Below, in pieces: positions 1 through 54,370 of a stretch of DNA of 54,370 nucleotides (positions within the stretch are counted from its first letter, which is position 1; the number at the start of each line of letters is the position of its first letter). Source of the stretch: a virus. The notes beneath the pieces were generated by a model that did not search any database, was not told the DNA's origin, and saw only the letters and a program-made list of their open reading frames with translations. The translations under genes were made by a program, and so were the position numbers. The stretch is taken from the IMG/VR virus record IMGVR_UViG_3300020421_000026, positions 1-54,370 of that record; one strand, given 5' to 3'.

Positions 1-737
1 CTTTTTGCTTCTTCTAAATCGCCCATCCAAGCACCCATGACTCGTAAGTCTTGAGCAATTTCGTCTCTAACAGCAGTATCTAGACCTCCACCAATCTCAC
101 CTTGCCACCAATGTGTTGTTCCATTTTCATAATGGTCTGCTAATGCATACTCGAAAGCCATTTTCTTATCTTCTTCATCTTGAAGATTTATACCATCTGT
201 TGCGTTCCACATCCAGTCGTCTTTTTCACCATCGTCTAATTTTTGAAATTCTGGATCTGCTTCTAGTTCAGCCATTTTCTCTTCGTATTCGTCTATGGTA
301 TATTGTGTGCCTGCGATTGCAGTTTTGAGTTTGGATTCTATATCCTCTTCTTCTTTTAACGGAAGTCCTGCTAATTTTCTTAATTCATTTGTTTCTTTCA
401 TGTTGGTCTCTTTTGCTACGTCAACAGAATCGCTACTTGGTTTTAATGTTCTACCAAATACTCTAAAATCTAAGTTCATTAAATAATCTTTGCCTAGATT
501 TTCCAGTTGTTTTCTTAGTTTGTCAGTTTGTTCAGTGTTTTTACTGATACTTAATCTTATTTCTTCATCAGGTATATTTAGTGTAACCAATAAGTTTGGA
601 TCTTCTACAAAAAATCTAATCGCTTCTGATGGGTCACCAACAACTTCACCTACCTTATTAAAAGTGTCTATGCTAAAGCCATACCCTTTTAAAAGATTGA
701 ATGTTTTGTCTGCTACTGTTTTTATACTGATTGCCAT
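1..737 (-). CDS. Conserved phage protein next to terminase, 3' end cut by window edge
   Basis: Partial: 245 codons are open from the ATG to the window edge with no stop. I do not recognise a family. It is mostly charged and helical, with acidic stretches in the second half and a tryptophan-rich segment near residues 210-220 (HWWQGE). Around residue 112 it carries LRKLAGL, almost the same as the last residues of the scaffold protein gp22 (IRKLAGLSN at 47543). The start is set by an ATAAATA late promoter ending 5 nt before the ATG, with no Shine-Dalgarno. It lies just downstream of gp17 and is probably a late, virion or head-assembly protein; that role is inferred from position only. Confidence 0.75.
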   Translation of the reverse strand, partial: MAISIKTVADKTFNLLKGYGFSIDTFNKVGEVVGDPSEAIRFFVEDPNLLVTLNIPDEEIRLSISKNTEQTDKLRKQLENLGKDYLMNLDFRVFGRTLKPSSDSVDVAKETNMKETNELRKLAGLPLKEEEDIESKLKTAIAGTQYTIDEYEEKMAELEADPEFQKLDDGEKDDWMWNATDGINLQDEEDKKMAFEYALADHYENGTTHWWQGEIGGGLDTAVRDEIAQDLRVMGAWMGDLEEAK

Positions 738-742
738 ACTTG

Positions 743-749
743 TATTTAT
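743..749 (-). promoter_or_regulatory. T4-type late promoter, 5 nt before gene at 737
   Basis: Minus-strand ATAAATA followed by CAAGT and the ATG. No Shine-Dalgarno between; predicts a leaderless mRNA by T4 spacing. Confidence 0.7.
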
Positions 750-2345
750 CTAAAGTAGTCCAATTGGCATTGGTTCGTCATACTCATCGATAGGCTTGTT
801 GTCATCGTATCTATCATCTCCACCTAAATTTTGATTAACAACTTCAAATATGTCATCTTCAAAACTTGCAATATATGATATCATCCTACAACAAATAACC
901 AAACTCATAACCAAATCATCTGTTTCACCTGGTTGTGCTGAAAAACTATTTCCTCTTGCAACAAAAGTTTTTAATTCTCTAATACATGCATCAGAAAAAA
1001 TTTTAATTTTATCTTGTTCTATAAATCGTTTTAATGTAATACAGCCGTCCAATTTACTTTTAGAACTTGTGTGAAAACCTTTTCTTCCTCTTTTACCTTG
1101 TACTTTTACAGGATCATGTAAAAAGTTTCCTGGGAAATTTTCTTCTCCTGTGTCTCTGATTACAACAAGAGCGGCTTCACCAATACTATTATTCTCAACT
1201 GTCCAATATATTTCTTTTGCTCCGTATTGATTTATTTCTTTTAAAATTTCTCTCATAACTCTTATTTGACCTTCTACAGGAGTCTTGTTGTGACACCATT
1301 CTGCAACCTGTGTCATCGAAGGAAGTTCAATTACTTGTATTGCGGCATTATCTCCGCCTGTTCCAGCGGCTGGATCAAGTGCTAACACATACGTTTTATC
1401 TGCTGTGGGCCTTTTATACCAACGTACTTCTCCTTGCCTGTACAAGACGTCTGTGTACTTTAGAGTAGCCAACTTTAAAGAGTCTATGAGTGTTTCATTG
1501 TAAATGATAAATTCACATTCATGCTCACGTCTAAAACGTTCTTCACCTATTCTACCTTGTTCTTCATCTTTCCAATCTTGGTCTCTGTCTGGGTGTTGGT
1601 CCCATTTTGCCAAATAGCCTTTAAATCCATTTACACCTACATCAGATGTATTACCATATTCATCTACAGTTTTTACTGCTTGGTGCCAAATCTGTGCAAA
1701 TGTGTCATCATCACTATTTGGTGTGCTGGTCACAATACATTTACCACCTGTTGCTAGTGTTGGTGATAATGAAGTCCAAAACTCTTTGGCTATTCTGGGT
1801 GGTACGAATGCAAACTCATCTAAGTACACTAATGTAAGTGACATACCTCTACCAGTATTTTCAGTTGTTGTACTTGCTACTATTCTACTACCATTATCAA
1901 AACTAATACTCATCTTGTTGTATTCAACAACTCCTGCTCTTATATGATTAGGAATACTTTCATACGCATATCTAATACGTTGCATGATTTCTTGTGAACC
2001 TGCCGCTTTGTGAGCCGCAACTAATATGGTACTGTCTGGTTTAAACATAGCAAACCAAAGTAAGTATCCTGCCGCCACAGTAGTTTTACCCATCTGTCTA
2101 CCCAGCATGTTTATACTGTACCTGTTTTTGTTGTAGTTTTGAATTAAATCTTCTTGGTAATCGTAAGGATCAAAAGCAATACCACCTTTTGTAGGGTGTT
2201 GTATGTTCACATACTTCTTCATAAAGAACATTGGACCGTCATTCGGATCACAACACTTCTGAAAGTCTTGCAACATATCAGAGTCATATTGAATTTTAGA
2301 GTATGCTTGTTTTACTAACTCAGTATTAACTGTTCCTTTTGGCAT
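750..2345 (-). CDS. gp17: Large terminase subunit gp17 (packaging ATPase/nuclease)
   Basis: Packages DNA into the prohead through the portal and cuts concatemers. At 531 aa it is somewhat shorter than T4 gp17 (about 610). The N-terminal ATPase shows a Walker A motif GRQMGKTT at residues 82-89, Walker B LVYLDE at about 172-177 and the coupling motif TSTPN at 206-210. The C-terminal RNase H-type nuclease begins near VLALDPAAG (about residue 320), with the first metal-binding Asp at 324. It is preceded by an ATAAATA late promoter 5 nt before the ATG and no Shine-Dalgarno. The small subunit gp16 is encoded about 4 kb away on the same strand, separated by a radical SAM gene and others. Identification is secure. 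Confidence 0.96.
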   Translation of the reverse strand: MPKGTVNTELVKQAYSKIQYDSDMLQDFQKCCDPNDGPMFFMKKYVNIQHPTKGGIAFDPYDYQEDLIQNYNKNRYSINMLGRQMGKTTVAAGYLLWFAMFKPDSTILVAAHKAAGSQEIMQRIRYAYESIPNHIRAGVVEYNKMSISFDNGSRIVASTTTENTGRGMSLTLVYLDEFAFVPPRIAKEFWTSLSPTLATGGKCIVTSTPNSDDDTFAQIWHQAVKTVDEYGNTSDVGVNGFKGYLAKWDQHPDRDQDWKDEEQGRIGEERFRREHECEFIIYNETLIDSLKLATLKYTDVLYRQGEVRWYKRPTADKTYVLALDPAAGTGGDNAAIQVIELPSMTQVAEWCHNKTPVEGQIRVMREILKEINQYGAKEIYWTVENNSIGEAALVVIRDTGEENFPGNFLHDPVKVQGKRGRKGFHTSSKSKLDGCITLKRFIEQDKIKIFSDACIRELKTFVARGNSFSAQPGETDDLVMSLVICCRMISYIASFEDDIFEVVNQNLGGDDRYDDNKPIDEYDEPMPIGLL

Positions 2346-2350
2346 AACAC

Positions 2351-2357
2351 TATTTAT
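2351..2357 (-). promoter_or_regulatory. T4-type late promoter of gp17
   Basis: ATAAATA, GTGTT, ATG. Five-nucleotide gap, no Shine-Dalgarno. Confidence 0.75.
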
Positions 2358-2382
2358 TAAGTTTTAGAGGGGAAATAAAGTA

Positions 2383-3138
2383 TTATTTGCCGTTACGCAA
2401 ATAATCTTTAAGTTTATCTTTGAGGATATTTGTTAAAACTTCTTTGGAATCTGGGTCTACTGCTGTTTGTGGGAAGTTCATAGTAGGTTTGTCACCGTCC
2501 ATTTCTGGTTCTGGACTTAATGATACAATTTTCATAGGTTCGTTGTCATCATGGTCATCATCGCCATGTGGTTCGCCACTTGGTAAAGTAATTCCAACTT
2601 TTTGTAACAATACTTTAAGTTCATCTATAGAGTCTGCACTAGCCTCGACTGAAACAGAGCCAGTATCTGTAGAATGATGTTTTGAATATTGATGAGTTTC
2701 TTCACCTTCTGCTTCTGGTGGTCCCATTTCTTCTGAACCTCCACCGCATGTAGGACATGAATCATCACCACAACCTTCTTCAACTGATTCTTCTGGTTCT
2801 TCGCCTTTGTTTATTTTAGCAATATCGTCTGAAGTTGCAGGTTTTTCGTCTGCTTGGTCATCTGGTTTTGGAATCATTAATGCAACTGCTTTGTCAAACA
2901 GTTCATGTGCACCATCTTCATTTTGAAAACCATATTCGTCAGCAAAGTCTACTGAACTAGAAGCAAATAAATCATCTAAGTCTAAATCTTCAATGCCTTT
3001 TAATTTTTCAGCAACTTCTTCTGGTGTTTTACCTAATTCAATGTTTTCATCATTGATAAAAAGTGTTAGTCCACCATCTTCTGCGCCTAGGACACCTCTG
3101 GATTCGATAATCTTTAAGTACTTCTTAATGTCTTCCAT
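2383..3138 (-). CDS. Acidic hypothetical protein with CxxC-type knuckle
   Basis: 251 aa, strongly acidic, not recognised. A Cys-rich knuckle lies in the middle (CGDDSCPTCGGG, near residues 123-134), resembling half a zinc ribbon, so metal binding is possible but unproven. Low-complexity Glu/Pro/Asp stretches surround it, and the C-terminus is a short basic helix (LKDKLKDYLRNGK). The start codon overlaps the stop of the upstream gene as TAATG, so the two are translationally coupled. Its place between that gene and gp17 in a late unit suggests a head or packaging accessory protein, which is inference only. Confidence 0.75.
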   Translation of the reverse strand: MEDIKKYLKIIESRGVLGAEDGGLTLFINDENIELGKTPEEVAEKLKGIEDLDLDDLFASSSVDFADEYGFQNEDGAHELFDKAVALMIPKPDDQADEKPATSDDIAKINKGEEPEESVEEGCGDDSCPTCGGGSEEMGPPEAEGEETHQYSKHHSTDTGSVSVEASADSIDELKVLLQKVGITLPSGEPHGDDDHDDNEPMKIVSLSPEPEMDGDKPTMNFPQTAVDPDSKEVLTNILKDKLKDYLRNGK

Positions 3139-3836
3139 TAGTTTCTTCTTGAACTTTGTGATACAACATCAACATGTTTTGGCTCTGGAGCCTGTCCACC
3201 ATGTGCTGTACCTGTGATTTCATCATATTTAGATTTAAGGTCATCTCCCATAAGTTCATCTTTTGAAGGATATCTACGGAAGTAATCTGCACCTTTTTCA
3301 TTTTTAATCTTTTGGAGTTCTGCTAGGAATTTTTCATTGTATGCTTCACCAAAAAGTGACTCTTGACTAGCATCGACATCAACATGCTCGTTCTCATAAT
3401 GCGTCATATCTTCTTGATTTAATACTGCATCTTCTTCTGACACTTGTCTATCAACATTGTTTGCAGTTCTTTCTTGTGCTAAATCGCTTTCTAGTTTCCT
3501 AGGATCTTTAACACCATATGCAATTACTCGTTCGTGGTCTATTCCCATGTTTACTGCAAGGAATACTTCAAGTATTCTTTGGTTTACTGGGTATTTCAAT
3601 ACAACGTCAGTACTGCATACTTCTGAGGTAAAGTTTGCACCTTTTAATCTTTGAAACTCCATAGGATTTTCTTGGATAGGTACACGTTTCCAAGGTGTTG
3701 CACTTACTAAATTGTATTTTGACAACACACTTTCTAATTTTGACAAATCTTCTGTGGAGCAATCACGTGCTATTTTAATTCTATAGCCGTACTCTTTGCT
3801 GAAAGATTCGTTAATGATGTCTTTTAATTCTTTCAT
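3138..3836 (-). CDS. Hypothetical protein, first gene of the gp17 unit
   Basis: 232 aa, not recognised. The N-terminal half (to about residue 120) looks folded, with mixed alpha/beta character. The C-terminal half is acidic and probably extended, ending in a Gln/Ser/Arg tail. The start has a good Shine-Dalgarno (AGGAG) 10 nt upstream, and an ATAAATA late promoter lies at 3859-3865. It is coupled to the following acidic gene by a TAATG overlap. A divergent gene starts only 45 bp away and the two share a back-to-back promoter region. Probably a late head-related protein, from its neighbours only. Confidence 0.75.
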   Translation of the reverse strand: MKELKDIINESFSKEYGYRIKIARDCSTEDLSKLESVLSKYNLVSATPWKRVPIQENPMEFQRLKGANFTSEVCSTDVVLKYPVNQRILEVFLAVNMGIDHERVIAYGVKDPRKLESDLAQERTANNVDRQVSEEDAVLNQEDMTHYENEHVDVDASQESLFGEAYNEKFLAELQKIKNEKGADYFRRYPSKDELMGDDLKSKYDEITGTAHGGQAPEPKHVDVVSQSSRRN

Positions 3837-3858
3837 GGTCTAAAACTCCTGTTACACT

Positions 3859-3873
3859 TATTTATCATAAATA
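3859..3873. promoter_or_regulatory. Divergent pair of late promoters
   Basis: Minus-strand ATAAATA at 3859-3865 and plus-strand ATAAATA at 3867-3873, one nucleotide apart, fire away from each other. The minus one serves the 232-aa gene (with leader and AGGAG), the plus one the 210-aa gene (8-nt gap). Confidence 0.7.
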
Positions 3874-3881
3874 GTAAAAGT

Positions 3882-4514
3882 ATGCAGTTTAAAAGAAGAG
3901 ATAATAATTTCAATCATATGGGTACATGGGGTGTTGCCATAGAAAACATGGTGTGTCCACGTCCAGAAATGCTTGATAGATTTGACCAAAGTGGGTATGA
4001 CCTGTGTGCATTAGAACAAGAATACGCAAAATGTAACCTAGGTGAACCACAATACATGCGTTATAAAAGATGTATTAAACAAGAATGGTATGAACCATGT
4101 GGTAATTCAACAGGTGCTCACATTAACCATTCTGATTTATATGAAAGAAAAGGTTATCATGGATATGCATTTGAACAATTAAACAATTGGACTAGTGGTA
4201 ACCATTTGTTGTACAAAATGACACAACTTAAACCTAAATGGGGAATAGATATTAGTATAGACTATGTAGATGACCAACGTAATGTTATGGAACTATTTCA
4301 TTACGAATGGGACGACCACAATTTAGACAATGTATTAGAGAAAAAAGACATAATACAGGATATAGTTGAACATAATGATTGGAATGATATTGCTAAAACT
4401 AAATTGCTACGCAAAGATGAATGGCAACATTTAGACTTTGTAGGTCAAAGTGCTTGGACAACTAAATTTTTGAATATACCAGAAGAACGTTTTAAACTAG
4501 TTCCCTGGCAATAG
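3882..4514 (+). CDS. Hypothetical protein, plus-strand singleton
   Basis: 210 aa, not recognised. Tryptophan, tyrosine, histidine and cysteine are frequent (several Cys between about residues 24 and 73), and it looks like a compact globular cytoplasmic protein with no signal peptide or membrane segment. It is transcribed alone from a plus-strand ATAAATA promoter at 3867-3873, 8 nt before the ATG, with no Shine-Dalgarno. Its last 23 bp overlap the end of the convergent radical SAM gene. That one-gene inversion within a minus-strand block suggests insertion as a mobile cassette. Confidence 0.75.
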   Translation: MQFKRRDNNFNHMGTWGVAIENMVCPRPEMLDRFDQSGYDLCALEQEYAKCNLGEPQYMRYKRCIKQEWYEPCGNSTGAHINHSDLYERKGYHGYAFEQLNNWTSGNHLLYKMTQLKPKWGIDISIDYVDDQRNVMELFHYEWDDHNLDNVLEKKDIIQDIVEHNDWNDIAKTKLLRKDEWQHLDFVGQSAWTTKFLNIPEERFKLVPWQ

Positions 4515-6177
4515 AAACTTTCTTTAAATTATCTGCATCAACTAGTTGTGACTTTATAAAACTTGTGTGTTTTTCTATAGACATTAATCTTTCAACATAG
4601 TTTTCAAAGTTTTTCTTTTCAATTTTATTCCTATCAAGCCAAGAAAACTTTTTATCCTTAACTAATTGCAAGATTTCATCAGCAGATAAATCACAACCAT
4701 CTAATCCCCATGCTCGAAACTGACCATGGAAAATAAATTTGTATCCGTTTTTGTGTTGAGACATTGTGTTTGCATAACGATGCCTTACACTAAACATTTC
4801 TTCTCCTGTGATACCGTATTTGTTTCTATAATTTGTAAAGTTATTACCTTCAGCAACATATTTCAATACATCTCCTGTCCATGGTATAAGTTCTAATCCA
4901 AAACTTTCAGGATCTGCTGTAAATTTGCTTTCTTCGTTGCTAGATTTAACTCCTTTTTTAGGCAAGTACAAAGGACTTACTACAAAACTGTCTAAAGGAT
5001 TATCATCACTTCTTAAGAATCTTAAATTTTCTCTTAGAGTATCTTTTGAATCACTAGGTAACCCTAAAATAAAATTAGAATGTACAAATACATCTTTCCA
5101 AACGTCTTGTTTTATTTCTCTTAACCAATCCATTAACTTCATTGGGTTTAATCCTTTCCCAATATCTTTAGCACTTTCACTATTAAGTGTTTCTATACCA
5201 CAATGTGCAAACACTAATCCACAGTCTTTTAAAAGTTGTGCTTGTTTTTTGAGCATTACTAAATCCAATCTTATGAAAGCACTCAATGTTATTTTAAAAG
5301 GTAATGATTTTACAACATCTGCAAATTGTTCTAGTCTTTCGTTGTCGTCATTGAATGTATCGTCACTAATCCAGTACCTAGTTGTACCATAGTTGTCATA
5401 ATTGCGTATAAGTTCTTCTCTTATTAAGTCTTTGCCCCTTACATAACTACCTGGTTCTTTGCCTAATAGTCTAAAACTACAAAAACTGCATTGAAAAATA
5501 CAACCTCTTGCAATTTCTAAAGGCATACCTTCTGTTTTTGTAATTAAATCTTCAGGACACCAAGTCATTGTTGATGTTGATATCTCATGTAAACTGTGAG
5601 GGTCCGCATAATATCTTTTTATTTCTGTTTTATTTTTTATAGACATTAAGATATCAGGAACAGTTACTTCTCCATACCCACTTGCAACAATATCTATGTT
5701 AGGATTTTTTAAACTATCCTCATTTACTATTGCTCCACCTACAATTACCTTACAATCAGGACTAATACTTTTAATATGATTTGTAATGTTTGTTTCTATG
5801 TCAAAATCTTCTACAGGTAACCATTGTGCCGCTTCAAACCCATACTGTCCTACCATGTTTAAAGTTTTTCTTGGAGATAAAGGTTGGTGTAACCACGTTG
5901 TACTTGTGCCAACTGCTAATGTATTAGGTCCTACAAACTTATCTATTATGTTATAGAACTGTTTTGCAGATAAAAACTTAGAATAATCTACAACTTGTAC
6001 AGAAAAACCTTGCAATCTGCAATGATAGGCTACTTTATAAGCACCTAATGTTCTTGTTGTAGTAGAAATTAATTCTTGGAATACGTTTCCGTATGTTTTG
6101 TCATTCGGATCAACAGATAAATTTTCAATATCGTTTGCTCTGCCTGTAAAGATTAAAAAATCTACGGGGGTTTTCAT
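4492..6177 (-). CDS. Cobalamin-type radical SAM protein (paralog A)
   Basis: 561 aa. An N-terminal Rossmann-like B12-binding-type domain (about residues 1-190, with KVIVGGA and SGYGEVTVPDIL) is followed by a radical SAM core with the [4Fe-4S] ligands C226, C230 and C233 (GCIFQCSFC). I see no DxHxxG cobalamin-ligand motif, so any cobalamin would bind without the lower His. Substrate unknown; the architecture is that of B12-dependent methylases and rearranging enzymes. Two paralogs lie at 20649 and 22559, sharing the opening TPVDFL/TPADVL and the cysteine signature. The ATG directly follows the gp16 stop codon (TAAATG). It would need a reductant, and a ferredoxin-NADP reductase is encoded at 24451. 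Family call secure, function open. Confidence 0.88.
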   Translation of the reverse strand: MKTPVDFLIFTGRANDIENLSVDPNDKTYGNVFQELISTTTRTLGAYKVAYHCRLQGFSVQVVDYSKFLSAKQFYNIIDKFVGPNTLAVGTSTTWLHQPLSPRKTLNMVGQYGFEAAQWLPVEDFDIETNITNHIKSISPDCKVIVGGAIVNEDSLKNPNIDIVASGYGEVTVPDILMSIKNKTEIKRYYADPHSLHEISTSTMTWCPEDLITKTEGMPLEIARGCIFQCSFCSFRLLGKEPGSYVRGKDLIREELIRNYDNYGTTRYWISDDTFNDDNERLEQFADVVKSLPFKITLSAFIRLDLVMLKKQAQLLKDCGLVFAHCGIETLNSESAKDIGKGLNPMKLMDWLREIKQDVWKDVFVHSNFILGLPSDSKDTLRENLRFLRSDDNPLDSFVVSPLYLPKKGVKSSNEESKFTADPESFGLELIPWTGDVLKYVAEGNNFTNYRNKYGITGEEMFSVRHRYANTMSQHKNGYKFIFHGQFRAWGLDGCDLSADEILQLVKDKKFSWLDRNKIEKKNFENYVERLMSIEKHTSFIKSQLVDADNLKKVSIARELV

Positions 6178-6678
6178 TTATTCCCCTTTGTTATTGATAA
6201 TTCTCAGTAGTTCGTTTCGGTCTAATGATGTTCCGCCTGAAGATGTACCATTGCCATTGTTAGTTCCATCAACTCTAGCCTTTTTAAGCATCAAATCTAT
6301 TTGTTTAAGTTTAGCATTTACTTTGCTTTCTTTGGCTTCTAAGGCAGTCTTTAACATTTTTGATGCACTATCAAATATATGTCCGGCTTCTCTATCACCA
6401 ACATTCATACCTAAATTCATCAACTGTTGATAACTGTCCATTGCTTGTTGTCCTATATCATCCATTTCAACATCATGGTCGTCTAAGCCTTTTACGTTTT
6501 GTAATGCTTGGTCAATCTTTTCTGCATTACTTAATGCTGTTTCAACATCTTTGACTTCTACAATTTCTGTTGTAGGGTCAGTAGGATTGTCATAAGATGG
6601 TTTATCGTATGAACTATCTTTCTTAGTTGCTTCTTCTATAGGAGGCAAGTTGAATTCTTCTTCAAGTTTCTTGGTCAT
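6178..6678 (-). CDS. gp16: Probable small terminase subunit gp16
   Basis: 166 aa, close to T4 gp16 (164). The N-terminus (to about 50) is charged and probably disordered. The centre is a predicted coiled-coil helical hairpin (about residues 75-135, YQQLMNLGMNVGDREAG then KMLKTALEAKESK), the core pattern I associate with marine T4-like gp16. The tail is Gly/Asn/Ser-rich. It would recognise DNA and stimulate gp17. It starts from an ATAAATA promoter 5 nt upstream (ATAAATAGTAGTATG) with no Shine-Dalgarno. The assignment rests on size, helical pattern and packaging-gene context, so gp16 is likely rather than certain. Confidence 0.65.
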   Translation of the reverse strand: MTKKLEEEFNLPPIEEATKKDSSYDKPSYDNPTDPTTEIVEVKDVETALSNAEKIDQALQNVKGLDDHDVEMDDIGQQAMDSYQQLMNLGMNVGDREAGHIFDSASKMLKTALEAKESKVNAKLKQIDLMLKKARVDGTNNGNGTSSGGTSLDRNELLRIINNKGE

Positions 6679-6683
6679 ACTAC

Positions 6684-6690
6684 TATTTAT
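6684..6690 (-). promoter_or_regulatory. Late promoter of gp16
   Basis: ATAAATA, GTAGT, ATG. The TAA stop of the upstream 49-aa gene lies within it. Confidence 0.75.
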
Positions 6691-6836
6691 TTCTTAGACT
6701 TGCGTTTTTTCTTTAATTTGCGTTTAGGATGCCCAAACATTTGGTCAAATCTATGATTTCTAGCATCAATATAGTCTTGTGGCTTGTCGTAAACCTTTTT
6801 TGGTGTTTTAAATTCTACTATTTCTGCTATTTTCAT
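6687..6836 (-). CDS. Small basic protein, 49 aa
   Basis: A small gene read directly from the sequence. It starts with an ATGA overlap on the stop of the di-iron protein gene and encodes 49 residues ending in a very basic tail (KRKLKKKRKSKK). Its TAA stop lies inside the late promoter of gp16. The first residues MKIAEIVEF resemble the start of the upstream di-iron protein (MKIEYTKTP). The tight overlap and sensible composition support a real gene. Nucleic-acid binding is plausible from the charge but nothing more can be said. Confidence 0.65.
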   Translation of the reverse strand: MKIAEIVEFKTPKKVYDKPQDYIDARNHRFDQMFGHPKRKLKKKRKSKK

Positions 6837-7903
6837 TTTAATGGCTTGCTTAGTTCTTCCCAACTTGTTTCATAATCACTATCACCATCAGCATATCCCA
6901 TAACACCAAGTTTTTCGTACTCAGGTATTAGTTCTTCATGTAGTAATCCAATTTTTTTCAAGTTAGGCATAATCCTACTAAACAATACATCTTGGAATTG
7001 TGTTTGGAATATATTTTCTTTTTGATATTCATCAGTATATTCTATATCCATGCCATATTTTTCCCAAACGTCATATGACCTAAGTCTATTTCTGCTTACT
7101 GTACAGGCTTCTAAGGCAAATTTTGCTCTATCTAATTTTTCTTCTTCGCTTAGTGTAGTAACAAACTCTGTTAGATACTGGATACCAAATGTAACATGTC
7201 TTGCTTCATCTCTAATTATGTATTCTAACATTTTTTCGTAAACAGGGTCGTTAGTTGATTGCTTGGCGGCGTTAAAGGCGGCTAATGCCAACCCTTCTAT
7301 TACAACTTGCATACCAATAAATTTTAAATCCCATCTTGGGTCTGTTAAAATTTTATCTAGCAAGCCTTTTAATGCTCTACCAATGGGCCAACTGCGTTTT
7401 AATCTTTGTTGTAGGTATTTGTTAAATGCTTCTACATGCCTTGCTTCATCAAATGTTTGGCTGGCGGCATATAGTTTTGCGTTATACGTTGGCGCACAAC
7501 TGGCTAACTGTGATGCAACCAATAATGCTCCTTGTTCCCCATGTAAAAATTGGCTTGTTGCCCAACTGTTTAAATCTTTAAAAAACTCTAAACGTGTTTG
7601 TTTGTCAAATGTTTTAAATGTTTTATGATTATCCCATTGGGTGTTTTCAAACTCAAACTCTTCGTCACTTATTCCTACAAAGGTTGGAGTCCAATCTACA
7701 TCAACTTCTACGTTCCAATTTAATTGTTTGCCTAATTCATATAATTTTTTAATTCTATTGTCTTGTACTGTGTAATCCCAATTGAATGAACCAGTCAAAG
7801 GTGTTTGAAAAATCTCTACTACATCAGTAGGATCTAAATTAGCCGGAACATCATCGTCAAACTCAACAACGTCCCTTGGGGTTTTCGTATATTCTATTTT
7901 CAT
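6833..7903 (-). CDS. Ferritin-like di-iron carboxylate protein, oxygenase/oxidase type
   Basis: 356 aa. The four-helix di-iron site is complete: E123 (HGEQ), E153/H156 (DEARH), E203 (VIEG) and E233/H236 (DEARH), the E-ExxH-E-ExxH pattern of ferritin-superfamily oxygenases and R2-like proteins. The helix sequences match a family of bacterial ferritin-like domain proteins with uncharacterised oxidation chemistry. It is too long for storage ferritin or MiaE, and it lacks the context of ribonucleotide reductase. Activity would require O2 and electrons. An ATAAATA promoter ends 6 nt before the ATG, without Shine-Dalgarno. It sits between gp4 and gp16, so it is expressed with late packaging genes. 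Fold and metal site are well supported; the substrate is unknown. Confidence 0.88.
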   Translation of the reverse strand: MKIEYTKTPRDVVEFDDDVPANLDPTDVVEIFQTPLTGSFNWDYTVQDNRIKKLYELGKQLNWNVEVDVDWTPTFVGISDEEFEFENTQWDNHKTFKTFDKQTRLEFFKDLNSWATSQFLHGEQGALLVASQLASCAPTYNAKLYAASQTFDEARHVEAFNKYLQQRLKRSWPIGRALKGLLDKILTDPRWDLKFIGMQVVIEGLALAAFNAAKQSTNDPVYEKMLEYIIRDEARHVTFGIQYLTEFVTTLSEEEKLDRAKFALEACTVSRNRLRSYDVWEKYGMDIEYTDEYQKENIFQTQFQDVLFSRIMPNLKKIGLLHEELIPEYEKLGVMGYADGDSDYETSWEELSKPLK

Positions 7904-7909
7904 AATAAT

Positions 7910-7916
7910 TATTTAT
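7910..7916 (-). promoter_or_regulatory. Late promoter of the di-iron protein gene
   Basis: ATAAATA with a 6-nt gap to the ATG; overlaps the last base of the gp4 gene. No Shine-Dalgarno. Confidence 0.7.
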
Positions 7917-8368
7917 TATATTCGTTTTGTTTTTCTGCCAGATTGTTTTCGGAAAATCTGGTCTTCTGTAATCACTTTAAAGTGTAAACCTTTTGCTTTG
8001 CACCAGGCTTGAGCGGCTTCCCACTTAACTGCATTAACTTGTATAGACATTTTGTCATACTTGTCTCTGGCTTTTTCTTGTAGTGTTTGTGCTTTAGGTT
8101 TGATTTCGATTAAATCAACTCTAGTCTTTCCGTTTTTGTCTGTGTATTGCACCATAAAGTCAGGTACATAATTAGTAATTTTACCACTGAAAGGGTGTCT
8201 ATAAGGAATCTTTACATTCTCACTTGCCCACTTGGTAATGTTAGGATGGCTATCACAAAACCTCATAAACGCCATCTCCCAACTGCTACGAGCAAATGGT
8301 TGCTTATTGCCTACAAACTTTTCTGGATTTTGTACGGAGTAATTGCCTTGTGAATACCTACTAGACAT
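7916..8368 (-). CDS. gp4: Head completion protein gp4, PD-ExK nuclease-like
   Basis: 150 aa, the size of T4 gp4. T4 gp4 (with gp2 and gp50) finishes the filled head before tail joining. The conserved pattern is visible: SSWEMAFMRF near residue 30, a WASE segment at about 47-50, then VPDF (69-70) and LIEIK (E88, K90), which together look like a PD-(D/E)xK nuclease active site. A Shine-Dalgarno (AGGAG) precedes the ATG. It is in the same unit as the 144-aa protein and the tail-tube-like gene upstream. Confidence 0.88.
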   Translation of the reverse strand: MSSRYSQGNYSVQNPEKFVGNKQPFARSSWEMAFMRFCDSHPNITKWASENVKIPYRHPFSGKITNYVPDFMVQYTDKNGKTRVDLIEIKPKAQTLQEKARDKYDKMSIQVNAVKWEAAQAWCKAKGLHFKVITEDQIFRKQSGRKTKRI

Positions 8369-8377
8369 GTGTTACTC

Positions 8378-8812
8378 CTACGGTCTAATCTTATTTGCGA
8401 TTTTAGATTGATTGTTTTTGCTAGATACTTTAAGACCTATCTGGTTACCCACTGGTCTTAATTCATTTATTGCTTTATAAGTATTTTCTGCTAACTTGAT
8501 TGAATCTTCATTTATTTCAAAATAAGATATAGGATGAACTCCTTGTGCATCAGCAACTTTAATAAGTGCTACTGCTAATGCTCTTGCATTAGACTTTGCA
8601 AAGCCTATGCTTGTTAATCTGTTAAACACTATATCCATTTTGTCTGCAGATATGCCTCTGTCATCTACTGCTAACATGTTGACTAGTATTTCTAAACTTG
8701 CTTCTGGTAAAGGAAAGTTTATTGTGTTGTTTTCTAAAAACTTCACAAGTTTGTCTCTACGAACTTCGTAACTTATTTCATTACCAAATGTTGTATATAA
8801 ACTCTCACTCAT
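8378..8812 (-). CDS. Conserved hypothetical protein between tail-tube-like gene and gp4
   Basis: 144 aa, all-helical in appearance, no signal or membrane segment, basic C-terminus. I think it belongs to a small conserved family in marine T4-like phages but cannot name a function. Its ATG overlaps the stop codon of the 415-aa tail-tube-like gene as TAATG, so it is translationally coupled to a tail gene. A neck or tail-completion role (gp3-like position) is possible, but I see no sequence match to T4 gp3. Confidence 0.7.
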   Translation of the reverse strand: MSESLYTTFGNEISYEVRRDKLVKFLENNTINFPLPEASLEILVNMLAVDDRGISADKMDIVFNRLTSIGFAKSNARALAVALIKVADAQGVHPISYFEINEDSIKLAENTYKAINELRPVGNQIGLKVSSKNNQSKIANKIRP

Positions 8813-10059
8813 TATGCTGATCCGCCTCCACCAAAGCCTGCCGCCGCGGCTTGAGCCGCATTGTATTCATCTGCCATTGCCGCCGCTTCTTCATCTGTAA
8901 GTGGGCCTGCACCTTGAGGTCCAGTCTTATCTTGTTGTATGCTGGTATCTTTTTTAGCACCTTGTTCTTTAGGAACTTCTTTATTTCCAGTAGCACCTGG
9001 TGTACTGTTATTTGCAAAGTTACCTAACCATGAAGTTTGTTCGTTTCTATTTACTGCATCAACAAAATTTTCTGTTCTTGATTCAGACCAAGATGGACTT
9101 CTAGAGTTTGCTCTACTACCACCTGGTATGTCATCTGTGTTTGGATCACCATCTCTTAATCTGCTCCAGTGTCCTCTATTGAAGTCTGAAAATCTTTGTA
9201 GGTCATCTTCAGTAATAAATTCATTTATGATTGGTTGCATAGCAAAATTTTCATATGTTATATCCATAGTAATTAAGTTTGCTTCACTTGAACTGTGGTC
9301 AATGCCATCAATTTCAAAATTTGTAATCATTGGTCTGAACAAAGTGTACTTAATACACCTTTGTCCGTGATATTGAACTATGTCAATGCTGTCTATAAAG
9401 TTCCTAACAGCGGCAGGTTGTAATCTCAAACCCATAAAGTCGCTATCAAAACTATCATTGAACGAAGCAAAACCACTTCCATCTCCACTAGGTACTTCTC
9501 CTGGAACTATGTCATGCGGAGTTGCAACAGGCAACAAAGGATCACCTGCACTGGAACCTGGTTGAAATTTTCCTGATGGATTTAAAAACAAATGTTGGTA
9601 AGCCGCCATTAATACACTTACCCATATAGAATCAACTGTATCATATGCAACCATTTGTAATGGTTTAAATTCTGTATGAGTTACAGTTATTCTCTTTCTG
9701 TTGTATTGATTTTTTACGTCTGTTTGTATTTCAGCACTTGGAATACCAGATTGTCTAATTAAACTGCTTAACGTAAGTTGGTCTTGAAGACCTTGTTGTA
9801 CAGCAACTGGTAAGTCAACTTCCGGGTTGAAGTGGAAGTTGACATAACCATTAAATTTTTGACGTACTGGTGTATTTCCAGGCTTGAACCTTCTTGCATT
9901 TTGAAAGTCTCGCATGTAATGGTTCTTACCAAATTTGTCTTCACCATTAGTTCCATGTGAGTCTTCTACCCTTTGGCCATTGAACATATCAAAGCCGCCG
10001 GCTCGCATCAGAAAGTATCTACCATAACCTCTTATTTTTTCTTTACTTAAAAAAGCCAT
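8812..10059 (-). CDS. Tail-tube-family protein (gp19/gp54-like)
   Basis: 415 aa. The central part has the pattern of tail-tube-fold proteins: alternating beta segments such as RKRITVTHTEFKPL, IKYTLFRPMITNFEID and MDITYENFAMQP. It directly follows gp19. The C-terminal third is low complexity (Ser, Asn, Gln, Ala) and ends in an Ala/Gly-rich tail (GFGGGGSA). The most likely role is a second tube-family protein such as the baseplate tube initiator gp54 or a tube terminator. I cannot separate these by eye. It is co-transcribed with gp19, with a purine-rich Shine-Dalgarno (AGAGAG) ahead of the ATG. Confidence 0.6.
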   Translation of the reverse strand: MAFLSKEKIRGYGRYFLMRAGGFDMFNGQRVEDSHGTNGEDKFGKNHYMRDFQNARRFKPGNTPVRQKFNGYVNFHFNPEVDLPVAVQQGLQDQLTLSSLIRQSGIPSAEIQTDVKNQYNRKRITVTHTEFKPLQMVAYDTVDSIWVSVLMAAYQHLFLNPSGKFQPGSSAGDPLLPVATPHDIVPGEVPSGDGSGFASFNDSFDSDFMGLRLQPAAVRNFIDSIDIVQYHGQRCIKYTLFRPMITNFEIDGIDHSSSEANLITMDITYENFAMQPIINEFITEDDLQRFSDFNRGHWSRLRDGDPNTDDIPGGSRANSRSPSWSESRTENFVDAVNRNEQTSWLGNFANNSTPGATGNKEVPKEQGAKKDTSIQQDKTGPQGAGPLTDEEAAAMADEYNAAQAAAAGFGGGGSA

Positions 10060-10097
10060 TAGTTATACTCTCTTAAATCGTTATAATCTTAAAAAGA

Positions 10098-10736
10098 TTA
10101 TGCAGATTCGTTGTCAGTTGCGCCAGGTACTATTGAACTATCAAATGGGTTACCTGCTTCAACATTAGAAACAATACCACTAGGTCCTTGACTGTGTATA
10201 GCATTGTCATATCTAATTGTTAGAGAAACAGTAACAGGTTCATTTGTAGCATAGTCTGAGTCACTGTAATCAACGTTAGTTAAGAAACATCCTTCTAAGT
10301 TCCAAACTTCCATTGCGTCTGCAGTACTACCATCTAACACTTCAATTTGCATGTTAAATTTGTAATCTTCACCAGCAATTGGAGAAGTTTGTTCAAAGTG
10401 GTTTAATTGTCTTTGGTTCTGAGCACCAACAAGTCTTGCAACACTATTAGAAATATCATCACGTAATACTACTGTGATTGGATCCCAAGCATGTTTACCT
10501 TGTACATATACTTTTGAATTGTAAGAATCAATTACGACCTCTTCATAATTAACTTTAGGACGAGTAACGTTCATAACATTTTGTGTGAACCTTCTAGTGG
10601 ATTGGTCTCCACCAAAGCCATCAAGCATACTAACCCTAAATCTGAATTTCAGTTTAGGCATTAAGATACCTTGTTCACCAGCGACTACTGGAACACCAAA
10701 TTTGTTCTTTGTTTTATCAACTGTTGGACTTGCCAT
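10098..10736 (-). CDS. gp19: Tail tube protein gp19
   Basis: 212 aa, longer than T4 gp19 (163), with the extra length at both ends. Conserved features include KLKFRFRVSMLDGFGG near residues 29-44, VNYEEVVIDSYNSKVYV and HAWDPITVVLRDD, the signature of phage T4-type tail tube monomers that stack as hexamers inside the sheath. The late promoter lies at 10797-10803 and a 9-bp stem-loop sits in the leader, followed by a strong Shine-Dalgarno (AGGAGAT). It is separated from gp18 upstream by a terminator, so it is transcribed independently, fitting the high copy number. Confidence 0.92.
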   Translation of the reverse strand: MASPTVDKTKNKFGVPVVAGEQGILMPKLKFRFRVSMLDGFGGDQSTRRFTQNVMNVTRPKVNYEEVVIDSYNSKVYVQGKHAWDPITVVLRDDISNSVARLVGAQNQRQLNHFEQTSPIAGEDYKFNMQIEVLDGSTADAMEVWNLEGCFLTNVDYSDSDYATNEPVTVSLTIRYDNAIHSQGPSGIVSNVEAGNPFDSSIVPGATDNESA

Positions 10737-10752
10737 TTCATTATCTCCTAAT

Positions 10753-10783
10753 ACCCATAAACCCCTTGATATAGTTTATGGGT
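10753..10783 (-). repeat. 9-bp inverted repeat in the gp19 leader
   Basis: ACCCATAAA/TTTATGGGT around a 13-nt loop, between the late promoter and the Shine-Dalgarno. Likely a 5' RNA hairpin that stabilises or regulates the gp19 message. Confidence 0.6.
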
Positions 10784-10796
10784 TTATCGTTACAGT

Positions 10797-10803
10797 TATT
10801 TAT
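10797..10803 (-). promoter_or_regulatory. Late promoter of gp19
   Basis: ATAAATA 60 nt before the gp19 ATG. The leader holds a hairpin and a strong Shine-Dalgarno. Confidence 0.75.
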
Positions 10804-10847
10804 CAATTATTGCCCAAAAATATTAACTACTGTTTTAATCAGGCAAT

Positions 10848-10876
10848 AAAAAAGGGGCCTATAAAGACCCCTTTTT
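10848..10876 (-). terminator. Rho-independent terminator after gp18
   Basis: AAAAAGGGG and CCCCTTTTT arms around a 10-nt loop, T-run on the minus strand. Lies 18 bp beyond the gp18 stop and before the gp19 promoter. Confidence 0.8.
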
Positions 10877-10894
10877 ATGTTAAATCTAATTAAC

Positions 10895-13684
10895 TTATGC
10901 TGTTGAACCCAAAGTGTTTTGAATTCTAATCGGTATGTAAATAAACTCAACTGCTTTGACTGGCTGTATCGCTATGTCAATGTAAAGTTCATTTCTATCA
11001 ATTCGAGCCGCTGTATTGTTTGTTGCGTCACAAACAGTTACAAAGTCGAATAGACCTCTTTGAATAACTAACTGACTTAAGAATCCATCAACAACGGATT
11101 TTGCATTTGCTCTTGTCAACTCATCGTTTGGTTCAAACAAGAAAGGCTTAACTGCATCGTCAAGTTGCTCTCTTATGTAAACTAACAATCTAGCAACATT
11201 AACTCTATCTAATGCACTTGAATTTGGATTCAATGTTTTTTGTCCAAATACTGCAAGTCCTCTTCCTGGGAATTGGGCAATAGGGTTAATTTTGTTTGCG
11301 TACAATGTGTCTCTCTGACCTTCGTTTAATGTAACTGAGTTATATTCACCGTCGGTTGGATTAACAAATCCTACTGATGTTGCGTTTTGTACAAGACCTC
11401 TTTGGAATCCTGCTGGTGCAAACCAAGGGAAAGCCACTTGGTCGTTGAATGCGAATGTTCTTAAAGCAACATGACTTGGCGGAACAACTACGTTAGTTCC
11501 ATCTAAGTTTGTTGTTAAAGCACTTGGATAGTAAACACCAGCATATGGTGAACTTGAAACAAGTCCATCTTCACCGTTTTCACTAGCATTGTTGGCGTTT
11601 GTTGCCCAATTTTTAGTGCTTGTTGCATCTGCTTTAAGTCTAAATGGTGTATCAGCAATAACAAAGGCAGTATTTCTTCTGTCTGTGCTTAGTGATATCA
11701 TTTCATCTAGCATTTCAGGGAAACCAGGAGCGGCTATTAAGTTGAATGAATTAGTTTCTGCTCTAATGTCATCATTAGAAACAATAGCGGCTTGCATTTT
11801 GATTTTCACCAAATTGTGAACTGCTTTTCTTAATCCAAACATTTTACCGTTTACTTGGTTACCACTTGCATCAACCCAAACATTACCAATGTTTGTTGAA
11901 GCAGGAGTATAGTTAATCTTATACTCTTTGACGTTACCTGCTGAAGCACGTTTGTTCCATCCTAGCATACCTGCAGGGTAGGCTGTTTGTGCAGGAGCAT
12001 CAGCATCTAAACTTGAAGTTTTAGACTGTCTGAAGTCTCCATAAATGATACCTTCTGAAGTAACTTGGTCTGTGCCGTCAACTTTAACCCATGCAGTACC
12101 ACTCCACTTGTAAAGACAAGGGAAGTTTTCAGTATCATCTGAGTCTAACCAAATGTCACCTGCCACTAGAGCAGTTCCATCTGATTGTGTTGTTGGAGCA
12201 GAAGCGGCAACACTTAAATCTTTAGTTAATGTCTGCCATCCACTTGATGCGTCATTTTCTAAGATGTCTACGTTTGCTTTTGCTACTGTGGCGTTATACC
12301 AGTAAGTTCCTTCTGCAAGAGTACCTGTGATAGATGTTTTACTTGCTTCGTAACTTAAATCTGCAAAGTTAGAGTATGTTTTACCTGCTGTAACCGCCTG
12401 TGATCCAAATCCTACTGAACTTGGTCCAAAGTCTGCGTGGTTACTTTGTAATACTATGTCTCTACCATCGCTTGATGTTAATACGACATTGTTGTCAGTT
12501 CCTAGACTTGCTGTAACTTTTGTAATTGATGCACCCGCTAATGCTGAGTTAATATCAAATACGGCATCTTCCGCAGTTGATGTTGCAGGTGTACCTGAAA
12601 TAGTACCTGCTAAAGTTACTACAACTGTTGTTCCGCCATATACTATGTCAAAACTTGAGTTGCCTGAAACGTCTAAGTTACTAATGGCTGAACCAGTAGC
12701 AACTACTGTTGAATTACCATTGTGTCTTTTTAACACAACAGTTGCTTCTTCTGGATCTACATTGTCAAACAAAGAAACTAAGTTTCCAACACTTACGTTT
12801 GCAGTACCAATGGAGGCGTATGCCGCATCACTGTTTGCATAGAAAGGAGCACTTACTGTAGAAAATGCTTTTGTTGAAGAACTATAAAGTTTTGCTTTTA
12901 AGTCTGCACCTTGGTTAGGTGTACTTGTTTGAATGAATAAATCCCCAGCGGATAATGAACTAACACCATCGCTCTTAAGTGCTGGTACTGTTGTGTGGCT
13001 TGCCCATTGGAAGTCTCCGCTTGTAGCAGATGCCCAACTTGTGCTACCAACAAGGTACCAGTCGTCACTGAATTTTTCGTAATACTTAACATTTGCGGCT
13101 GTTCCACCTGCACTTGTGTTTGCTACAACGGCATAATCACCGTTCAAACCAAATGCTCTTTTAGGTCCGCCTGTTGAAGAATTGATATTGATTGCGTCTA
13201 CAACGGATACGTCTTTTTTAACCCAAGCAGTACCACTATATTCTCTTAGTCCGTAGACTGAATTCGCTGTGTCTAACCAGTAACTTCCGTCAGCAATAGC
13301 ACCAGTTGGTGCGGCTGAAGAAGCCTCTAGTTGACCTAAATCAATGTCTGCTCTCAGAACGTATGCTCTGTTTGCCAAACCTAAGAATGAGTGGGCCGCT
13401 AGTAAGCCGTATTCATTGAGATCATAACCATGCAACTGATTACTACCTGACTTGTAAAATAAAGGATTTCCAAATTGTTGTAGTAATTCACGTTGACTTG
13501 TAATTAGTTGTAATTTTCCTGCATTAGCCTTAGATGTAAATGCCGCAGTCCCTGAACCATCTGGACTACTCTTATCTTGAGCAGTTGCAATGATTATCAA
13601 TGGAACTGTACCAGCACCAGCCGCCGCGTAAAACGATTCGTCTGATACACTAATACTAACACCAGGTGATACTAATGTTGCCAT
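10895..13684 (-). CDS. gp18: Tail sheath protein gp18, enlarged by an internal insertion
   Basis: Contractile sheath subunit. The N-terminus (LVSPGVSISVSDESFY) and the C-terminal 200 residues (GRGLAVFGQKTL, RVNVARLLVYIREQLDDAVKPF, VKAVEFIYIPIRI) are classic gp18. At 929 aa it is about 270 longer than T4 gp18 (659). The extra length is in the middle (about residues 120-560). It contains Thr/Ser/Val-rich beta stretches and at least two similar modules ending in SGTAWVK (near residues 150 and 530), which look like surface-exposed domains. A late promoter at 13716-13722 and Shine-Dalgarno AAGGAGAT drive it, and a rho-independent terminator follows at 10848-10876. Confidence 0.93.
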   Translation of the reverse strand: MATLVSPGVSISVSDESFYAAAGAGTVPLIIIATAQDKSSPDGSGTAAFTSKANAGKLQLITSQRELLQQFGNPLFYKSGSNQLHGYDLNEYGLLAAHSFLGLANRAYVLRADIDLGQLEASSAAPTGAIADGSYWLDTANSVYGLREYSGTAWVKKDVSVVDAININSSTGGPKRAFGLNGDYAVVANTSAGGTAANVKYYEKFSDDWYLVGSTSWASATSGDFQWASHTTVPALKSDGVSSLSAGDLFIQTSTPNQGADLKAKLYSSSTKAFSTVSAPFYANSDAAYASIGTANVSVGNLVSLFDNVDPEEATVVLKRHNGNSTVVATGSAISNLDVSGNSSFDIVYGGTTVVVTLAGTISGTPATSTAEDAVFDINSALAGASITKVTASLGTDNNVVLTSSDGRDIVLQSNHADFGPSSVGFGSQAVTAGKTYSNFADLSYEASKTSITGTLAEGTYWYNATVAKANVDILENDASSGWQTLTKDLSVAASAPTTQSDGTALVAGDIWLDSDDTENFPCLYKWSGTAWVKVDGTDQVTSEGIIYGDFRQSKTSSLDADAPAQTAYPAGMLGWNKRASAGNVKEYKINYTPASTNIGNVWVDASGNQVNGKMFGLRKAVHNLVKIKMQAAIVSNDDIRAETNSFNLIAAPGFPEMLDEMISLSTDRRNTAFVIADTPFRLKADATSTKNWATNANNASENGEDGLVSSSPYAGVYYPSALTTNLDGTNVVVPPSHVALRTFAFNDQVAFPWFAPAGFQRGLVQNATSVGFVNPTDGEYNSVTLNEGQRDTLYANKINPIAQFPGRGLAVFGQKTLNPNSSALDRVNVARLLVYIREQLDDAVKPFLFEPNDELTRANAKSVVDGFLSQLVIQRGLFDFVTVCDATNNTAARIDRNELYIDIAIQPVKAVEFIYIPIRIQNTLGSTA

Positions 13685-13715
13685 AATTAATCTCCTTAAT
13701 GAATTATTATACGAA

Positions 13716-13722
13716 TATTTAT
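13716..13722 (-). promoter_or_regulatory. Late promoter of gp18
   Basis: ATAAATA with a leader of about 30 nt and AAGGAGAT before the ATG. Confidence 0.75.
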
Positions 13723-13783
13723 CTAAAATACTGGAAAATAGGTATTATACAAACCGGGGGTACAAAGGTTTTTTAACTTTTGG

Positions 13784-13790
13784 ATAAATA
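13784..13790 (+). promoter_or_regulatory. Late-promoter-like element with no gene downstream
   Basis: Plus-strand GGATAAATA. The next ATG is followed at once by a stop, so transcription would run antisense through gp1. May be chance in AT-rich DNA. Confidence 0.3.
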
Positions 13791-13829
13791 TAGAAATTTT
13801 TAATGTTTTAAAGGGATTTGGTATTATTT

Positions 13830-14531
13830 CTAATCGTTGTCGAATATATTTAGCACATTGTCTTTAACAGATGTTTTTTTGGTTTCTACCTGCTGTGCTT
13901 TAATGTCTAAGTACATATTGTTTACTTCTTGTTCTAAATCTTCTAAACTGCCTTTATTACTTATAACATAATCAAAATCATAGCCTACCCATTTCCATTC
14001 ACTGGCGTGAACTTTTGCAAAACGTGTTTCCATAGTGTGTTTTGCAGGCACACTACCTTTGTTGGCGTGTACGGCTGTTTCATACCACTCAGGGAGTTCA
14101 TCTCTTATAACATGTACAACAATGCCATTCAAAGATTTAATTAAATCTAATTCGTTTTTAAATCTACAATCACTTACAACAACCATTGTGTCTTGTTGTT
14201 CATTTTTTCTTATACGATATTCTAAACTGTCTAACCAAATATCTTGATTAAAATGGGTACGCATTATTTCTGTACCTAATAATTGTAATGCAAGTCTTGG
14301 AGTAAATTGGTCAATGCCTAGTTTTCTTGTCCAATACATGTCAGGTGTTTCTCTAAAGTCTCTACTTTCAATAGTATCACCTTGTAACATGTCTCTGGGC
14401 CAACCAAACACACTTGCACATAAGTCTTTTAAAGGAGCCGCAAAACTATCTTGAACTGCACCTTTTTCAACTAACATTTTGGCAACTGTGTCTTTGCCAC
14501 TTCCAATAAATCCTGTAATACCTACTATCAT
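13830..14531 (-). CDS. gp1: Deoxynucleoside monophosphate kinase gp1
   Basis: 233 aa. Phosphorylates dNMPs for DNA synthesis. The P-loop GFIGSGKDT occupies residues 7-15, followed by dNMP-kinase features including SFAAPLKDL, LLGTEIMR and the late VVVSDCRFKNE segment. Size and motifs match T4 gene 1 relatives. It is placed downstream of three oxygenase-like genes; the ATG has an AGGAAT Shine-Dalgarno and an ATAAATA element (14552-14558) overlapping the end of the upstream gene. Family secure. Confidence 0.9.
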   Translation of the reverse strand: MIVGITGFIGSGKDTVAKMLVEKGAVQDSFAAPLKDLCASVFGWPRDMLQGDTIESRDFRETPDMYWTRKLGIDQFTPRLALQLLGTEIMRTHFNQDIWLDSLEYRIRKNEQQDTMVVVSDCRFKNELDLIKSLNGIVVHVIRDELPEWYETAVHANKGSVPAKHTMETRFAKVHASEWKWVGYDFDYVISNKGSLEDLEQEVNNMYLDIKAQQVETKKTSVKDNVLNIFDND

Positions 14532-14551
14532 ACTTTTATATATTCCTATTT

Positions 14552-14558
14552 TATTTAT
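14552..14558 (-). promoter_or_regulatory. Late promoter of gp1
   Basis: ATAAATA overlapping the stop of the upstream oxygenase-like gene, 20 nt before the gp1 ATG, with AGGAAT between. Confidence 0.55.
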
Positions 14559-15415
14559 TTAAAAAAATTTCCGGTATCTACCAGTTCTTCTATTTGTTTG
14601 AAAGTAAATTCTGTATTTGCATGTACTCTAAATGAAACTCTAGGTGTGCCATTTGTAAGTACTCTATGCCATTGGGCAAGGTTTACAATGTAAGCATTGT
14701 GCATACCCTTGTGTTCTACTATTGGTGTCAAATCATCATACCAACTTTCATCCGAAAGCCAATGTTGAGTTGCTTTCATGCACATTTTATTTTGTTCAAC
14801 AATCTTTTCCCAAAAAGGTTCATCAGGTCTTTCTGTAAAAAATTTATTGATTAATTCTTTCTCATTTTGTAACATACGTTCAGTAGGTCTGGCAAATTCT
14901 AATACACTACCGTCTATGTCTCCTAGCAATCTAAAATTTATTACAGCAGGTGCTCTCATATTTTTTATATACTCAACACCAAATTCTTTTGGTATTGTTT
15001 CTTCATTAGGTATCTCTATAGGGCCTTCTTTATGCCAACCAGAAGGATCTGAAAAACATAAAATAGTTACAGGAGGATGAGAATGCATTCCATCTTTCCA
15101 TATTTTTTGAAAAACATCTGGTCTAAACGTATCATTCATCCAAGTCCAAACGTCATGTTTCATTTTTGTATCTGTTATTACTGCTTCACCATTAAAAAGA
15201 TTTTCTCTTTGAACATATTTCCATGCATCTTTATTCTTATTATCCATATATGTTCCAGCCATCCAATTATTCCATCTTACTGTTTTTCCGTTTATAGTTA
15301 AATCTGAGGGAACAGGTATATTACCATTGAACAAATCGAATTCGTAGTCACTAAAAATATTTTCAGCAGTAAACGGAAAGTCTATATCAGGAATATCACA
15401 ATAACATTCTAACAT
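14555..15415 (-). CDS. WHxE-family oxygenase-like protein (paralog 3 of 4)
   Basis: 286 aa. It belongs to a family of four in this window, defined by a shared framework: an acidic N-terminal motif (FPFTAENIFSD), a WHxE motif (GWHKEG), an NFRL strand (INFRLLGD), a late HRV motif (QWHRV), then R-V-S-F-R and a hydrophobic end (TGNFFK). The His/Glu, distal His and Arg fit the HxE-H-R facial triad and 2-oxoglutarate anchor of Fe(II)/2OG oxygenases on a jelly-roll fold. Activity is inferred, not established. The start overlaps the previous paralog by 7 nt. Substrate unknown; candidates include phage or host nucleic acid, protein or cofactor. Confidence 0.72.
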   Translation of the reverse strand: MLECYCDIPDIDFPFTAENIFSDYEFDLFNGNIPVPSDLTINGKTVRWNNWMAGTYMDNKNKDAWKYVQRENLFNGEAVITDTKMKHDVWTWMNDTFRPDVFQKIWKDGMHSHPPVTILCFSDPSGWHKEGPIEIPNEETIPKEFGVEYIKNMRAPAVINFRLLGDIDGSVLEFARPTERMLQNEKELINKFFTERPDEPFWEKIVEQNKMCMKATQHWLSDESWYDDLTPIVEHKGMHNAYIVNLAQWHRVLTNGTPRVSFRVHANTEFTFKQIEELVDTGNFFK

Positions 15416-16311
15416 TTTAATAATATCCCTTGTTGCCTATAATCTTTCATTGTGTTCCAATCTAATTTCATACCACTATGCAGTCTAAAAGTAACTCTAG
15501 TAGATTGGTCTCCTACAAGTACTCTGTGTAAACTTCCAAAATCTAACATAAAAGGAGACTTAAATCCTTTTTTAGTCTCTTGTACATTCATATGATTGTG
15601 CCATGGTTTTGTATCTAGTATTTGATCCACTGGTCCATAGGATTGAATTGTTGGCGACTCTTCGTTATCTCTAGCAAAAGTATAAAATCCTTCTTTTGCC
15701 TCCATCCACTTTTTAAAAAATTTTTCTCTAGTATCAATTATTGTTTGACTAAATTCATCTGACATTTCTGCAAATTCTATAGAACTGTTTTCTTCATCGC
15801 CTATTAATCTAAAATTGCAAACTGACGTAGAAACTCTCCACCATGGTCCCCACCATTTAGATAGATTGGATCTATTTTCTCTAATATGTTTTAATCTAAT
15901 AGGATCTGTTTCGCCGGGCTCCATGTGCCAAGGAGAATTGTTATTCCATACTAATATTGATACAGGTGCAATATTTGGAAAAGAACCACCCTTAAATAAA
16001 TCGCCAATCCAGTCTTCATGATATGTATCATTTACCCATTCCCAAAATATTCGTGAGAGTTTATTAGGTCTATTTCTGAGAATTCCTGTTGAACCTTTAG
16101 CAACTTTGACAATCTCGTCACCGTTTTCATTGACATGTCTTTTTACATTCCTAATCCATATAATATTTTCTGTTTGTATCGTATTTTCACTAATTGTTGT
16201 ATTAGTGTAATTATTTCCATATATCTCATCATAATCTTCATCTGTAAATAATTCATCTACTGTAAATGGTAAAGAGAGTTCTTCATTTGTGAATTCTAAA
16301 TAGTTGTTCAT
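15409..16311 (-). CDS. WHxE-family oxygenase-like protein (paralog 2 of 4)
   Basis: 300 aa, paralogous to its neighbours. Framework residues: LPFTVDELFTDED near residue 15, PWHMEPG (WHxE) in the middle, CNFRLIGD, SLHRV near residue 270, then RVTFRLHSG and the terminal GILLK. The third Trp of the usual WHRV is Leu here. It overlaps the upstream paralog by ATGA and the downstream one by 7 nt, so the three are one translationally coupled unit. The divergence between copies, only short motifs being shared, suggests old duplication and separate substrates. Predicted Fe(II)/2OG-type oxygenase by motif only. Confidence 0.72.
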   Translation of the reverse strand: MNNYLEFTNEELSLPFTVDELFTDEDYDEIYGNNYTNTTISENTIQTENIIWIRNVKRHVNENGDEIVKVAKGSTGILRNRPNKLSRIFWEWVNDTYHEDWIGDLFKGGSFPNIAPVSILVWNNNSPWHMEPGETDPIRLKHIRENRSNLSKWWGPWWRVSTSVCNFRLIGDEENSSIEFAEMSDEFSQTIIDTREKFFKKWMEAKEGFYTFARDNEESPTIQSYGPVDQILDTKPWHNHMNVQETKKGFKSPFMLDFGSLHRVLVGDQSTRVTFRLHSGMKLDWNTMKDYRQQGILLKC

Positions 16312-17159
16312 TTTAAAAGTTCTCCTTCTTCATGCATTTTTCTAAATGTACTAAAAGGAGTATCTTGTTTTGATTGGAAAACTAAACTTAATCTTATCTC
16401 ACCAGGGTTGTCTAAATACACTCTGTGCCAACTTGCTACATTTACTAAAAAAGGACTGTCGTATCCTTCTTTACAATTTATTTCTGTTAGATTGCTTTCC
16501 ATTTTACTACCAGGTTTTATTGCATCTCTGTTTGCAAAAGACTTAAAACTTTTGGTTTCATCTTCAGCATACTCTACTTGAGATACAAAAGGAGCATTAT
16601 TAAATTTATTATCTAACTCATTATATACGTTTCTTAATGAATTGTCAAATGTTTTATCATGATTTGCAAATTTTATTCTTGTGCCTGTTGTTGGGCCTAC
16701 TAAGTTAAAATTTAATCTTGTGCTGGATCTAAATCGTTGAAAATGTTTTGGGTTTGCAAAAGAATGCATTCCTTCGTGATGCCAATGCCCTGTGTCTGGA
16801 TAATGTAAAATTAAACTTGCTGGAAATATCTGTTCTCCAACATTAAATCCGGGCCACTTTTGATGTGTCCACATGTTATCTAAAAATTGTTTGGGATTTT
16901 TAAATGTATCATTTATAAAACTGTAAAGTCTTCTTGCAATCTTTTTATCCGTAATCATTGCCATTGCGGCTGTCCAATGTAACTTGTCTGTTTTTATCCA
17001 GGACTCTTGTCTTGCTTGTGCTTGTTGTATGAGTGCTAAATCGCCACGCATAATACGACGGTCATCTTCACATAATAACTCGTCAGCACTTATGGGACAT
17101 TCTAGTTGGGGTAGGTTGATAAATGTGTCTTTATCCGATAACAAATCCGAGTGGTGCAT
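16308..17159 (-). CDS. WHxE-family oxygenase-like protein (paralog 1 of 4)
   Basis: 283 aa from the ATG at 17159. A longer frame starts at a TTG inside gp13, but the ATG gives an N-terminus (FINLPQLECPISADELL) aligned with the other paralogs and has a purine-rich site just ahead. Motifs: HWHHEG (WHxE), LNFNLVG, SWHRV, then RLSLVF and the terminal GELLK. An HxE-H-R arrangement suggests a non-haem Fe(II)/2OG oxygenase. It overlaps the end of gp13 by 29 bp, so it is expressed in the gp13 late transcript. Confidence 0.72.
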   Translation of the reverse strand: MHHSDLLSDKDTFINLPQLECPISADELLCEDDRRIMRGDLALIQQAQARQESWIKTDKLHWTAAMAMITDKKIARRLYSFINDTFKNPKQFLDNMWTHQKWPGFNVGEQIFPASLILHYPDTGHWHHEGMHSFANPKHFQRFRSSTRLNFNLVGPTTGTRIKFANHDKTFDNSLRNVYNELDNKFNNAPFVSQVEYAEDETKSFKSFANRDAIKPGSKMESNLTEINCKEGYDSPFLVNVASWHRVYLDNPGEIRLSLVFQSKQDTPFSTFRKMHEEGELLK

Positions 17160-17898
17160 TTCCTTCTTCCATATTGTGTAATGATGCAATCAATTGTTCC
17201 ATTTCAGTTAATGCTTCACTTTTTAGAGCATCACCATTCAATGTTGTAGCACCGCCAGGTCCAGGAAGTCCACCAGGGAATTTGCTTCTTGCCTCACCTA
17301 ACATCATTTTACTTTGTGCTAAGGCATAGGCACTTAGCCACTCTGCGGCATAAACGTCTTTGATTAACACACTTTCTGGAATAAAGTTATTGACTCCTAC
17401 TGCAATATCTTCTTCGTGATTTACATTTCTTAGAATTGTTAATTCTTTTGTATTCCTGTTAAAGGTAAAGTTGTATTCGCTACCAAACACACGACCAATA
17501 GTTTCTTTGTATTGTGCAAATGCATCAAATACTGCTAGTCCACCTATTTGTCCTGCTTGTAACATATACATATTGTTGAATGCAACATCAAATGGATCAA
17601 AGTTAGTACCGCCACCACTATTGGTACCAATACCACGTCTATATAATCTTTTAACGTCTATAACTTCTTGAGGTAATGTATATTTTGTAACACCTGCTTG
17701 AGTTTGAACGAATATAACTGCTTCTTCTACACTTCCTGTACTTAATTGTCTGTACTTTTGTATAGATTTATTAATTGCTACATCGTAATGGTCCCTGTCT
17801 AATTCAACATCTACCATACCATCAGCAAGACGTAATTGAATTTCTTCAATTATTTCGTTTCTACTGTTATATCCTATTTGGTCTATTCTTGTTGCCAT
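17131..17898 (-). CDS. gp13: Neck protein gp13
   Basis: 255 aa from the ATG at 17898. A longer frame would read through the late promoter and is rejected. gp13 and gp14 form the neck collar to which the tail joins. Features of the family: NEIIEEIQLRLADGMVDVEL at the N-terminus, DHYDVAINKSIQKY, EVIDVKRLYR, and a C-terminal segment with EARSKFPGGLPGPGG leading to a helix ending LIASLHNMEE, as in T4 gp13 (LPGGVTVDGQ). The ATAAATAGTAGTATG arrangement puts the promoter 5 nt before the start, without Shine-Dalgarno. gp14 is at 27874 on the other strand. Confidence 0.82.
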   Translation of the reverse strand: MATRIDQIGYNSRNEIIEEIQLRLADGMVDVELDRDHYDVAINKSIQKYRQLSTGSVEEAVIFVQTQAGVTKYTLPQEVIDVKRLYRRGIGTNSGGGTNFDPFDVAFNNMYMLQAGQIGGLAVFDAFAQYKETIGRVFGSEYNFTFNRNTKELTILRNVNHEEDIAVGVNNFIPESVLIKDVYAAEWLSAYALAQSKMMLGEARSKFPGGLPGPGGATTLNGDALKSEALTEMEQLIASLHNMEEGNAPLGFVIG

Positions 17899-17903
17899 AC
17901 TAC

Positions 17904-17910
17904 TATTTAT
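17904..17910 (-). promoter_or_regulatory. Late promoter of gp13
   Basis: ATAAATA, GTAGT, ATG: identical to the gp16 arrangement. It decides the gp13 start at 17898. Confidence 0.75.
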
Positions 17911-17931
17911 CACTTTTTGGTATTATACCAG

Positions 17932-17938
17932 ATAAATA
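17932..17938 (+). promoter_or_regulatory. Late promoter of inverted WHxE paralog
   Basis: ATAAATA, TATGC, ATG. Identical over this stretch to the promoter at 27823 on the other strand. Divergent from the gp13 promoter. Between them lies an 11-nt palindrome-like GGTATTATACC. Confidence 0.7.
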
Positions 17939-17943
17939 TATGC

Positions 17944-19026
17944 ATGGATACAAACTACTACAACTATATAGAACATACAAAGCATAATATGTCTAAAATT
18001 TTAGACAAAGGCAGTATTGTACCCATAAAAGATGATGTAGGCGTAGGTTTTAGGTACTATGACACCGATAAAACAGACCAACTACAAATGAAAAAATTTA
18101 GAACAGTTGCTGATTATGATCCTAGATTATCAAATCAGTTTACTAAAGAAGATTCTTTTTTAGACTTTCCTGAGTTAAATTTACCTATAGACCTAGATGA
18201 TTTCTTTACAGATATAGACCACGAAATTTGTGAAAAGAAATTTTGGGGGAAAGGTGATGAGGACGACTCATCTACTCAACAAGTTGTTCATTCAAAGAAT
18301 ATAGGCTGGTTAATACATCCTGCTAGAAGTATAGGAACTAAAGTTGCTAAAGATGATAAAAGAGGTGTGTGCATTGGACATATTTTAAGTCCTAAGTACA
18401 AAAAATATTTTTGGGAATATGCAAACGACACTTTCCATGAAGATTTTATAGACATTATTAAAGACCATTTAGGATACAAACAAGTTCCTGTTAGTATTAT
18501 ATCAATAAAAGATTTACATCATTGGCATCACGAAGGTGTTCAACCTTGGCATGATTATACTCCAATTCCATATTATACAAGACGCACAGAAACATGTATT
18601 AACTTTAGATTATTTTCATCAACTGACGATGACGAAACAGAAGTAAATTTTGGTTGGCCCTCCGTTGAAGTGCATAAAGAGTTTTCTAAAATATCAGACG
18701 AACTAAATGAAAATATTATAGATAAATTTCAAGGAGATGAAGGCAGAAAGGTTGAATGGATACATAATGAAAATCTACAAATAAAAACTGCACTACATCA
18801 AGATACTATACTACCAGATTCACAACTCAATGACGAGATAGAATTAGTTGCAACTAAAAAAGGATATCATTGCCCTTTTATGATTAACACTAACTACTGG
18901 CATAGAGTTTACACAAAGGATACAAAGACACCTAGAATAACTTTAAGATTTTTTAGTCCTATGGGAGTTCCGTTTCATCATTTTAGAAAGTTACACCAGG
19001 AAGGTAAACTTTTAAAAAACTTGTAA
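17944..19026 (+). CDS. WHxE-family oxygenase-like protein (paralog 4 of 4, inverted)
   Basis: 360 aa from the ATG at 17944. An upstream in-frame start at 17836 is rejected because it lies within gp13 and before the promoter. Same framework as the three minus-strand copies: LDFPELNLPIDLDDFFTD, HWHHEG (WHxE), INFRLFSS, YWHRV, RITLRFFSP, and terminal GKLLKNL. It carries an extra N-terminal segment of about 60 residues. A plus-strand ATAAATA ends 5 nt before the ATG. It faces away from gp13 with only 45 bp between starts, and its last 15 bp overlap the convergent gene at 19012. Confidence 0.75.
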   Translation: MDTNYYNYIEHTKHNMSKILDKGSIVPIKDDVGVGFRYYDTDKTDQLQMKKFRTVADYDPRLSNQFTKEDSFLDFPELNLPIDLDDFFTDIDHEICEKKFWGKGDEDDSSTQQVVHSKNIGWLIHPARSIGTKVAKDDKRGVCIGHILSPKYKKYFWEYANDTFHEDFIDIIKDHLGYKQVPVSIISIKDLHHWHHEGVQPWHDYTPIPYYTRRTETCINFRLFSSTDDDETEVNFGWPSVEVHKEFSKISDELNENIIDKFQGDEGRKVEWIHNENLQIKTALHQDTILPDSQLNDEIELVATKKGYHCPFMINTNYWHRVYTKDTKTPRITLRFFSPMGVPFHHFRKLHQEGKLLKNL

Positions 19027-20172
19027 TAATATAGTTTGTTCATTTAACCTACCTGTAAGTTTAGTAGGTGTTGTTTTTACTTCATCAAATGCTTTTGCAA
19101 ATTTTGTTTTTGCTCTACCAGTCCAATTATTAATTTGTTCTGCAGGCTTTCTTAAAGTTTTTTGCAAACTTGTTTCTTCGTCAAAGTCTTGTATAGTAGT
19201 TCCTTTAACCATTAAACCTGCACCTTGTCTTTGTAACCCACGTGGGTCTTTGTCTTTTGCGTGGTAAACTCCTACTTTACGGGTCTTTGTATTGTACACC
19301 CATAGTTCATTGGCGTAAACGACGTCTGTGGGCGAGATAGATGCTATTCCTAATGCTCCATCGTTGAGTTGAAACTTTAGTTTTTTAATAATTACATCTT
19401 TACTTCTTGCTCTAGGCTTACGTTGTTTTCTGTTTGCTTTACCTGTAAGTATAATTGCATCACAGGCGGCATTTATTTTTTCAAAGAATGCAACATAATC
19501 TTTCTTCATTTTCTTATCCATAAAACTATATGCTTCTTTAAGTTGTTCACATGTGCCTTCCAAACTTTCTACTGCTTCTGCATGATTAAGTTCATATTGG
19601 TCTTTAATCATTTTAGCATGTGCTGGCTTAATAACTCCGCCACCAAATACTTTCATATCTTTCTCAGGATCAAACTTTTTAAGATTAAACTTTTCTGTTT
19701 CTATAAAAGTATCTAGTAAGTCGTCCCATTCGCCGCATAGGTCAGTTATTTGCAAAAGCATTCTTTCTTGTATTGATATTTTTGGTGGTGCTTCTTTTTG
19801 TTTTTCTTGTATCTCTTCCACAATTTCCATACCTGTCTTAATAAGTTCTTCTTTTTTTGTAGCATAGAATTTAGCAAAACGTTCTGGCATATATCCTAAC
19901 TTATACCAACACCAGCCGTACTTTGCACTACTGCTAAATCTCCAGTCTGGATTTTTAAGTATTATTTTTATTTCTTCTTTGTCCCAACCACTTGCTTCTT
20001 TTACCCACTTGCGATATTTGGATACTGCATCTTTAGTTGAAATTTCAGAATGTACAAAATAGTCAACCGACCTGAATGCCAACTCTTGTTGTTCAGGATC
20101 AGTGATAGCCTGATACTTTTTCCAGTCAGGCTCTTTTGTTACATATACTGTTCTTTGCTTTCGTTTTGCCAT
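19012..20172 (-). CDS. Conserved hypothetical protein, 386 aa
   Basis: Basic N-terminus (MAKRKQRTVYV), a charged helical middle (about residues 100-260, Lys/Glu-rich), and a beta-rich C-terminal domain (about 280-340, IASISPTDVVYANELWVYNTKTRKVGVYHA). I believe relatives exist in marine T4-like phages but cannot name the function. No signal peptide or membrane segment. No clear promoter or strong Shine-Dalgarno is visible. A perfect 10-bp inverted repeat lies upstream at 20213-20248. It ends in a 15-bp convergent overlap with the oxygenase-like gene. Confidence 0.75.
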   Translation of the reverse strand: MAKRKQRTVYVTKEPDWKKYQAITDPEQQELAFRSVDYFVHSEISTKDAVSKYRKWVKEASGWDKEEIKIILKNPDWRFSSSAKYGWCWYKLGYMPERFAKFYATKKEELIKTGMEIVEEIQEKQKEAPPKISIQERMLLQITDLCGEWDDLLDTFIETEKFNLKKFDPEKDMKVFGGGVIKPAHAKMIKDQYELNHAEAVESLEGTCEQLKEAYSFMDKKMKKDYVAFFEKINAACDAIILTGKANRKQRKPRARSKDVIIKKLKFQLNDGALGIASISPTDVVYANELWVYNTKTRKVGVYHAKDKDPRGLQRQGAGLMVKGTTIQDFDEETSLQKTLRKPAEQINNWTGRAKTKFAKAFDEVKTTPTKLTGRLNEQTILLQVF

Positions 20173-20212
20173 CTTTTGTTTTTTACCAAAATATAGTGCT
20201 AGTTAGTATAAC

Positions 20213-20248
20213 TTCAAAAATTTTTTATGTCAATTGGTAATTTTTGAA
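20213..20248. repeat. 10-bp inverted repeat upstream of 386-aa gene
   Basis: TTCAAAAATT/AATTTTTGAA with a 16-nt loop in the gap between the FabZ-like and 386-aa genes. Could be a weak terminator or a binding site. The gap holds no gene. Confidence 0.45.
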
Positions 20249-20263
20249 CTAAAAGGAGGTTTT

Positions 20264-20686
20264 TTATAGTTTTTTGGCTGTTAATCCTACTGTTGCTGAT
20301 GCAACACGTGATTCACCATCGAATACTTTGCAATCATAAAACATATGATGCATTTTACGTTTGGCAAGTTTGGCTTCTAACCTTAATCTTGTTCCAGGAA
20401 ATACAGGATATCTAAATTTACATTTGTCAACACTAGTAACAAATGTAACATAATCTTCATGTTTAAGTTCACCATTCTCTTTTCCTGCTAAGTGAAGTGC
20501 GTGAAGTCCAGCACATTGGTTCATACCTTCAATAATATAAACACCGGGCCATATTTTTACATGTGGGAAATGTCCTTCTAATACTGGATGAGCATCATGA
20601 ACCATATATGTTGCTTCTATTTCTTCATCACTAAGAATAGTGTGTTCGTCAATCAGTGCTATTGGATGTCTGTGTGGTAGTTCCAT
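20264..20686 (-). CDS. FabZ-like 3-hydroxyacyl-ACP dehydratase (hotdog fold)
   Basis: 140 aa, the size of FabZ (about 150). FabZ dehydrates 3-hydroxyacyl-ACP in fatty acid elongation. Visible signatures: LPHRHPIALIDE at residues 3-14 (FabZ LPHRYPFLLVD), GHFP with the catalytic His39, and PGVYIIEGMNQ with Glu53, then FRYPVFPGTRLRLEA. The active-site pair is intact. The ATG lies 38 bp inside the 3' end of the radical SAM gene upstream and has a GTAAATA late-like element 6 nt ahead. The start is supported because the motif begins at residue 3. It may alter host lipids or make a modified acyl group for the adjacent radical SAM enzymes. Family confident; pathway role inferred. Confidence 0.85.
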   Translation of the reverse strand: MELPHRHPIALIDEHTILSDEEIEATYMVHDAHPVLEGHFPHVKIWPGVYIIEGMNQCAGLHALHLAGKENGELKHEDYVTFVTSVDKCKFRYPVFPGTRLRLEAKLAKRKMHHMFYDCKVFDGESRVASATVGLTAKKL

Positions 20687-22562
20687 GTAGAGTATTTACA
20701 CCGTCAACATAAATTACTTTGTCATATTTGGTATGACTTGATACTTGCCCAACTAGGTTCCAATATTTTCTCAAATAATTTTCACCTGTTGGAGTATGGA
20801 CTGCTTCTTTTTTGAAGTACCCACCACTCATCATTTGTCGCGGTATATATCCTTTGCTATCAAAATATCTCATAGTTGTTTGCAAAGCAAATCTCATAGC
20901 AGTCATGTGTGTAATTCCGTGTCTATTAATATAACTGCTAAAATTATGTGCTAGTTCATCTTGTGGTAAATGTTTTGATTGTGGATTTATTCTAGAAAAT
21001 TTATATCCATATTTTTCTGGATCTTCAACTATAGGAGATTCTTTGCCTCCTGTAATTTGTTTTACTCTAGAAGATTCTGGTGCGTTCATAGTGTATGCAT
21101 TTACGTCTAAACAATCTAATTTATTGTAGTTTGGATCACAAATTTTATCAGCCATAATCTTCAATTCTTTTTTACTGTCCTCAGGTAAGCCTACCATAAA
21201 CATACTGAACAATGTTACCTGGTCTCCAAATGGAGTATCTTGTAAATCGGCAATGTATGCCATTTGTTCATCTGGATGCCAACCTTTATTAATAGCAACA
21301 GCACTATCAGGGATAAGTGTCTCAATGCCATAATGTGCAAATACTAACCCTGAGTCTATTAATACTTGTTCTTGTTTTAATCTGTTTTGTAAATCTAATC
21401 TTATAAATGCTGTATATTCCAAAGGTATATCTAACTTTTCTTTTAGTTTTGCAATTTTAATAATTTTTTCTGTATCATCATTAAAAGTATCATCTGCCAT
21501 CCAATACCTATGTACTCCATGCTCGTACCAATTACGTTTGATTTCATCTTCTAATAAACTTTGACTTCTAAGATAACTGCCTTTTTCTTTTCCAGTTAAA
21601 CCAAAATTACAAAAACTACATTCAAAAATACAACCTCTTGCTGTTTCCATTGTAAGCATATCATTTGTTTGCAAACAATCTTCAGGTGTATATTGCATAG
21701 TTGAATTAGTTATATCAAGTCTACTACCAACATCTGTATAAAAATTTACTCGTTTTTTATTGTCTATATCTTCTAAAATTTCTGTAATCGTGACATCTCC
21801 ATATCCATTGTTTACTATATCAATGTCTCCAATTGGAGAATCAGACATTTCAATTGTTTCTTTCTTAAGTGCAGGTCCAATTGCTCCACCTAATATCATT
21901 TTAGTATCTGGATTTCTTTCATGTATCCACTGTTTTATCTTTTTTTGACGACCAGGCATGAAATATAAACTGTGAACTAATCCATGAGGATTTGATATAC
22001 CTGAAAATACAGTACTAAAACAAACCGCTCTAGTATTTTCCCCAACAAATTTGTAAAATATCTTTTGAAAATCTTGTTCAGTTGCATAAAAATGGTGTCC
22101 TATAACTTGACAAGTGTACCCTGCTTTTCTTATTTCATGTGCAACTTTAAATCCGCCAAAACCTTTTGCAGTAACATCATATACCATGTGTTCACTGTAA
22201 TCCCAAAGACCAACTGGACTCTCTTCAATAGGATGGTCTCGTTGAGCACATCTTAAATATGCTCTATATTCTCTGTCTGTTAATTCTTTTCTTCCCAATT
22301 CCTGAAAAGCGGCACCGGGATATGTAATAGAAGAATACCATGCAGGAGTAATATCAGATGTAAACATCAAAACATCTGCCGGTGTATGTTCTATTTCGTG
22401 TAATGGGGTATCATCTAACATGCCTACTGGTGAGATAGGTATGCCAGCAAATGCATATGGATCTTCTTCTGTAAACTTTCTTTCTCTAAACCTTTCCCAA
22501 ACTGGTGCACGAATTCTTACTTTTTCTAGTGTATTATATATTCGTTTTTCTTCTGGTGTCAT
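20649..22562 (-). CDS. Cobalamin-type radical SAM protein (paralog B)
   Basis: 637 aa, the longest of three paralogs, with about 55 extra N-terminal residues. The B12-binding-type domain spans roughly 58-265 (TPADVLMF start, KMILGGAIGPA, NNGYGDVTITEIL). The radical SAM cysteines are C311, C315 and C318 (GCIFECSFC), followed by GLTGKEKGSYLR, also found in paralog A. A C-terminal helical domain extends to the end. The ATG overlaps the stop of paralog C (ATGA). The FabZ-like gene overlaps its 3' end, so the three genes are one unit. Substrate unknown. Confidence 0.88.
   Translation of the reverse strand: MTPEEKRIYNTLEKVRIRAPVWERFRERKFTEEDPYAFAGIPISPVGMLDDTPLHEIEHTPADVLMFTSDITPAWYSSITYPGAAFQELGRKELTDREYRAYLRCAQRDHPIEESPVGLWDYSEHMVYDVTAKGFGGFKVAHEIRKAGYTCQVIGHHFYATEQDFQKIFYKFVGENTRAVCFSTVFSGISNPHGLVHSLYFMPGRQKKIKQWIHERNPDTKMILGGAIGPALKKETIEMSDSPIGDIDIVNNGYGDVTITEILEDIDNKKRVNFYTDVGSRLDITNSTMQYTPEDCLQTNDMLTMETARGCIFECSFCNFGLTGKEKGSYLRSQSLLEDEIKRNWYEHGVHRYWMADDTFNDDTEKIIKIAKLKEKLDIPLEYTAFIRLDLQNRLKQEQVLIDSGLVFAHYGIETLIPDSAVAINKGWHPDEQMAYIADLQDTPFGDQVTLFSMFMVGLPEDSKKELKIMADKICDPNYNKLDCLDVNAYTMNAPESSRVKQITGGKESPIVEDPEKYGYKFSRINPQSKHLPQDELAHNFSSYINRHGITHMTAMRFALQTTMRYFDSKGYIPRQMMSGGYFKKEAVHTPTGENYLRKYWNLVGQVSSHTKYDKVIYVDGVNTLHGTTTQTSNSTD
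20693..20699 (-). promoter_or_regulatory. Variant late promoter of FabZ-like gene
   Basis: GTAAATA, one mismatch to the usual element, 6 nt before the ATG and inside the upstream coding sequence. Confidence 0.4.
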
Positions 22563-24346
22563 TTTTTTAATACTTGTTCTATGTATTTGTTGTACCTGTT
22601 AATCTCTACTTTGTTAATTCTTTCTACAGAATCCAAATCAAACTCATCAAATTCTTCAGGTGTAATATTTTCGCCTTCTTTGTAAGGTAATCCAAAAGAT
22701 TTAAAAAGCATATTGGGCCAAAGTTTACCTGCGTCCATTAGTCTTTTATTTAATCTATTAGAAAATTTTAAGGCATCTACAAATGTAATGCCATTTTTAT
22801 TTTTATATAAAAATTGTGCATGAAAAAACTTTTGTATTTCTGGTTCCATTTCTTTTCCATTCATATATTGTGTAGTAGGTTCGTAACCGTAATCTCTCCA
22901 ATTCTTCTGGAATTCACTATCAGTTCTTTCATCAAATCCTTCTGGTGTAATACTTAATGGTCTTACTGCTGTACCTACCATAGGATTTTTATCTGATACT
23001 AAAAAGTTTGCCATTTCTTTTATACTTTTCTTTGTATCACTAGGTAGTCCTACAATCATACCGCTACCCATATCAACATGTGACCAAACACCGTCTTTAA
23101 GTTCACGCATGTATTCAAATTGTGTCATTGGATTTAAACCTTTACCAATGTCGACTGCACTATCGGGGTCAGTTGTTTCCACTCCAAACTGTACATGTAC
23201 TATTCCTGCATCTCGAATAATTTCTGCTTGACTAGGAGTTCTATTTCTATTTGCATATAATAAATCTAATCTTATGTAACAAGCAAACTTTAATTTAAAA
23301 GGCAATGTTTTGGACATTTCCATAAAGTCTATCATTTTATCGTGGTCATCATTGAACGTATCATCTACAATCCAATAATGTTCTACTCCAAACTTTTCAT
23401 AATTATGTACAAGTTCTTCTCGTATAAGATCCATGCATCTAATACCTTCACCTTTTTGTTTTCCATTTAATGCAAAAGAACAAAACTTACATTTGAATAT
23501 ACAACCTCTGCTAATTTCAATAGGTAATATTTCGCCTGGATATAAACAATCGTCTTCGTGCCATTTCATTGTGGAGTGTTTTACATCTTGTTTGCTGAAT
23601 ACATCTTCTTTAAAAGGTAACCCAAAATTGTTTTTAGGTAATTGTTCTACATCTCCGTCTTTTAATTCTGTTAGTATTTCAGGTACAGTGATATCGCCAT
23701 ATCCTATGTTTACAATATCAACATGTTTGTAATCTGATTTTTTATTTGTAAATGCTCCGCCTTTCATTAATTTTGTTTTTGGGTTGACTTTCTTAAGATG
23801 TTCTACAAACAGTTCATCTATTTCAGGACCATGTGGTAAAAATCCTACATACGCCTGTGTATCATCTGAGGTTGCACCATATTTTTCTTTAACGTCATGT
23901 CCATAAAAAGGATCTAAGTTTGTATAGGAAGGTCGTACATTTAATCTATTTGGTATTTTTGCTATAAAAGTATTACTAATACCTACTGCTAAAGTATTTT
24001 CTCCAACGTATTTGTCTAATACTTTTCTCAAAGTTGCTATATCCATATGAGTTATTAAGTCAACTACTTGTACAGTAAAGCCACTTTCTCTAACTTCATG
24101 AGCAACTTTATAAGGTCCTAATGCTCTACTGCCTACAAAAGGGAACATATCAAACCAGCCAAGTTGCCACAAAGGTGAATTAAGTCTCTCAGGATCATTT
24201 TCTTTTAAGTATTTGCTGGACTCAGCAAGATGTTGTTTTACTTCATATCCGTGTGATTGTATTCCCCAGCCGATATTATCAGCAAGTAGTAGGAAATCTA
24301 CAGGTGTATGTTCCACCTCTATTGAACTATAAGGGTTATATTGCAT
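22559..24346 (-). CDS. Cobalamin-type radical SAM protein (paralog C)
   Basis: 595 aa. The B12-type domain starts at TPVDFLLL (about residue 14) and includes KLMKGGAFT and NIGYGDITVPEIL. The radical SAM ligands are C282, C286 and C289 (GCIFKCKFC). First gene of a three-gene unit with paralog B and the FabZ-like dehydratase. An ATAAATA element lies 7 nt before the ATG at 24354-24360, immediately next to the 3' end of tRNA-Arg, so the promoter may also separate tRNA and mRNA transcripts. As in the paralogs, no DxHxxG is seen. Likely electron donor: a reductase system such as the product of 24451. Confidence 0.88.
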   Translation of the reverse strand: MQYNPYSSIEVEHTPVDFLLLADNIGWGIQSHGYEVKQHLAESSKYLKENDPERLNSPLWQLGWFDMFPFVGSRALGPYKVAHEVRESGFTVQVVDLITHMDIATLRKVLDKYVGENTLAVGISNTFIAKIPNRLNVRPSYTNLDPFYGHDVKEKYGATSDDTQAYVGFLPHGPEIDELFVEHLKKVNPKTKLMKGGAFTNKKSDYKHVDIVNIGYGDITVPEILTELKDGDVEQLPKNNFGLPFKEDVFSKQDVKHSTMKWHEDDCLYPGEILPIEISRGCIFKCKFCSFALNGKQKGEGIRCMDLIREELVHNYEKFGVEHYWIVDDTFNDDHDKMIDFMEMSKTLPFKLKFACYIRLDLLYANRNRTPSQAEIIRDAGIVHVQFGVETTDPDSAVDIGKGLNPMTQFEYMRELKDGVWSHVDMGSGMIVGLPSDTKKSIKEMANFLVSDKNPMVGTAVRPLSITPEGFDERTDSEFQKNWRDYGYEPTTQYMNGKEMEPEIQKFFHAQFLYKNKNGITFVDALKFSNRLNKRLMDAGKLWPNMLFKSFGLPYKEGENITPEEFDEFDLDSVERINKVEINRYNKYIEQVLKK

Positions 24347-24353
24347 TACGCAA

Positions 24354-24360
24354 TATTTAT
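24354..24360 (-). promoter_or_regulatory. Late promoter of radical SAM paralog C
   Basis: ATAAATA with a 7-nt gap to the ATG, starting 6 nt beyond the 3' end of tRNA-Arg. Confidence 0.7.
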
Positions 24361-24366
24361 CAGGAA

Positions 24367-24443
24367 TGGCCCGCCCGGCAAGACTCGAACTTGCAACCTA
24401 CGGTTTAGAAGACCGTTGTTCTATCCAATTGAACTACGGGCGG
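24367..24443 (-). tRNA. tRNA-Arg: tRNA-Arg (anticodon TCT)
   Basis: A full cloverleaf reads on the minus strand. The acceptor stem CCGCCCG/CGGGCGG, D arm, anticodon stem ACGGT/ACCGT with loop CTTCTAA (anticodon TCT, reading AGA) and T arm GCAAG-TTCGAGT-CTTGC are all paired. The 3' CCA is encoded (77 nt with CCA). AGA is a preferred arginine codon in this AT-rich genome, so the tRNA probably supports phage codon use. Confidence 0.95.
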
Positions 24444-24450
24444 ATTGTTT

Positions 24451-25167
24451 TTAATCTACAAATGCCCTTTCTAGAACAAAGTCTCCTGGCTCACCTAGAT
24501 TTCCTTCTTGGAAACCTAAATTTTCAAAATAGTCCCTACATTCATAATTCATGTCTGGACCTCCACACACCATAACTCTATCAGTTTCTTTGTTAAATCC
24601 ACCATTAGTAAAGTTATCAATGTGTTCCCAAAAACGACCTTTACGCACATAATCGTCTTGTGTGCAAGTGTCGTAGTATGTTAAAGGAAATGTATTGCAC
24701 ATTTCTTGTATAACATCTGTGTAGGTATGCTCTGCATGTGTTCTTGTGGTATGACAGAGTATAACACTTTTGAACTTTTCATAAGTTTCTGGGTCTCTTA
24801 TAATACTCATAAAAGGTGCTATACCTGTCCCTGTTGATAGCAAATATAAGTTGTCTGCTTGTGTTACGTTATCAATCGTTAAAGTGCCGGTACACTTGGG
24901 GTTTACTAAAACTTCGTCTCCAACTTTTAAATGCTGTAAACGACTTGTAAGAGGTCCGTCGGGTACCTTAATACTTAAGAACTCCAACTCATCTTCGTAG
25001 TTTGCACTAGCAATACTGTATGCTCTTAGTAAAGGCTTTTCATCTACCCTTAATCCAATCATAGCAAACTCTCCGTTTACAAAACGAAAAGATTGATTTC
25101 TGGTTGTTTTAAAACTGAATGTTTTATCAGTCCAGTGATGTACCCATGTTACTGTTTCTGTGTTCAA
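24451..25167 (-). CDS. Ferredoxin/flavodoxin-NADP+ reductase
   Basis: 238 aa, cytoplasmic flavoprotein moving electrons between NADPH and ferredoxin or flavodoxin. FAD-binding RAYS at residues 48-51 and GPLTSRL at 71-77; NADP-binding STGTGIAPF at 111-119; a CGGPDMNYEC segment late; C-terminus LERAFVD as in the bacterial short-chain (Fpr-type) class. The start is TTG, in a TTGA overlap with the stop of the upstream 85-aa gene. No in-frame ATG lies near, and the N-terminus aligns with Fpr from there. The gene lies among radical SAM, di-iron and 2OG-type enzymes and could reduce their Fe-S or metal centres, which is inference. Confidence 0.9.
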   Translation of the reverse strand: MNTETVTWVHHWTDKTFSFKTTRNQSFRFVNGEFAMIGLRVDEKPLLRAYSIASANYEDELEFLSIKVPDGPLTSRLQHLKVGDEVLVNPKCTGTLTIDNVTQADNLYLLSTGTGIAPFMSIIRDPETYEKFKSVILCHTTRTHAEHTYTDVIQEMCNTFPLTYYDTCTQDDYVRKGRFWEHIDNFTNGGFNKETDRVMVCGGPDMNYECRDYFENLGFQEGNLGEPGDFVLERAFVD

Positions 25168-25421
25168 TGTTTAGTCGCCTTAAATGATTCAATCATTGCA
25201 TTTCTAACTTCTGGATCTTTAAGTTTTTCTAAAAATTCAGCATTTATTTCAAAAGTCATGCCTTTTTCCATCTTTGATATCAAACTTAAATCATCAACGC
25301 CTAGCATAACACATACTTCTTCAAATGTCAATAAGTTCAAGCCTTTTTCTTTAGCATCTATCAACAAATCAAAAATTGCGTCTGTTATTAAATCTTCTAA
25401 ATCTTTATACTTTTCACTCAT
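25164..25421 (-). CDS. Hypothetical protein, 85 aa, helical
   Basis: A small acidic, fully helical protein, not recognised. Leucine-rich N-terminal helix (LEDLITDAIFDLLIDAKEKG), then a segment LLTFEEVCVMLGVDDLSLI that resembles a helix-turn-helix pair, though this is weak. The start ATG has GGTGAG just upstream. It lies between tRNA-Ala and the reductase gene and overlaps the reductase start (TTGA), so it probably drives its translation. Confidence 0.7.
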   Translation of the reverse strand: MSEKYKDLEDLITDAIFDLLIDAKEKGLNLLTFEEVCVMLGVDDLSLISKMEKGMTFEINAEFLEKLKDPEVRNAMIESFKATKH

Positions 25422-25432
25422 TTCTCACCACG

Positions 25433-25508
25433 TGGTGGAGCGGACAGGGGTCGAACCTGCGACCTTCTGGATGCAAACCAGACGCTCTCCCAACTGAGCT
25501 ACCGCCCC
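25433..25508 (-). tRNA. tRNA-Ala: tRNA-Ala (anticodon TGC)
   Basis: Cloverleaf on the minus strand. Acceptor GGGGCGG pairs with CCGCTCC (one G-U), anticodon stem TCTGG/CCAGA with loop TTTGCAT (anticodon TGC), and T arm GCAGG-TTCGACC-CCTGT. Discriminator A and encoded CCA; 76 nt with CCA. It is flanked closely by two small protein genes, consistent with processing from a mixed transcript. Confidence 0.95.
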
Positions 25509-25514
25509 AAACTT

Positions 25515-25697
25515 CTATCTATTCATTAAAGCCTTCATATTATTACCAATCCTTTCTGCATTGGCACTAACATTCTTTGCTATTTCTTCTGCGTTCTTTC
25601 TAATGTTCTCTGCTATTACTTCACCACTCCATGGGTTAGGTGTAACTTTGGATACCTTTTTTGTTTTAGCCTTTACTTTGGCTTTTGTTTTAGTCAT
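25515..25697 (-). CDS. Small basic protein between tRNAs, 60 aa
   Basis: 60 aa from the ATG at 25697, which has an AGGAAA Shine-Dalgarno; an in-frame ATG nine codons earlier lacks one. The N-terminal third is Lys/Thr/Val-rich and very basic (KTKAKVKAKTKK). The rest is an amphipathic helix with a regular Asn/Ala/Ile pattern (AENIRKNAEEIAKNVSANAE) suggesting a coiled coil. Phasin-like or histone-like proteins have this style, but I do not recognise it. It lies in the tRNA cluster. Confidence 0.6.
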   Translation of the reverse strand: MTKTKAKVKAKTKKVSKVTPNPWSGEVIAENIRKNAEEIAKNVSANAERIGNNMKALMNR

Positions 25698-25759
25698 TCT
25701 AATATTTCCTAATATATGATCCACTTTATTAAGTGGACTGCATATTTACCAGATAAATC

Positions 25760-25849
25760 TGGCGGAGAGTGAGAGATTCGAACTCTCGGTACAGTTACCC
25801 GTACTCTTCCTTAGCAGGGAAGTGCTTTAAGCCACTCAGCCAACTCTCC
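25760..25849 (-). tRNA. tRNA-Ser: tRNA-Ser (anticodon GCT)
   Basis: Class II tRNA on the minus strand. Acceptor GGAGAGT pairs with ACTCTCC, anticodon stem CTTCC/GGAAG with loop CTGCTAA (anticodon GCT, reading AGC/AGT), a long variable arm, and T arm GAGAG-TTCGAAT-CTCTC. CCA is encoded; 90 nt with CCA. Confidence 0.95.
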
Positions 25850-25868
25850 TGTTAATTTGTATTATACG

Positions 25869-26498
25869 TTATTTGAAAGGAATGTCAAGTCTTATTGTAA
25901 GACCTAATTTAGATTCACAGGTCATTTTGCCTGTTGCATGAATACTCTTTGCATCAAACTTTAAAACATTGCCAGGTTCAAAGGGATATGCTGTTCCACT
26001 TAATCCATGCCAATAGTCTTTAGGTTGGTGATCCAAATGTGAATATAATTCATCATCAACTTCTTTGTTTGTTGAATACAGGATGTCATAATCACATGGT
26101 CTGCCTAAAAGTTCTTTGTTATGTTGAAACTTTGCTTGTTTATCTTTAAACACCCAAGTGTTTGCAGGATTGTCCCACACTTGGTCAAATATTATTAAGT
26201 GTGGTTTAGAATCATCTGCTACTTCTAAAGGCATTACAATATTTGATATTTCTCGTTCATGATAATCTGTATGAGGATATAATGGCTGTGTGTGTTTATA
26301 AAAATGTGCTAATGTAATATTTTCTGCATTTACATTTATCAAGTCTGCAATGAATTTTATATCAGCCTTTTTATCAACTTTAATCATATTGTTAGGAAGT
26401 TTTACTCTACTAAATGGATTACTGTAAAACATTTTTTTAAGATGTTCTATAGTGTGTTGGTCTATAACATTCTTTAATAGTTGCGGTTGTAAAATCAT
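25869..26498 (-). CDS. 2OG-Fe(II) oxygenase, marine-phage type
   Basis: 209 aa from the ATG at 26498, which overlaps the upstream stop as TAATG; a longer frame inside the upstream gene is rejected. The iron-binding triad is clear: H76-T-D78 (YPHTDYH), H187 (SIHATG), and the 2OG-anchoring R203 (LTIRLDI). Length and motif spacing match prolyl-hydroxylase-like oxygenases that are common in T4-like cyanophages. It is unlike the four WHxE proteins, which use Glu in the triad. It is coupled to the SPASM-type radical SAM gene, so the two may act on the same substrate. Confidence 0.85.
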   Translation of the reverse strand: MILQPQLLKNVIDQHTIEHLKKMFYSNPFSRVKLPNNMIKVDKKADIKFIADLINVNAENITLAHFYKHTQPLYPHTDYHEREISNIVMPLEVADDSKPHLIIFDQVWDNPANTWVFKDKQAKFQHNKELLGRPCDYDILYSTNKEVDDELYSHLDHQPKDYWHGLSGTAYPFEPGNVLKFDAKSIHATGKMTCESKLGLTIRLDIPFK

Positions 26499-27817
26499 TA
26501 TGTTTCTTTTATTGTTGGTATCAAGTGGTCTAATTTGTGTATATCGAAACGTATATTTTCCCATTTTGTATAATGTGTTTCTCTTAAAGCCGCATACTCT
26601 GGAAATGTTTTAAAAAAATTATCTTTACGCATTCTGTCTAGTTTTTCTGTGTATGTTAAAAACTTAGGCAACAATGCTGAATAATCTTCTTTTAAAAGTT
26701 TTTTTGCACCTGCTATTTGTTCTGCGAGTCTGTGAAGGTCATTTTGTACACAATAAGTATGGAACTCATTCCATTTTCTCAAAACTTCTAGTTTTACACT
26801 TGGAGGCAAAACACTACATCTATAATGCTCTGGTGCATGGCAATAGTTTATAGTAAATTCTTCTGGGCCAATTTTAAGTTCATTTACACATTCAAAATAG
26901 AAGTCTGGCATGTGCCATGCATTAAAAACTGTTAAACTAAATTGTATTCCCAATTTCAAATGTGGAACATGCTTTTGCATATATTTTATATTGTTTTTTA
27001 AAACTTGGTAGTCTAAACCTTTTCTAATGTACTCACCTCTTTCATAACTGCCATCTACACTTAACATAAAACTTACTTGTGGGAAATGTTTTACAATGTC
27101 TGCTATATGTTGGTCTTTGTATGTAAGTCTAGAACCATTTGTGTTATATAAAAGACTAATTTTTTTCTCATGTCCTTCTTCTAATATTTTATTCATTGTA
27201 ACCCAATGCTCATCTGTAAGCATAGGTTCTCCACCTGCCCAGTAAATATGTTCTATATGTGGTAACATTTTGTCTATTAGTGTATCAAAATTATCAGTAA
27301 GTTTTTTAATTTGTATAACTTTTGTATCAGGTTGGCTTTCACTGGTTTCACTTAGTTCAACTGCATCTTCAAACCATTCACTGCTCAGTTCATGATGACA
27401 CATTCTACATTTAAAGTTACATAAATTGCTAACTCTAAAGTCCATATACTTAATGTGAAACTCGTTTAAATGTCCATCCTCTTTTGTATTTTTAACTAAT
27501 TCTTTACATTCGTTTATAGAATCTTTATTTTCTGGTAACTGTGGATTATACCAACGACTATTGCTGTTCAGTCTTAGACTTTCACTATTAAACCTTTCTT
27601 GTTCTGTACAAGTTTTACACTCTGGATTTAGAACATCATTTAACATATTGCGTCTAATTCGCTTGTAATTTTCGTTATTCCATATTTCTTCTGGTGTGCT
27701 ATCATTCAAATTTCCCATGACACCGCCCACACAACATAGTTGACAACTGCCGTTAGGTGTTGGGTGCATGTGTATCCAAGGCAGGATACAAAATGACTTA
27801 TTAGCATATTTGGACAT
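26498..27817 (-). CDS. Radical SAM protein with N-terminal twitch/SPASM-type Cys cluster
   Basis: 439 aa. An N-terminal Cys-rich segment (C10, C25, C28, C29, C67, C70; includes SCQLCC and CKTC) can bind an auxiliary Fe-S cluster. The radical SAM site C133, C137, C140 (NLCNFKCRMC) follows, then the GGEP motif (WAGGEPM) for SAM binding. The auxiliary cluster preceding the core is typical of the twitch-domain radical SAM proteins seen in marine phages and bacteria; such enzymes modify peptides or small molecules. An ATAAATA promoter lies 5 nt before the ATG. The downstream 2OG oxygenase is translationally coupled. Substrate unknown. Confidence 0.87.
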   Translation of the reverse strand: MSKYANKSFCILPWIHMHPTPNGSCQLCCVGGVMGNLNDSTPEEIWNNENYKRIRRNMLNDVLNPECKTCTEQERFNSESLRLNSNSRWYNPQLPENKDSINECKELVKNTKEDGHLNEFHIKYMDFRVSNLCNFKCRMCHHELSSEWFEDAVELSETSESQPDTKVIQIKKLTDNFDTLIDKMLPHIEHIYWAGGEPMLTDEHWVTMNKILEEGHEKKISLLYNTNGSRLTYKDQHIADIVKHFPQVSFMLSVDGSYERGEYIRKGLDYQVLKNNIKYMQKHVPHLKLGIQFSLTVFNAWHMPDFYFECVNELKIGPEEFTINYCHAPEHYRCSVLPPSVKLEVLRKWNEFHTYCVQNDLHRLAEQIAGAKKLLKEDYSALLPKFLTYTEKLDRMRKDNFFKTFPEYAALRETHYTKWENIRFDIHKLDHLIPTIKET

Positions 27818-27822
27818 GCATA

Positions 27823-27829
27823 TATTTAT
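27823..27829 (-). promoter_or_regulatory. Late promoter of twitch-type radical SAM gene
   Basis: ATAAATA, TATGC, ATG. No Shine-Dalgarno. Confidence 0.7.
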
Positions 27830-27859
27830 CAGTACCCTGAACCGTTATTCCACAAAGTG

Positions 27860-27866
27860 ATAAATA
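27860..27866 (+). promoter_or_regulatory. Late promoter of gp14
   Basis: Plus-strand GATAAATA with a 7-nt gap to the ATG; divergent from the radical SAM promoter 30 bp away. Confidence 0.7.
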
Positions 27867-27873
27867 CTACATT

Positions 27874-28902
27874 ATGCCAAGAATACAACTGTGGAACAAA
27901 TTTAAAACCAATGACTATGACTTCATAGACAGAGCAACTGCCGAATTTATTAATGCAGGTGGTACTGGTGTGTTTGTACACAAATATATTGGAACATATC
28001 AAGATGATACTAGTGCTAGTATAGGTTCAGACGAACTTTATATACAAGATGTACTGTTTTTAGAAAACAGAGATAGGAAGTATGATACTGATATTTACGA
28101 ATTAAGAGGTGCATATACACCTGCAGATCCAGATTTTGATTTAACACAATTTGGTTTATTTGTAAACAATGATAATATTTTTATGACTTTCCACATGAAT
28201 ACATGTGCAAGTTTACTTGGCAGACGTTTAATGGCAGGTGATGTTATAGAATTACCACATTTAAGAGACGATTTGTTATTAGGTGGCGGTGATGCTGTTA
28301 ATAGATTCTTTGTTGTAAGTGACTCAGGCAGACCAGCAGAAGGATATGATCCTAGATGGTGGCCTCACTTGTGGAGAGTTAAACTAACAAACATTACAGA
28401 TAGTCCAGAATACAGAGATATATTAGGCACAGGCGATACTGCAACTGACCTTAGAAACACATTGAGTACTTACAGTACTGAACTTGCTGTTTCCGATAAG
28501 GTAATGGAATTAGCAAATGCTGATGTGAAATATGATACAGGTTACTTTGAAGGTGGTCATTTATACATAGATGAAAACAGTCAAGACAAACCAGGTGTAC
28601 ATTTTTCAGGAGACGGTACTCCTCCAAATGGTATAAGTATTGTTGGCAGTGGTACAAGTTTCCCTGCAAGTTGTGAAAACGGAGATTATTTCTTGAGAAC
28701 AGATTTTGAACCCAATAGATTATTTAAGAAAAATGGATCTAGATGGAGTAAAGTAAGTGACGATACCACTAGAAAATGGTCAGCCGCAAATAAACTGCTT
28801 ACAACATTTGTCAATAATAGTAACATAACTACAAATAGTGATGGTACTACACAGGCAGAAAAAACTAATTTAAGTAAAGCGGTTAAACCAAAGGCAGATT
28901 AA
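27874..28902 (+). CDS. gp14: Neck protein gp14
   Basis: 342 aa. With gp13 it forms the neck collar. The first 200 residues follow the gp14 pattern: FVHKYIG, DELYIQDVLFLENRDRKYD, YELRGAY, FDLTQFGLFVNNDNIF, then AGDVIELPHLRDD and WWPHLWRVKL, matching T4 gp14 (GDLIYFPM, EPYDPFYQLG). The C-terminal 100 residues are longer than in T4 (256 aa) and hold a WSKVSDD-type module. An ATAAATA promoter lies 7 nt before the ATG. It heads a plus-strand late unit with gp15. Confidence 0.8.
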   Translation: MPRIQLWNKFKTNDYDFIDRATAEFINAGGTGVFVHKYIGTYQDDTSASIGSDELYIQDVLFLENRDRKYDTDIYELRGAYTPADPDFDLTQFGLFVNNDNIFMTFHMNTCASLLGRRLMAGDVIELPHLRDDLLLGGGDAVNRFFVVSDSGRPAEGYDPRWWPHLWRVKLTNITDSPEYRDILGTGDTATDLRNTLSTYSTELAVSDKVMELANADVKYDTGYFEGGHLYIDENSQDKPGVHFSGDGTPPNGISIVGSGTSFPASCENGDYFLRTDFEPNRLFKKNGSRWSKVSDDTTRKWSAANKLLTTFVNNSNITTNSDGTTQAEKTNLSKAVKPKAD

Positions 28903-28903
28903 T

Positions 28904-30319
28904 ATGAGTACAAATTTAGATTATTGGTATGACGCACAGATAAGACGGTACCTTACACAATTTATGCGTATTTTCAGTGGCTTTAAAGTCAGCGAAGGTG
29001 TGCGTGATGGTGCTCAACACTATAATAGAGTACCAGTAAGATATGCTGACATGCAACGAATGGTAGCTCATATACTTAAGAAAGGTAGTGAGAACATGGT
29101 AAACAGCACACCTTTTATTGCTTGTAGTATTAACAGTTTACTAATTGCTAGAGATAGAGTACATGAACCTATGCTAGTAGATAAAGTGCAAATAGCAGAA
29201 AGACAATTTGATTCTACTGCTAATGCATACGCATCAAGTGGTAATGCAACTAGTAGACCAGGTAACTTATACAGCACAGATAGATACATGCCTGTTCCTT
29301 ATAACTTAACTATGCAAGTAGATATATGGAGCGGAAATACAGACCAAAAGTTACAACTGTTAGAACAAATTTTAATTCTGTTCAATCCAAGTATTCAATT
29401 ACAACAAAACACTAATCCGCTAGATTGGACTAGTGTATTTGAAGTAGAACTTACAGATATGCAATGGAGTAATAGAAGTATTCCAGCAGGTGTTGATGAA
29501 ACTATAGACGTTTCAACATTAACATTTACTTTGCCTATTTGGTTAAGTCCTCCTGCAAAAGTTAAAAGACAAAAAATTATCAATACTATTGTAAACAACA
29601 TTTATGATACAAGTAGCATTAGTAACTTAGGTTACGATGAAGATATTTACGACTTCTTTAGAACATTAGAAGATGACTTTGAAATGCACACTATTGTACC
29701 TAATAATTATGAAGTTAAAATAGAAGGCAATGATGCTGTACTTTATAAAGACGGATCTACGTTAGCAAATTGGAATGATTTACTAGAAATACTTTCACCC
29801 CAAGGTAGTCAAGGCAGTTTAGCAAATTCAAGTATTCAAATAGATGATATTCCTTTAACAACAGGAAGTACCTTACAACTTAATATTTCAAATGATGTTG
29901 ATGCAACAACTAATTTAATATCAGGGTTTGTAACTAGAAATAGTTTAGAATCTTCTAAATTAGTATTTACTTTAGACTCAGACACATTACCTAGCACTAC
30001 ATTAACAGATGTAACTAGAATTGTTGATGCTAGTGTAAATTATCCAGGCGATGGAGTTTTAGATGCGGCGGCAATAGGACAAAGATATTTGCTTACAGGT
30101 GAAATACAAGGTAACCAGTGGGGCATAAATGCAGACGTCAATGATATTATTGAATATAGTGGAAGTACATGGAGCATAGTATTTGATGCCAGCACAGTCA
30201 CAACAATTCAGTATGCTAAAAACTTATACACAAACAAACAGTACAAATGGGAAAACAATTTATGGACAAGCACTTACGAAGGTCAGTACAATCCAGGGTT
30301 TTGGAGACTCAACATATAA
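28904..30319 (+). CDS. gp15: Tail sheath stabiliser / tail completion protein gp15
   Basis: 471 aa. The first 250 residues match the gp15 pattern: QIRRYLTQFMRIFSGF at about 10-27 (T4 SFRRYATLMGDLFSN), VPVRYADMQRMVA (T4 VPITYASKEH), and LTMQVDIWSG then LLEQILILFNPS (T4 LSIFTRYEDDMFQIVEQILPYF). T4 gp15 (272 aa) caps the sheath and tube and binds the neck. Here a C-terminal extension of about 200 residues is present, Ser/Thr/Asp-rich and ending with a module like that at the gp14 C-terminus (WNNDLL-style). It starts 1 nt after the gp14 stop. Confidence 0.8.
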   Translation: MSTNLDYWYDAQIRRYLTQFMRIFSGFKVSEGVRDGAQHYNRVPVRYADMQRMVAHILKKGSENMVNSTPFIACSINSLLIARDRVHEPMLVDKVQIAERQFDSTANAYASSGNATSRPGNLYSTDRYMPVPYNLTMQVDIWSGNTDQKLQLLEQILILFNPSIQLQQNTNPLDWTSVFEVELTDMQWSNRSIPAGVDETIDVSTLTFTLPIWLSPPAKVKRQKIINTIVNNIYDTSSISNLGYDEDIYDFFRTLEDDFEMHTIVPNNYEVKIEGNDAVLYKDGSTLANWNDLLEILSPQGSQGSLANSSIQIDDIPLTTGSTLQLNISNDVDATTNLISGFVTRNSLESSKLVFTLDSDTLPSTTLTDVTRIVDASVNYPGDGVLDAAAIGQRYLLTGEIQGNQWGINADVNDIIEYSGSTWSIVFDASTVTTIQYAKNLYTNKQYKWENNLWTSTYEGQYNPGFWRLNI

Positions 30320-30792
30320 GTATTTTAGATACAATAAATCCTTTAACTAATCTAAGAAAGCATAAAGGTGTTACTGGTGCAGGTGTATTATTTTTAGCAC
30401 TTGATACAGGGCGATGCTTATTCCAATTAAGAAACAGTGATAAACGTCATAAAAATACATGGGGATTTTGGGGCGGAATGATTGAAGGTAACGAGACACC
30501 TTATGAATGTATTCAACGTGAACTAGATGAGGAAATAGGTTTTGTTCCAGAACTTAAAAAATTAAATCCAATAGACACATATCAAAGCAAAGATAAAAAC
30601 TTTATGTATTACAGTTTTGTTTATGTAATAGATAAAGAATTTATTCCAACACTTAACTCTGAAACTTGTGGTTATGCTTGGGTAAACATAGGCAAATGGC
30701 CCAAACCTTTACATGACGGGGCAAGAAGCACACTAGGAAGAAATAAAGGCGCAGGTAAACTGCACACTATTTTACATATCAATTCTAAATAA
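30247..30792 (+). CDS. Nudix hydrolase
   Basis: The Nudix box is complete (G77, E83, R91-E92-L93, E95-E96, G98-F99 in GGMIEGNE...RELDEEIGF), so it should hydrolyse a nucleoside diphosphate derivative with Mg2+. 181 aa from the ATG at 30247, inside gp15 (73-bp overlap). The conserved domain starts only near residue 40. The true start is uncertain: a GGAG site at 30304-30307 would suit a non-ATG start around 30316 (ATA) overlapping the gp15 stop. The TAA stop lies inside the next late promoter. Confidence 0.88.
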   Translation: MGKQFMDKHLRRSVQSRVLETQHISILDTINPLTNLRKHKGVTGAGVLFLALDTGRCLFQLRNSDKRHKNTWGFWGGMIEGNETPYECIQRELDEEIGFVPELKKLNPIDTYQSKDKNFMYYSFVYVIDKEFIPTLNSETCGYAWVNIGKWPKPLHDGARSTLGRNKGAGKLHTILHINSK

Positions 30793-30795
30793 ATA
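30789..30795 (+). promoter_or_regulatory. Late promoter of 209-aa gene
   Basis: ATAAATA, GTAGC, ATG. It includes the stop codon of the Nudix gene. Confidence 0.7.
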
Positions 30796-30800
30796 GTAGC

Positions 30801-31430
30801 ATGTCAAAAGATATTATAAATTTTGATGCTATTCGTTTGACAACTGAACTGAACAAATATCAGCGACATAAGGAAATACCTAATAGTTTTTTAGACGGCA
30901 CATTCACAATACTAGATGTAAAAGAAATTTTACCCACACTAAGCAGAAAACACCAAATAATTGCTAATAAACTTATTAAACAATATGATGTAGATGTTAA
31001 ACAAAGTAAAGACGGTTTACTTAAAGTTTTCTTGAACGAATACAGGTCATTTTTAAACAACCAACATACCAGAAATGAACGTTGGGTGTTTCCCAATGTC
31101 ATGAAGAAATATCGTTACAATATAAATCCTGTAAGAGCATTAACATATGATGTTAGGGAAATGGCATATTCATTTAATCCAGACAATGACCATCACATTT
31201 GGTTACAAGAACTAATCACAGATCCAAACTTTTTTCACAGAATTATACAAGATATTATTAAAGATAGGAAAAAAGTTGACAAAATTATTAACTACTATGT
31301 TCCATTGTTCAATACTGCAAACATAAACTTTGAAGAACCTCTAGAAATGAAACATTTACGAACTTTAAGAACAGACTTATTGGAGTATGCAAATTTATTT
31401 ACAGAGTTTAGAAGATTCTACCCAGATTAA
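30801..31430 (+). CDS. Hypothetical protein, 209 aa
   Basis: Basic, helical, no membrane segment or recognisable domain. Charged and aromatic residues dominate (KVFLNEYRSF, RRFYPD at the end). A plus-strand ATAAATA (30789-30795) ends 5 nt before the ATG, with no Shine-Dalgarno. It follows gp14/gp15 and the Nudix gene and may be a late structural or regulatory protein, but nothing in the sequence decides. Confidence 0.72.
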   Translation: MSKDIINFDAIRLTTELNKYQRHKEIPNSFLDGTFTILDVKEILPTLSRKHQIIANKLIKQYDVDVKQSKDGLLKVFLNEYRSFLNNQHTRNERWVFPNVMKKYRYNINPVRALTYDVREMAYSFNPDNDHHIWLQELITDPNFFHRIIQDIIKDRKKVDKIINYYVPLFNTANINFEEPLEMKHLRTLRTDLLEYANLFTEFRRFYPD

Positions 31431-31468
31431 AAGTTATAAACAAATAACTTGAACATAATTTTTTTGCA

Positions 31469-31476
31469 TATAAATA
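31469..31476 (+). promoter_or_regulatory. Full-consensus late promoter TATAAATA
   Basis: Exact T4 late element, 6 nt before the ATG of the 77-aa membrane protein. Confidence 0.75.
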
Positions 31477-31482
31477 TCTTGC

Positions 31483-31716
31483 ATGACACAACCAAAACAT
31501 GTACAAGAATATTACAACAATATAACATATCCTGAATATACCGAAGAAGATAAAAAACGTGGTATGAATAACAAAGACTTAGATTACATGACTGACGGAA
31601 ACAACGGCATGTACTATGCAGTTTTTCTTCCATCGTTAGTGGCAATTGGTATGGGTATTCTACCTTTTATTGTGATGTTTATATTTTTTGAAAAGCCAGA
31701 GTTTTTAAAACCGTAG
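31483..31716 (+). CDS. Small membrane protein, 77 aa
   Basis: Soluble, charged N-terminal half with many Tyr/Asn/Asp, then one hydrophobic segment (about residues 47-68, YAVFLPSLVAIGMGILPFIV) and a short basic tail. It is predicted to be inserted in the inner membrane with the N-terminus in the cytoplasm, or the reverse. Driven by the best T4-consensus promoter in the window, TATAAATA at 31469-31476, 6 nt before the ATG. Size and topology would suit a holin or membrane accessory protein, but no family is recognised. It ends 1 nt before the convergent cyclase. Confidence 0.7.
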   Translation: MTQPKHVQEYYNNITYPEYTEEDKKRGMNNKDLDYMTDGNNGMYYAVFLPSLVAIGMGILPFIVMFIFFEKPEFLKP

Positions 31717-33597
31717 TTACTTGTACAGTAATCTTTTAGCAGATTCACCATTTATAAGTGGTGCATATATTTTAACTGGTTCTTCTTTGCCTTTTACAGT
31801 TACACTACCCAATTTTTCATAAACAATGCCTGAAGGTTCCTTAAACTGATTTAATGTGAACTCACTAAACAGTATAGGAGTATCTTGTTTTCTAGTTTCT
31901 GCTTCTAATCTTGCACCCAAGTTTACAGCATCTCCAATCACACTATAATCTAATCTGTTTTCACTACCCATGTTTCCTACAATGCATGTTCCTGTGTTTA
32001 TACCTGTGCCAAATTTAACTCTTGGAAGTCCTAATTTTTCCATTTCTTTTTCTAATTCATCACCTAATAACTCAATTTCTATTGCACTCTTTAGAGCCAT
32101 GTCAGCATGATTATCACAAGGTATAGGTGCATTCCAAAAAGCCATAATACAGTCGCCCATGTACTTGTCTATAGTTCCCCCGTTGGCAAGTATAATTTTA
32201 GTCATCTTATCTAAGAAACTATTGATTAAATCTACTAACCCTTCAGGGTCATCTTGTTTCATAAACTTTTCTGATATAGGTGTAAAGCCTACAATGTCTG
32301 CAAATAGGAAACTCATCTCCCTTCTTTCACCACCCAACTTCATAAGACTTGGGTCTTTTACTAACATATTAACGTAATCTGGCGATATATACTTGCTGAA
32401 TTGACCTTTTATTTGCTGTCTTAGTCTGTATTGCTTGTAAAAATTGTTAAATGCACTATGAGTAAACACTAAAAATCCACTCAAAACTGGAAAAGTTGCA
32501 TCAATTAAGACCAGTTTATTGGTATAAAACCACACACTAGCATAGGCTTCTGTACCCAAAATCAGCATGGAAATTGGTGCTGTCCACACTAACGGTAACT
32601 TATAAACAGCAAAACCTATTAAAACCATGCTCATAAAAGCAACTAGAAGCTCTATAAAGGGCGATAACTCATTTCGTGTTATGTTACTACCATCTACAAA
32701 ATTTTGTAGCATATGGCCCTGTATTTGCTGTGGATACATGAGTCCTTTTGGAGTAGGTACAGCATTCTGTATGCCTTCTGCACTAACTCCTACTATAACA
32801 AATTTGCCTTTTAGGTCTGGTAGGCTCTGTATGTCCACATATTCTACTTCTTCAAACGTATTATTAAAACGTATAAAAGCAGTTCCGTTTGATTGTGATA
32901 CTATAGGTTCAAAAGGAGGTACAGCAAACTCTTGTATTCCTATTTCAGATGTTTTTAAGATATAACTGGGTTTTTGTGTATAAGTTCTCAACATCTCAAT
33001 AGCAAAACTAGGATATATTTTACCCTCAACTCCTATTGCTAATGGATATGTTCTAGTAACTAAATCAGGTTGTGGTGCTGATGCAAGTACGCCTATGCCT
33101 TCTGCATGTTCCTCAAGTGCTGGAATGTTTGTTACTAGGTTGGGCCAACTTAACAAAAAGTCCTGTGCTGGTAAAGGGCCTATTGTTCCTGTACCAATGT
33201 GCGGACCTGTACTCTTTACTCCTTTTGTACTTGGGGTCTGGGATAAAATCAGTCCGTTCCCCTTTATCCAACTCGCTAGTACTTCGTCCCCGCCGAACCG
33301 ATCCGCCTCCGGAAACATCACGGTCAATCCAATCATACCACCATTCTTCTGTCTGATATCGTGGATTAGTTGTGCAAAATTCTGTCTGGGCCATGGCCAT
33401 TGTCCCCATTGTTGTAAACTTTTTTCACCTATATTTATAATAACAACTTCGTCACTATTCTTAGGTTCATCTAGATTTTGTAATGCATCAAATGTTTGTA
33501 ATCTTAAACTTTGTAGTGGTGCTGGGTCAAAAACTTTTAATGTTGTTAGTAAACAAATTGTAAAAACGACTGCCCAGCCGCTGTAAAACCATTTCAT
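31717..33597 (-). CDS. CHASE2-domain adenylate cyclase (membrane sensor)
   Basis: 626 aa. One N-terminal transmembrane helix (about 5-22), an exported CHASE2 sensor domain (about 30-310; WPWPR, YPSFAIEML, GKFVIVGVSAEG), three transmembrane helices (about 313-383), then a class III cyclase domain (about 425-600). Catalytic residues are intact: metal ligands D434 (FADIVGF) and D482 (YMGD), base-selecting K478 and D550 (LDYSVIG), and N559/R563 for catalysis. K and D predict ATP, hence cAMP. It has its own promoter 5 nt before the ATG, directly downstream of the curli operon. CHASE2 cyclases and FecR proteins often occur together in bacteria. A host-derived sensor used late in infection is likely. 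Confidence 0.93.
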   Translation of the reverse strand: MKWFYSGWAVVFTICLLTTLKVFDPAPLQSLRLQTFDALQNLDEPKNSDEVVIINIGEKSLQQWGQWPWPRQNFAQLIHDIRQKNGGMIGLTVMFPEADRFGGDEVLASWIKGNGLILSQTPSTKGVKSTGPHIGTGTIGPLPAQDFLLSWPNLVTNIPALEEHAEGIGVLASAPQPDLVTRTYPLAIGVEGKIYPSFAIEMLRTYTQKPSYILKTSEIGIQEFAVPPFEPIVSQSNGTAFIRFNNTFEEVEYVDIQSLPDLKGKFVIVGVSAEGIQNAVPTPKGLMYPQQIQGHMLQNFVDGSNITRNELSPFIELLVAFMSMVLIGFAVYKLPLVWTAPISMLILGTEAYASVWFYTNKLVLIDATFPVLSGFLVFTHSAFNNFYKQYRLRQQIKGQFSKYISPDYVNMLVKDPSLMKLGGERREMSFLFADIVGFTPISEKFMKQDDPEGLVDLINSFLDKMTKIILANGGTIDKYMGDCIMAFWNAPIPCDNHADMALKSAIEIELLGDELEKEMEKLGLPRVKFGTGINTGTCIVGNMGSENRLDYSVIGDAVNLGARLEAETRKQDTPILFSEFTLNQFKEPSGIVYEKLGSVTVKGKEEPVKIYAPLINGESAKRLLYK

Positions 33598-33602
33598 GCA
33601 TG

Positions 33603-33609
33603 TATTTAT
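33603..33609 (-). promoter_or_regulatory. Late promoter of the adenylate cyclase
   Basis: ATAAATA, CATGC, ATG; 4 bp from the end of the second curlin-like gene. No Shine-Dalgarno. Confidence 0.7.
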
Positions 33610-33613
33610 TATA

Positions 33614-34519
33614 TTAATCTTGAGTTATTGTAATAGAACAGCCACCAGCAGTTTGACAAGTCTGGTTGAGGTTGTAAGATTGTGCTGTACCACTCATTTG
33701 TATTAAGTTTAATGTTGTTGGTTGTGATCCGTATAATGTGATATTGGCAGTATGAGCACCATTACCTTTTTGTACACCACTGATTTGACTACCGTTTTGA
33801 TAACTTTTATAATTTACAGTTTTGTTTCCGTCGTTGATTTGCTTCCACCAAATATCCTGATTGTTACCATATATCCAAATGTTTGCAGTATGGTATCCTG
33901 GATTACTTGTATTACCATTTGTTTGATAACCAGCAATAACATTATTGTCTCCGTGATAGTCTAAAATTGCTTTATGTCCACCGTGTTCTGAACTATCGCC
34001 TGTATCAAAGTCTGTATCATTTATGTTAGTAAGACCAACACCTTGACCCCATCTCATTAGATTGTTGTCTCCCCAAACGTGAAAACCTGCTTCTGTATAT
34101 TGACAACTGCCATCTTCTGTACACTTCTGTTTAATGTAAATATCATTATCAACACCATCTACATCTCCACAGAATGTTGCATTATTACAATTTACTTTAC
34201 CCCATGTGCTAGTAAATCCAGCAAAATTATTTTGTCCTTCTTGAGCAATTTTAACTAGATTACCATCACCTGATACAGAAAATTCAACCTCGTTGTCTTC
34301 TCCTAGTTGTCCAATCCACATAGTTAAATTATCAACATTACCGTATTGTAATCCTAAGTCTAAATCTATGTGTTGGTCTTTTCCTTCTTGGGAAATTGTT
34401 AAATCTAAGTTGTCGCCAACTTGGTCAATATGAACATGATTGTGCCCTTCTCCAGCAAACAAATCAAAACTTGCTGTTGCACAAAAAATTCCTAACAATG
34501 TTGCATATATAAATTTCAT
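33614..34519 (-). CDS. Curlin-repeat secreted fibre protein (major/minor subunit, second copy)
   Basis: 301 aa, exported. N-terminal signal peptide (MKFIYATLLGIFCATASFDLFAG). The mature part holds degenerate curlin-type repeats, alternating hydrophobic strands with Gln, Gly and Asn turns (IDQVGDNLDLTISQEG, IAQEGQNN, WIYGNNQDIWWKQ). There are two Cys pairs and an end CSITITQD, nearly shared with the upstream curlin-like protein (SIRQTD) and the FecR protein (ITIIQVD). It is predicted to form beta-solenoid amyloid-like fibres outside the cell through CsgG. TAATG overlap with the FecR gene gives coupled expression. Confidence 0.82.
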   Translation of the reverse strand: MKFIYATLLGIFCATASFDLFAGEGHNHVHIDQVGDNLDLTISQEGKDQHIDLDLGLQYGNVDNLTMWIGQLGEDNEVEFSVSGDGNLVKIAQEGQNNFAGFTSTWGKVNCNNATFCGDVDGVDNDIYIKQKCTEDGSCQYTEAGFHVWGDNNLMRWGQGVGLTNINDTDFDTGDSSEHGGHKAILDYHGDNNVIAGYQTNGNTSNPGYHTANIWIYGNNQDIWWKQINDGNKTVNYKSYQNGSQISGVQKGNGAHTANITLYGSQPTTLNLIQMSGTAQSYNLNQTCQTAGGCSITITQD

Positions 34520-35721
34520 TAATCCACCTGTATAATTGTGATGAATGTTCCTTCACAATCATTTAAACATATTGTAGCATCTTTTAAATTACTGTCTTCT
34601 ACAAATATTTGGGCACTATTACCTGAGTTTATTCTAACACTAACTGTATTTGTTACTTGTCTAAAAAAGAATAATTTTCCATCTTCTAAGACTGTGTTAA
34701 ATTGTGTTTCAGGGTCAAACCCAATAGCAGTACCTGTAATTTTGTCTGCGGCAATACTGCCTTCAGATTCGCTACCACCTTCTTTTTTCTCTTCTCCTAC
34801 ACTCACTTCTTCTATTGATTCAAGCAAGTCTTGTAAAAAATCAACATCTAGAAAATTTATATCTAGTGTTGTAAATTCTAAATCTTCTGTTGTGTCTGCT
34901 AACACATCTGCTTCAATGGCATTAGCATCTAATCCATCAAAGTCTAAAAGTCCAGCATCACCTTTTGCTTCTTCTTGTTGCTCCTCAACTGCTTCTTTTA
35001 TTTCACTTGGTTCACTTACAATAAACATGTTATCAATCATGTTTAAGTCTAAATCAGCAAGTAAAACAGGATTTGTTGGAGCCTGTTCTAATGTACTAAC
35101 CATAACAGCCTGAAAGGCTTCTGTTAATACTTGCACACCACCGTCATTTGTTATTGTTATACTACCTGACGGTCTGCACCCTTCTTCTAATTTTACTGTA
35201 TCTGTACAACCTGAGTCTGGTAATAATATTACTAGACTTCTTCCTAACTCGTCAACTGTTGTTGTAAAGTCAGTACCCCTAATACCTATTGTGGCTGTAG
35301 GAGTTTGTACAACTATATTTTCTTTAGGTACTAATCCCAATCCGCCTGTGGCAAAACGTGCTGTTCCTTGCACAAAATCTAATGCCATCCTACTCTTACT
35401 TGGATCAGGATCGTACACATACTCATTAATAACCATATATGTGTGTTCAGTTAAACTAACTTGTGTATCATCTATGAATTTTAATTTTAAACGACCATTT
35501 ATCGTTTCAACTTCATCATTGCTTTGTATGTCTGTGTCTAGTTCTGCAATCAATCTTTCACCAGACGTTCTACTAATACTGCCAGGCGAGCCCACTTGCT
35601 CTAATATCCCGCCGATGCTCTCATTGGCACCGGCGGAAATACTGTATGTTGCACTAAACAACAAAAATGCATATAAACAAACTTTAGTCAGTTTGTCTAA
35701 TTGAAACTGAAGCATTTTCAC
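34519..35721 (-). CDS. FecR-domain secreted protein with curlin-like C-terminal end
   Basis: 400 aa. Signal peptide with a hydrophobic core (CLYAFLLFSATYSISAGA), then a FecR domain (about residues 45-215) with IESNDEV-style and PTATIGIRGTDF motifs typical of the family. An acidic linker (about 245-335) follows, and a C-terminal beta segment ends CLNDCEGTFITIIQVD, which resembles the ends of the two flanking curlin-like proteins. Probably periplasmic or exported, acting as sensor, nucleator or surface-anchored part of the fibre. Its start overlaps the upstream gene by 38 bp, with no in-frame alternative. Confidence 0.83.
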   Translation of the reverse strand: MKMLQFQLDKLTKVCLYAFLLFSATYSISAGANESIGGILEQVGSPGSISRTSGERLIAELDTDIQSNDEVETINGRLKLKFIDDTQVSLTEHTYMVINEYVYDPDPSKSRMALDFVQGTARFATGGLGLVPKENIVVQTPTATIGIRGTDFTTTVDELGRSLVILLPDSGCTDTVKLEEGCRPSGSITITNDGGVQVLTEAFQAVMVSTLEQAPTNPVLLADLDLNMIDNMFIVSEPSEIKEAVEEQQEEAKGDAGLLDFDGLDANAIEADVLADTTEDLEFTTLDINFLDVDFLQDLLESIEEVSVGEEKKEGGSESEGSIAADKITGTAIGFDPETQFNTVLEDGKLFFFRQVTNTVSVRINSGNSAQIFVEDSNLKDATICLNDCEGTFITIIQVD

Positions 35722-36502
35722 TGTCTAAATCAACGTCTATTTTACCAGGACATGCAGGACTACAAGTAGCCGCATTACTTTGTAAGAATTGAAAATCACC
35801 GTCTGACCCTACTAAAACAAATTTTAAGTAGTGGTTAGCATTACCTGTTTGGTTAGATGTGATAGCATTATCATCACCCGTGATATTCATTTCCCAAGTT
35901 GCGGAACCGGAGTCTACTTTAACACCACTTTGTGAAAAAGCAGATGTGTTATTCCAATCAGAACCAGGAGTACCACTCCATGCTTTTGAGTTTGAAACAG
36001 CATTCCTAAAGTCGTTCCTGTCACCTAGTATCGTCAAATCCATATTAAGGTTGTCTGCGGCAAAGTTTGCACCAATATCTATATCAAAAATGTTTGTATC
36101 ACCTTGAATGTTCCAAAGCATATCAACATTATCTGCACTACCAGATGCACCTATGTTTAAATCTAATGAATTAGAATCTCCTAAAAAGTAGAAATCCCAT
36201 ACAGTTGATCCAGAACCGTCTCCAGTCCATGCACCAAATATTTCATTACCATCACCGTCTTGAATGATATCAATAATCAAATTAGATCCTGTGATAACTA
36301 AATCGCTACCGTCACCAGCATCACCTGATATCTTGTTAGCACTACCAGCCTGTAATATGGTCAAAGTTAGATTATCCCCTTGTTGGTCTAATAAAACTTC
36401 GTTGTCGTCAGCACCTATGGCAGGAGCAAATAATCCTACTGTTAGGCCCATGACTGCGAAGACATTGATTGCAAAATTTTTAAATAAATTTTTAGTCTTC
36501 AT
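35684..36502 (-). CDS. Curlin-repeat secreted fibre protein (first copy)
   Basis: 272 aa from the ATG at 36502. In-frame ATGs at 36514 and 36505 also exist, but GGAG lies at the right spacing from 36502. A signal peptide (FAINVFAVMGLTVGLFAPAIGA) is followed by repeats of the form (I/L)xxxGDxN (NIQGDTNIFDIDIG, TILGDRNDF, NITGDDNAI) with QAG and QTG elements. This is curlin-like, Asp/Asn-rich rather than the Gln/Asn-rich E. coli CsgA. The end is CSPACPGKID...VSIRQTD. It overlaps the end of csgG by about 11 bp. Predicted substrate of CsgG. Confidence 0.82.
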   Translation of the reverse strand: MKTKNLFKNFAINVFAVMGLTVGLFAPAIGADDNEVLLDQQGDNLTLTILQAGSANKISGDAGDGSDLVITGSNLIIDIIQDGDGNEIFGAWTGDGSGSTVWDFYFLGDSNSLDLNIGASGSADNVDMLWNIQGDTNIFDIDIGANFAADNLNMDLTILGDRNDFRNAVSNSKAWSGTPGSDWNNTSAFSQSGVKVDSGSATWEMNITGDDNAITSNQTGNANHYLKFVLVGSDGDFQFLQSNAATCSPACPGKIDVDLDSENASVSIRQTD

Positions 36503-37472
36503 CATTTTCTCCATTTTTCTTCAGGAGCATTTTCTCCCAAAGTTTTTTATCGGCTTTAAGATCCTCTTCTTCTATATCAACTTGCATCCATGTTGCGTTT
36601 TCGTCCTCTGATAATTCTTGAACGTCCCACCCTTCAGGATACACAATTTTCCAATAGCCTCTCTCATCGCCTTGTTGTATCAATGCCAATACCGCGGCTT
36701 CAATAGCCGAACGTACTGCCCATGTAACACTTTCGTTCTCTGTCATACCACTTTCTAATTCAAGAAGTTTTGTGTCCATGTCTAAAAATCTAAACACATC
36801 TCCTCCTATCCCTGTACTCAAAATGGTTTTGTATGTCTGTACGTTGAGTAACACTTCGCCCGTGAGTGTGCTTACGGCTCTCAGTGATACAACAACACTA
36901 TCTCTTCGATATTGATTAGTTGTTCCAATACCTAGATATCTTGCCCCATTACCTCCAGTTTCAATATTAGTGTCATATCCAATGATACCACCTTCTAATA
37001 TCATACCTGCAAATAATAGCGGTTGGACTCCTTCTGCTGGTTTTTCGTCTGTGGCAAATTGTTCACGAGTACTTCGAACAATTTGTCTTTCTCGCACAAG
37101 GTTGTCTAGTCCTAAACCTCTTTCTACAACTCTAAACCACGTGCCTTTAGGATCATCCTTAGCACCTGCGGCTTTTAAAGAGTCAATTAATAAATCTTTT
37201 GCACCTTGCGTAACTGCGGTGCTGAAACTTGCAACTCCATCTGAACTCATCCTTTGTCCAGTTAAGTCGTCAAATTTGTAAACTGCAACCACTGGCTTTA
37301 CTTCTGCTGGTGGCAAGTTTCTTAGTTTCTTATATGTGGGTAATTCAACGAATTTTGGTTCTTCAATACATTCTAATAATGACGTATTGCAGACTTTGTC
37401 GCCAGGTATGGAAATGCTGGCGCATCCGCTAATTAGCAAAGCAAATATTACTGCTATAATTCCATTTTTCAA
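36492..37472 (-). CDS. csgG: CsgG-type outer-membrane curli secretion channel
   Basis: 326 aa, about 50 longer than E. coli CsgG (277 aa). Lipoprotein signal with lipobox LISGC (Cys17), then family segments LPPAEVKPVVAVYKFDDLTGQ, the VRERQIVR element, and the membrane-strand region GIIGYDTNIETGGNGARYLGIGTTNQYRRDSVVVSLRAV (split here by eye), then GEVLLNVQTYKTI. CsgG assembles a 36-strand gated outer-membrane pore. The C-terminal 50 residues are acidic and charged, unlike typical CsgG. It lies 3 nt after csgF and overlaps the next curlin-like gene, so the operon order is csgF-csgG-fibre genes. Confidence 0.94.
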   Translation of the reverse strand: MKNGIIAVIFALLISGCASISIPGDKVCNTSLLECIEEPKFVELPTYKKLRNLPPAEVKPVVAVYKFDDLTGQRMSSDGVASFSTAVTQGAKDLLIDSLKAAGAKDDPKGTWFRVVERGLGLDNLVRERQIVRSTREQFATDEKPAEGVQPLLFAGMILEGGIIGYDTNIETGGNGARYLGIGTTNQYRRDSVVVSLRAVSTLTGEVLLNVQTYKTILSTGIGGDVFRFLDMDTKLLELESGMTENESVTWAVRSAIEAAVLALIQQGDERGYWKIVYPEGWDVQELSEDENATWMQVDIEEEDLKADKKLWEKMLLKKNGENDED

Positions 37473-37475
37473 TTT

Positions 37476-37976
37476 TTATCCGCCTAATGTTCCAATTCCG
37501 ATAGGTATTTCTATTTCAGTAATTGTTCCATCTGCGTCAACAATAGTTAGTCTAATGTATTCTATTCCATCTACTGTAACTACCGTGTATGAGACGTTAC
37601 TGTCCTCAATAGTAAATGCACCTTCGGTAGAATTGGTACAAGTTGGTACTTCTGCTGGATTACAAAACATACTATCAACCAATCCCTTAGAAATTTGTGA
37701 ATAAATCCTACTCTCCAAATTTCTAATAAATTTGTTAATTGTGCTGTTATTTTCCAATCTATCTGCCGCTCTAAGAGCCGCTTCTATATCATCTGCTATT
37801 TTATCTTTTCTGCTCTTTTCCTGATTTTCAATCGTAAGGTAATGAGCACCGGTTCCTATTCCACTAAAACTTGGATTTTTAAACTTATGTTTTAGTTGGT
37901 CAGCAAACACGGTTTGTGATGCAAAAAATGCCAACATGACTACAATTCCTAAATGTGTTCCTGTTATCTTCATCAT
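37476..37976 (-). CDS. csgF: CsgF-type curli assembly protein
   Basis: 166 aa, near the size of E. coli CsgF (138). Signal peptide ending near TVFA, then the mature N-terminus HKFKNPSFSGIGTGAHYL, the conserved segment that binds inside the CsgG constriction (E. coli FRNPNFGG). A C-terminal beta domain (SYTVVTVDGIEYIRLTIVD) follows as in CsgF. An insertion with two Cys (MFCNPAEVPTCTN) is present. The first ATG overlaps the upstream stop (ATGA). CsgE, CsgC and CsgD are not seen in this window. Confidence 0.92.
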   Translation of the reverse strand: MMKITGTHLGIVVMLAFFASQTVFADQLKHKFKNPSFSGIGTGAHYLTIENQEKSRKDKIADDIEAALRAADRLENNSTINKFIRNLESRIYSQISKGLVDSMFCNPAEVPTCTNSTEGAFTIEDSNVSYTVVTVDGIEYIRLTIVDADGTITEIEIPIGIGTLGG

Positions 37977-38278
37977 TTTTTCTTCTTTTGTTGAGACATT
38001 TCCCTTTCAGCGAGTGCCTCTTTTTCCTCTGCGTCTTGCAAAATTTCTTGCCGTGTTCTATACTCTAACACAACATCTACTTTTTGTTGCAAACGAATTA
38101 AGTCTTGGTCCAACATTCTTGTTTGGTCTATAACTCTTATAAGAGCCATATGCATCTTTCCTAATGCTGGTTTTATTTCCGTATTAATATATTTCCATAC
38201 ATAGTATATAAAATATCCTAAGCCTACACAGGCTACGACCGGAAAACCATATTGTGAAATTAATGCCGCTATGTCCAT
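37973..38278 (-). CDS. Small membrane protein with coiled coil (tandem pair, second)
   Basis: 101 aa. One N-terminal transmembrane helix (about residues 11-30, YGFPVVACVGLGYFIYYVW), then a charged helical tail that looks like a coiled coil, ending in a lysine run. It is clearly paralogous with the next protein: GFP followed by a hydrophobic stretch with GYFI. Stop and start overlap with csgF (ATGA) and with the paralog (TAATG). In cellular curli clusters no such proteins are standard. It may form an inner-membrane partner of the secretion system or act as a holin or spanin-like factor; neither is shown. Confidence 0.75.
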   Translation of the reverse strand: MDIAALISQYGFPVVACVGLGYFIYYVWKYINTEIKPALGKMHMALIRVIDQTRMLDQDLIRLQQKVDVVLEYRTRQEILQDAEEKEALAEREMSQQKKKK

Positions 38279-38574
38279 TAATCTCTCCTTACATCGAGTT
38301 TACCGTCCTCAATAAAGTTTTCTGCCCGGGCTACCCGTTCGATATCAGGTCTTAACTCCAATGCACTACTGACTAACATATCGATTTTAATCATCTCGTT
38401 ACTCATAGTTCTTGCTCTATTTTCTAAGGATTCGCAAAACTTAGTCAATGTTTCGACCTGACCGACGACGCCAGCCATTAATTGCTTAATTATAATAAAA
38501 ATAAAATATCCCATTACGATTGCTCCGGCAATAGGGAATCCTACTTCTGCTATTAATTGAAATACTTCTTTCAT
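38278..38574 (-). CDS. Small membrane protein with coiled coil (tandem pair, first)
   Basis: 98 aa from the ATG at 38574 (a GTG two codons earlier is possible). N-terminal transmembrane helix (about 12-35, GFPIAGAIVMGYFIFIIIKQL) followed by a helical, mostly charged domain. Same layout as the next gene, with LIxxxGFPxxxxxxxGYFI in common, so this is a tandem duplication. First gene of the seven-gene curli-like operon, behind a late promoter at 38660-38666 and a 7-bp hairpin in the leader. Function unknown. Confidence 0.75.
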   Translation of the reverse strand: MKEVFQLIAEVGFPIAGAIVMGYFIFIIIKQLMAGVVGQVETLTKFCESLENRARTMSNEMIKIDMLVSSALELRPDIERVARAENFIEDGKLDVRRD

Positions 38575-38635
38575 CTGCACACTCTGTTTGTTTATAATTC
38601 TATTTTTGTAGTGTGATGTATGTGTTACTCTACAA

Positions 38636-38654
38636 GTAAGACTCTAGGTCTTAC
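38636..38654. repeat. 7-bp perfect hairpin in the curli-operon leader
   Basis: GTAAGAC, TCTAG, GTCTTAC. Lies 5 nt inside the late promoter, so it would form at the very 5' end of the curli-like mRNA. Confidence 0.55.
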
Positions 38655-38659
38655 GTTCT

Positions 38660-38666
38660 TATTTAT
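38660..38666 (-). promoter_or_regulatory. Late promoter of the curli-like operon
   Basis: Minus-strand GATAAATA about 86 nt before the first ATG. No closer consensus element is seen; the leader begins with the hairpin at 38636-38654. Confidence 0.6.
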
Positions 38667-38708
38667 CAATTTTTCTGGTAAAAATTTACATCTATATAAG
38701 AAACTGGC

Positions 38709-38715
38709 ATAAATA
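38709..38715 (+). promoter_or_regulatory. Plus-strand late-promoter-like element
   Basis: CATAAATAA, about 110 nt before the 41-aa gene; may give it a late transcript besides the sigma70-like one. Confidence 0.35.
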
Positions 38716-38718
38716 AAC

Positions 38719-38738
38719 TTGTAACATGATTGTAACAT
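38719..38738. repeat. Direct repeat TTGTAACAT, two copies
   Basis: Two identical 9-mers 11 bp apart (one helical turn), just upstream of the sigma70-like promoter. Candidate operator. Confidence 0.4.
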
Positions 38739-38755
38739 TACGTTGCAGAACATTT

Positions 38756-38783
38756 TTGTAATACCCATTAGGGCTGATACAAT
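38756..38783 (+). promoter_or_regulatory. Host sigma70-like promoter of the 41-aa gene
   Basis: TTGTAA and TACAAT separated by 16 nt. The only convincing bacterial-type promoter I see in the window. Confidence 0.45.
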
Positions 38784-38828
38784 AACAATGTGTGTAGCAA
38801 TTATTTACATCACAATCGGAGAAGAAAA

Positions 38829-38954
38829 ATGGCGAAATCCTTAGGAATAGTAGCCAATGCAACTCAACGTTTTGCTTTGGACTACTTTAGAAAATTTGAC
38901 TCGATGATGAAATCTGGCTCTATAGAAAGAGTTTTAGAAGACGCATTATTTTAG
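38829..38954 (+). CDS. Small protein, 41 aa, own promoter and terminator
   Basis: Read directly from the sequence. ATG with a GGAG-type site just ahead, 41 codons, TAG stop, then a strong terminator 7 nt later. The product is a short amphipathic helix with a basic centre (RKFDSMMKSGSIERV) and no signal peptide. A host-like sigma70 promoter (TTGTAA, 16 nt, TACAAT at 38756-38783) lies upstream with a long leader. Its isolation between two opposite late blocks and complete signals suggest a true, perhaps early-expressed, small gene. Confidence 0.65.
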   Translation: MAKSLGIVANATQRFALDYFRKFDSMMKSGSIERVLEDALF

Positions 38955-38960
38955 TCAGTC

Positions 38961-38992
38961 AAAAAAAAGCACCCATAAAGGGTGCTTTTTTT
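38961..38992. terminator. Bidirectional terminator
   Basis: AGCACCC/GGGTGCT stem with a 5-nt loop, flanked by A-run and T-run. It serves the 41-aa gene on plus and the 741-aa fibre gene on minus. Confidence 0.85.
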
Positions 38993-39005
38993 AATTTTGT
39001 TTTTA

Positions 39006-41231
39006 TTACATCATATTAACTAAAACTTCAATAACACCTTCTCCACTATCAATAGAACCTATTGCTTTACCAATTATTCTACCTGGGCCTGCATTATTAT
39101 CTGCTTTAGCATGACCTTCAACACCTGAAGCAACCATTAAGTCACCTTTAGCAACTGGACCAACTACTTTACAAGGAACCCTTCCTGTTAAAGCAACGTA
39201 TTGTCCTTCTGCATCTGCGTTCATCATGTATGCTGGATCTGTACTAATAACACCTGCAACTCTGTGGTCAAGTTCTTCGCCACATGCAGTAACTTCAGAC
39301 TCTCCTCCAAAGCATACTACAGTACCTGCTTCATATTCTGCATCACTTTCGTATTTCTCAGCCAAATCCGCGTATCTTGCCGCTGTTGCTGTACCTACAA
39401 AGAACGATGCGGCAACATTTGCTGTTGTAGTAACATTACCTGCCAAACTAGTCATTGCGCCAGTGTAACCTGTAATTCTTGCGTCTGCTCTTGCGTTGGT
39501 GTAATATAAGTTTGTTGAACCTTCTGATAAATTATCAGTGTCAAATGCACCCATGTTTACAGCAACGTCATCAGCATTTACAGTAATACCTGTACCTGCT
39601 CCAATGTTTAATGTAACTGCACCTGAAGTACCGCCACCTGTTAAACCTGATCCTGCTGTAACACCTTCAATGTCACCTGCGTCATTAGTAAAACTAATTA
39701 CACCTGTTGAACTGTTATATGAAATATCACCACTTGCACTAAGAGCCGCTCTTGCTCTTGCAGTTGTGAAGTATTGATTGTCGCCTTCTGTGATATCAGT
39801 TGTTGTTAATGCTTCAGCAATAGTAATTGTTCCTGCGGAATCATCATATGTTACACTGATGTTACCTGAACCAGACATAATAGCACCAACTCTGTCATCT
39901 ACTCTCTCATTGGTATAGTAAAGGTTTGAACCTTCTGCTAAATCGCCTGTATCTTGATTAGAAATATCTAAGTTTGTACCAACTTGTAATGCAATTCTGG
40001 CATCTGCTCTTGCTGATGTATGGTAAAGATTACTTGAACCTTCTGACAATGAGTCAGTGTCTGCCGCCGCAATCTTAACATCAAATCTAGCATCTGCTCT
40101 TGCTGATGTATGGTAAAGATTACTTGAACCTTCACTAAGTGCATCTGTATCAGCCGCCGCTATCCTGGCATCTGCTCTTGCGTTTGTGAAGTATAAGTTT
40201 GTTGAACCTTCTGCTAAAGCATCTGTGCCAGTTGCTATAGAATAATATGTTGTTCCATCATTTGTGAATTGCCATACGTCTGAAGTTTCGTTCCATTGTA
40301 AAAATACATCTGCACTACTTCCTCTGTTTACTTGTAAACCTGCGTTCTCACTTGGAGAACCACTGGCATCTCTGTTCAATTCAACAATGTTATCTGCCAA
40401 ACTTGCTGTTGTTGTATTAACAATAGTGTTCGTACCATTAACTGTTAAGTCACCGCTAATAACAACGTCACTACTAAATGTTTTTGCACCGCCAACAGTT
40501 TGGTCTCCAGTTGTTCTAACAACTGTACTGTCTGCGGTAAGTGTTGCTCCAGATATATCTATACCTGAGCCACCTGTTAAATATGTTGCACCATCAACGT
40601 ATGCCTTTCTTGCGGCATCGTTAGCCTGTGCTGGTGCTGGTAAATTATTAATTGAATTACTGTTTATATTAATGTTTGACCCCATTGTCAAACCACCAGT
40701 ACCTGTAAGTACTTGTCCACTATCAATTGTGATTGCACTTTGTAAATTAATTACACCAGTACCACTTGCGTTTAATTCAACGTCACCTGATCCTGAAGTT
40801 ATAATGCCAACGTTTTGGTTAGCATCTGCACTAAGTTGAATTGTACCTGAATTATCTTCAATAACTTTTTGTCCATTAACATAAAGTGATCCTGGACCAA
40901 CGTACAAGTCTCGCCATTGTTTACTTGATGAACCTAAGTCATATGTAACATCTGCTGAAGGTAAAATATGTTGTGCTACTGCTGAACCATCAAATGCTAG
41001 TGATACAGCACCTGACGTGCCTCCACCAGATAAACTTGATCCTGCCGTAACGGCTGTAATATCACCTGCTTGTATGTCTGAAAATTTTGCTAGTCTATGC
41101 CCACCTGCTGTTGAACCATCGTGGACCCTAATGGTATCTAAATCTGTATCTACGGTAATCTCACCTACTAGTCCTGTGAATGAACTGTGTTGGGAGGTTG
41201 TACCTCGTCTCCATTGGATTGCTGTTGCCAT
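39006..41231 (-). CDS. Tail-fibre-like protein, 741 aa, with repeats
   Basis: N-terminus MATAIQWRRGTTSQHSSF and the following VGEITVDTDLDTIRVHDGS are typical of phage tail-fibre hyaluronidase/tropism-determinant domains. The middle holds repeats of the type LSEGSSNLYHTSARADARI (about residues 330-440) and other short beta modules that should form a trimeric beta-helical shaft. The last 130 residues (ARYADLAEKYESD, AGTVVCFGG, GRVPCKV) form a domain shared with the 1642-aa protein upstream, probably a receptor-binding or chaperone-type tip. Late promoter at 41323-41329, about 95-nt leader, Shine-Dalgarno AGGAAGAG. Confidence 0.85.
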   Translation of the reverse strand: MATAIQWRRGTTSQHSSFTGLVGEITVDTDLDTIRVHDGSTAGGHRLAKFSDIQAGDITAVTAGSSLSGGGTSGAVSLAFDGSAVAQHILPSADVTYDLGSSSKQWRDLYVGPGSLYVNGQKVIEDNSGTIQLSADANQNVGIITSGSGDVELNASGTGVINLQSAITIDSGQVLTGTGGLTMGSNININSNSINNLPAPAQANDAARKAYVDGATYLTGGSGIDISGATLTADSTVVRTTGDQTVGGAKTFSSDVVISGDLTVNGTNTIVNTTTASLADNIVELNRDASGSPSENAGLQVNRGSSADVFLQWNETSDVWQFTNDGTTYYSIATGTDALAEGSTNLYFTNARADARIAAADTDALSEGSSNLYHTSARADARFDVKIAAADTDSLSEGSSNLYHTSARADARIALQVGTNLDISNQDTGDLAEGSNLYYTNERVDDRVGAIMSGSGNISVTYDDSAGTITIAEALTTTDITEGDNQYFTTARARAALSASGDISYNSSTGVISFTNDAGDIEGVTAGSGLTGGGTSGAVTLNIGAGTGITVNADDVAVNMGAFDTDNLSEGSTNLYYTNARADARITGYTGAMTSLAGNVTTTANVAASFFVGTATAARYADLAEKYESDAEYEAGTVVCFGGESEVTACGEELDHRVAGVISTDPAYMMNADAEGQYVALTGRVPCKVVGPVAKGDLMVASGVEGHAKADNNAGPGRIIGKAIGSIDSGEGVIEVLVNMM
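40000..40133 (-). repeat. 90-bp tandem repeat in fibre gene, 44 bp identical
   Basis: The 44 bp at 40000-40043 recur exactly at 40090-40133. They encode the SEGSSNLYHTSARADA unit of the fibre shaft. A substrate for slippage or recombination that would change fibre length. Confidence 0.85.
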
Positions 41232-41322
41232 CGTTATCTCTTCCTATATAGTTTGTTCTACATTATTTGTAGTCTACACTCACGTCTGAGTCTAGTCAAA
41301 AGGATTACCTTTTATATAAGAG

Positions 41323-41329
41323 TATTTAT
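41323..41329 (-). promoter_or_regulatory. Late promoter of 741-aa fibre gene
   Basis: ATAAATA about 90 nt before the ATG, just upstream of an AT-rich leader with a Shine-Dalgarno at its end. Confidence 0.65.
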
Positions 41330-41335
41330 CTAGAT

Positions 41336-44300
41336 TTACTTAATTAGTGCTTCTACAACACCGGTTCCGCTTGTTAGGTTTTCGCTTATCGCTACACCTA
41401 TCACACTTGCACCAGCATGGTATCCGTTGAATGGAGCCGCTTGAGCATGTCCTGGAGTATTACTTGCAATCAGTACATCACCTTTTCTAACAGCACCTGC
41501 AACTTTAACTGGAACACGACCTTTGAGTGCAACTGCTACAACATTGTCGCCTTCTAATTCTGCGTTCATTAAGTGTGCTGGGTTGGTTGAAACAACACCT
41601 GCTACTGCTGGACTGTTCTGTTTTGTTACTTCTGTAACTTCTGCACTTCCGCCTATAACCATAACTGTTCCAGGCTCATAAGGTTTGTCTGCCAAATAGT
41701 TCTCTGCCAAGTCAGCATATCGAGCCGCTGTTGCTGTACCAGTTATAATGTTTGCCGCAAAGTTGCCTGAGGCATCTCTAACTACGGCTTTACTTGCAGT
41801 ATTTGTACTTGTGAATATTGCTGTATCAGTTAAGTCTACTGCTAAACTAACTGCACCAGATGTACCGCCACCTGATAAACCATTACCTGCTGTAACACTT
41901 TCAATATCACCTGCATCGTTAGTAAAACTAATTACACCAGTTGAATTATCATAACTGATGTCTCCACTAGCACTAAACAATGCTCTTATTTCTGAAGTGT
42001 CTGCTGTAATGGCACCTGTTGAATTATCGTAGTTTACACCACTGCTACCACTTAAATGTGCTCTTACTTCTGAGGCACTTGGACCTGTGTATGTAAATAC
42101 ACCTGTTGTATTATCATATGCTAAACTTCCGTCACCGCCTGAATCAGTTACACTTAAAAGTGCTTCTACTTGAGTTACTGTTAAAATGTCGTTGTATGTT
42201 GAACCATCGTTTGTGAACTGCCACTTATCTGTGCCTTCATCAAACTGTAATTTTACATTAGTTGATGTTCCTCTTTCAACTTCAATACCAGCATCCTGTG
42301 AAGGAGTGCCTGATTCATTATTGTTAAGAACAATAATGTTATCATCTACAGTTAAAGTTTCAGTATTAACAACTGTTTGTGTTCCGTTTACAGTTAAGTT
42401 TCCGTTAAATACTGCATCGTCACTAAATGTTTTAGCACCTGCAATAGTTTGTGCGGTGTTTGTTCTAACCACTGTAGCATCTACATCAATAGTACCACTG
42501 CCATAAGCAATACCATTACCGCCATCTAAGTAATCATCGATTCTAGTGGTTGTAAAGTATAAGTTATCGCCTTCTGTGATATCTGTTGTTGTTAAACTTT
42601 CACTAACTACAATAGTATCTGCGGTGTCATCGTATGTAACAGTAATGTTACCTGAACCAGACATAATAGCACCAATTTTATCTGCCGCTCTTTCATCTGT
42701 ATAATATAAATTTGTGCCTTCTGCTAAATCACTTGTTGTTTTACTTGCTAATGATAAGTTACCTGCTGTAACACTAAGAACTTCTGCATCAACGTATGCT
42801 TTAATACTTTGCTGTGAAGCGGCATGAGTCGAACTATCTGACGCCATGTTGTCTTCATCTTTTAAGTCTATTGCAATATCATTTGCATTTACTGTCATAC
42901 CTGTGCCAGCAACTACATTTAATGTCACATCGCCTGATGAGCCACCGCCTGTTAAACCAGCACCTGCAACAACACCAGTTACATCACCTGTTAGGTCATT
43001 GTCAATAACAAATGTACCGTTGGTATCATCGTATGTTACTGTTATATTTGCACCACCGGAGACCAATACATTAATTTGGTCATCTACTGCTTCTGCAAAG
43101 TCACTAACTTGTGATGCTGTAATGTTTATGGAAGTGTTTGCCGCACCAGTTACTTGTCCTTGTGCGTTTATAGTTAATGCAGGAACTTTGTTTGCATCGC
43201 CATATACACCTGCTGTTACACCTGTGTTAGTGATTGCTATATCATTTGCGTTAGCAGTAATACCTGTACCACCAACTACATTTAGTGTGACATCACCACT
43301 TGTTGCGTCACCTGTTAAACCTGTTCCAGCGGTTACACTTGTAATGTCTCCGCTTAAATCTGCATCTAGTGTGAGTGTGCCGCCAGTATCATCATAAGTC
43401 GCAGTTATGTTTGCGCCTCCTACTATTAATGCACCTACTCTATCATCTACACGTTCGTCTGTATAAAATAAATTTGTTCCTTCTGTAATGTGATCCGATG
43501 TACTCGGAACACTAATTACACCTGTACCGCTGTTGTATCCTTGGCTTCCTGCACTTACACTAAACAGACCTCTTATGTCTGCATTACTTGTTTCTATTAC
43601 TGCAACATTGGCAGTTGTGTTAGCAATTCTGCTAACTGTGATTCCGTAATCACCTTTTATTCCTGCTGGGAAGAAAGTAGTACCTGCTTGAGTCATTATA
43701 GTGGTGTCTGAACCATTATTTGCACTACCTAAATCAATTGTGTTTACTCCTGCCTGCACAAGTGTTTTTGGAACACCTGCTTCAACACCATAGAACTGAG
43801 AACCATCATAATAAATTGTTCCGTCTGCGTGATATGTATCACTTTGTTTATCACCAATAATGATAGCACCATCAACTGTTAATCTTTCTATTAGACCATC
43901 ACCTGCACTACTTGAAGCACTTGTTACTGAGTAAACATCTGCACCTGAATTTGCAGATACCGTTTGATTAGTAATATATGTGCTAATATCACCACCCACA
44001 AACATTACACTATCTTCAAAAGTGTGTCTGCTGGCTCTTGGTGAACCTATTTTAACTGTACTTGCACTTGCTTGTGAACTAATATTTCCGCCATAACTGT
44101 CTGCATTTCTATCAGTAACATCACTTGAATGAGCAAATGTAAATATGTTTCCTGATGCAACACCTAAACCTGAAGAAGTTCCACCAAAGAAACTTGGTGT
44201 GCCTATTTCTTCTTTAAAGAACAATGATGTTATGTTTGAAGCATAAGATTGACTTGTAATATTTGAATCTCTTTGAATAGTAATGTTACTTAGGAATACA

Positions 44301-46264
44301 ACATCACCTGATCCTAATCTTGAACCTTGTTTAATTGTATGTGGATCAACACTAGCATTACTGCTATGGTTGGCTCTTCTACCTGACATAAATCTTGTAG
44401 CACCACTAAATGTTATGTTACCATCTCTCTTCTGGAAGTCTCCTGTTGGGTTAGGATCAAAGAAGTCTTGCGTATTAGCATTACTATCTGCGTTACCAGT
44501 TCCTTGGGTAAAAGTATTTGTATTAGGTGCTGTAAATGTTGTGTCACCAGTTTTTGTTATAATAAAAGTACCATGTGCTTCAGTGTTACTAGTATTTTGA
44601 ATTGTAACTGAGTCACCAGTAACTAATCTGTGATTACCTGATGTAACAACTGACATCACTGAACCATTACCTTCAACTGTGGCAATTTTACCACTTACAT
44701 TTTGTTGTCCTGTATGCAATACTGCATACGGAGAATTAAATTTCTGCGTTTGTAGGAAAATGTCTGCTAAAGGCGTACCTGTGGAACTTTGGAATGTTAT
44801 AACATTTGAATCTATTTGAGTATTACTCATTATAGCATTTGAACTATCTACAACTGTACCATTTGCTAATTTATGTCTAGGTAATATACTACCATCAGTT
44901 TCAATTATAAAAGTTTTATCAACTTTGTTAGTATCTGTATAATCTTTTAATTCTGTATTAGCAGTTACAATATTGGCTTCTGCCGCGGCAATTGATGCCA
45001 CTAAAGTATTTGCAACTGTTGTATTATTGTTTAATGAATCTGTTATTTCTCTTAGAGTATCTAACTGCGATGGAGCACCACCAATTAAATCTGTTAATTC
45101 TGTTTGCACATAAGCAGTTGTGGCAATATTTGTGCTATTGTCGTTTGCTGATTGAGTACTTGCTGTTGCTGTTGCACCTGTTAAATCTACAGTACCAGTA
45201 AATGTATAATCTGCTGTTAATGTATCATTTCTATCTGTTGTAACAACATCGCCTGTTACATCTATAGTACCACTTGATTCTGTTAAGTATGTACCTGGTG
45301 TAACATAGTTACTAATAGCACCGTCAAAGTCTGTGACTTGGTCTGCTGTAATGGCTATTGCAACTGTATTAGCATCTGTTAGTTGTCCTTGTTGATTAAC
45401 AACAAAAGAACTTACTTGACTTGCGTTGCCGCCATAACTTGCGGCTGTAACACTAGTGTCAGTAATATTGAATACACCAGTTGCTTCAGTATATGTTAGT
45501 CCTGTTGTAGCACTTACATTTCCTCTAACTCGTGCTTGAAAGTCTGTAACTTGCGAACTTGGTATAGCAATCATTACAGAGTTTGCATCTATTAATCTAC
45601 CTTTTGAATCTACATTGTATGTTGCAACTGCTGTGGCATTTCCTTGAGCGCCAGCAGTAACAGTAGTATCTACTAAATCTATTGTAATATCAGAACCATC
45701 ATCTGTTCCTTGACTTGCAACAATAATGTTACTGTTGCTTAAACCTTGTGCTGATTTAACGTATGCACCTTGTGTGTGGTAATCTAATATTACTGCATTT
45801 GCATTTATGTTTGCGGCAAAACTGTCAGTGAACGGACCTTCAAAACTTACACTACCTGTAAGGTCTCCGTCTAATGTTAGGTTTACATTGCCTGTGAATT
45901 TTTGTGCTGAAGTGGCTATACCTTCAAAGTAAGGACCAGTAACATTACCAGTTGTGGTCAATGTTCCTTCAACATTTGAATTTGCGTCTAGTACAATTTT
46001 ATTGGTAACACCTGTTGTTCCAATAGTTAAGTCTGCACTATTATATGTTAATCTTATATTGCTAGTTTGTGAGTTTAATTGCAGATAAGAACTGTCAACA
46101 TCACTGTCGCTATTAATCACATAGCCGTCAGCATCATTAACTGTAACTGTGTCGTTCAAAAATGTTGTGGTACCATATCCTACAATATTACCACGGACCG
46201 TTAAGTTTCCTTGTACGTCAAGATTTCCGTCTGGTCTGAAATTCGATTTGTTGTTTGTTGCCAT
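41336..46264 (-). CDS. Very large tail-fibre-like protein, 1642 aa
   Basis: The longest gene here. N-terminal beta repeats (LDVQGNLTVRGNIVGYG) may be the virion-attachment end. The shaft is built of many related modules such as GDITSVTAGTGLTGDATSGDVTLNV and LAEGTNLYYTDERADDR, Thr/Asn/Asp/Val-rich and beta-helical in character. The C-terminal 130 residues (ARYADLAENYLADKPYEPGTV, GRVPVKVAG, VIGVAISENL) match the end of the next gene. Predicted long tail fibre or adsorption apparatus. Late promoter at 46296-46302 with a short leader; an upstream terminator at 46328-46349 isolates it from gp23. Confidence 0.85.
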   Translation of the reverse strand: MATNNKSNFRPDGNLDVQGNLTVRGNIVGYGTTTFLNDTVTVNDADGYVINSDSDVDSSYLQLNSQTSNIRLTYNSADLTIGTTGVTNKIVLDANSNVEGTLTTTGNVTGPYFEGIATSAQKFTGNVNLTLDGDLTGSVSFEGPFTDSFAANINANAVILDYHTQGAYVKSAQGLSNSNIIVASQGTDDGSDITIDLVDTTVTAGAQGNATAVATYNVDSKGRLIDANSVMIAIPSSQVTDFQARVRGNVSATTGLTYTEATGVFNITDTSVTAASYGGNASQVSSFVVNQQGQLTDANTVAIAITADQVTDFDGAISNYVTPGTYLTESSGTIDVTGDVVTTDRNDTLTADYTFTGTVDLTGATATASTQSANDNSTNIATTAYVQTELTDLIGGAPSQLDTLREITDSLNNNTTVANTLVASIAAAEANIVTANTELKDYTDTNKVDKTFIIETDGSILPRHKLANGTVVDSSNAIMSNTQIDSNVITFQSSTGTPLADIFLQTQKFNSPYAVLHTGQQNVSGKIATVEGNGSVMSVVTSGNHRLVTGDSVTIQNTSNTEAHGTFIITKTGDTTFTAPNTNTFTQGTGNADSNANTQDFFDPNPTGDFQKRDGNITFSGATRFMSGRRANHSSNASVDPHTIKQGSRLGSGDVVFLSNITIQRDSNITSQSYASNITSLFFKEEIGTPSFFGGTSSGLGVASGNIFTFAHSSDVTDRNADSYGGNISSQASASTVKIGSPRASRHTFEDSVMFVGGDISTYITNQTVSANSGADVYSVTSASSSAGDGLIERLTVDGAIIIGDKQSDTYHADGTIYYDGSQFYGVEAGVPKTLVQAGVNTIDLGSANNGSDTTIMTQAGTTFFPAGIKGDYGITVSRIANTTANVAVIETSNADIRGLFSVSAGSQGYNSGTGVISVPSTSDHITEGTNLFYTDERVDDRVGALIVGGANITATYDDTGGTLTLDADLSGDITSVTAGTGLTGDATSGDVTLNVVGGTGITANANDIAITNTGVTAGVYGDANKVPALTINAQGQVTGAANTSINITASQVSDFAEAVDDQINVLVSGGANITVTYDDTNGTFVIDNDLTGDVTGVVAGAGLTGGGSSGDVTLNVVAGTGMTVNANDIAIDLKDEDNMASDSSTHAASQQSIKAYVDAEVLSVTAGNLSLASKTTSDLAEGTNLYYTDERAADKIGAIMSGSGNITVTYDDTADTIVVSESLTTTDITEGDNLYFTTTRIDDYLDGGNGIAYGSGTIDVDATVVRTNTAQTIAGAKTFSDDAVFNGNLTVNGTQTVVNTETLTVDDNIIVLNNNESGTPSQDAGIEVERGTSTNVKLQFDEGTDKWQFTNDGSTYNDILTVTQVEALLSVTDSGGDGSLAYDNTTGVFTYTGPSASEVRAHLSGSSGVNYDNSTGAITADTSEIRALFSASGDISYDNSTGVISFTNDAGDIESVTAGNGLSGGGTSGAVSLAVDLTDTAIFTSTNTASKAVVRDASGNFAANIITGTATAARYADLAENYLADKPYEPGTVMVIGGSAEVTEVTKQNSPAVAGVVSTNPAHLMNAELEGDNVVAVALKGRVPVKVAGAVRKGDVLIASNTPGHAQAAPFNGYHAGASVIGVAISENLTSGTGVVEALIK

Positions 46265-46295
46265 CTATTATCTCACATTAGCATTGTATTAGTTG

Positions 46296-46302
46296 TATTT
46301 AT
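46296..46302 (-). promoter_or_regulatory. Late promoter of 1642-aa fibre gene
   Basis: GATAAATA 31 nt before the ATG, in the gap between the gp23 terminator and the gene. Confidence 0.65.
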
Positions 46303-46320
46303 CTTTTTGAGTCAAAAGTC

Positions 46321-46350
46321 AAAAAAAAGCACCTCCCGAAGGAAGTGCTT
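46321..46350 (-). terminator. Terminator after gp23 with TTCG tetraloop
   Basis: On the minus strand AGCACTTCC, TTCG, GGAGGTGCT then T8. One G-U pair makes it stable only as minus-strand RNA. It ends the gp20-gp23 transcript and separates it from the fibre gene. Confidence 0.85.
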
Positions 46351-46392
46351 TTCTATTGGTTTTTGCGTTCGCAAAAAGAATTAAATTAATTC

Positions 46393-47532
46393 TTACTGGA
46401 ATGCTACGTTGGACAATGTGATTGCATCAACATAGTCAGCCGCGTTACCCAATGAACTTGCTGTGTTAGTAAGTTCAATGTAACCATATCTTGTCATAAA
46501 TGACACTACTGGTTCAAATGTAGCAGGGTCCATTACTGGGCCTGTGCTCATTAGTGGGATATACGGACAGTAGAACGCAGGTGCATCAGTTTCGCTTGAT
46601 CCTTTGTAACCAACAAGTACTTTAGTACCGTCAGCCGCATAACTGTCAACAAAAACTTTGATAGATCCGTTAAGGACACCAGCAAGTTTAGTGTTTGTAG
46701 GTGCTTCGAAAGAACCTTCAGTTGTTCTAGCAAAAGTTGAAGTAGATGCTGATTGTAATATTGTAAGTGCTTCAGGTGAAACAACAATATAGTTACCAGC
46801 GCCACGTCTTGTTCTTGCCGCGATTCTGTTTGCCGCTCTGTTAATCTCAATAGCCAATACCGCGTGTCTGTCACCAACGTAAGTTTGTGTACCAGTCACT
46901 GAGTTAAAGTCTAAAGTAGTACCAGAACCTGCAAGACTTCTTAGTGAACCGATAATTTCTTGGTCGATTTCAACTACGATTTCTTGTGCAAGTGCCTGCA
47001 TAATTTCTGCTTCAACATCAAGACCGTGCATTGATTCGGCATCTTGAGCTGACTCAAATGTCCATCTAGCACTTAAACGTCTTGTTTTTGCTTCAACAGT
47101 TTGCTTTAAGATTTGGATTGATAATTTCTTACCAGCAGTTCCTTCCGAAGCCGCTGTTGCATCAGGTGAACCTGAATATGCATTCGCAATCTTAAATGGT
47201 GAAAGTGCTTCATCACCTGGATTAACTCCAGTTGCACTCTCGGCATACCTTGTTCTTAAAGTATGGATTTGTCCTACTGGACCAGTCATAGGTTGAACAC
47301 CTACTAATTCGTTAGCAATAACTGAAGGCATAACCCTTCTAATTAAAGGTAACATTACTTTGTTTAATGTAGCAACGTTGCCAGCCTGAGTAGCACCACT
47401 GGATGCTGATTCTTGAAGATGTCTTTTAGTATTTTCTAGAACCACGTCCAATGAACTTTTTCTAGAACCGTTAAGTCCTTCTAAAAGTGCGTCCTTGGTT
47501 GCTGACCAATTGCTTTCAAATAATTCTGCCAT
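46393..47532 (-). CDS. gp23: Major capsid protein gp23, short form
   Basis: 379 aa, much shorter than T4 gp23 (521). Conserved: LNKVMLPLIRRVMPSVIANELVGVQPMTGPVGQIHTLRTRY in the N-terminal arm (split motif), the QEIVVEIDQEI helix and NRIAARTRRGAGNYIVVSP in the core, and YGYIEL near the end. These mark the HK97 fold of gp23. The missing length suggests a reduced insertion domain and a short pro-region. Strong Shine-Dalgarno (AGGAGAT). A UUCG-loop terminator follows. Transcribed with gp22, gp21 and gp20. Confidence 0.95.
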   Translation of the reverse strand: MAELFESNWSATKDALLEGLNGSRKSSLDVVLENTKRHLQESASSGATQAGNVATLNKVMLPLIRRVMPSVIANELVGVQPMTGPVGQIHTLRTRYAESATGVNPGDEALSPFKIANAYSGSPDATAASEGTAGKKLSIQILKQTVEAKTRRLSARWTFESAQDAESMHGLDVEAEIMQALAQEIVVEIDQEIIGSLRSLAGSGTTLDFNSVTGTQTYVGDRHAVLAIEINRAANRIAARTRRGAGNYIVVSPEALTILQSASTSTFARTTEGSFEAPTNTKLAGVLNGSIKVFVDSYAADGTKVLVGYKGSSETDAPAFYCPYIPLMSTGPVMDPATFEPVVSFMTRYGYIELTNTASSLGNAADYVDAITLSNVAFQ

Positions 47533-47542
47533 TTCTTATCTC

Positions 47543-48649
47543 CTAATTTGAAAGTCCGGCTAATTTACGGATAGCATCAATTTCGACGATATCCTGTCCA
47601 TCTTCAGTTGAAGGCTGAACATCTTTGTCACCAGTGTGTTCTGATGTCACTGATTCCGTTAATGGTTTACGACTCTCTTTCGGTGCTTCGCCGTCTAAAA
47701 CACTTGGTAAGTATTTGTTAAATTGCTTCTCAAGGTTTTCTGTTTTAACACTTTCTAATAAGTCAACCATAATTTCTTTTTTGCCTTTTGCTAGAGGTTT
47801 AAGCAAAGTATCAAGTTGTTCTTTACGAGCATACTTGTCTTCTGCTATTCTCAACTTGCTTTCAGTAAGTTTAGTTGCTTCTGCTTTCGCATCTGCTTCT
47901 GCTTTACTTTCTTCAAGTTGTCTTCTAACATCGGCGATTGTTTTTTCTAGGTCTTTAACATCTGAACTTTCGTTTAAGTAACTTGAACGATATTCATTTG
48001 CAAAAGATTCGAATATTCTTCGACCAAAGTCATTTTCTCTGGCGGCTGTGATGTCATCTCTAAACTGTTGTACGTTGTCAGACACAACTTTATTAACAAC
48101 AGCCTCGACTTTGTCAGCGGCACGTTTAATGAAGTCTGATTTGGATTCAGCAAGTTGTTTCTTACCTTCTCTAACCATTTTCACTTTTTGTTCAACTAGT
48201 GCTTGTTTATCCTCGTGGAATTCTTTAATCTCTCCAGCAAGTGATTCAACAACAAAGTTATCAAGTTTTTCAACATGTGCTTGAACACTTTCGCGTTCCA
48301 GTCTTAACTCTTTAACTTCTTTAGCAAGTTGTTCTGCAATAAAACCTTCCAGTTTCTTTGCATGTTCGCTAACAGCCTTTTTGTAAGCAACTCTTTCTTC
48401 AGCGACTTTAACTTTATCTTCAGCAAGTTCTTGCATTTCTGCTTCGATTCTTTCTTTGATAAATCCGTCAACTGCTTCAACAATTAAGCCTTTGTCATGC
48501 TCATATCTTTGAGCAAACTCTTCTCTTAATTCTGCAGTGAGTTCCTCACGGGCTTCGGCAAGACGACTTTCCCAGGCCTCGACGATTTGACCTTGTGATT
48601 CCTCGGTCAATTCGGTAGACTTGATAAGGTCTTCAAATTTTTCTGCCAT
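47543..48649 (-). CDS. gp22: Prohead scaffold protein gp22
   Basis: 368 aa, larger than T4 gp22 (269). A long continuous charged coiled coil (Glu/Lys/Ala heptads, about residues 15-290), then a disordered acidic tail and the end AIRKLAGLSN. This is the expected pattern of the T4-type core scaffold that is degraded by gp21 during maturation. The end motif is shared with the protein at 1-737. Shine-Dalgarno AGGAGA before the ATG; 10 nt from gp21 and gp23 on either side. Confidence 0.9.
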   Translation of the reverse strand: MAEKFEDLIKSTELTEESQGQIVEAWESRLAEAREELTAELREEFAQRYEHDKGLIVEAVDGFIKERIEAEMQELAEDKVKVAEERVAYKKAVSEHAKKLEGFIAEQLAKEVKELRLERESVQAHVEKLDNFVVESLAGEIKEFHEDKQALVEQKVKMVREGKKQLAESKSDFIKRAADKVEAVVNKVVSDNVQQFRDDITAARENDFGRRIFESFANEYRSSYLNESSDVKDLEKTIADVRRQLEESKAEADAKAEATKLTESKLRIAEDKYARKEQLDTLLKPLAKGKKEIMVDLLESVKTENLEKQFNKYLPSVLDGEAPKESRKPLTESVTSEHTGDKDVQPSTEDGQDIVEIDAIRKLAGLSN

Positions 48650-48658
48650 AGTAGTCTC

Positions 48659-49288
48659 CTACCTCAATTTTAATTCATTAATAAAATTAATGATATTTTT
48701 ATCTAGATGCATTTTTGCACCTAAGGTTTTTTCGTGTGTATAGTCTTTGGCAATATCATGTATCATGCTACCACCTCTCATATTAAACAAAGACTCATAA
48801 ATGGTCTTTGGATAGGCGTCCGGGGCGGACGGTTGTGCAACAATATCCACAGTAACGATATCAAAATCAGACACACGACCTGATTCATTTACGTTTCCAC
48901 TTCCTCTACTGCTCACACCTAGTTTTGCTCCTGCTTTTAATAAAGCCCTTGCAATATTCCCCATTGGTGTATCTATTACTTTTAGTTTACCCATTCCGTT
49001 TGCGCCATTACATGCCATTTCTGTAATGATATGGCTCACACGGTCTAAGTTAATTTGTAATTCTTCTGGATGGTCTAATTCGCCCATCACAGTTTCACCT
49101 TTGTTGAGTCTTTCAGTAACGTTGTCAACGGCCCGTGATATTTCATCCTTCGGATATACTCGTCCATTCTGGTTCTTTACATCACCTTGAATAAACAATC
49201 CTTGCATGTATAAGTCTTTACCATCGCTAGATTCCGTTAAAGAAATCTGACTTTGTTCAGGACTCATGTATTCATATAACTTACGCAC
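48659..49288 (-). CDS. gp21: Prohead protease gp21
   Basis: 209 aa, the size of T4 gp21 (212). Serine protease of the herpes-type assemblin fold that cleaves scaffold and gp23. His73 in GELDHPEE and the Ser126/127 of VSSRGSG mark the active site. The start is GTG at 49288: it has GGAG at good spacing (7 nt), while the next ATG (codon 8) lacks one. Preceded by gp68-position gene; followed after 9 nt by gp22. Confidence 0.93.
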   Translation of the reverse strand: MRKLYEYMSPEQSQISLTESSDGKDLYMQGLFIQGDVKNQNGRVYPKDEISRAVDNVTERLNKGETVMGELDHPEELQINLDRVSHIITEMACNGANGMGKLKVIDTPMGNIARALLKAGAKLGVSSRGSGNVNESGRVSDFDIVTVDIVAQPSAPDAYPKTIYESLFNMRGGSMIHDIAKDYTHEKTLGAKMHLDKNIINFINELKLR

Positions 49289-49319
49289 CGTTTAACTCCG
49301 TTAAAATCTTATTCAAGCC

Positions 49320-50225
49320 TTACTTAATCTCGTCTGAGTTATTTACTGCTTGAGAGTCAACTTTAAGATTGCTTGATCCACCTGAATCTTTTGCTGAGTT
49401 AGGGTTACCTTTCTCACTTGCGTTACCGTCTCCACCACTGTTGGTTTTAGTTGGTTCGCCTTGTCCATGTGGGCTCAATACTTTACTCGGGCCACCTTTA
49501 GCATTACCTGAGTCATTGTTGTCTGCCGCGCCACCTTTAAGTGGTTCTTTAGCACCCATATCAGCGACTTTGTCACTCATTTGAGTTGCTTCTTCAACAA
49601 CATCGTCATCTTCATCGACAACTTCTTCGTCTAGGTCATACTCAACGGATTCTTCTTCCATTTCTGCGTCCATGTCCATGTCGTCTCCGTCCATGTCCAT
49701 CATGTCTGCATCCATTTCTGCTTCTTCACCGTCTTCGCCTTCTTCGTCACCTTCTTTATCAAGAAGTTTTTCGAATTCAGCTCTTAGGTCTTCGAGTTCA
49801 GATTCAAGTTCATCAACTTTATCTTCAATCTCGCCGTCTTCCATTTCCTCGCCAATCTCGTCAGATTCGATATCTGCATCTGCTTCTTCAACATCTGCAA
49901 CAAAATCTGCTTCTGGATCTGCTTGGTTAATTTCTTCTTCTACTGCTTCATCTTCAGAATCAACTGATTCATCCATGTCCTTTTCAGCATCAAGTTTTTC
50001 TTTCTTTTTGCCTTTGGGTTTCATTTCTTCGTCAATTTCTTCTTCGCTGTCTACTGCTTCTGCAACAGTTTCATCTGTTGAGACTTCAGCATCATCTAAG
50101 ATACGTTCGTATTCCTTACGAGCTGTTTCAACAACGTATTCGTGAAGCAGTTCTTCGGCACGTTCGTTATCTTCAGCAAGTAAGAATTCTAGTACTTGTT
50201 CTAGTTTACTTTTGCTTTCTGACAT
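49320..50225 (-). CDS. Highly acidic prohead-core-type protein (gp68 position)
   Basis: 301 aa, extremely acidic. The N-terminal helix (LEQVLEFLLAEDNERAEELLHEYVV) is followed by long Glu/Asp runs, including Met/Asp alternation (DADMMDMDGDDMDMD), and a Gly/Asn/Ser-rich tail. It lies between the gp67-like gene and gp21, where T4 has gp68 and the core proteins. No sequence match to T4 gp68 (141 aa) can be claimed; it likely fills the prohead core or binds DNA or polyamines after packaging. Shine-Dalgarno AGGAGC. Its late promoter is at 50415-50421, about 190 nt upstream. Confidence 0.75.
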   Translation of the reverse strand: MSESKSKLEQVLEFLLAEDNERAEELLHEYVVETARKEYERILDDAEVSTDETVAEAVDSEEEIDEEMKPKGKKKEKLDAEKDMDESVDSEDEAVEEEINQADPEADFVADVEEADADIESDEIGEEMEDGEIEDKVDELESELEDLRAEFEKLLDKEGDEEGEDGEEAEMDADMMDMDGDDMDMDAEMEEESVEYDLDEEVVDEDDDVVEEATQMSDKVADMGAKEPLKGGAADNNDSGNAKGGPSKVLSPHGQGEPTKTNSGGDGNASEKGNPNSAKDSGGSSNLKVDSQAVNNSDEIK

Positions 50226-50340
50226 TATTGTGCTCCTATAAATTTATTATAATTCATAATTAACTACTCTCCGCGATTGTGGATTGTAGTTATGTCGTAT
50301 TTGTACTTATATATAACTGTGTTTTATAGACAAAAAGGGC

Positions 50341-50368
50341 CTATTTTGATGTGTTTTTGTCAAAATAG
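50341..50368 (-). terminator. Weak stem-loop, possible terminator after gp67-like gene
   Basis: Perfect 9-bp inverted repeat CTATTTTGA/TCAAAATAG with a 10-nt loop, then GCCCTTTTTG on the minus strand. AT-rich, so probably partial termination between portal and core genes. Confidence 0.4.
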
Positions 50369-50414
50369 TGTGAAATGAGTGTTTTTGGCATCTGTTTGTA
50401 CCATTGTATGCAAA

Positions 50415-50421
50415 TATTTAT
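50415..50421 (-). promoter_or_regulatory. Late promoter ahead of the gp68-position gene
   Basis: GATAAATA in the 224-bp gap between the gp67-like and acidic core genes; the rest of this gap holds a stem-loop and no gene. Confidence 0.55.
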
Positions 50422-50449
50422 CTGTTAGTAATATTTGATAAAGTACTAG

Positions 50450-50656
50450 TTAAAGTGCTGGTGAATCGTCGCCACCTGATTTAGCATACATCATACTAGC
50501 AAGTTTTTTACGTTCTAGGTTTTCAGATTTTTTAAGTTCTCTATATTTTCTTAATTTACTGAGAGCCTCTAATGTAAGTTTAGACTTACGAGTATCGTCC
50601 ATTTTGCGAGTGGCTTCTCTGTCTTTCTCTGGATTGTAAAATTCGTCCAATCTCAT
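50450..50656 (-). CDS. Small prohead core protein (gp67 position)
   Basis: 68 aa, basic, helical (MRLDEFYNPEKDREATRKMDD, then LTLEALSKLRKYRELKK). It begins in a TAATG overlap on the gp20 stop. T4 has the 80-aa gp67 at this place, and marine T4-like phages carry a similar basic protein, so this is probably the gp67 counterpart. A weak 9-bp stem-loop lies 80 nt downstream at 50341-50368. Confidence 0.78.
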   Translation of the reverse strand: MRLDEFYNPEKDREATRKMDDTRKSKLTLEALSKLRKYRELKKSENLERKKLASMMYAKSGGDDSPAL

Positions 50657-52362
50657 TATATTTGCTCTCCTGTATCAGTACCTGGTCCAATTGGTGTAAC
50701 ATCTGGTGCTTGTACATCATCCATTGGCTCAATTGGAATATCATCGACTGGTGCGTCTAAATCTAAATCTGCACTAGGTCCTGGTCTGATTCCTACATTT
50801 CTTAAACCAATATCTCCGACGTTTCCGGAAACTTGGTCTTCATTGTATTTATTCTCTTCTTTCCAATATTCTTCGTTTGCTTTCATTTCGTCTTGTGTAA
50901 GTCCCAAGTACTTTTGCATTTTAAATTGTTGCGACAAGTAAGGTACTGCTTCTAACGAACTGAACAACGATGCTCTTTGTGTATCTAAATCTAATTCTCT
51001 ATAACTGCTAAAGTTTTGTGGTGGAGCAAATTCTATTTTAAATGTGCTATTATCCATCTCAACGCCTTTATATGCTAGATACATTTTAAATTCTCTGTCT
51101 AAGTTTCTAATAACTTGTTTTTGCAAACGTTCACAATATTTTGCAAATTGAAATTCTTGTATAAATGCAACTCCCACTTTACCATCATTGTATTGTGCAG
51201 ATCCATCATCTGGTCCTGTTGGCAAATAAGAACTAGGAACTCTTAAACCTCTTAACAGTTTGTTGTTAAAGTATTTAAGGTCATCTATTTGTCCTAGATT
51301 TTCACCACCTGGTAATGTGTCAACTTTACTACCTCTACCATCTGCCGTTTGTGCAAAGAAATAATCTTCTAACATACTCATTGGATTGTATGCCGCATCT
51401 GCTACGTTGCCACCATCTTTATTTTTGTTTGGTACACGTTTTTGTTGCACTTCATATTTTACTCTTTCCAAATATTGTTGTGCTTTGTGTGGAGGCATGT
51501 TGCCTACGTCAATAAAGAACACACGTCTTTCTGGTGCTCTGTGTACTCTATAAATGATTATAGAATCTTCTAATAATTCTTTTTGTTTGAAAACTTTAAA
51601 TACAGGTTCTAATATACTGATACCAAAGGGCCAGTTATGATCCATGCCTTCAGTTAGACTTAAATGTACAACGTGTTGGGCATCTACAGGAGTACCATAA
51701 TTAGTTCCTTGGTCTCCTAAATTTTGCGTACTATAATTACTAACACTTGTTCCAACATTTCTGCCTGTCATCATACCTGCACCAGCACCATAGGGTCTAC
51801 TATGTAATGCTGAGGCACTAGTTGCCGCAAGTTGTTCAAAGTTTGCTTCTAAGTTTTTAATAAAGTAAGTTTCAATCTTCTTACCTTCACTTTCATTTAC
51901 AACAACCTTTTCAACATTAGCAGGATCAGTCCAATACAGTTTGTATGTTTCTGGATCTCTAACAAAGAATTGGTCTCCATACTTTAAAGTGCTTCTTAAC
52001 ATTTTAAACACACGTCTGTTTAAGTCATTTAAGTTACACCATTGCTCCATAGTCTTGTTGAGAATTTTCATCTCAGTTGCACTAGGGTCTTCTGTGAATT
52101 TGAATACAAACGGTTGTTCAGAAGAATCATCTTCTTGTGAACAAAATTCTGCTAAAATATCTAATGCGGCATTAATTTCCAAATCGTTGTCCATTTGGTC
52201 ATATTGAATATATCGCATTAACCTATTTGGTGAACCAGCATATACTTCTGGTAACCAACTACTAAATCTAGCATTGGCAAAGTTTCCAGTAGACTGGTCT
52301 CCAGTAACATTACTGGGTAGCCCTGCGTTGCTATTATTAAAGTATTTTCTCCAAGTCGCCAT
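50656..52362 (-). CDS. gp20: Portal protein gp20
   Basis: 568 aa (T4 gp20: 524). Dodecameric portal through which DNA is packaged and to which the neck attaches. Typical gp20 stretches: DSIIIYRVHRAPERRVFFIDVGNMPP, EYFFAQTADGRGSKV-type loop (EDYFFAQTADGRG), GGENLGQIDDLKYFNNKL and LLRGLRVPSSYLP, which are the segments used in marine gp20 surveys (runs quoted in pieces). The C-terminus is acidic and Pro-rich. Late promoter at 52385-52391; AAGAGAGA serves as Shine-Dalgarno. Confidence 0.96.
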   Translation of the reverse strand: MATWRKYFNNSNAGLPSNVTGDQSTGNFANARFSSWLPEVYAGSPNRLMRYIQYDQMDNDLEINAALDILAEFCSQEDDSSEQPFVFKFTEDPSATEMKILNKTMEQWCNLNDLNRRVFKMLRSTLKYGDQFFVRDPETYKLYWTDPANVEKVVVNESEGKKIETYFIKNLEANFEQLAATSASALHSRPYGAGAGMMTGRNVGTSVSNYSTQNLGDQGTNYGTPVDAQHVVHLSLTEGMDHNWPFGISILEPVFKVFKQKELLEDSIIIYRVHRAPERRVFFIDVGNMPPHKAQQYLERVKYEVQQKRVPNKNKDGGNVADAAYNPMSMLEDYFFAQTADGRGSKVDTLPGGENLGQIDDLKYFNNKLLRGLRVPSSYLPTGPDDGSAQYNDGKVGVAFIQEFQFAKYCERLQKQVIRNLDREFKMYLAYKGVEMDNSTFKIEFAPPQNFSSYRELDLDTQRASLFSSLEAVPYLSQQFKMQKYLGLTQDEMKANEEYWKEENKYNEDQVSGNVGDIGLRNVGIRPGPSADLDLDAPVDDIPIEPMDDVQAPDVTPIGPGTDTGEQI

Positions 52363-52384
52363 AAAATCTCTCTTTATATGCGTA

Positions 52385-52391
52385 TATTTAT
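52385..52391 (-). promoter_or_regulatory. Late promoter of gp20
   Basis: GATAAATA 22 nt before the ATG, with a purine-rich Shine-Dalgarno between. Confidence 0.7.
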
Positions 52392-52428
52392 CACTTTTTG
52401 ATTATTATGTCAACAAATTACTGGACGA

Positions 52429-54370
52429 TTAAAAATCCATCTCTTCAGTTGCGGAGATTTGTCTCTTAGAAAGTTTGTTATTTTCTGCTTGTAGTCTTAC
52501 TAATTCTGCTAAAAGAGCCGCAGTATCAGTATCTGGTGTATCTGCTTTTTTAGGTCCCGGAGTAGGTTTAGAATCTGAGTAATCACCTGTTAAGTCGCTG
52601 ATGTCATCATCAGTCATATAATCTCTACCCCCAGTTGTTGGAACTGCTGATGTGTCAACTTGCGATATAGCCGTTGGCATTCCTGCTGGAGTTCCTGCTG
52701 TAGGTTGAACTTGTGTTTGACCAGCACCGCCTGAGAAAAATGCTCCTACTTGACTTGCAACATCTTTAATTTTGTCAAAGAATGTTGTTTCTGCTGGAAC
52801 ACCTTTTTCTAATCTTGACAATGCGGCAGTTAGTGTATCTATGCTTGAAGCAAATTTTATAACATTATCTGCTGTACCGTCTAAGCCGTCAAACATATCT
52901 ATAACACTCTTAGATTCTGCTAGTCCTTTAAATGATTCTCCTAATATGAATATGCCTGCCATATCCACGCCTTGTAATCCTTTAGCAAAGTCTATAACTT
53001 TTTCCATTGGAGATTTAGAACCAAACAGTTTTCCAATTCCGTCCATTAAACCTGAAAGTAAAGAACCACCGGACATTACTGCCAAGCCGGCACCAATTGC
53101 CGCCAGTCCTGCACCAACCATAATTAAGTTTTTGCCATCTACCACACTCATCATAACAATGCTTGGTACAAACATGTCAAATGCTTTTGCGGCAATCATA
53201 GCCGCTACTGCAAATGGAATAAGTGCGGCACCCAATACACCAATTGCTAATGCACCTGCCATCACAAATCCCACAATAGGCGGCATACCAATAATACCAG
53301 CCGCAACTGCCAGAGCGGCAATCGCCGTTGCCAACACACCTATTGTTTTAAATCCTACATCTTTCATTAGGTTTAATCCAAATGCTAATGGCACCATTGC
53401 AGTACTAAGTGCTAATACTCCGACTGCACCTTTGAGCATACTGCCTGTTGATTTTTCTAATAGTTTGGATAATCCAATTAGACCACCCATTGCAAGTAAG
53501 CCTTTACCTAATGAAGAGAAATCTACTTCGTTAAATGTTTTAAGTCCTACAGCCAATAATGCAACTGCACCACCCATTAGTGCCATACTTGCGGCACCTT
53601 TAACTACTTTGTTGTCTCCAAATTTCTTAACTGCGTTTGCTATGCTTTGCAAGAAGCCACCGCTCTTGCCACCTTTGGTCATAGCACCTGTCATACCATC
53701 TGCTTTACTACTTGCACCTTGTAACATCTTAGCCGCAGTAGAACCTTTACTACCTACGCCTCCAGCGGCACTGGCAACTGTATTGCCTCCGCCACCCATT
53801 ATGCTACTTACTAAAGATTTTCCACCTTTTTTGACCATGTCTCCTAGGAAACTTAAAGCCTGCTTACTAGCACTATATAAGAATATAGCACCAATTAAAT
53901 ATTTTACTCCAGATAATAATGCAGATATCAATGCACCTTTTATTTTATCAACTACATCAGTAAGCATTTTACTAATGTCAAATGATCCGTCTGTTTTAAA
54001 TGCTTCTTGTCCAAAATAGTCTGCTAATTTTTGGAAGGCATTTACGGCAAATTCAATTCCTCGTTTAAGTCCTGGTAAAACTTTTTTGGCTAAGTCTTTA
54101 CCTACGTCTGCCATACCTTGTGCGGCTCCACTGGCGTCATCTACGCCAAAGCCAAATATACCCATTATCTCTTTTAAGCCATCTTCTAATGCCCCTGTAA
54201 TTTCTGGGTCTGCAAATAAACTGTAGAATGCACTACTAAATCCTGATGTTGCTTGTGCTACAACTTTGTTGAATGCGTTAGTACCTTTTTGTACAGAGTC
54301 CATATTAAATCCTGTACCAAGCATTTCATTGACTTCTTTCATTTTGTCTTCACTTTGTTCGAATTGTGTG
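52429..54370 (-). CDS. Tape-measure-like virion protein, 5' end beyond window
   Basis: The frame is open from the window edge. The first ATG inside (54342) has in-frame sense codons upstream to the end, so the true start is probably outside. About 647 codons are visible. Several long hydrophobic segments (ALISALLSGVKYLIGAIFLY; GIIGMPPIVGFVMAGALAI; AAMIAAKAFDMFVPS) alternate with Gly/Ser/Ala linkers (GGGGNTVASAAGGVG), the usual composition of tail tape measure proteins. The C-terminal 150 residues are Thr/Pro/Asp-rich and end in a short coiled coil. Could instead be an ejected internal membrane-active protein. Directly upstream of gp20. Confidence 0.6.
   Translation of the reverse strand, partial: TQFEQSEDKMKEVNEMLGTGFNMDSVQKGTNAFNKVVAQATSGFSSAFYSLFADPEITGALEDGLKEIMGIFGFGVDDASGAAQGMADVGKDLAKKVLPGLKRGIEFAVNAFQKLADYFGQEAFKTDGSFDISKMLTDVVDKIKGALISALLSGVKYLIGAIFLYSASKQALSFLGDMVKKGGKSLVSSIMGGGGNTVASAAGGVGSKGSTAAKMLQGASSKADGMTGAMTKGGKSGGFLQSIANAVKKFGDNKVVKGAASMALMGGAVALLAVGLKTFNEVDFSSLGKGLLAMGGLIGLSKLLEKSTGSMLKGAVGVLALSTAMVPLAFGLNLMKDVGFKTIGVLATAIAALAVAAGIIGMPPIVGFVMAGALAIGVLGAALIPFAVAAMIAAKAFDMFVPSIVMMSVVDGKNLIMVGAGLAAIGAGLAVMSGGSLLSGLMDGIGKLFGSKSPMEKVIDFAKGLQGVDMAGIFILGESFKGLAESKSVIDMFDGLDGTADNVIKFASSIDTLTAALSRLEKGVPAETTFFDKIKDVASQVGAFFSGGAGQTQVQPTAGTPAGMPTAISQVDTSAVPTTGGRDYMTDDDISDLTGDYSDSKPTPGPKKADTPDTDTAALLAELVRLQAENNKLSKRQISATEEMDF

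Follow-up and report, generated by a model that had tools for sequence, protein, structure and literature searches.

A large marine phage whose window (the whole 54,370-nucleotide stretch analysed here, IMG/VR record IMGVR_UViG_3300020421_000026) has a PA5oct-like, T4-type backbone, with cyclase and curli genes resembling those of HTVC008M and Melnitz, encodes three large radical SAM proteins of the B12 type. Enzymes of this kind have been described in pathways for antibiotics, hopanoids, and cofactors. The three phage genes are as follows:

4492..6177, minus strand: copy 1, B12-type radical SAM protein of 561 aa (PF04055 51.5 bits; PF02310 23.9 bits)
20649..22562, minus strand: copy 2, B12-type radical SAM protein of 637 aa (PF04055 39.1 bits; 4-nt overlap of its start with copy 3)
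22559..24346, minus strand: copy 3, B12-type radical SAM protein of 595 aa (PF04055 53.2 bits; placed by the family tree)

All three open reading frames are intact and exceed the Pfam Radical_SAM (PF04055) cut-off of 29.5 bits, and the paralogy proposed in the first-pass annotation is borne out by the tree, in which the copies fall in one virus lineage, a single clade of a virus-centred family. Copies 2 and 3 are 34-37% identical to copy 1, and more than 100 columns are invariant across all three, which excludes chance similarity. The shared sequence features described earlier hold in part: GCIFxCxFC is common to all three copies, whereas TPVDFL is exact in two and reads TPADVL in the 637-aa copy. 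Both the CxxxCxxC cluster motif and a Radical_SAM match are present in 71 of 71 family members, the three window copies included. The reported lack of DxHxxG was confirmed over the full length of the three copies, and the motif is likewise missing from residues 1-230 in every one of the 71 members; this is normal for the class, in which a residue of the loop following strand 3 fills the lower cobalt face (accessible text of PMC13331322). Compared with relatives, dN/dS is about 0.10 and 0.18 for the copies other than copy 2 (about 0.18 for copy 3 against L015) and 0.37-0.44 for copy 2, which is fast-evolving. Synonymous change is far above amino-acid change, and the reading frames are under selection. 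The window encodes one further radical SAM protein (26498-27817, minus strand), which is of the SPASM type and lies outside this family.

The tree and neighbour sets were drawn from proteins above 150 bits, one per 90% cluster (118 proteins in 72 clusters), of which 68 proteins of at least 440 aa outside the window were kept, giving 71 rows with the three window copies. Three copies in one phage had been considered unusual, a view that proves overstated: among 30 related virus records, counted without weak partial matches, five have three full copies, five have two, and 20 have one, and 15 radical SAM enzymes have already been reported for one huge virus (accessible text of PMC9723712). Deposited phages (50,697 records) yielded a single match to copy 1 (25%) and no relative of copies 2 and 3. 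A scan of 84,980 species genomes with two short patterns, whose coverage is not exhaustive, gave 374 matches; among the best 80 of these 374, which were retained, nine proteins on eight contigs scored 264-436 bits and the next scored 107. These nine proteins branch amid viral sequences in the tree.

Copies 2 and 3 belong to a cassette laid out as a ferredoxin-NADP reductase, one to three radical SAM genes, and a FabZ-like dehydratase. Around the two copies, the window contains:

24451..25167, minus strand: ferredoxin/flavodoxin-NADP(H) reductase of the Fpr type, cassette gene 1 (PF00175 and PF00970 above cut-off)
24367..24443, minus strand: tRNA-Arg (tct), within the 104 nt that separate the reductase from copy 3 (ARAGORN)
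20264..20686, minus strand: FabZ-like hot-dog dehydratase (PF07977 66.2 bits against a cut-off of 23; overlaps copy 2 by 38 nt)

The reductase has the FAD and NAD(P) domains of Fpr-type enzymes and matches solved ferredoxin-NADP reductases over its full length (phmmer, residues 2-238, E 1.5e-75), and its motifs RAYSIAS and GTG[IL]APF occur in 12 of 12 viral homologues. The dehydratase shares the fold family of FabZ (3-hydroxyacyl-ACP dehydratase) and its catalytic His/Glu motif GHFP..PGV..E; the longer form GHFP..PGV..EGM aligns it to solved FabZ and is found in 11 of 11 viral homologues. Since it scores 89.5 bits against the cut-off of 113 for the NCBIfam FabZ equivalog NF000582, it is named FabZ-like rather than FabZ. 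At every one of the 11 reductase-cluster loci, taken from 58 loci inspected, the radical SAM run is immediately flanked by the reductase on its upstream side and by FabZ on its downstream side. Copy 1 sits apart in a second place, adjoining the terminase region, and has no acyl-gene neighbours. Neither the reductase and FabZ neighbours nor the acyl-carrier context described below had figured in the first-pass annotation.

The explanation we tentatively favour is that the cassette pair may well be B12-dependent C-methylases, or similar radical enzymes, that act on carrier-bound acyl chains and are powered by the phage reductase. The likely substrate is indicated by the reductase/FabZ cassette together with the acyl-carrier context of relatives. 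Among the 30 family-bearing virus records, FabZ occurs in 13, a desaturase in nine, and a carrier protein in six; 23 have at least one of the three and seven have none. Thirty portal-selected control relatives, which are shorter on average and represent a single clade, contain one FabZ, no carrier protein, and two desaturases; the desaturase is a weak marker because these two controls carry it without the family. A carrier-protein gene overlaps the start of a family gene in L196, a ketosynthase, two carrier proteins, AcpS, a desaturase, and FabZ (seen as L168) lie beside a family gene in L214, and a family relative in a Bacteroidetes MAG (L062) adjoins an NRPS with carrier domains. In distant viral relatives, the neighbours thus include genes for acyl-carrier protein, AcpS, ketosynthase, and desaturase. 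Neither the window nor the other records of its clade yielded an acyl-carrier protein, and the carrier is therefore taken to be the host's.

Modification of a different kind of substrate, be it a nucleobase, a surface sugar, or, in RiPP-like fashion, a peptide or virion protein, is unlikely. Models for PhpK, RiPP C-methyltransferase, and AprD4 give weak matches, each below cut-off, that would be compatible with it, as would the SPASM radical SAM proteins, QueC-like ATPase, and 2OG oxygenases that also adjoin the distant viral relatives; however, the close FabZ linkage in the window clade and the relatives with carrier-protein, ketosynthase, AcpS, and desaturase genes argue for an acyl chain.

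Whether these enzymes bind cobalamin was approached through fold and sequence. AlphaFold models of copy 1 (pLDDT 87, pTM 0.89) and copy 2 (pLDDT 72, pTM 0.77) both have an N-terminal Rossmann domain followed by a radical SAM barrel, the order that characterizes class 1 cobalamin-dependent radical SAM enzymes; copy 3 was assigned the same architecture by alignment only. The copy 1 model matches AprD4 (Z 19.0), CysS (18.9), TsrM (18.7), OxsB (18.2), and TokK (15.6), and the copy 2 model matches AprD4 (18.7), OxsB (18.6), and CysS (18.6), with Z of 14-19 to the B12 radical SAM enzymes (OxsB, TsrM, CysS, TokK) over both models. The methylthiotransferases RimO and MiaB also reach Z 17-18 against copy 1, and AprD4 is a dehydratase that is not known to use bound cobalamin. 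Because AprD4, MiaB, and RimO share the fold, it is not by itself proof of corrinoid binding; the B12-type assignment made earlier is supported for the domain order of copies 1 and 2. In MiaB and RimO the N-terminal domain has three conserved cysteines, and methylthiotransferase identity is ruled out by the lack of conserved N-terminal cysteines in the family, the first cysteine of copy 3 being at residue 267 at the earliest.

In sequence, the B12-binding domain PF02310 is approached by copy 1 (23.9 bits against a cut-off of 32.1), has no match in copies 2 and 3, and is found at E <=0.01 in 41 of the 71 family members. Copy 1 alone gave no phmmer match in the PDB; with the family profile, TokK was the top match (E 2.5e-10) and AprD4 the second (E 4.9e-10). 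In TokK and CysS, the region aligned with the profile includes the N-terminal half. GG147-148 is kept in 70 and 71 of 71 alignment rows, and in 65 of 71 rows residue 95, which follows strand 3, is F/W, comparable to the aromatic residues Trp75 of CysS and Trp76 of TokK (accessible text of PMC12846815). Named NCBIfam B12-radical SAM families (TIGR04072, HpnJ, PhpK, RiPP, and others) all fell far short, the best score being 73.3 bits where 360 is required (TIGR04072); the AprD4 equivalog NF033070 gave 30.1 bits for copy 3 against a cut-off of 500, with copies 1 and 2 not among its matches. With none at its cut-off, a named equivalog identity is ruled out for the three copies.

It is doubtful that the enzymes are B12-independent and AprD4-like. 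In that case the Rossmann domain would persist as a scaffold or would hold the substrate, and the radical reaction would be a dehydration or a rearrangement, possibly of the compound on which the FabZ-like enzyme acts. The leading structural rank of AprD4 for both models, its second place by sequence, and the missing PF02310 in copies 2 and 3 are consistent with this alternative, such a mode of action may apply despite the missed NF033070 cut-off, and doing without B12 would make the enzyme easier to run if the host were a SAR11-like B12 auxotroph (accessible text of PMC9296465). However, the sequence match to AprD4 is limited to the radical SAM part, whereas TokK and CysS align in the N-terminal domain too, and the frequency of PF02310 in the family points the same way.

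The cassette occupies a cargo hot spot, which is bounded by two conserved flanks:

19012..20172, minus strand: phrog_11903 homologue (PHROG E 1.5e-47)
27874..28902, plus strand: virion structural protein, on the opposite side of the hot spot (phrog_11591 E 3e-90)

The virion structural protein is at the same place in L313, L319, L331, L361, and L305. Eighty-one loci were anchored at phrog_11903, of which the 52 with at least 3 kb upstream were counted and the 29 with less than 3 kb left out. Radical SAM and FabZ genes were both present in 12 and both absent in 39, with FabZ only in one and radical SAM only in none (Fisher p 6e-11, with rows that are not independent, some loci lying on contigs already counted, for example L355 and L371). 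It is improbable that the cassette is unrelated cargo, with the reductase serving general iron-sulphur or diiron enzymes, FabZ boosting host fatty-acid synthesis, and the radical SAM proteins acting independently: relatives hold other genes or none at the hot spot, a related reductase occurs without FabZ or radical SAM in eight of 33 loci having 7 kb upstream and also, next to curli-like genes, in G041, the reductase and FabZ genes of L361 have no radical SAM gene within 9 kb, and the window additionally encodes an R2/AurF-like diiron protein, but FabZ and radical SAM status agree in 51 of 52 loci, gene order is constant (11 of 11), and the reading frames overlap.

Among known systems, the cystobactamid C-methylase CysS (PDB 9n1b-9n1d) resembles the phage enzymes in its Rossmann domain before the barrel, in the aromatic residue of the post-strand-3 loop, and, on the CysS side, in a pantetheine-linked substrate (accessible text of PMC12846815), but identity is about 12-16%, the phage loop is longer and of low confidence in the model, and CysS is one gene of an antibiotic pathway rather than part of a phage array. 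The carbapenem C-methylase TokK (7kdx, 7kdy), the best PDB sequence match of the family profile, is 13-14% identical (Z 14-16); structure titles record pantetheinylated substrates bound in 9n1b/9n1c (CysS) and 7kdy (TokK). AprD4 (6fd2) is alike in length and domain order, but its substrate is an aminoglycoside. Pelagimyophages are also T4-type marine phages with radical SAM cassettes, the freshwater ones with fabF and a desaturase, whereas the B12-type family, the reductase, and the FabZ cassette are unnamed in the accessible text of PMC7029224. The viruses of PMC9723712 likewise have many radical SAM genes in one virus, with a B12-binding domain mentioned, but infect methanogens and methanotrophic archaea, and the accessible text mentions no acyl cassette.

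If the cassette pair are C-methylases of acyl chains, copies 2 and 3 would act on acyl thioesters held by acyl-carrier protein, most likely adding methyl groups to unactivated carbons or bringing about a similar radical conversion, by analogy with CysS and TokK and their pantetheine-linked substrates. Electrons from NADPH would pass from the phage reductase to a host flavodoxin or ferredoxin and on to the [4Fe-4S] cluster and the cobalt. Dehydration of the 3-hydroxyacyl thioester, either ahead of the radical step or following it, would fall to the FabZ-like enzyme. The presumed products are altered (methyl-branched or unsaturated) acyl chains, which would be destined for the host membrane, the envelope, or a small acylated molecule.

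These findings suggest that phages of this type remodel fatty-acid-like chains in their hosts. A broader reading, possible but rather unlikely, is that large phages own acyl-carrier assembly and tailoring systems that make methyl-branched or unusual acyl chains during infection and demand host B12, with a fuller form (AcpS, carrier proteins, ketosynthase, FabZ, desaturase) in some records and a stripped form here (reductase, duplicated B12-type radical SAM, and FabZ-like dehydratase on host acyl-ACP). The literature consulted, mostly openly available papers, contained no description of a phage cassette that combines a reductase, B12-type radical SAM, and FabZ. The branch described here is mainly viral, is tandem-duplicated, and travels with a likely electron donor and a fatty-acid-type dehydratase, and at three to five genes the cassette is small enough to be tested as a whole. 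Should the substrate prove to be an acyl chain bound to a carrier, radical C-methylation of lipids or small molecules would be among the reactions that phages carry out, and vitamin B12, which is scarce in the sea, would be a resource required by infection.

The first-pass annotation had proposed three paralogous radical SAM proteins of cobalamin type without DxHxxG, and on reanalysis all three scored above the Pfam Radical_SAM cut-off, carried CxxxCxxC and lacked DxHxxG. The TPVDFL opening it assigned to every copy is exact in two of them but not in the third. Many further motifs are common to the aligned copies, including GGA, GYG[DE], DDTFNDD and IRLDL. The genes concerned are:

4492-6177, minus strand, radical SAM copy 1 (561 aa)
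19012-20172, minus strand, phrog_11903 homologue
20264-20686, minus strand, FabZ-like dehydratase
20649-22562, minus strand, radical SAM copy 2 (637 aa)
22559-24346, minus strand, radical SAM copy 3 (595 aa)
24451-25167, minus strand, ferredoxin-NADP reductase

The reductase, one to three radical SAM genes and the FabZ-like gene form a cassette. In the window, copy 2 shares 4 nt with copy 3 and 38 nt with the FabZ-like gene; the reductase upstream of copy 3 is full-length (E 1.5e-75 to solved enzymes), a tRNA-Arg gene occupies the 104-nt gap after it, and the FabZ-like protein keeps GHFP..PGV..E. The window, a complete IMG/VR record of 54,370 bases, is a fragment of a T4-type myovirus with portal, sheath, terminase and sheath stabiliser genes, the portal (52%) and sheath (43%) being nearest to PA5oct-like jumbo phages and the CHASE2-cyclase and curli assembly genes to Pelagibacter phage HTVC008M and Methylophilales phage Melnitz. 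At 31717-38580 of this phage with PA5oct-like portal and sheath, the CHASE2/guanylate cyclase gene adjoins a curli-like block with a Curlin repeat at 33614 and a gene at 36492 having 46.8% identity to the HTVC008M curli assembly gene. Elsewhere lie an R2/AurF-like diiron protein (6833-7903), present twice in relative L006 and without a match among 50,697 phage records, and four paralogous genes of unknown family (14555-19026, cluster c9) whose number varies among relatives.

Predicted models of copy 1 (pLDDT 87, pTM 0.89) and copy 2 (pLDDT 72, pTM 0.77) match AprD4, CysS, TsrM, OxsB, MgmA and TokK, and RimO and MiaB score nearly as high. Since AprD4, RimO and MiaB are matched too, the fold is common to B12 enzymes and B12-free kin; structure prediction thus bears out a B12 radical SAM fold in these copies but not corrinoid binding itself. 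Sequence tilts the family towards B12 as the likelier cofactor: the family profile extends over the N-terminal domain in both TokK and CysS but not in AprD4, 41 of the 71 members show a PF02310 match at E up to 0.01, nearly every member keeps GG147-148, and at residue 95, which follows strand 3, 65 of 71 have F or W. Two papers place a tryptophan in the loop after strand 3 beneath the cobalt in CysS and TokK (PMC12846815, PMC13331322). Residue 95 may be its counterpart, although the phage loop is longer and poorly predicted.

A three-row alignment search matched 29 viral loci, and a 20-row search found 385 relatives in viral contigs, the best 80 reaching down to E 2e-60. The same search of 84,980 species genomes gave 374 matches, weak or strong, and among the best 80 nine proteins on eight contigs belonged to the family, with a clear gap (264 vs 107 bits). 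Given the many viral relatives against these nine proteins, the family appears virus-centred, with the caution that both searches were pattern scans and not exhaustive. Deposited phages hold next to no relatives; BFVD holds two uncultured Caudovirales proteins of like fold (TM 0.80 and 0.70). A tree built from 71 members plus five outgroup rows places the window copies as three old lineages within one clade of 19 rows (support 100/99); the tandem copies in L017 and L020 are later duplications. Among 30 family-bearing records, window included, five have three copies, five have two and 20 have one. A fourth radical SAM gene in the window (26498-27817) is of SPASM type, its SPASM domain preceding the radical SAM domain, and homologues lie near family genes in other viruses.

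The cassette order was found in 11/11 loci with the window-type reductase cluster among the 58 loci listed. Flanked by phrog_11903 and a virion protein, its site is a hot spot for cargo, and relatives carry different genes there or hardly any. Counts were made on the 52 loci with at least 3 kb upstream, out of 81 anchored on phrog_11903: 12 had both FabZ and radical SAM, 39 neither, none radical SAM only, and one (L361) FabZ and reductase without radical SAM (FabZ/radical SAM association, Fisher 6e-11, ignoring kinship of loci). In L361 (7761-8919) the two genes adjoin, with an apparent HNH gene upstream, an arrangement that may be a minimal version of the cassette or the result of loss. Of the 33 anchored loci having 7 kb upstream, 8 had a more distant reductase but neither FabZ nor radical SAM. 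Among 30 portal-selected relatives, the one FabZ gene (G044) adjoins a radical SAM gene, and the reductase occurs in three, two with radical SAM and one (G041) without; it is present in 12/13 window-clade records chosen for the family. At the same hot spot, L313 and L319 carry, by eye, apparent amidinotransferase and sugar-epimerase genes in place of the cassette.

In the 30 family-bearing records, FabZ was found in 13, carrier protein in six, desaturase in nine and any of these in 23, versus one, zero and two of the portal-selected controls, a comparison that is only rough because the controls are smaller and from the window's clade; desaturase is also an unspecific marker. Single cases are stronger evidence than these counts: a carrier-protein gene overlaps the family gene in L196; ketosynthase, two carrier proteins, AcpS, desaturase and FabZ neighbour it in L214 (= L168); and L213 has AcpS, a fatty-acid hydroxylase and a carrier protein. 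Along with L211, the last two records contain AcpS, carrier proteins and several desaturases, gene sets that look like a phage acyl pathway. A desaturase-cluster gene (Pfam on two cluster members) directly adjoins the family gene in 6 of the 58 loci listed. The family gene of a Bacteroidetes MAG (L062) is accompanied by an NRPS module, by a carrier domain and by a further radical SAM gene, and Endobugula sertula (L068) has, by cluster assignment, three of these gene clusters in common with this MAG; this common group is a candidate biosynthetic cluster enclosing bacterial family members, with NRPS in L062. The radical SAM genes near the family gene in L176, L177, L178, L179, L180 and L189 have a zinc ribbon of HMPTM type (Pfam on the L189 copy) and are probably related to archaeal lipid-joining enzymes.

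Earlier papers record cassettes with radical SAM genes as well as fabF and desaturases in pelagimyophages (PMC7029224), carrier proteins in Eneladusvirus (PMC7760394) and a huge virus with 15 radical SAM genes (PMC9723712). Our literature searches returned no account of a phage cassette of reductase, B12-type radical SAM and FabZ.

Solved structures of CysS and TokK hold pantetheinylated substrates, according to their titles; by analogy with these, and given the acyl-type neighbour genes, the most likely substrate would be carrier-bound acyl groups and the most likely reaction C-methylation. Counted against this reading are the 7/30 family-bearing records with none of the three acyl genes, the lack of acyl neighbours around copy 1, the fast evolution of copy 2, the reductase found alone elsewhere, and L361 with no radical SAM gene. 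If carrier-bound acyl groups are the substrate, a host carrier protein would serve as acyl carrier, since none was found in the window's clade, whose records are fragments. In E. coli, radical SAM and B12 enzymes are known to receive electrons from a reductase by way of flavodoxin or ferredoxin; here, the phage reductase would supply the cluster and the cobalt by way of the host's flavodoxin or ferredoxin.

Follow-up and report, generated by a model that had tools for sequence, protein, structure and literature searches.

Predicted Fe(II)/2OG oxygenase genes in a conserved array beside the neck gene of a large T4-like phage

Four related genes on both sides of a phage neck gene raise the questions of what kind of protein they encode and of why a phage would carry several diverged copies at one place. 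The stretch of DNA that was analysed, referred to here as the window, is 54,370 bp long and comes from an uncultured virus record. It is a piece of a large T4-like phage, with genes for the large terminase, portal, Gp23 capsid protein, prohead protease, tail sheath, tube, neck and sheath stabiliser. The closest cultured phages are Pseudomonas jumbo phages of the PA5oct/MIJ3 kind, which are 285–288 kb long (terminase 57%, neck 50%, sheath 43%). Small-molecule enzymes are also encoded in the surroundings of the four genes, namely three B12-binding-type radical SAM proteins, a FabA-like dehydratase and an AurF-like diiron protein.

Four homologous genes around the neck gene

The features of the locus are as follows.

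13830–14531, minus strand: deoxynucleoside monophosphate kinase, at the far border of the array site
14555–15415, minus strand: predicted oxygenase copy, subfamily A, 286 aa, with H128, E130, N160, H250 and R259; the copy with an AF2 model
15409–16311, minus strand: predicted oxygenase copy, subfamily D, 300 aa, with 7 and 4 bp overlaps with its neighbours
16308–17159, minus strand: predicted oxygenase copy of subfamily F; 283 aa when read from the ATG at 17159, whereas the mechanical ORF extends to 17189
17131–17898, minus strand: neck protein (head-tail adaptor), whose gene opens the putative late operon with the tandem copies
17989–19026, plus strand: inverted predicted oxygenase copy of subfamily E, preceded by a late-promoter motif of its own; start of the mechanical ORF at 17836

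For two of the copies the start codon was chosen downstream of the mechanical one. In the subfamily F copy, the start at 17159 is likelier than that at 17189 because of an orthologue in the related contig L002, and in the inverted copy the start at 17989 is likelier than that at 17836 because it lies downstream of a conserved late-promoter motif. The neck gene separates the three tandem copies from the inverted one, which has an incomplete orthologue in L002 that is also inverted and occupies the equivalent place.

A preliminary description of this DNA had proposed a family of three tandem copies and one inverted copy between 14555 and 19026, and four homologous ORFs are present there. Its statement that the copies have little in common beyond a few motifs understates their likeness, as they are homologous over their full length with pairwise identities of 22–28% (blastp) and E values of the order of 1e-10 to 1e-29 (8e-14 to 5e-29 for five of the pairs and 1e-10 for the sixth). 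Among the motifs that it listed as shared, WHxE and HRV occur in all four copies, but WHRV, NFRL, RxSxR and GxLLK are each broken in one: LHRV replaces WHRV in the second copy, NFNL and RLSLV stand in the third, and the first ends in GNFFK. The adjacency to gp13 (neck) that it pointed out is real but gives no substrate identity. No fifth copy was found in the window with a profile of the four. Scanning of viral contigs for relatives added about 11 further distinct phages, so that, with the window included, about 12 uncultured phages contribute 43 distinct family sequences, of which 40 are full length. Members are mostly 265–315 aa long, and one compact member (L023, 922–1575) has 217 aa.

Predicted fold and active site

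For the copy at 14555, the one paralogue that was modelled, AF2 predicts a double-stranded beta-helix (pLDDT 86.5, pTM 0.86), which bears out the fold half of the structure-prediction check for a jelly-roll that had been suggested for this locus. In the model, H128 opens a short strand following strand 116–121, N160 lies in strand 157–164, H250 lies in strand 249–253 and R259 opens strand 259–266. Among the solved-structure matches listed, all that can be classified by name are 2OG/Fe(II) oxygenases or share their fold. The Z scores are 9.8 for 6n1f, 9.6 for proline 3-hydroxylase (1e5r), 9.1 for HalB/BesD and 8.9 for human AspH; the best of these is moderate, slightly above the 7–8 typical of models without a clear match. 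The best Foldseek match is KDM7A (E 2.5e-4), followed by AndA, WelO5 and KanJ, all with low TM-scores of 0.2–0.35, and the best viral predicted-model matches are uncharacterised proteins of 170–210 aa from uncultured phages (E 7e-8).

Residues H128-x-E130, N160, H250 and R259 are invariant across the 40 full-length members, even where identity falls to about 20%. Besides these five, only P14 and W48 are invariant among 228 well-filled columns. The H, E, H and R of the motif proposed earlier thus account for four of only seven invariant columns, which is more than chance resemblance. The HxE spacing is always 2 in these members, and the arginine follows the second histidine at position +9 in 18 of them, at +10 in 11 and at +11 in 11. 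An HxE-H-R centre with the arginine about 10 residues past the second histidine is the proline-hydroxylase/PHD type of 2OG site. KDM7A tops the Foldseek matches, yet the 10 members scanned have no Pfam JmjC match, and the arginine at +9–11 suits a subgroup other than the JmjC demethylases and ribosomal oxygenases, in which a lysine on an inner strand serves 2OG binding.

Proline 3-hydroxylase, prolyl-4-hydroxylase and AspH (1e5r, 4j25, 5apa; Z 7.7–9.6) have the same double-stranded beta-helix and the 2OG chemistry that is predicted here. Prolyl hydroxylases have a His-x-acid...His arrangement with a basic residue soon after the second histidine, as in the array proteins. Identity to the modelled protein is, however, only 7–10%, and the usual motif in these enzymes is HxD, whereas the array proteins have HxE. 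The fold is also shared with the halogenases BesD, HalB and WelO5 (6nie, 7u6j, 5iqs; Z 8–9), in which the acidic ligand is replaced by Gly or Ala. In contrast, the array proteins keep the Glu ligand in 40 of 40 members, which makes halogenation unlikely and favours hydroxylation.

The four proteins are probably Fe(II)/2OG-dependent oxygenases of the double-stranded beta-helix fold, encoded in a late operon. The assignment to the Fe(II)/2OG HxE-H-R class, which the preliminary description had put forward, is supported by the predicted jelly-roll, by the structure matches to 2OG/Fe(II) oxygenases and by the location of the motif residues on the expected strands. The predicted iron ligands are H128, E130 and H250; R259 would bind 2OG at its far carboxylate, and N160 probably assists in the placing of 2OG or water. 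Each enzyme would consume O2 and 2OG while hydroxylating (or oxidising) its substrate, with CO2 and succinate as the other products.

A profile-undetected family at one genomic site

The family is missing from Pfam, PHROGs and NCBIfam. In the combinations of library and member that were scanned at relaxed thresholds, nothing rose above chance. Ten members gave no hmmscan match to PF13759 or PF13640, nor did the related records that hold arrays, and at E values up to 10 the same number of members matched none of PF05721 (PhyH), PF05118 (AspH) and TET/JBP; the AlkB Pfam model was likewise unmatched by the 10 members scanned. When six members were searched by tblastn in 50,697 phage records, five were without any match. 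The one match of the sixth was weak (E 0.3), fell on a Cas4-type exonuclease of Mycobacterium prophages and was judged to be due to chance. Bacterial and archaeal genome contigs yielded no family relative, a sequence search of the PDB with the family profile returned nothing significant, and whole-genome profile searches of PA5oct, Phosso, Atu_ph07, S-SCSM1, P-SSM2, P-HM2 and HTVC008M identified no family member. For the four marine phages among these, S-SCSM1 and HTVC008M included, the empty result comes from a search that had no positive control.

Marine T4-like phages offer one of the closest comparisons. Sullivan et al. 2010 (PMC3037559) describe several 2OG oxygenases in 14 of 16 cyanophages, Synechococcus phage S-SCSM1 has 24 2OG oxygenase genes assigned to PF13640, PF13661, PF13759 and PF05721 (PMC9602691), and uncultured pelagiphages have eight kinds (PMC9599517); the function was left open or hypothetical in all three papers. 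These enzymes are usually read as altering host nitrogen metabolism, and their role has been open since 2010. We found 12–14 PF13759 matches each in S-SCSM1, P-SSM2 and HTVC008M. The array family resembles the marine enzymes in superfamily and in the presence of many diverged paralogues per genome. However, the marine proteins are mostly 160–250 aa long and their genes are scattered, whereas members of the array family are mostly longer and lie in tandem at a fixed late-operon site. The array family also escapes those marine-phage 2OG oxygenase profiles that were tested, and profile-profile comparison with cyanophage and pelagiphage PF13759 and PF13640 proteins aligned a 17-column H...R motif alone, with a probability below 1%. 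The array probably encodes diverged 2OG oxygenases of a known superfamily, and what is new is a family undetected by the profiles tested and its fixed site in a putative late operon. The superfamily would gain more than 40 sequences that current annotation profiles miss.

In 11 of the 12 phages, one to five copies lie in conserved order at a single site between the neck and deoxynucleotide-kinase genes. Wherever the contig reaches, the gene order is neck, array and dNMP kinase, then sheath where that is reached; in two phages a methyltransferase gene lies between the array and the kinase. The arrays, given as subfamilies read from the neck toward the kinase, are the following.

Window: F-D-A and inverted E
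L002: F-D and inverted E
L001: G-C-B-A-A
L008: C-B-A-A-A
L030, L034 and L035: C-B-A-A each
L033: B-A-A-A
L031: B-A-A
L039: G-C and a cut copy, running off the contig end
L011: D, running off the contig end

The most distant phage (L003/L023) has the single compact member at the array site, which keeps WHCEGP, LNFLV, LHRS and the arginine, and a full-length member elsewhere. In PA5oct, only 4 bp separate the neck and kinase genes (locus 9741 and 9746), and PA5oct therefore represents an unfilled array site. The fixed site, together with a cultured relative that lacks the array, provides a clean comparison between phages with and without it. A PA5oct-like ancestor probably acquired the family between its neck and deoxynucleotide-kinase genes. 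The copies would then have increased in number and diverged into conserved subfamilies, most likely because each acts on a different substrate.

Identity within subfamilies is 62–99%, except in the broad subfamily A (33–95%), and its median between subfamilies is 25%. A tree splits the subfamilies with strong support for pairs and for clade A, but not for the deep order. The array genes are under purifying selection: dN/dS is 0.11–0.30 for orthologous oxygenase pairs and 0.09–0.15 for neck, kinase and sheath. That the diverged copies act on several substrates, as had been suggested with hypermodified bases, glycan parts and structural proteins as possible examples, is plausible given this selection and the subfamily order kept across phages.

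Late-promoter motifs and candidate substrates

Two copies of a T4-type late-promoter motif lie between the neck gene and the inverted copy.

17904–17911, minus strand: late-promoter motif GATAAATA, 13 nt before the neck ATG
17931–17938, plus strand: late-promoter motif GATAAATA, 58 nt upstream of the inverted copy's start codon and conserved in L002 as well

The spacing of exactly 13 nt between GATAAATA and the neck ATG is found in the window and in every relative in which the neck start was read. The octamer NATAAATA, which matches the T4-type late promoter, occurs 26 times in the window and is present within 120 bp in 18 of 42 regions upstream of gene starts (about 1.1 expected). Exact TATAAATA is rarer than chance, and the phage uses GATAAATA and AATAAATA instead. 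A sigma-70 promoter scan of the region found sites no commoner than in shuffles. The tandem copies in the window have no late motif of their own and overlap each other by 4–7 bp, so they are probably read from the neck promoter. In L001, two late motifs lie directly before the first copy and one lies inside the array.

Late timing of the array genes is likely, judging from the promoter motif. The neck late promoter would drive three copies together with the neck gene and the fourth would have its own divergent late promoter, so that the oxygenases would be made at the same time as the virion proteins. This makes late-made products likelier substrates than early nucleotide chemistry, and the placement of the array in the late structural operon points to late, possibly virion-directed, chemistry. 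A late promoter by itself says nothing about the target of an enzyme. Our first guess, offered tentatively, is that the substrates are polypeptides made from the same late promoters, such as neck, sheath, tube, fibre or capsid proteins. Candidate virion proteins encoded in the window, besides the neck protein, are the sheath (10895–13684), the tubes (8812–10736), the capsid protein (46393–47532) and the phrog_11903 protein (19012–20172). The array may even be a virion-hydroxylation system in which every paralogue is dedicated to a single structural or assembly protein and hydroxylates it during its synthesis, although we consider this rather unlikely. If true, the particle of a bacterial virus would be hydroxylated post-translationally, and paralogue gain and loss would tune this modification.

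The enzymes might instead act as auxiliary metabolic genes on small molecules (amino acids, lipids or cofactors), or push host nitrogen metabolism through a shift in the 2OG level, as Sullivan et al. 2010 proposed for cyanophage 2OG oxygenases (PMC3037559). This is a serious possibility, if a somewhat improbable one: enzymes acting on free amino acids, both hydroxylases and halogenases (proline 3-hydroxylase, BesD/HalB), are among the closest solved structures, and the neighbourhood is rich in small-molecule enzymes (the radical SAM, FabA-like and AurF-like proteins), but the late operon shared with the neck gene and the conserved adjacency to structural genes speak for a different role, and consumption of 2OG would need no three to five diverged paralogues under purifying selection. 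Modification of phage nucleic acid or nucleotides, such as hypermodified bases or oxidised methyl groups, is improbable. DNA-modifying dioxygenases of the TET kind are known in phages and a deoxynucleoside monophosphate kinase borders the array, but the TET/JBP and AlkB models were unmatched in the scans described above, and late timing with the neck gene does not suit precursor synthesis, though it would suit post-replicative change. The proximity of the kinase was rejected as a hint of base modification, since PA5oct has the same neighbour without an array, and the closeness of array and kinase therefore indicates no functional link.

Two further explanations concern the proteins themselves. 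Jelly-rolls are frequent in virions, and the copies adjoin neck, sheath and tube genes and use the same kind of promoter, as would be expected of catalytically dead proteins that serve the neck or tail as structural or adaptor parts; this is very unlikely, however, as a scaffold without catalytic function would not retain the iron and 2OG residues, which are the most conserved in the family. Least probable of all are cupin-type dioxygenases or hydrolases, which have the same fold and His/Glu metal ligands and would need a metal site without 2OG, but the invariant arginine occupies the 2OG-binding position and the structure matches are 2OG enzymes with no plain cupins among them.

Alongside the predicted Fe(II)/2OG oxygenases of the array, two relatives encode another protein of the 2OG superfamily, similar to Asp/Asn beta-hydroxylase (11470–12258 in L001), a few kb off and downstream of the sheath gene. 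It belongs to a separate family, and it is recognised by Pfam (PF05118, E 1.4e-10), whereas the array proteins are not.

Late-promoter spacing

In nine genes of the window, the T4-type late-promoter octamer begins 13–15 nt ahead of the start codon (750-2345, 6178-6678, 6833-7903, 17131-17898, 22559-24346, 26498-27817, 27874-28902, 30801-31430 and 31717-33597). For the neck gene (17131-17898), which opens the putative late operon holding the tandem oxygenase copies, the octamer-to-ATG distance is 13 nt, and the same distance is found in all relatives read. With such spacing, transcription would begin on the ATG or close to it, and the late mRNAs of these nine genes would be leaderless. The product of 6833-7903 (minus strand) matches AurF-type diiron N-oxygenases weakly (E 1e-5, under the family cut-off).

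Radical SAM proteins and neighbors of the oxygenases in relatives

Radical SAM proteins encoded in the window include:
4492-6177, minus, resembles cobalamin-binding methyltransferases
20649-22562, minus, resembles cobalamin-binding methyltransferases
22559-24346, minus, resembles cobalamin-binding methyltransferases
26498-27817, minus, radical SAM/SPASM protein, divergent from the tail genes

The first three form a related trio with 30–36% mutual identity, and two of their genes adjoin a FabA-like dehydratase gene (20264-20686), which is also kept in relatives. In the phage contig L003, genes for an isocitrate lyase (3429-4643; E 1e-92 to PF00463) and for a flavin/NAD reductase (2299-3015) are flanked on one side by the FabA-like gene and on the other by a full-length oxygenase family member. 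In two other relatives, an inserted SAM-dependent methyltransferase (L002:2970-3839 and L011:700-1572) separates the oxygenase array from the deoxynucleoside monophosphate kinase.

Curli island and large repeat-sharing proteins

A curli/type VIII secretion island occupies 31717-37976 on the minus strand:
31717-33597, minus, CHASE2 adenylate cyclase
33614-34519, minus, curlin-repeat gene
34519-35721, minus, FecR
35684-36514, minus, second curlin-repeat gene
36492-37472, minus, CsgG
37476-37976, minus, CsgF

The same gene set has been reported in Pelagibacter phages (PMC9599517), and the island may hint at an alphaproteobacterial host. Two large proteins of 741 and 1642 aa, encoded at 39006-46264 (minus strand) and possibly tail fibres, have repeated stretches in common with 30–61% identity.

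Follow-up and report, generated by a model that had tools for sequence, protein, structure and literature searches.

A FabZ-like dehydratase gene linked to a ferredoxin/flavodoxin reductase gene in marine T4-related jumbo phages

Bacterial FabZ is known from solved structures, for example those from Campylobacter jejuni (3d6x), Helicobacter pylori (2gll), and Escherichia coli (6n3p), all of which have in common with the phage protein described here a hotdog fold over nearly its full length. Besides FabZ (amxFabZ) and ACP (amxACP), the ladderane gene clusters of anammox bacteria contain KS and radical SAM genes (PMC2649909). For viruses, fabF has been reported from the genomes of freshwater pelagimyophages (PMC7029224), and fabZ from viral metagenome reads of the deep sea at 1,000 m (PMC10653327). 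Here we describe a phage gene for a FabZ-like protein together with its neighbors and its distribution among viral contigs.

The FabZ-like protein and its gene unit

The window analyzed is a complete IMG/VR record of 54,370 bases. The window phage is T4-related and, judging from its capsid protein, which is 62–70% identical to those of phages of 284–470 kb (best 20 rows), it is probably a jumbo phage; its nearest capsid relatives are jumbo phages from several hosts. The carriers of fabZ are a lineage of uncultured, marine T4-related jumbo phages. In the window, fabZ is the last gene of a putative unit on the minus strand:

25861..25888 (-), sigma-70 consensus promoter TTGACA-N16-TATAAT, located 12 nt before tRNA-Ser
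25760..25849 (-), tRNA-Ser (gct), opening the unit
25515..25724 (-), 69-aa ORF with no assigned function
25433..25508 (-), tRNA-Ala (tgc)
25164..25421 (-), conserved 85-aa ORF with no assigned function, overlapping the FNR start
24451..25167 (-), FNR, NADPH ferredoxin/flavodoxin reductase-like protein, 238 aa
24367..24443 (-), tRNA-Arg (tct), between FNR and rSAM-B
22559..24346 (-), rSAM-B, radical SAM enzyme of 595 aa, 32% identical to its paralogue rSAM-A
20649..22562 (-), rSAM-A, radical SAM enzyme, 637 aa, with a Rossmann-like N-terminal domain and a CxxxCxxC radical SAM domain
20264..20686 (-), FabZ-like 3-hydroxyacyl dehydratase, 140 aa, ATG start, H39/E53 dyad
20205..20233 (-), promoter-like site (11/12) ahead of the adjacent gene 19012-20172, where a further unit may start
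4492..6177 (-), rSAM-C, the third radical SAM paralogue, 561 aa, not part of the cassette

The rSAM-A and rSAM-B genes overlap by 4 nt, and the end of rSAM-A and the start of fabZ share 38 nt; the latter overlap is peculiar to the window lineage, relatives usually having a short gap between the two genes. An ACP identity for the 85-aa ORF was rejected, as this ORF has no PP-binding match.

A FabZ-like hotdog protein with the His/Glu pair had been proposed at 20264-20686 by an earlier sequence-only reading, and this identification is confirmed. The protein passes the Pfam FabA-like family PF07977 (E 3e-18, 66.2 bits, gathering cut-off 23), and its best NCBIfam matches are FabZ models, all of them under their equivalog cut-offs (NF000582, 89.5 vs. 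113; TIGR01750, 86.7 vs. 155.15). Because of these scores, and because an N-terminal segment present in E. coli FabZ is missing, we call the protein FabZ-like and not a FabZ equivalog. H39 and E53 are invariant across 17 aligned sequences, and the dyad motif GHFPx5PGVx3E, at FabZ spacing, occurs in 30/30 distinct phage FabZ proteins. With dN/dS values of 0.075–0.16 (10 pairs), phage fabZ is evidently under strong purifying selection. When the AlphaFold2 model of the window protein (pLDDT 86) is compared with the PDB, ranks 1–30 are all FabZ (Z 18.6–20.8, 1.4–2.1 Å), followed by ApeI:P (Z 17.6) and FabA (about 16). FabA, ApeI, and thioesterase identities were therefore discarded, their structures ranking below FabZ. 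FabZ chains also come first in a profile search with phage FabZ, and in a viral fold library the single match of the model at E<=0.001 is a PaaI-type thioesterase. The occurrence of fabZ in 49 other viral contigs, the dyad, the dN/dS values, and the first rank of FabZ structures show that the window gene is no chance ORF.

One scan of genome contigs found nine relatives at 29–46% identity (Synergistaceae, Bdellovibrionota, and others), and no close donor of phage FabZ was among them. In a FabZ tree that lacks one bacterial locus (L325), the 31 phage rows group together on a long branch, except that one Bacteroidota row, itself long-branched (L333), is placed within the group, which we treat as a probable artefact.

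The perfect consensus promoter stands directly before tRNA-Ser at the head of the cassette, and we infer that tRNA-Ser through fabZ form one transcript. Of 21 loci, 17 have a site matching 11 or more of the 12 consensus positions within 2.5 kb upstream of FNR, and four have none; where tRNAs were also scanned (14 loci), the distance from the end of the -10 element to tRNA-Ser is about 9–15 nt in 11. Since such sites occur in other parts of the loci as well (33 in 204 kb vs. 19 in 51 kb), the argument for a promoter is one of position and not of count. The T4-type late promoter TATAAATA occurs twice in the window vs. 6.7 times expected by chance, and CTAAATA six times vs. 16.1; with both below chance, T4-type late expression was dismissed as support for a late role. 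The idea that FabZ acts in late infection thus finds no support, as the cassette begins with a consensus host-type promoter and a tRNA.

The window carries further cargo. Four to five ORFs at 14555-19026 and 25869-26564 look like 2-oxoglutarate/Fe(II) oxygenases (motif reading; no Pfam match) and vary in number among relatives. A ferritin-like diiron protein at 6833-7903 resembles the AurF N-oxygenase (25.2 bits, below the cut-off of 29.6), and a twitch-domain radical SAM protein at 26498-27817 passes NF033640 (365 bits, cut-off 170). A curli-like region at 31717-37976 comprises a CHASE2/cyclase protein, two curlin-repeat proteins, a FecR-domain protein, CsgG (162 bits), and CsgF; its CsgG shares 47% identity with the CsgG of Pelagibacter phage HTVC008M and 45% with those of Melnitz phages. 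Curli genes in marine phages have been reported before, in the pelagimyophage study (PMC7029224).

FNR as constant neighbor and radical SAM genes as variable insert

Three scans of viral contigs yielded 49 distinct FabZ contigs besides the window, with 30 distinct proteins. Six of these contigs end before FNR could appear, which leaves 43 usable for linkage, and in 43/43 FNR lies upstream of fabZ. Between the two genes there are no rSAM genes in seven contigs, one in 28, two in six, and three in two. The constant partner of fabZ is FNR, and the rSAM genes are a variable insert of 0–3 copies; the conserved gene order could partly reflect common descent. The physical tie of fabZ to a radical SAM gene, claimed from the window sequence, is borne out by the 38-nt overlap and by the one to three rSAM genes found directly between FNR and fabZ in 36/43 contigs. 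The rSAM pair as the constant partner of FabZ is not supported, for rSAM genes accompany fabZ in most contigs but are not constant in number, FNR being constant. A FabZ context away from radical SAM genes, which had been named as evidence against a coupling, occurs in the minority of 7/43 contigs, while the other 36 keep rSAM genes. FNR (24451-25167), the most conserved partner of fabZ, had been absent from the sequence-only reading.

Five of the seven contigs without an intervening rSAM gene look like one phage and one is a relative (L076); the remaining one, L147, comes from a different phage, has FNR and FabZ separated by 6.6 kb, and gave no match to any other window gene tested. FNR relatives of at least 77% identity without FabZ occur at 15 loci, where, in our reading, the contig edge lies inside the FNR or rSAM genes. 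At 24 loci of more distant FNR (43–50% identity) no FabZ was seen. Across relatives, FNR is 78–97% identical to the window protein and forms a phage-specific clade. It passes both domain families in Pfam (PF00970, 31.2 vs. 21.1; PF00175, 37.4 vs. 22), and its best NCBIfam match, NF008178, stays under the equivalog cut-off (127.3 bits vs. 390).

All three window paralogues pass Pfam Radical_SAM (rSAM-A 39.1, rSAM-B 53.2, and rSAM-C 51.5 bits; cut-off 29.5), and CxxxCxxC is present in each (sequences and alignment). Whereas FabZ and FNR stay conserved, rSAM paralogues have diverged to 27–44% identity with rSAM-A. The best NCBIfam match of rSAM-A is the ladderane-type B12/rSAM family TIGR04072, at 63.5 bits vs. 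a cut-off of 360. For the B12-binding domain PF02310, rSAM-B (19.1 bits) and rSAM-C (23.9 bits) remain under the cut-off of 32.1 and rSAM-A has no match. The predicted model of rSAM-A (pLDDT 73.5) matches MiaB (17.7), AprD4 (17.5), RimO (17.4), OxsB (17.1), TsrM (16.5), and CysS (15.9), with no separation between OxsB and TsrM, which we take to be B12 enzymes, and MiaB and RimO, presumably non-B12 enzymes. As the fold matches include CysS and TokK entries solved with pantetheinylated substrates, a carrier-bound acyl substrate for rSAM is possible. Relatives of the window rSAMs are found in >500 viral stretches. This subfamily is absent from a 340-kb contig, G001, in which a profile finds one remote 37-bit match that scores best against the KedN5 family; since G001 keeps FNR and FabZ without such an rSAM, FabZ is independent of this rSAM subfamily.

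ACP, KS, and support genes in relatives

Two FabZ contigs, the 340-kb G001 and its 217-kb near-copy G002, encode both ACP and KS. The G001 ACP passes the PP-binding family (26.1 bits vs. 20.8), with the attachment serine in the DSL of ELDSLAVVD. The G001 KS exceeds both cut-offs in Pfam (PF00109, 108.2 bits; PF02801, 80.7 bits), has an intact Cys-His-His triad as read from its sequence, and stays under the FabF equivalog cut-off (243 vs. 494). Because FabZ, KS, and ACP are all below NCBIfam equivalog cut-offs, their substrates may differ. The G001 positions of ACP (98 kb), KS (125 kb), and fabZ (243 kb) put fabZ about 145 kb from ACP and 118 kb from KS, which makes the phage acyl genes a dispersed set and not a cluster.

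KS relatives at 75–77% identity occur in nine further contigs, with flanks syntenic with G001. ACP is found in 3/10 KS records examined, and these are all three KS-clade records of >100 kb; the tenth KS record (G026) has a distant KS and is without ACP. KS was present in 2/14 FabZ records, G001 and G002, whose identical KS marks them as one phage species, the others being fragments. No FabZ was found in the KS/ACP contigs, as expected of fragments. The window record is likewise a 54-kb fragment, in which neither ACP nor KS was found, and we infer that the window phage itself possesses both. An acyl-chain role for the locus, previously suggested from FabZ, is plausible, and ACP and KS in a near relative strengthen it.

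No match over the cut-off to the FabG-type ketoreductase PF13561 was obtained in 16 records; in G001, a short SDR encoded beside SAM synthetase passes PF00106 (33.5 vs. 26.6 bits). Besides fabZ, the 340-kb contig has another, weakly FabZ-like ORF (L237:9515-9841), which, with no Pfam hotdog match, was rejected. SufBD genes (SUFBD core over the cut-off) occur in 7/12 records and SAM synthetase (MetK) in 3/12, including G001 and the FabZ contig G003; in this lineage both may be support genes for radical SAM chemistry.

SufB/SufD-type genes were noted in the jumbo-phage contigs G001 (L240:9832-15040), G017, G019, G020, G022, and G007, and in our reading their neighbors look like a SUF operon. A run of genes in G001 (L250:9579-18919) includes the SAM synthetase, what we read as a small SCP2-like ORF, the short SDR, and a series of several twitch-type radical SAM-like ORFs. 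In a 357-kb phage contig (L230, G008) the ACP gene appears to lie between large and small ribonucleotide reductase genes. The 235-kb G007 has a distant FNR, ACP, SufBD, SAM synthetase, two related rSAMs, and no FabZ.

Candidate functions and comparison with known systems

Since fabZ is conserved together with FNR, and relatives encode ACP and KS, phages with these genes appear to intervene in host acyl-chain building. We think it probable that the window protein is a catalytically competent FabZ within a phage-encoded, partial type-II elongation set, with FNR serving the rSAMs and the rSAMs being optional. FabZ, according to motif and model, would dehydrate (3R)-3-hydroxyacyl-ACP, supplied by phage KS and a host reductase on phage or host ACP. 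KS and ACP would be encoded elsewhere in the genome, and the host would provide malonyl transfer, reductases, and phosphopantetheinyl transfer. In this way, the set might raise or redirect host acyl-ACP elongation during infection toward acyl chains of membranes, lipids, or cofactors, and the acyl chains of an infected cell would change in quantity or in type. FNR would move electrons from NADPH via host ferredoxin or flavodoxin to the phage radical SAM enzymes and perhaps also to other phage iron enzymes, while the rSAM genes between FNR and fabZ would constitute a variable module not obligate in the FabZ pathway.

A different arrangement, which we judge rather unlikely, is that KS, ACP, FabZ, and perhaps the SDR constitute an acyl-carrier line of the phage's own with interchangeable rSAM tailoring, fed by SAM synthetase, SUF, and FNR, and leading to a non-host acyl metabolite or lipid. 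It is unlikely, too, that FabZ and rSAM form one ladderane-like pathway, in which an enoyl-ACP is made and the carrier-bound acyl chain modified to an unusual lipid or metabolite. The rSAM genes directly between FNR and fabZ in most contigs, TIGR04072 as best match of rSAM-A, the CysS/TokK entries, and ACP and KS in a relative speak for such a pathway. However, seven contigs have FNR and FabZ without such an rSAM and the subfamily is absent from the 340-kb genome, the paralogues diverge while FabZ and FNR do not, the TIGR04072 score is far under its cut-off, MiaB and RimO fit the rSAM fold equally well, and rSAM relatives are widespread among viral stretches.

The minimal reading of the data, supplementation of a single step by an enzyme of normal fold and dyad, is that FabZ merely raises the dose of host elongation in ordinary membrane synthesis, KS and ACP being unrelated acquisitions and no phage pathway existing. 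We regard it as quite unlikely, for a KS that is syntenic and 75–77% conserved in the same jumbo-phage lineage, an ACP in every KS-clade contig of >100 kb, and the divergence of FabZ, KS, and ACP alike from host-type families argue against it. That the protein is a FabZ-derived hotdog acting on another substrate (an acyl-CoA, a polyketide, or a natural-product intermediate) or having a non-enzymatic role would agree with scores below the FabZ equivalog cut-offs, with the missing N-terminal segment, with the change of GHFPGKPIFPGV to GHFPHVKIWPGV, and with the long branch of the phage clade, but the dyad in 30/30 proteins under strong purifying selection and a predicted structure nearer to FabZ than to FabA or thioesterases render it very unlikely.

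Phages boost nucleotide and photosynthetic metabolism; to our knowledge, phage takeover of acyl-chain building is poorly documented. With a selected FabZ, a fixed redox partner, and ACP and KS in the lineage, viral control of fatty-acid elongation becomes directly testable, and small soluble enzymes with established assays suit such tests. In addition, the variable rSAM insert beside a dedicated reductase makes available a naturally varied set of rSAM enzymes together with their likely electron source.

In the open-licence literature we recognized no paper that places a phage FabZ in its genomic context, links it to FNR, or describes a single phage with KS, ACP, and FabZ. FabZ, FNR, rSAM-A, rSAM-B, and KS are all without a match in PHROGs, although phage ACP families are present there. 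Among INPHARED cultured phages, 18 records match FabZ at <=37.3% identity, 28 match KS at <=34%, 11 match FNR at <=52.4%, and none matches rSAM-A; several of these matches look to us like bacterial contigs filed as phage. The assertion that a fatty-acid dehydratase is rare among described phages agrees with these low FabZ identities and with the PHROGs result.

Anammox ladderane clusters share with the phage lineage the content of FabZ, ACP, KS, and radical SAM genes, and anammox FabZ is among the PDB matches of the phage FabZ model (Z 19.3–20.2). In contrast to those clusters, the phage genes are scattered, the rSAMs are optional, and the TIGR04072 cut-off is not reached; the genes examined give no sign of ladderane production by phages. 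Phage FNR shares FAD- and NAD-binding domains with Fpr-type ferredoxin/flavodoxin NADP reductases, the NF008178 cut-off not being reached. The FabZ model superimposes on C. jejuni FabZ (3d6x) over 132 residues at 1.4 Å, and the His/Glu dyad, the LPHR.P start, and the Q..G helix are common to bacterial and phage FabZ. At 23–34% identity to solved bacterial FabZ and with no N-terminal extension, phage FabZ differs from the bacterial enzymes by its motif HFPH(V/I)KIWPGVY and by its place in an FNR/rSAM cassette.

Follow-up and report, generated by a model that had tools for sequence, protein, structure and literature searches.

An intact open reading frame (ORF) encoding 626 amino acids spans positions 31717 to 33597 on the minus strand of a 54,370-nucleotide stretch of viral DNA, hereafter called the window (IMG/VR record IMGVR_UViG_3300020421_000026). 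Pfam profile searches match residues 16 to 327 of its product to CHASE2 (PF05226, E = 3.9e-40) and residues 427 to 607 to Guanylate_cyc (PF00211, E = 2e-16). These matches and the confirmed phage context uphold the original prediction that a phage-encoded CHASE2 cyclase resides here. The gene is the last of a minus-strand operon that begins with two small membrane protein genes and continues with csgF, csgG, curlin 1, fecR, and curlin 2. The relevant features are as follows.

750 to 2345 (−): terminase large subunit, PA5oct/Atu_ph07 jumbo type; lineage marker
31717 to 33597 (−): CHASE2–class III cyclase, 626 aa, with predicted TM1, periplasmic CHASE2, TM2 to TM4, and cytosolic cyclase domain
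33598 to 33613 (−): 16-nt gap; its TAAATA stops exactly 5 nt short of the cyclase ATG; late-promoter-like element
33614 to 34519 (−): curlin-repeat protein 2, 301 aa, ending ..SITITQD
34519 to 35721 (−): FecR-domain protein, 400 aa, PupR-like FecR fold plus C-terminal beta domain, ending ..ITIIQVD
35684 to 36514 (−): curlin-repeat protein 1, 276 aa, ~26-aa period, ending ..SIRQTD
36492 to 37472 (−): CsgG, outer-membrane curli export pore (PF03783, 1.7e-47)
37476 to 37976 (−): CsgF (PF10614, 2.6e-11)
37973 to 38278 (−): small membrane protein, 101 aa, phrog_18771, with a weak holin-family match; conserved upstream partner
38278 to 38580 (−): paralogous small membrane protein, 100 aa, phrog_18771; first gene of the operon

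Gene order in the curli operon

The window contains CsgF, CsgG, curlin repeats, FecR, and an adenylate cyclase in the conserved order of the pelagiphage-type curli (type VIII secretion system, T8SS) module. Curlin-repeat protein 2 scores over the Pfam cut-off for Curlin_rpt, and curlin-repeat protein 1 scores just under it. The order csgF-csgG-curlin-fecR-curlin-(...)-cyclase is kept in HTVC008M, in Melnitz, and in every sufficiently long IMG/VR locus, and wherever a phage locus extends far enough, the cyclase is found 3′ of the curli/fecR genes and in the same orientation. The originally suggested search for the same fusion finds CHASE2 cyclases after the curli genes of HTVC008M and Melnitz, and the earlier view of the cyclase as a gene apart from the curli operon has to be given up.

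In many related phages, the cyclase follows curlin 2 only after as much as ~7 kb of additional genes, indicating that the pairing is not tight everywhere. In some jumbo relatives (L037:4935-9550 and L043:4871-9549), proteins of 474 to 480 aa and 1070 to 1088 aa are encoded in this interval, where a small membrane protein is also inserted. In many relatives, the interval from curlin 2 to the cyclase also holds homologues of a reductase-like gene (24451 to 25167 in the window); the window gene itself is found beside three tRNA genes (Arg-TCT, Ala-TGC, and Ser-GCT; 24367 to 25849). At the other end of the operon, the two ~100-aa paralogous membrane proteins are encoded 5′ of csgF in all long loci, and a profile search recognized no Pfam kinase domain in them. 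They may be the one or two “histidine kinases” reported upstream of csgF in the pelagiphage T8SS module (PMC9599517).

Active site and expression of the cyclase

The AlphaFold2 model of the cyclase protein (mean pLDDT 87.8) comprises a helix at residues 2 to 23, a mixed α/β periplasmic domain at ~26 to 310, three helices between CHASE2 and the cyclase (312 to 333, 336 to 361, and 368 to 401), and a cyclase fold at 421 to 613. The modeled arrangement is that of a CHASE2 sensor, in which an N-terminal transmembrane (TM) segment, a periplasmic CHASE2 domain, and three TM segments precede the output domain in the predicted membrane orientation. According to a structure search, the closest solved structures are catalytic domains, such as those of CyaB, Cya2, CyaC, and OaPAC. 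The catalytic fold and active-site layout are shared with Pseudomonas aeruginosa CyaB, Spirulina CyaC, and OaPAC (PDB 3r5g, 1wc1, and 4yus), whereas the input domains of these enzymes are entirely unlike that of the window cyclase.

The residues expected of a class III cyclase are present, namely the metal residues D434 and D482 and the transition-state residues N559 and R563. The original statement that no catalytic residue is missing holds for these and for the base-site lysine K478, but not for the second base-selecting residue: the supposed K/D pair is K478/S552, because the alignment places S552 at the position of mammalian D1018. The aspartate noticed earlier is probably D550. At the S552 position, CyaB and OaPAC carry T in the alignment. 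Lysine together with Thr or Ser at the base-selecting positions is the class IIIb pattern, and thus cAMP stays the best guess for the product. Since ATP use is likewise predicted by K paired with S or T, the proposed cAMP product outlives the K/D argument on which it was based. When compared with its relatives, the cyclase domain exhibits dN of ~0.09 to 0.15 and dS of ~0.9 to 1.6 (dN/dS ~0.1), and purifying selection is evident in both the sensor and the cyclase domains.

Because the gap between the curlin 2 and cyclase ORFs is only 16 nt, read-through from curlin 2 is likely. Within this gap, TAAATA ends exactly 5 nt ahead of the cyclase ATG, as it does in 32 of 42 distinct phage copies; in two further copies the spacing is 6 nt, and the remaining eight overlap an upstream ORF. 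The exact 5-nt spacing recurs at 8 of 47 window ORFs (chance ~2e-18), including those starting at 2345 (−), 6678 (−), 17944 (+), 27817 (−), 30801 (+), and 33597 (−), and at 7 of 30 ORFs in the first 26 kb of HTVC008M (L002). Several of these ORFs in the two phages are structural genes. The element resembles the core of T4-type late promoters, which makes the originally proposed expression late in infection plausible. For Melnitz, TATAAAT was used as the late promoter core (PMC9004378), and metatranscriptome expression of pelagiphage curli modules has been reported (PMC9599517). By contrast with TAAATA at its fixed 5-nt spacing, TATAAATA in its exact form shows no enrichment in the window (2 versus 6.7 expected), and a promoter scan found promoter-like sites across the region to be no commoner than in shuffles. 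A σ70 promoter belonging to the cyclase was rejected, as the 16-nt gap holds no σ70 pair. The proposal that the cyclase has its own promoter after the curli operon thus survives in altered form, with a T4-type late-promoter-like element plausibly acting beside read-through. If TAAATA is such a late promoter core, late mRNAs would begin at or next to the ATG and be leaderless. Taken together, the sequence features suggest that this phage-borne membrane sensor cyclase is probably active, makes cAMP, and is expressed late.

Phage lineage, domain exchange, and bacterial relatives

The best matches of the window terminase are those of PA5oct-type jumbo phages (57% amino acid identity), followed by Sinorhizobium phage Phosso and Agrobacterium phage Atu_ph07, and a 929-aa sheath protein agrees, with 43% identity to PA5oct-type jumbo phages. 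On the basis of these matches, we assign the window phage to the marine jumbo myoviruses related to PA5oct/Atu_ph07. Terminase, sheath, and nucleotide matches rule out the pelagimyophage (HTVC008M-like/Kyanoviridae) identity assumed at first. Six related IMG/VR contigs with this cyclase, one of them of 250,519 bases, share the terminase at 66 to 83% identity. SAR11 is the host of HTVC008M and should not be assumed to be that of the window jumbo phage.

An adenylate cyclase and FecR were described in the curli modules of pelagiphage podo- and myoviruses by Wittmers et al. (2022; PMC9599517), who also reported an alphaproteobacterial origin and a wide ocean distribution of these modules. GenBank lists the HTVC008M gene as a cyclase, and two other papers on phage curli genes give no mention of a cyclase. 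Relatives of the window cyclase are present in 9 cultured phage records and number 153 in IMG/VR. Such enzymes were therefore correctly called rare as judged by cultured phages, but not as judged by IMG/VR, and their association with curli genes had been published. The pelagiphage modules (HTVC008M gp14-gp19, Melnitz gp99-gp104) likewise come from marine phages and have the same csgF-csgG-curlin-fecR-curlin-cyclase order, and their CHASE2 cyclases are homologous to that of the window (41% for HTVC008M, 35% for Melnitz). The sensors are only 33 to 36% identical, however, and the pelagiphage carriers are Kyanoviridae or HTVC023P-type rather than jumbo myoviruses with a PA5oct/Atu_ph07-like terminase and sheath. 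As far as we searched the open-access literature, the jumbo phage lineage, CHASE2 as the input, the exchange of sensor and output domains, the C-terminus of FecR, and a bacterial locus showing the complete gene order are new.

Two sensor types and three cyclase types are combined among 83 phage copies. Sensor alpha, that of the jumbo lineage, is joined to cyclase A, B, or C, and sensor beta pairs with cyclase A in HTVC008M and with cyclase C in Melnitz. The base-selecting pair is K/S in cyclase A (the window type), K/T or K/S in cyclase B, and K/D in cyclase C, in which N559 is replaced by S. Type C copies occur in Melnitz (L003) and at seven IMG/VR loci (L067, L076, L078-L080, L082, and L083), and their pairing of a K/D base site with a transition-state Ser is absent from the sampled bacterial CHASE2 cyclases. 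Loss of catalytic residues in related phages is thus limited: D434, K478, D482, and R563 are invariant across the 83 copies, but the serine of type C indicates that activity may not be universal. In quick trees with SH-aLRT support only, the sensor tree requires 11 changes of cyclase type (minimum 2), whereas in the cyclase tree B and C each form a single clade and type A needs two changes. The 11 changes suggest that recombination inside the gene has been repeated. FecR, CsgG, and curlin 1 track the cyclase better than the sensor within the jumbo set, suggesting that the sensor may be the mobile half.

Among the sampled bacterial CHASE2 cyclases, 76 have K/S or K/T at the base site. The bacterial class IIIb members share with the window enzyme the TM-CHASE2-3TM-cyclase layout, K with S or T, and often an adjoining FecR gene, but most are without curli linkage, and their C-terminal extension is missing from cyclase type A. 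CyaD1 of Sinorhizobium meliloti has been named as CHASE2 (PMC5498481). FecR genes lie directly 5′ of CHASE2 cyclases in several bacteria, for example Ruegeria, and of the 24 genomes that encode the nearest CHASE2 cyclases, 1 has CsgF. A freshwater Caulobacteraceae MAG contig (L084) carries csgF-csgG-curlin-curlin-like-fecR-CHASE2 cyclase in the same order, surrounded by glycosyltransferase and TonB-receptor genes, and its sensor groups with the phage sensors (100% SH-aLRT). This finding suggests that phages took up a module already containing the cyclase, although L084 is a single MAG contig that may reflect contamination or reverse transfer. Other alphaproteobacterial csgF loci (L171-L175) were considered and set aside; they have csgG and sometimes a curlin, and no cyclase or FecR was recognized within ~10 kb.

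The C-terminal motif [IVLFA]x[IVF]xQ is shared by FecR (20 of 20 distinct phage proteins), curlin 1 (14 of 16), and curlin 2 (23 of 26). Its sole match among 405 other phage ORFs of at least 150 aa is the window's own curlin 2, and it fits 1 of 26 bacterial FecR proteins; the curli-linked FecR of L084 ends in ..INVTQD. We take the phage FecR and curlin ends to resemble the end of E. coli CsgB. The C-terminal repeat (R5) of CsgB promotes fibre formation (PMC10133297). In the model of the window FecR, the FecR domain resembles PupR (PDB 6ovk; VIA Z 15.2, rmsd 2.7 over 139 residues). This fold is common to FecR/PupR cell-surface signaling proteins, whereas the phage protein has an extra C-terminal beta domain (~328 to 398) with a curlin-like end. 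A structure search gave no confident match of this domain, modeled within the whole protein, to the curlin solenoid or any PDB fold, and a curlin-like fold was therefore rejected. No anti-sigma domain was recognized in phage FecR. The motif and the PupR-like domain would fit a FecR tied to curli. Overall, FecR identity correlates with that of the sensor at 0.81, which arises from deep lineage splits. Within jumbo-type loci, it tracks the cyclase (r 0.45) more than the sensor (r 0.14, p 0.13), and hence FecR–sensor coevolution is unsupported as proof of coupling within that clade.

A model for the cyclase and its alternatives

From the computed domain architecture, catalytic residues, purifying selection, operon order, late-promoter-like element, and domain exchange, we infer a mechanism that goes past CHASE2 input, cAMP output, and membership in the curli operon. 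The protein would be a functional, homodimeric class IIIb adenylate cyclase of the inner membrane, with periplasmic CHASE2 as its input, encoded by the terminal gene of a phage-borne curli module. Late in infection, the phage would produce CsgG and CsgF, curlin-repeat subunits, FecR, and the cyclase. CHASE2, with FecR as its partner, would monitor the state of the periplasm or the export of curli subunits; FecR, which shares the C-terminal strand motif of the curlins at curli-linked loci, could read out that export. The change would be relayed by the TM helices and helical linker (368 to 401) to the cyclase dimer, which would convert ATP to cAMP. We consider this account of a late curli module whose CHASE2 sensor monitors the periplasm or curli export to be reasonably probable. 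A bolder version is rather unlikely. It would make FecR, with its curlin-like tail, and the CHASE2 cyclase a transenvelope feedback device that senses phage curli export or assembly, answers with a cyclic nucleotide late in infection, is exchanged as modules among jumbo phages, and acts on a non-CRP target.

Of the competing explanations, the one that survives best, though we give it clearly less weight than the monitoring of the periplasm or curli export, is that the enzyme is an active CHASE2 adenylate cyclase responding to some general signal from the envelope or the environment (an ion, a solute, or envelope stress) independently of curli and FecR, having been co-acquired and kept to raise cAMP. 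CHASE2 ligands have no known identity, most bacterial relatives lie away from curli genes, and the sensor does not covary with FecR or CsgG within the jumbo clade. Yet in the sample, the sensor clade that unites the phages with L084 coincides exactly with the curli-linked members, and the gene order is conserved across unrelated phage lineages.

A second alternative concerns the fate of the product. Profile searches for a cNMP-binding domain came up empty in the window, HTVC008M, and Melnitz, as well as in the 250-kb jumbo relative and in nine related records of shorter length. Among 147 SAR11-order genomes, selected with a 16S probe sequence from the literature, class III cyclases are absent, and a cNMP-binding domain is lacking in 137. 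The other ten carry an ORF, 870 aa long when complete, whose product has a cNMP-binding-like domain (L208-L213). The original idea that raised host cAMP alters host physiology does not fare well against these results, which instead favor local action, whereby the product would serve a phage or host protein or interfere with nucleotide-signal defence, or the enzyme would drain ATP before lysis. We nevertheless regard local action as the main use as improbable: the actual host of the jumbo phage may carry CRP-family receptors, PF00027 misses some cAMP-binding folds, and both the window and most of the IMG/VR records represent incomplete genomes. That the gene is a passenger riding with the curli module, useless to the phage, is highly improbable and already largely refuted by dN/dS in both domains and by the invariance of the metal residues, base-site lysine, and arginine in 83 copies across swapped cyclase types, and it sits poorly with the cyclase having its own conserved upstream element.

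To judge from its sequence, the cyclase is real and probably works as a signaling enzyme. Its presence in the window means that the curli-plus-cyclase module, so far described for SAR11/OM43 phages, also occurs in a separate marine jumbo phage lineage. That a signaling enzyme has been recombined as modules while its catalytic core was kept is an argument for the signal output being of importance to the phage. The finding raises testable questions, namely whether FecR couples the cyclase to curli export and what responds to cAMP in hosts possibly without CRP-type receptors.
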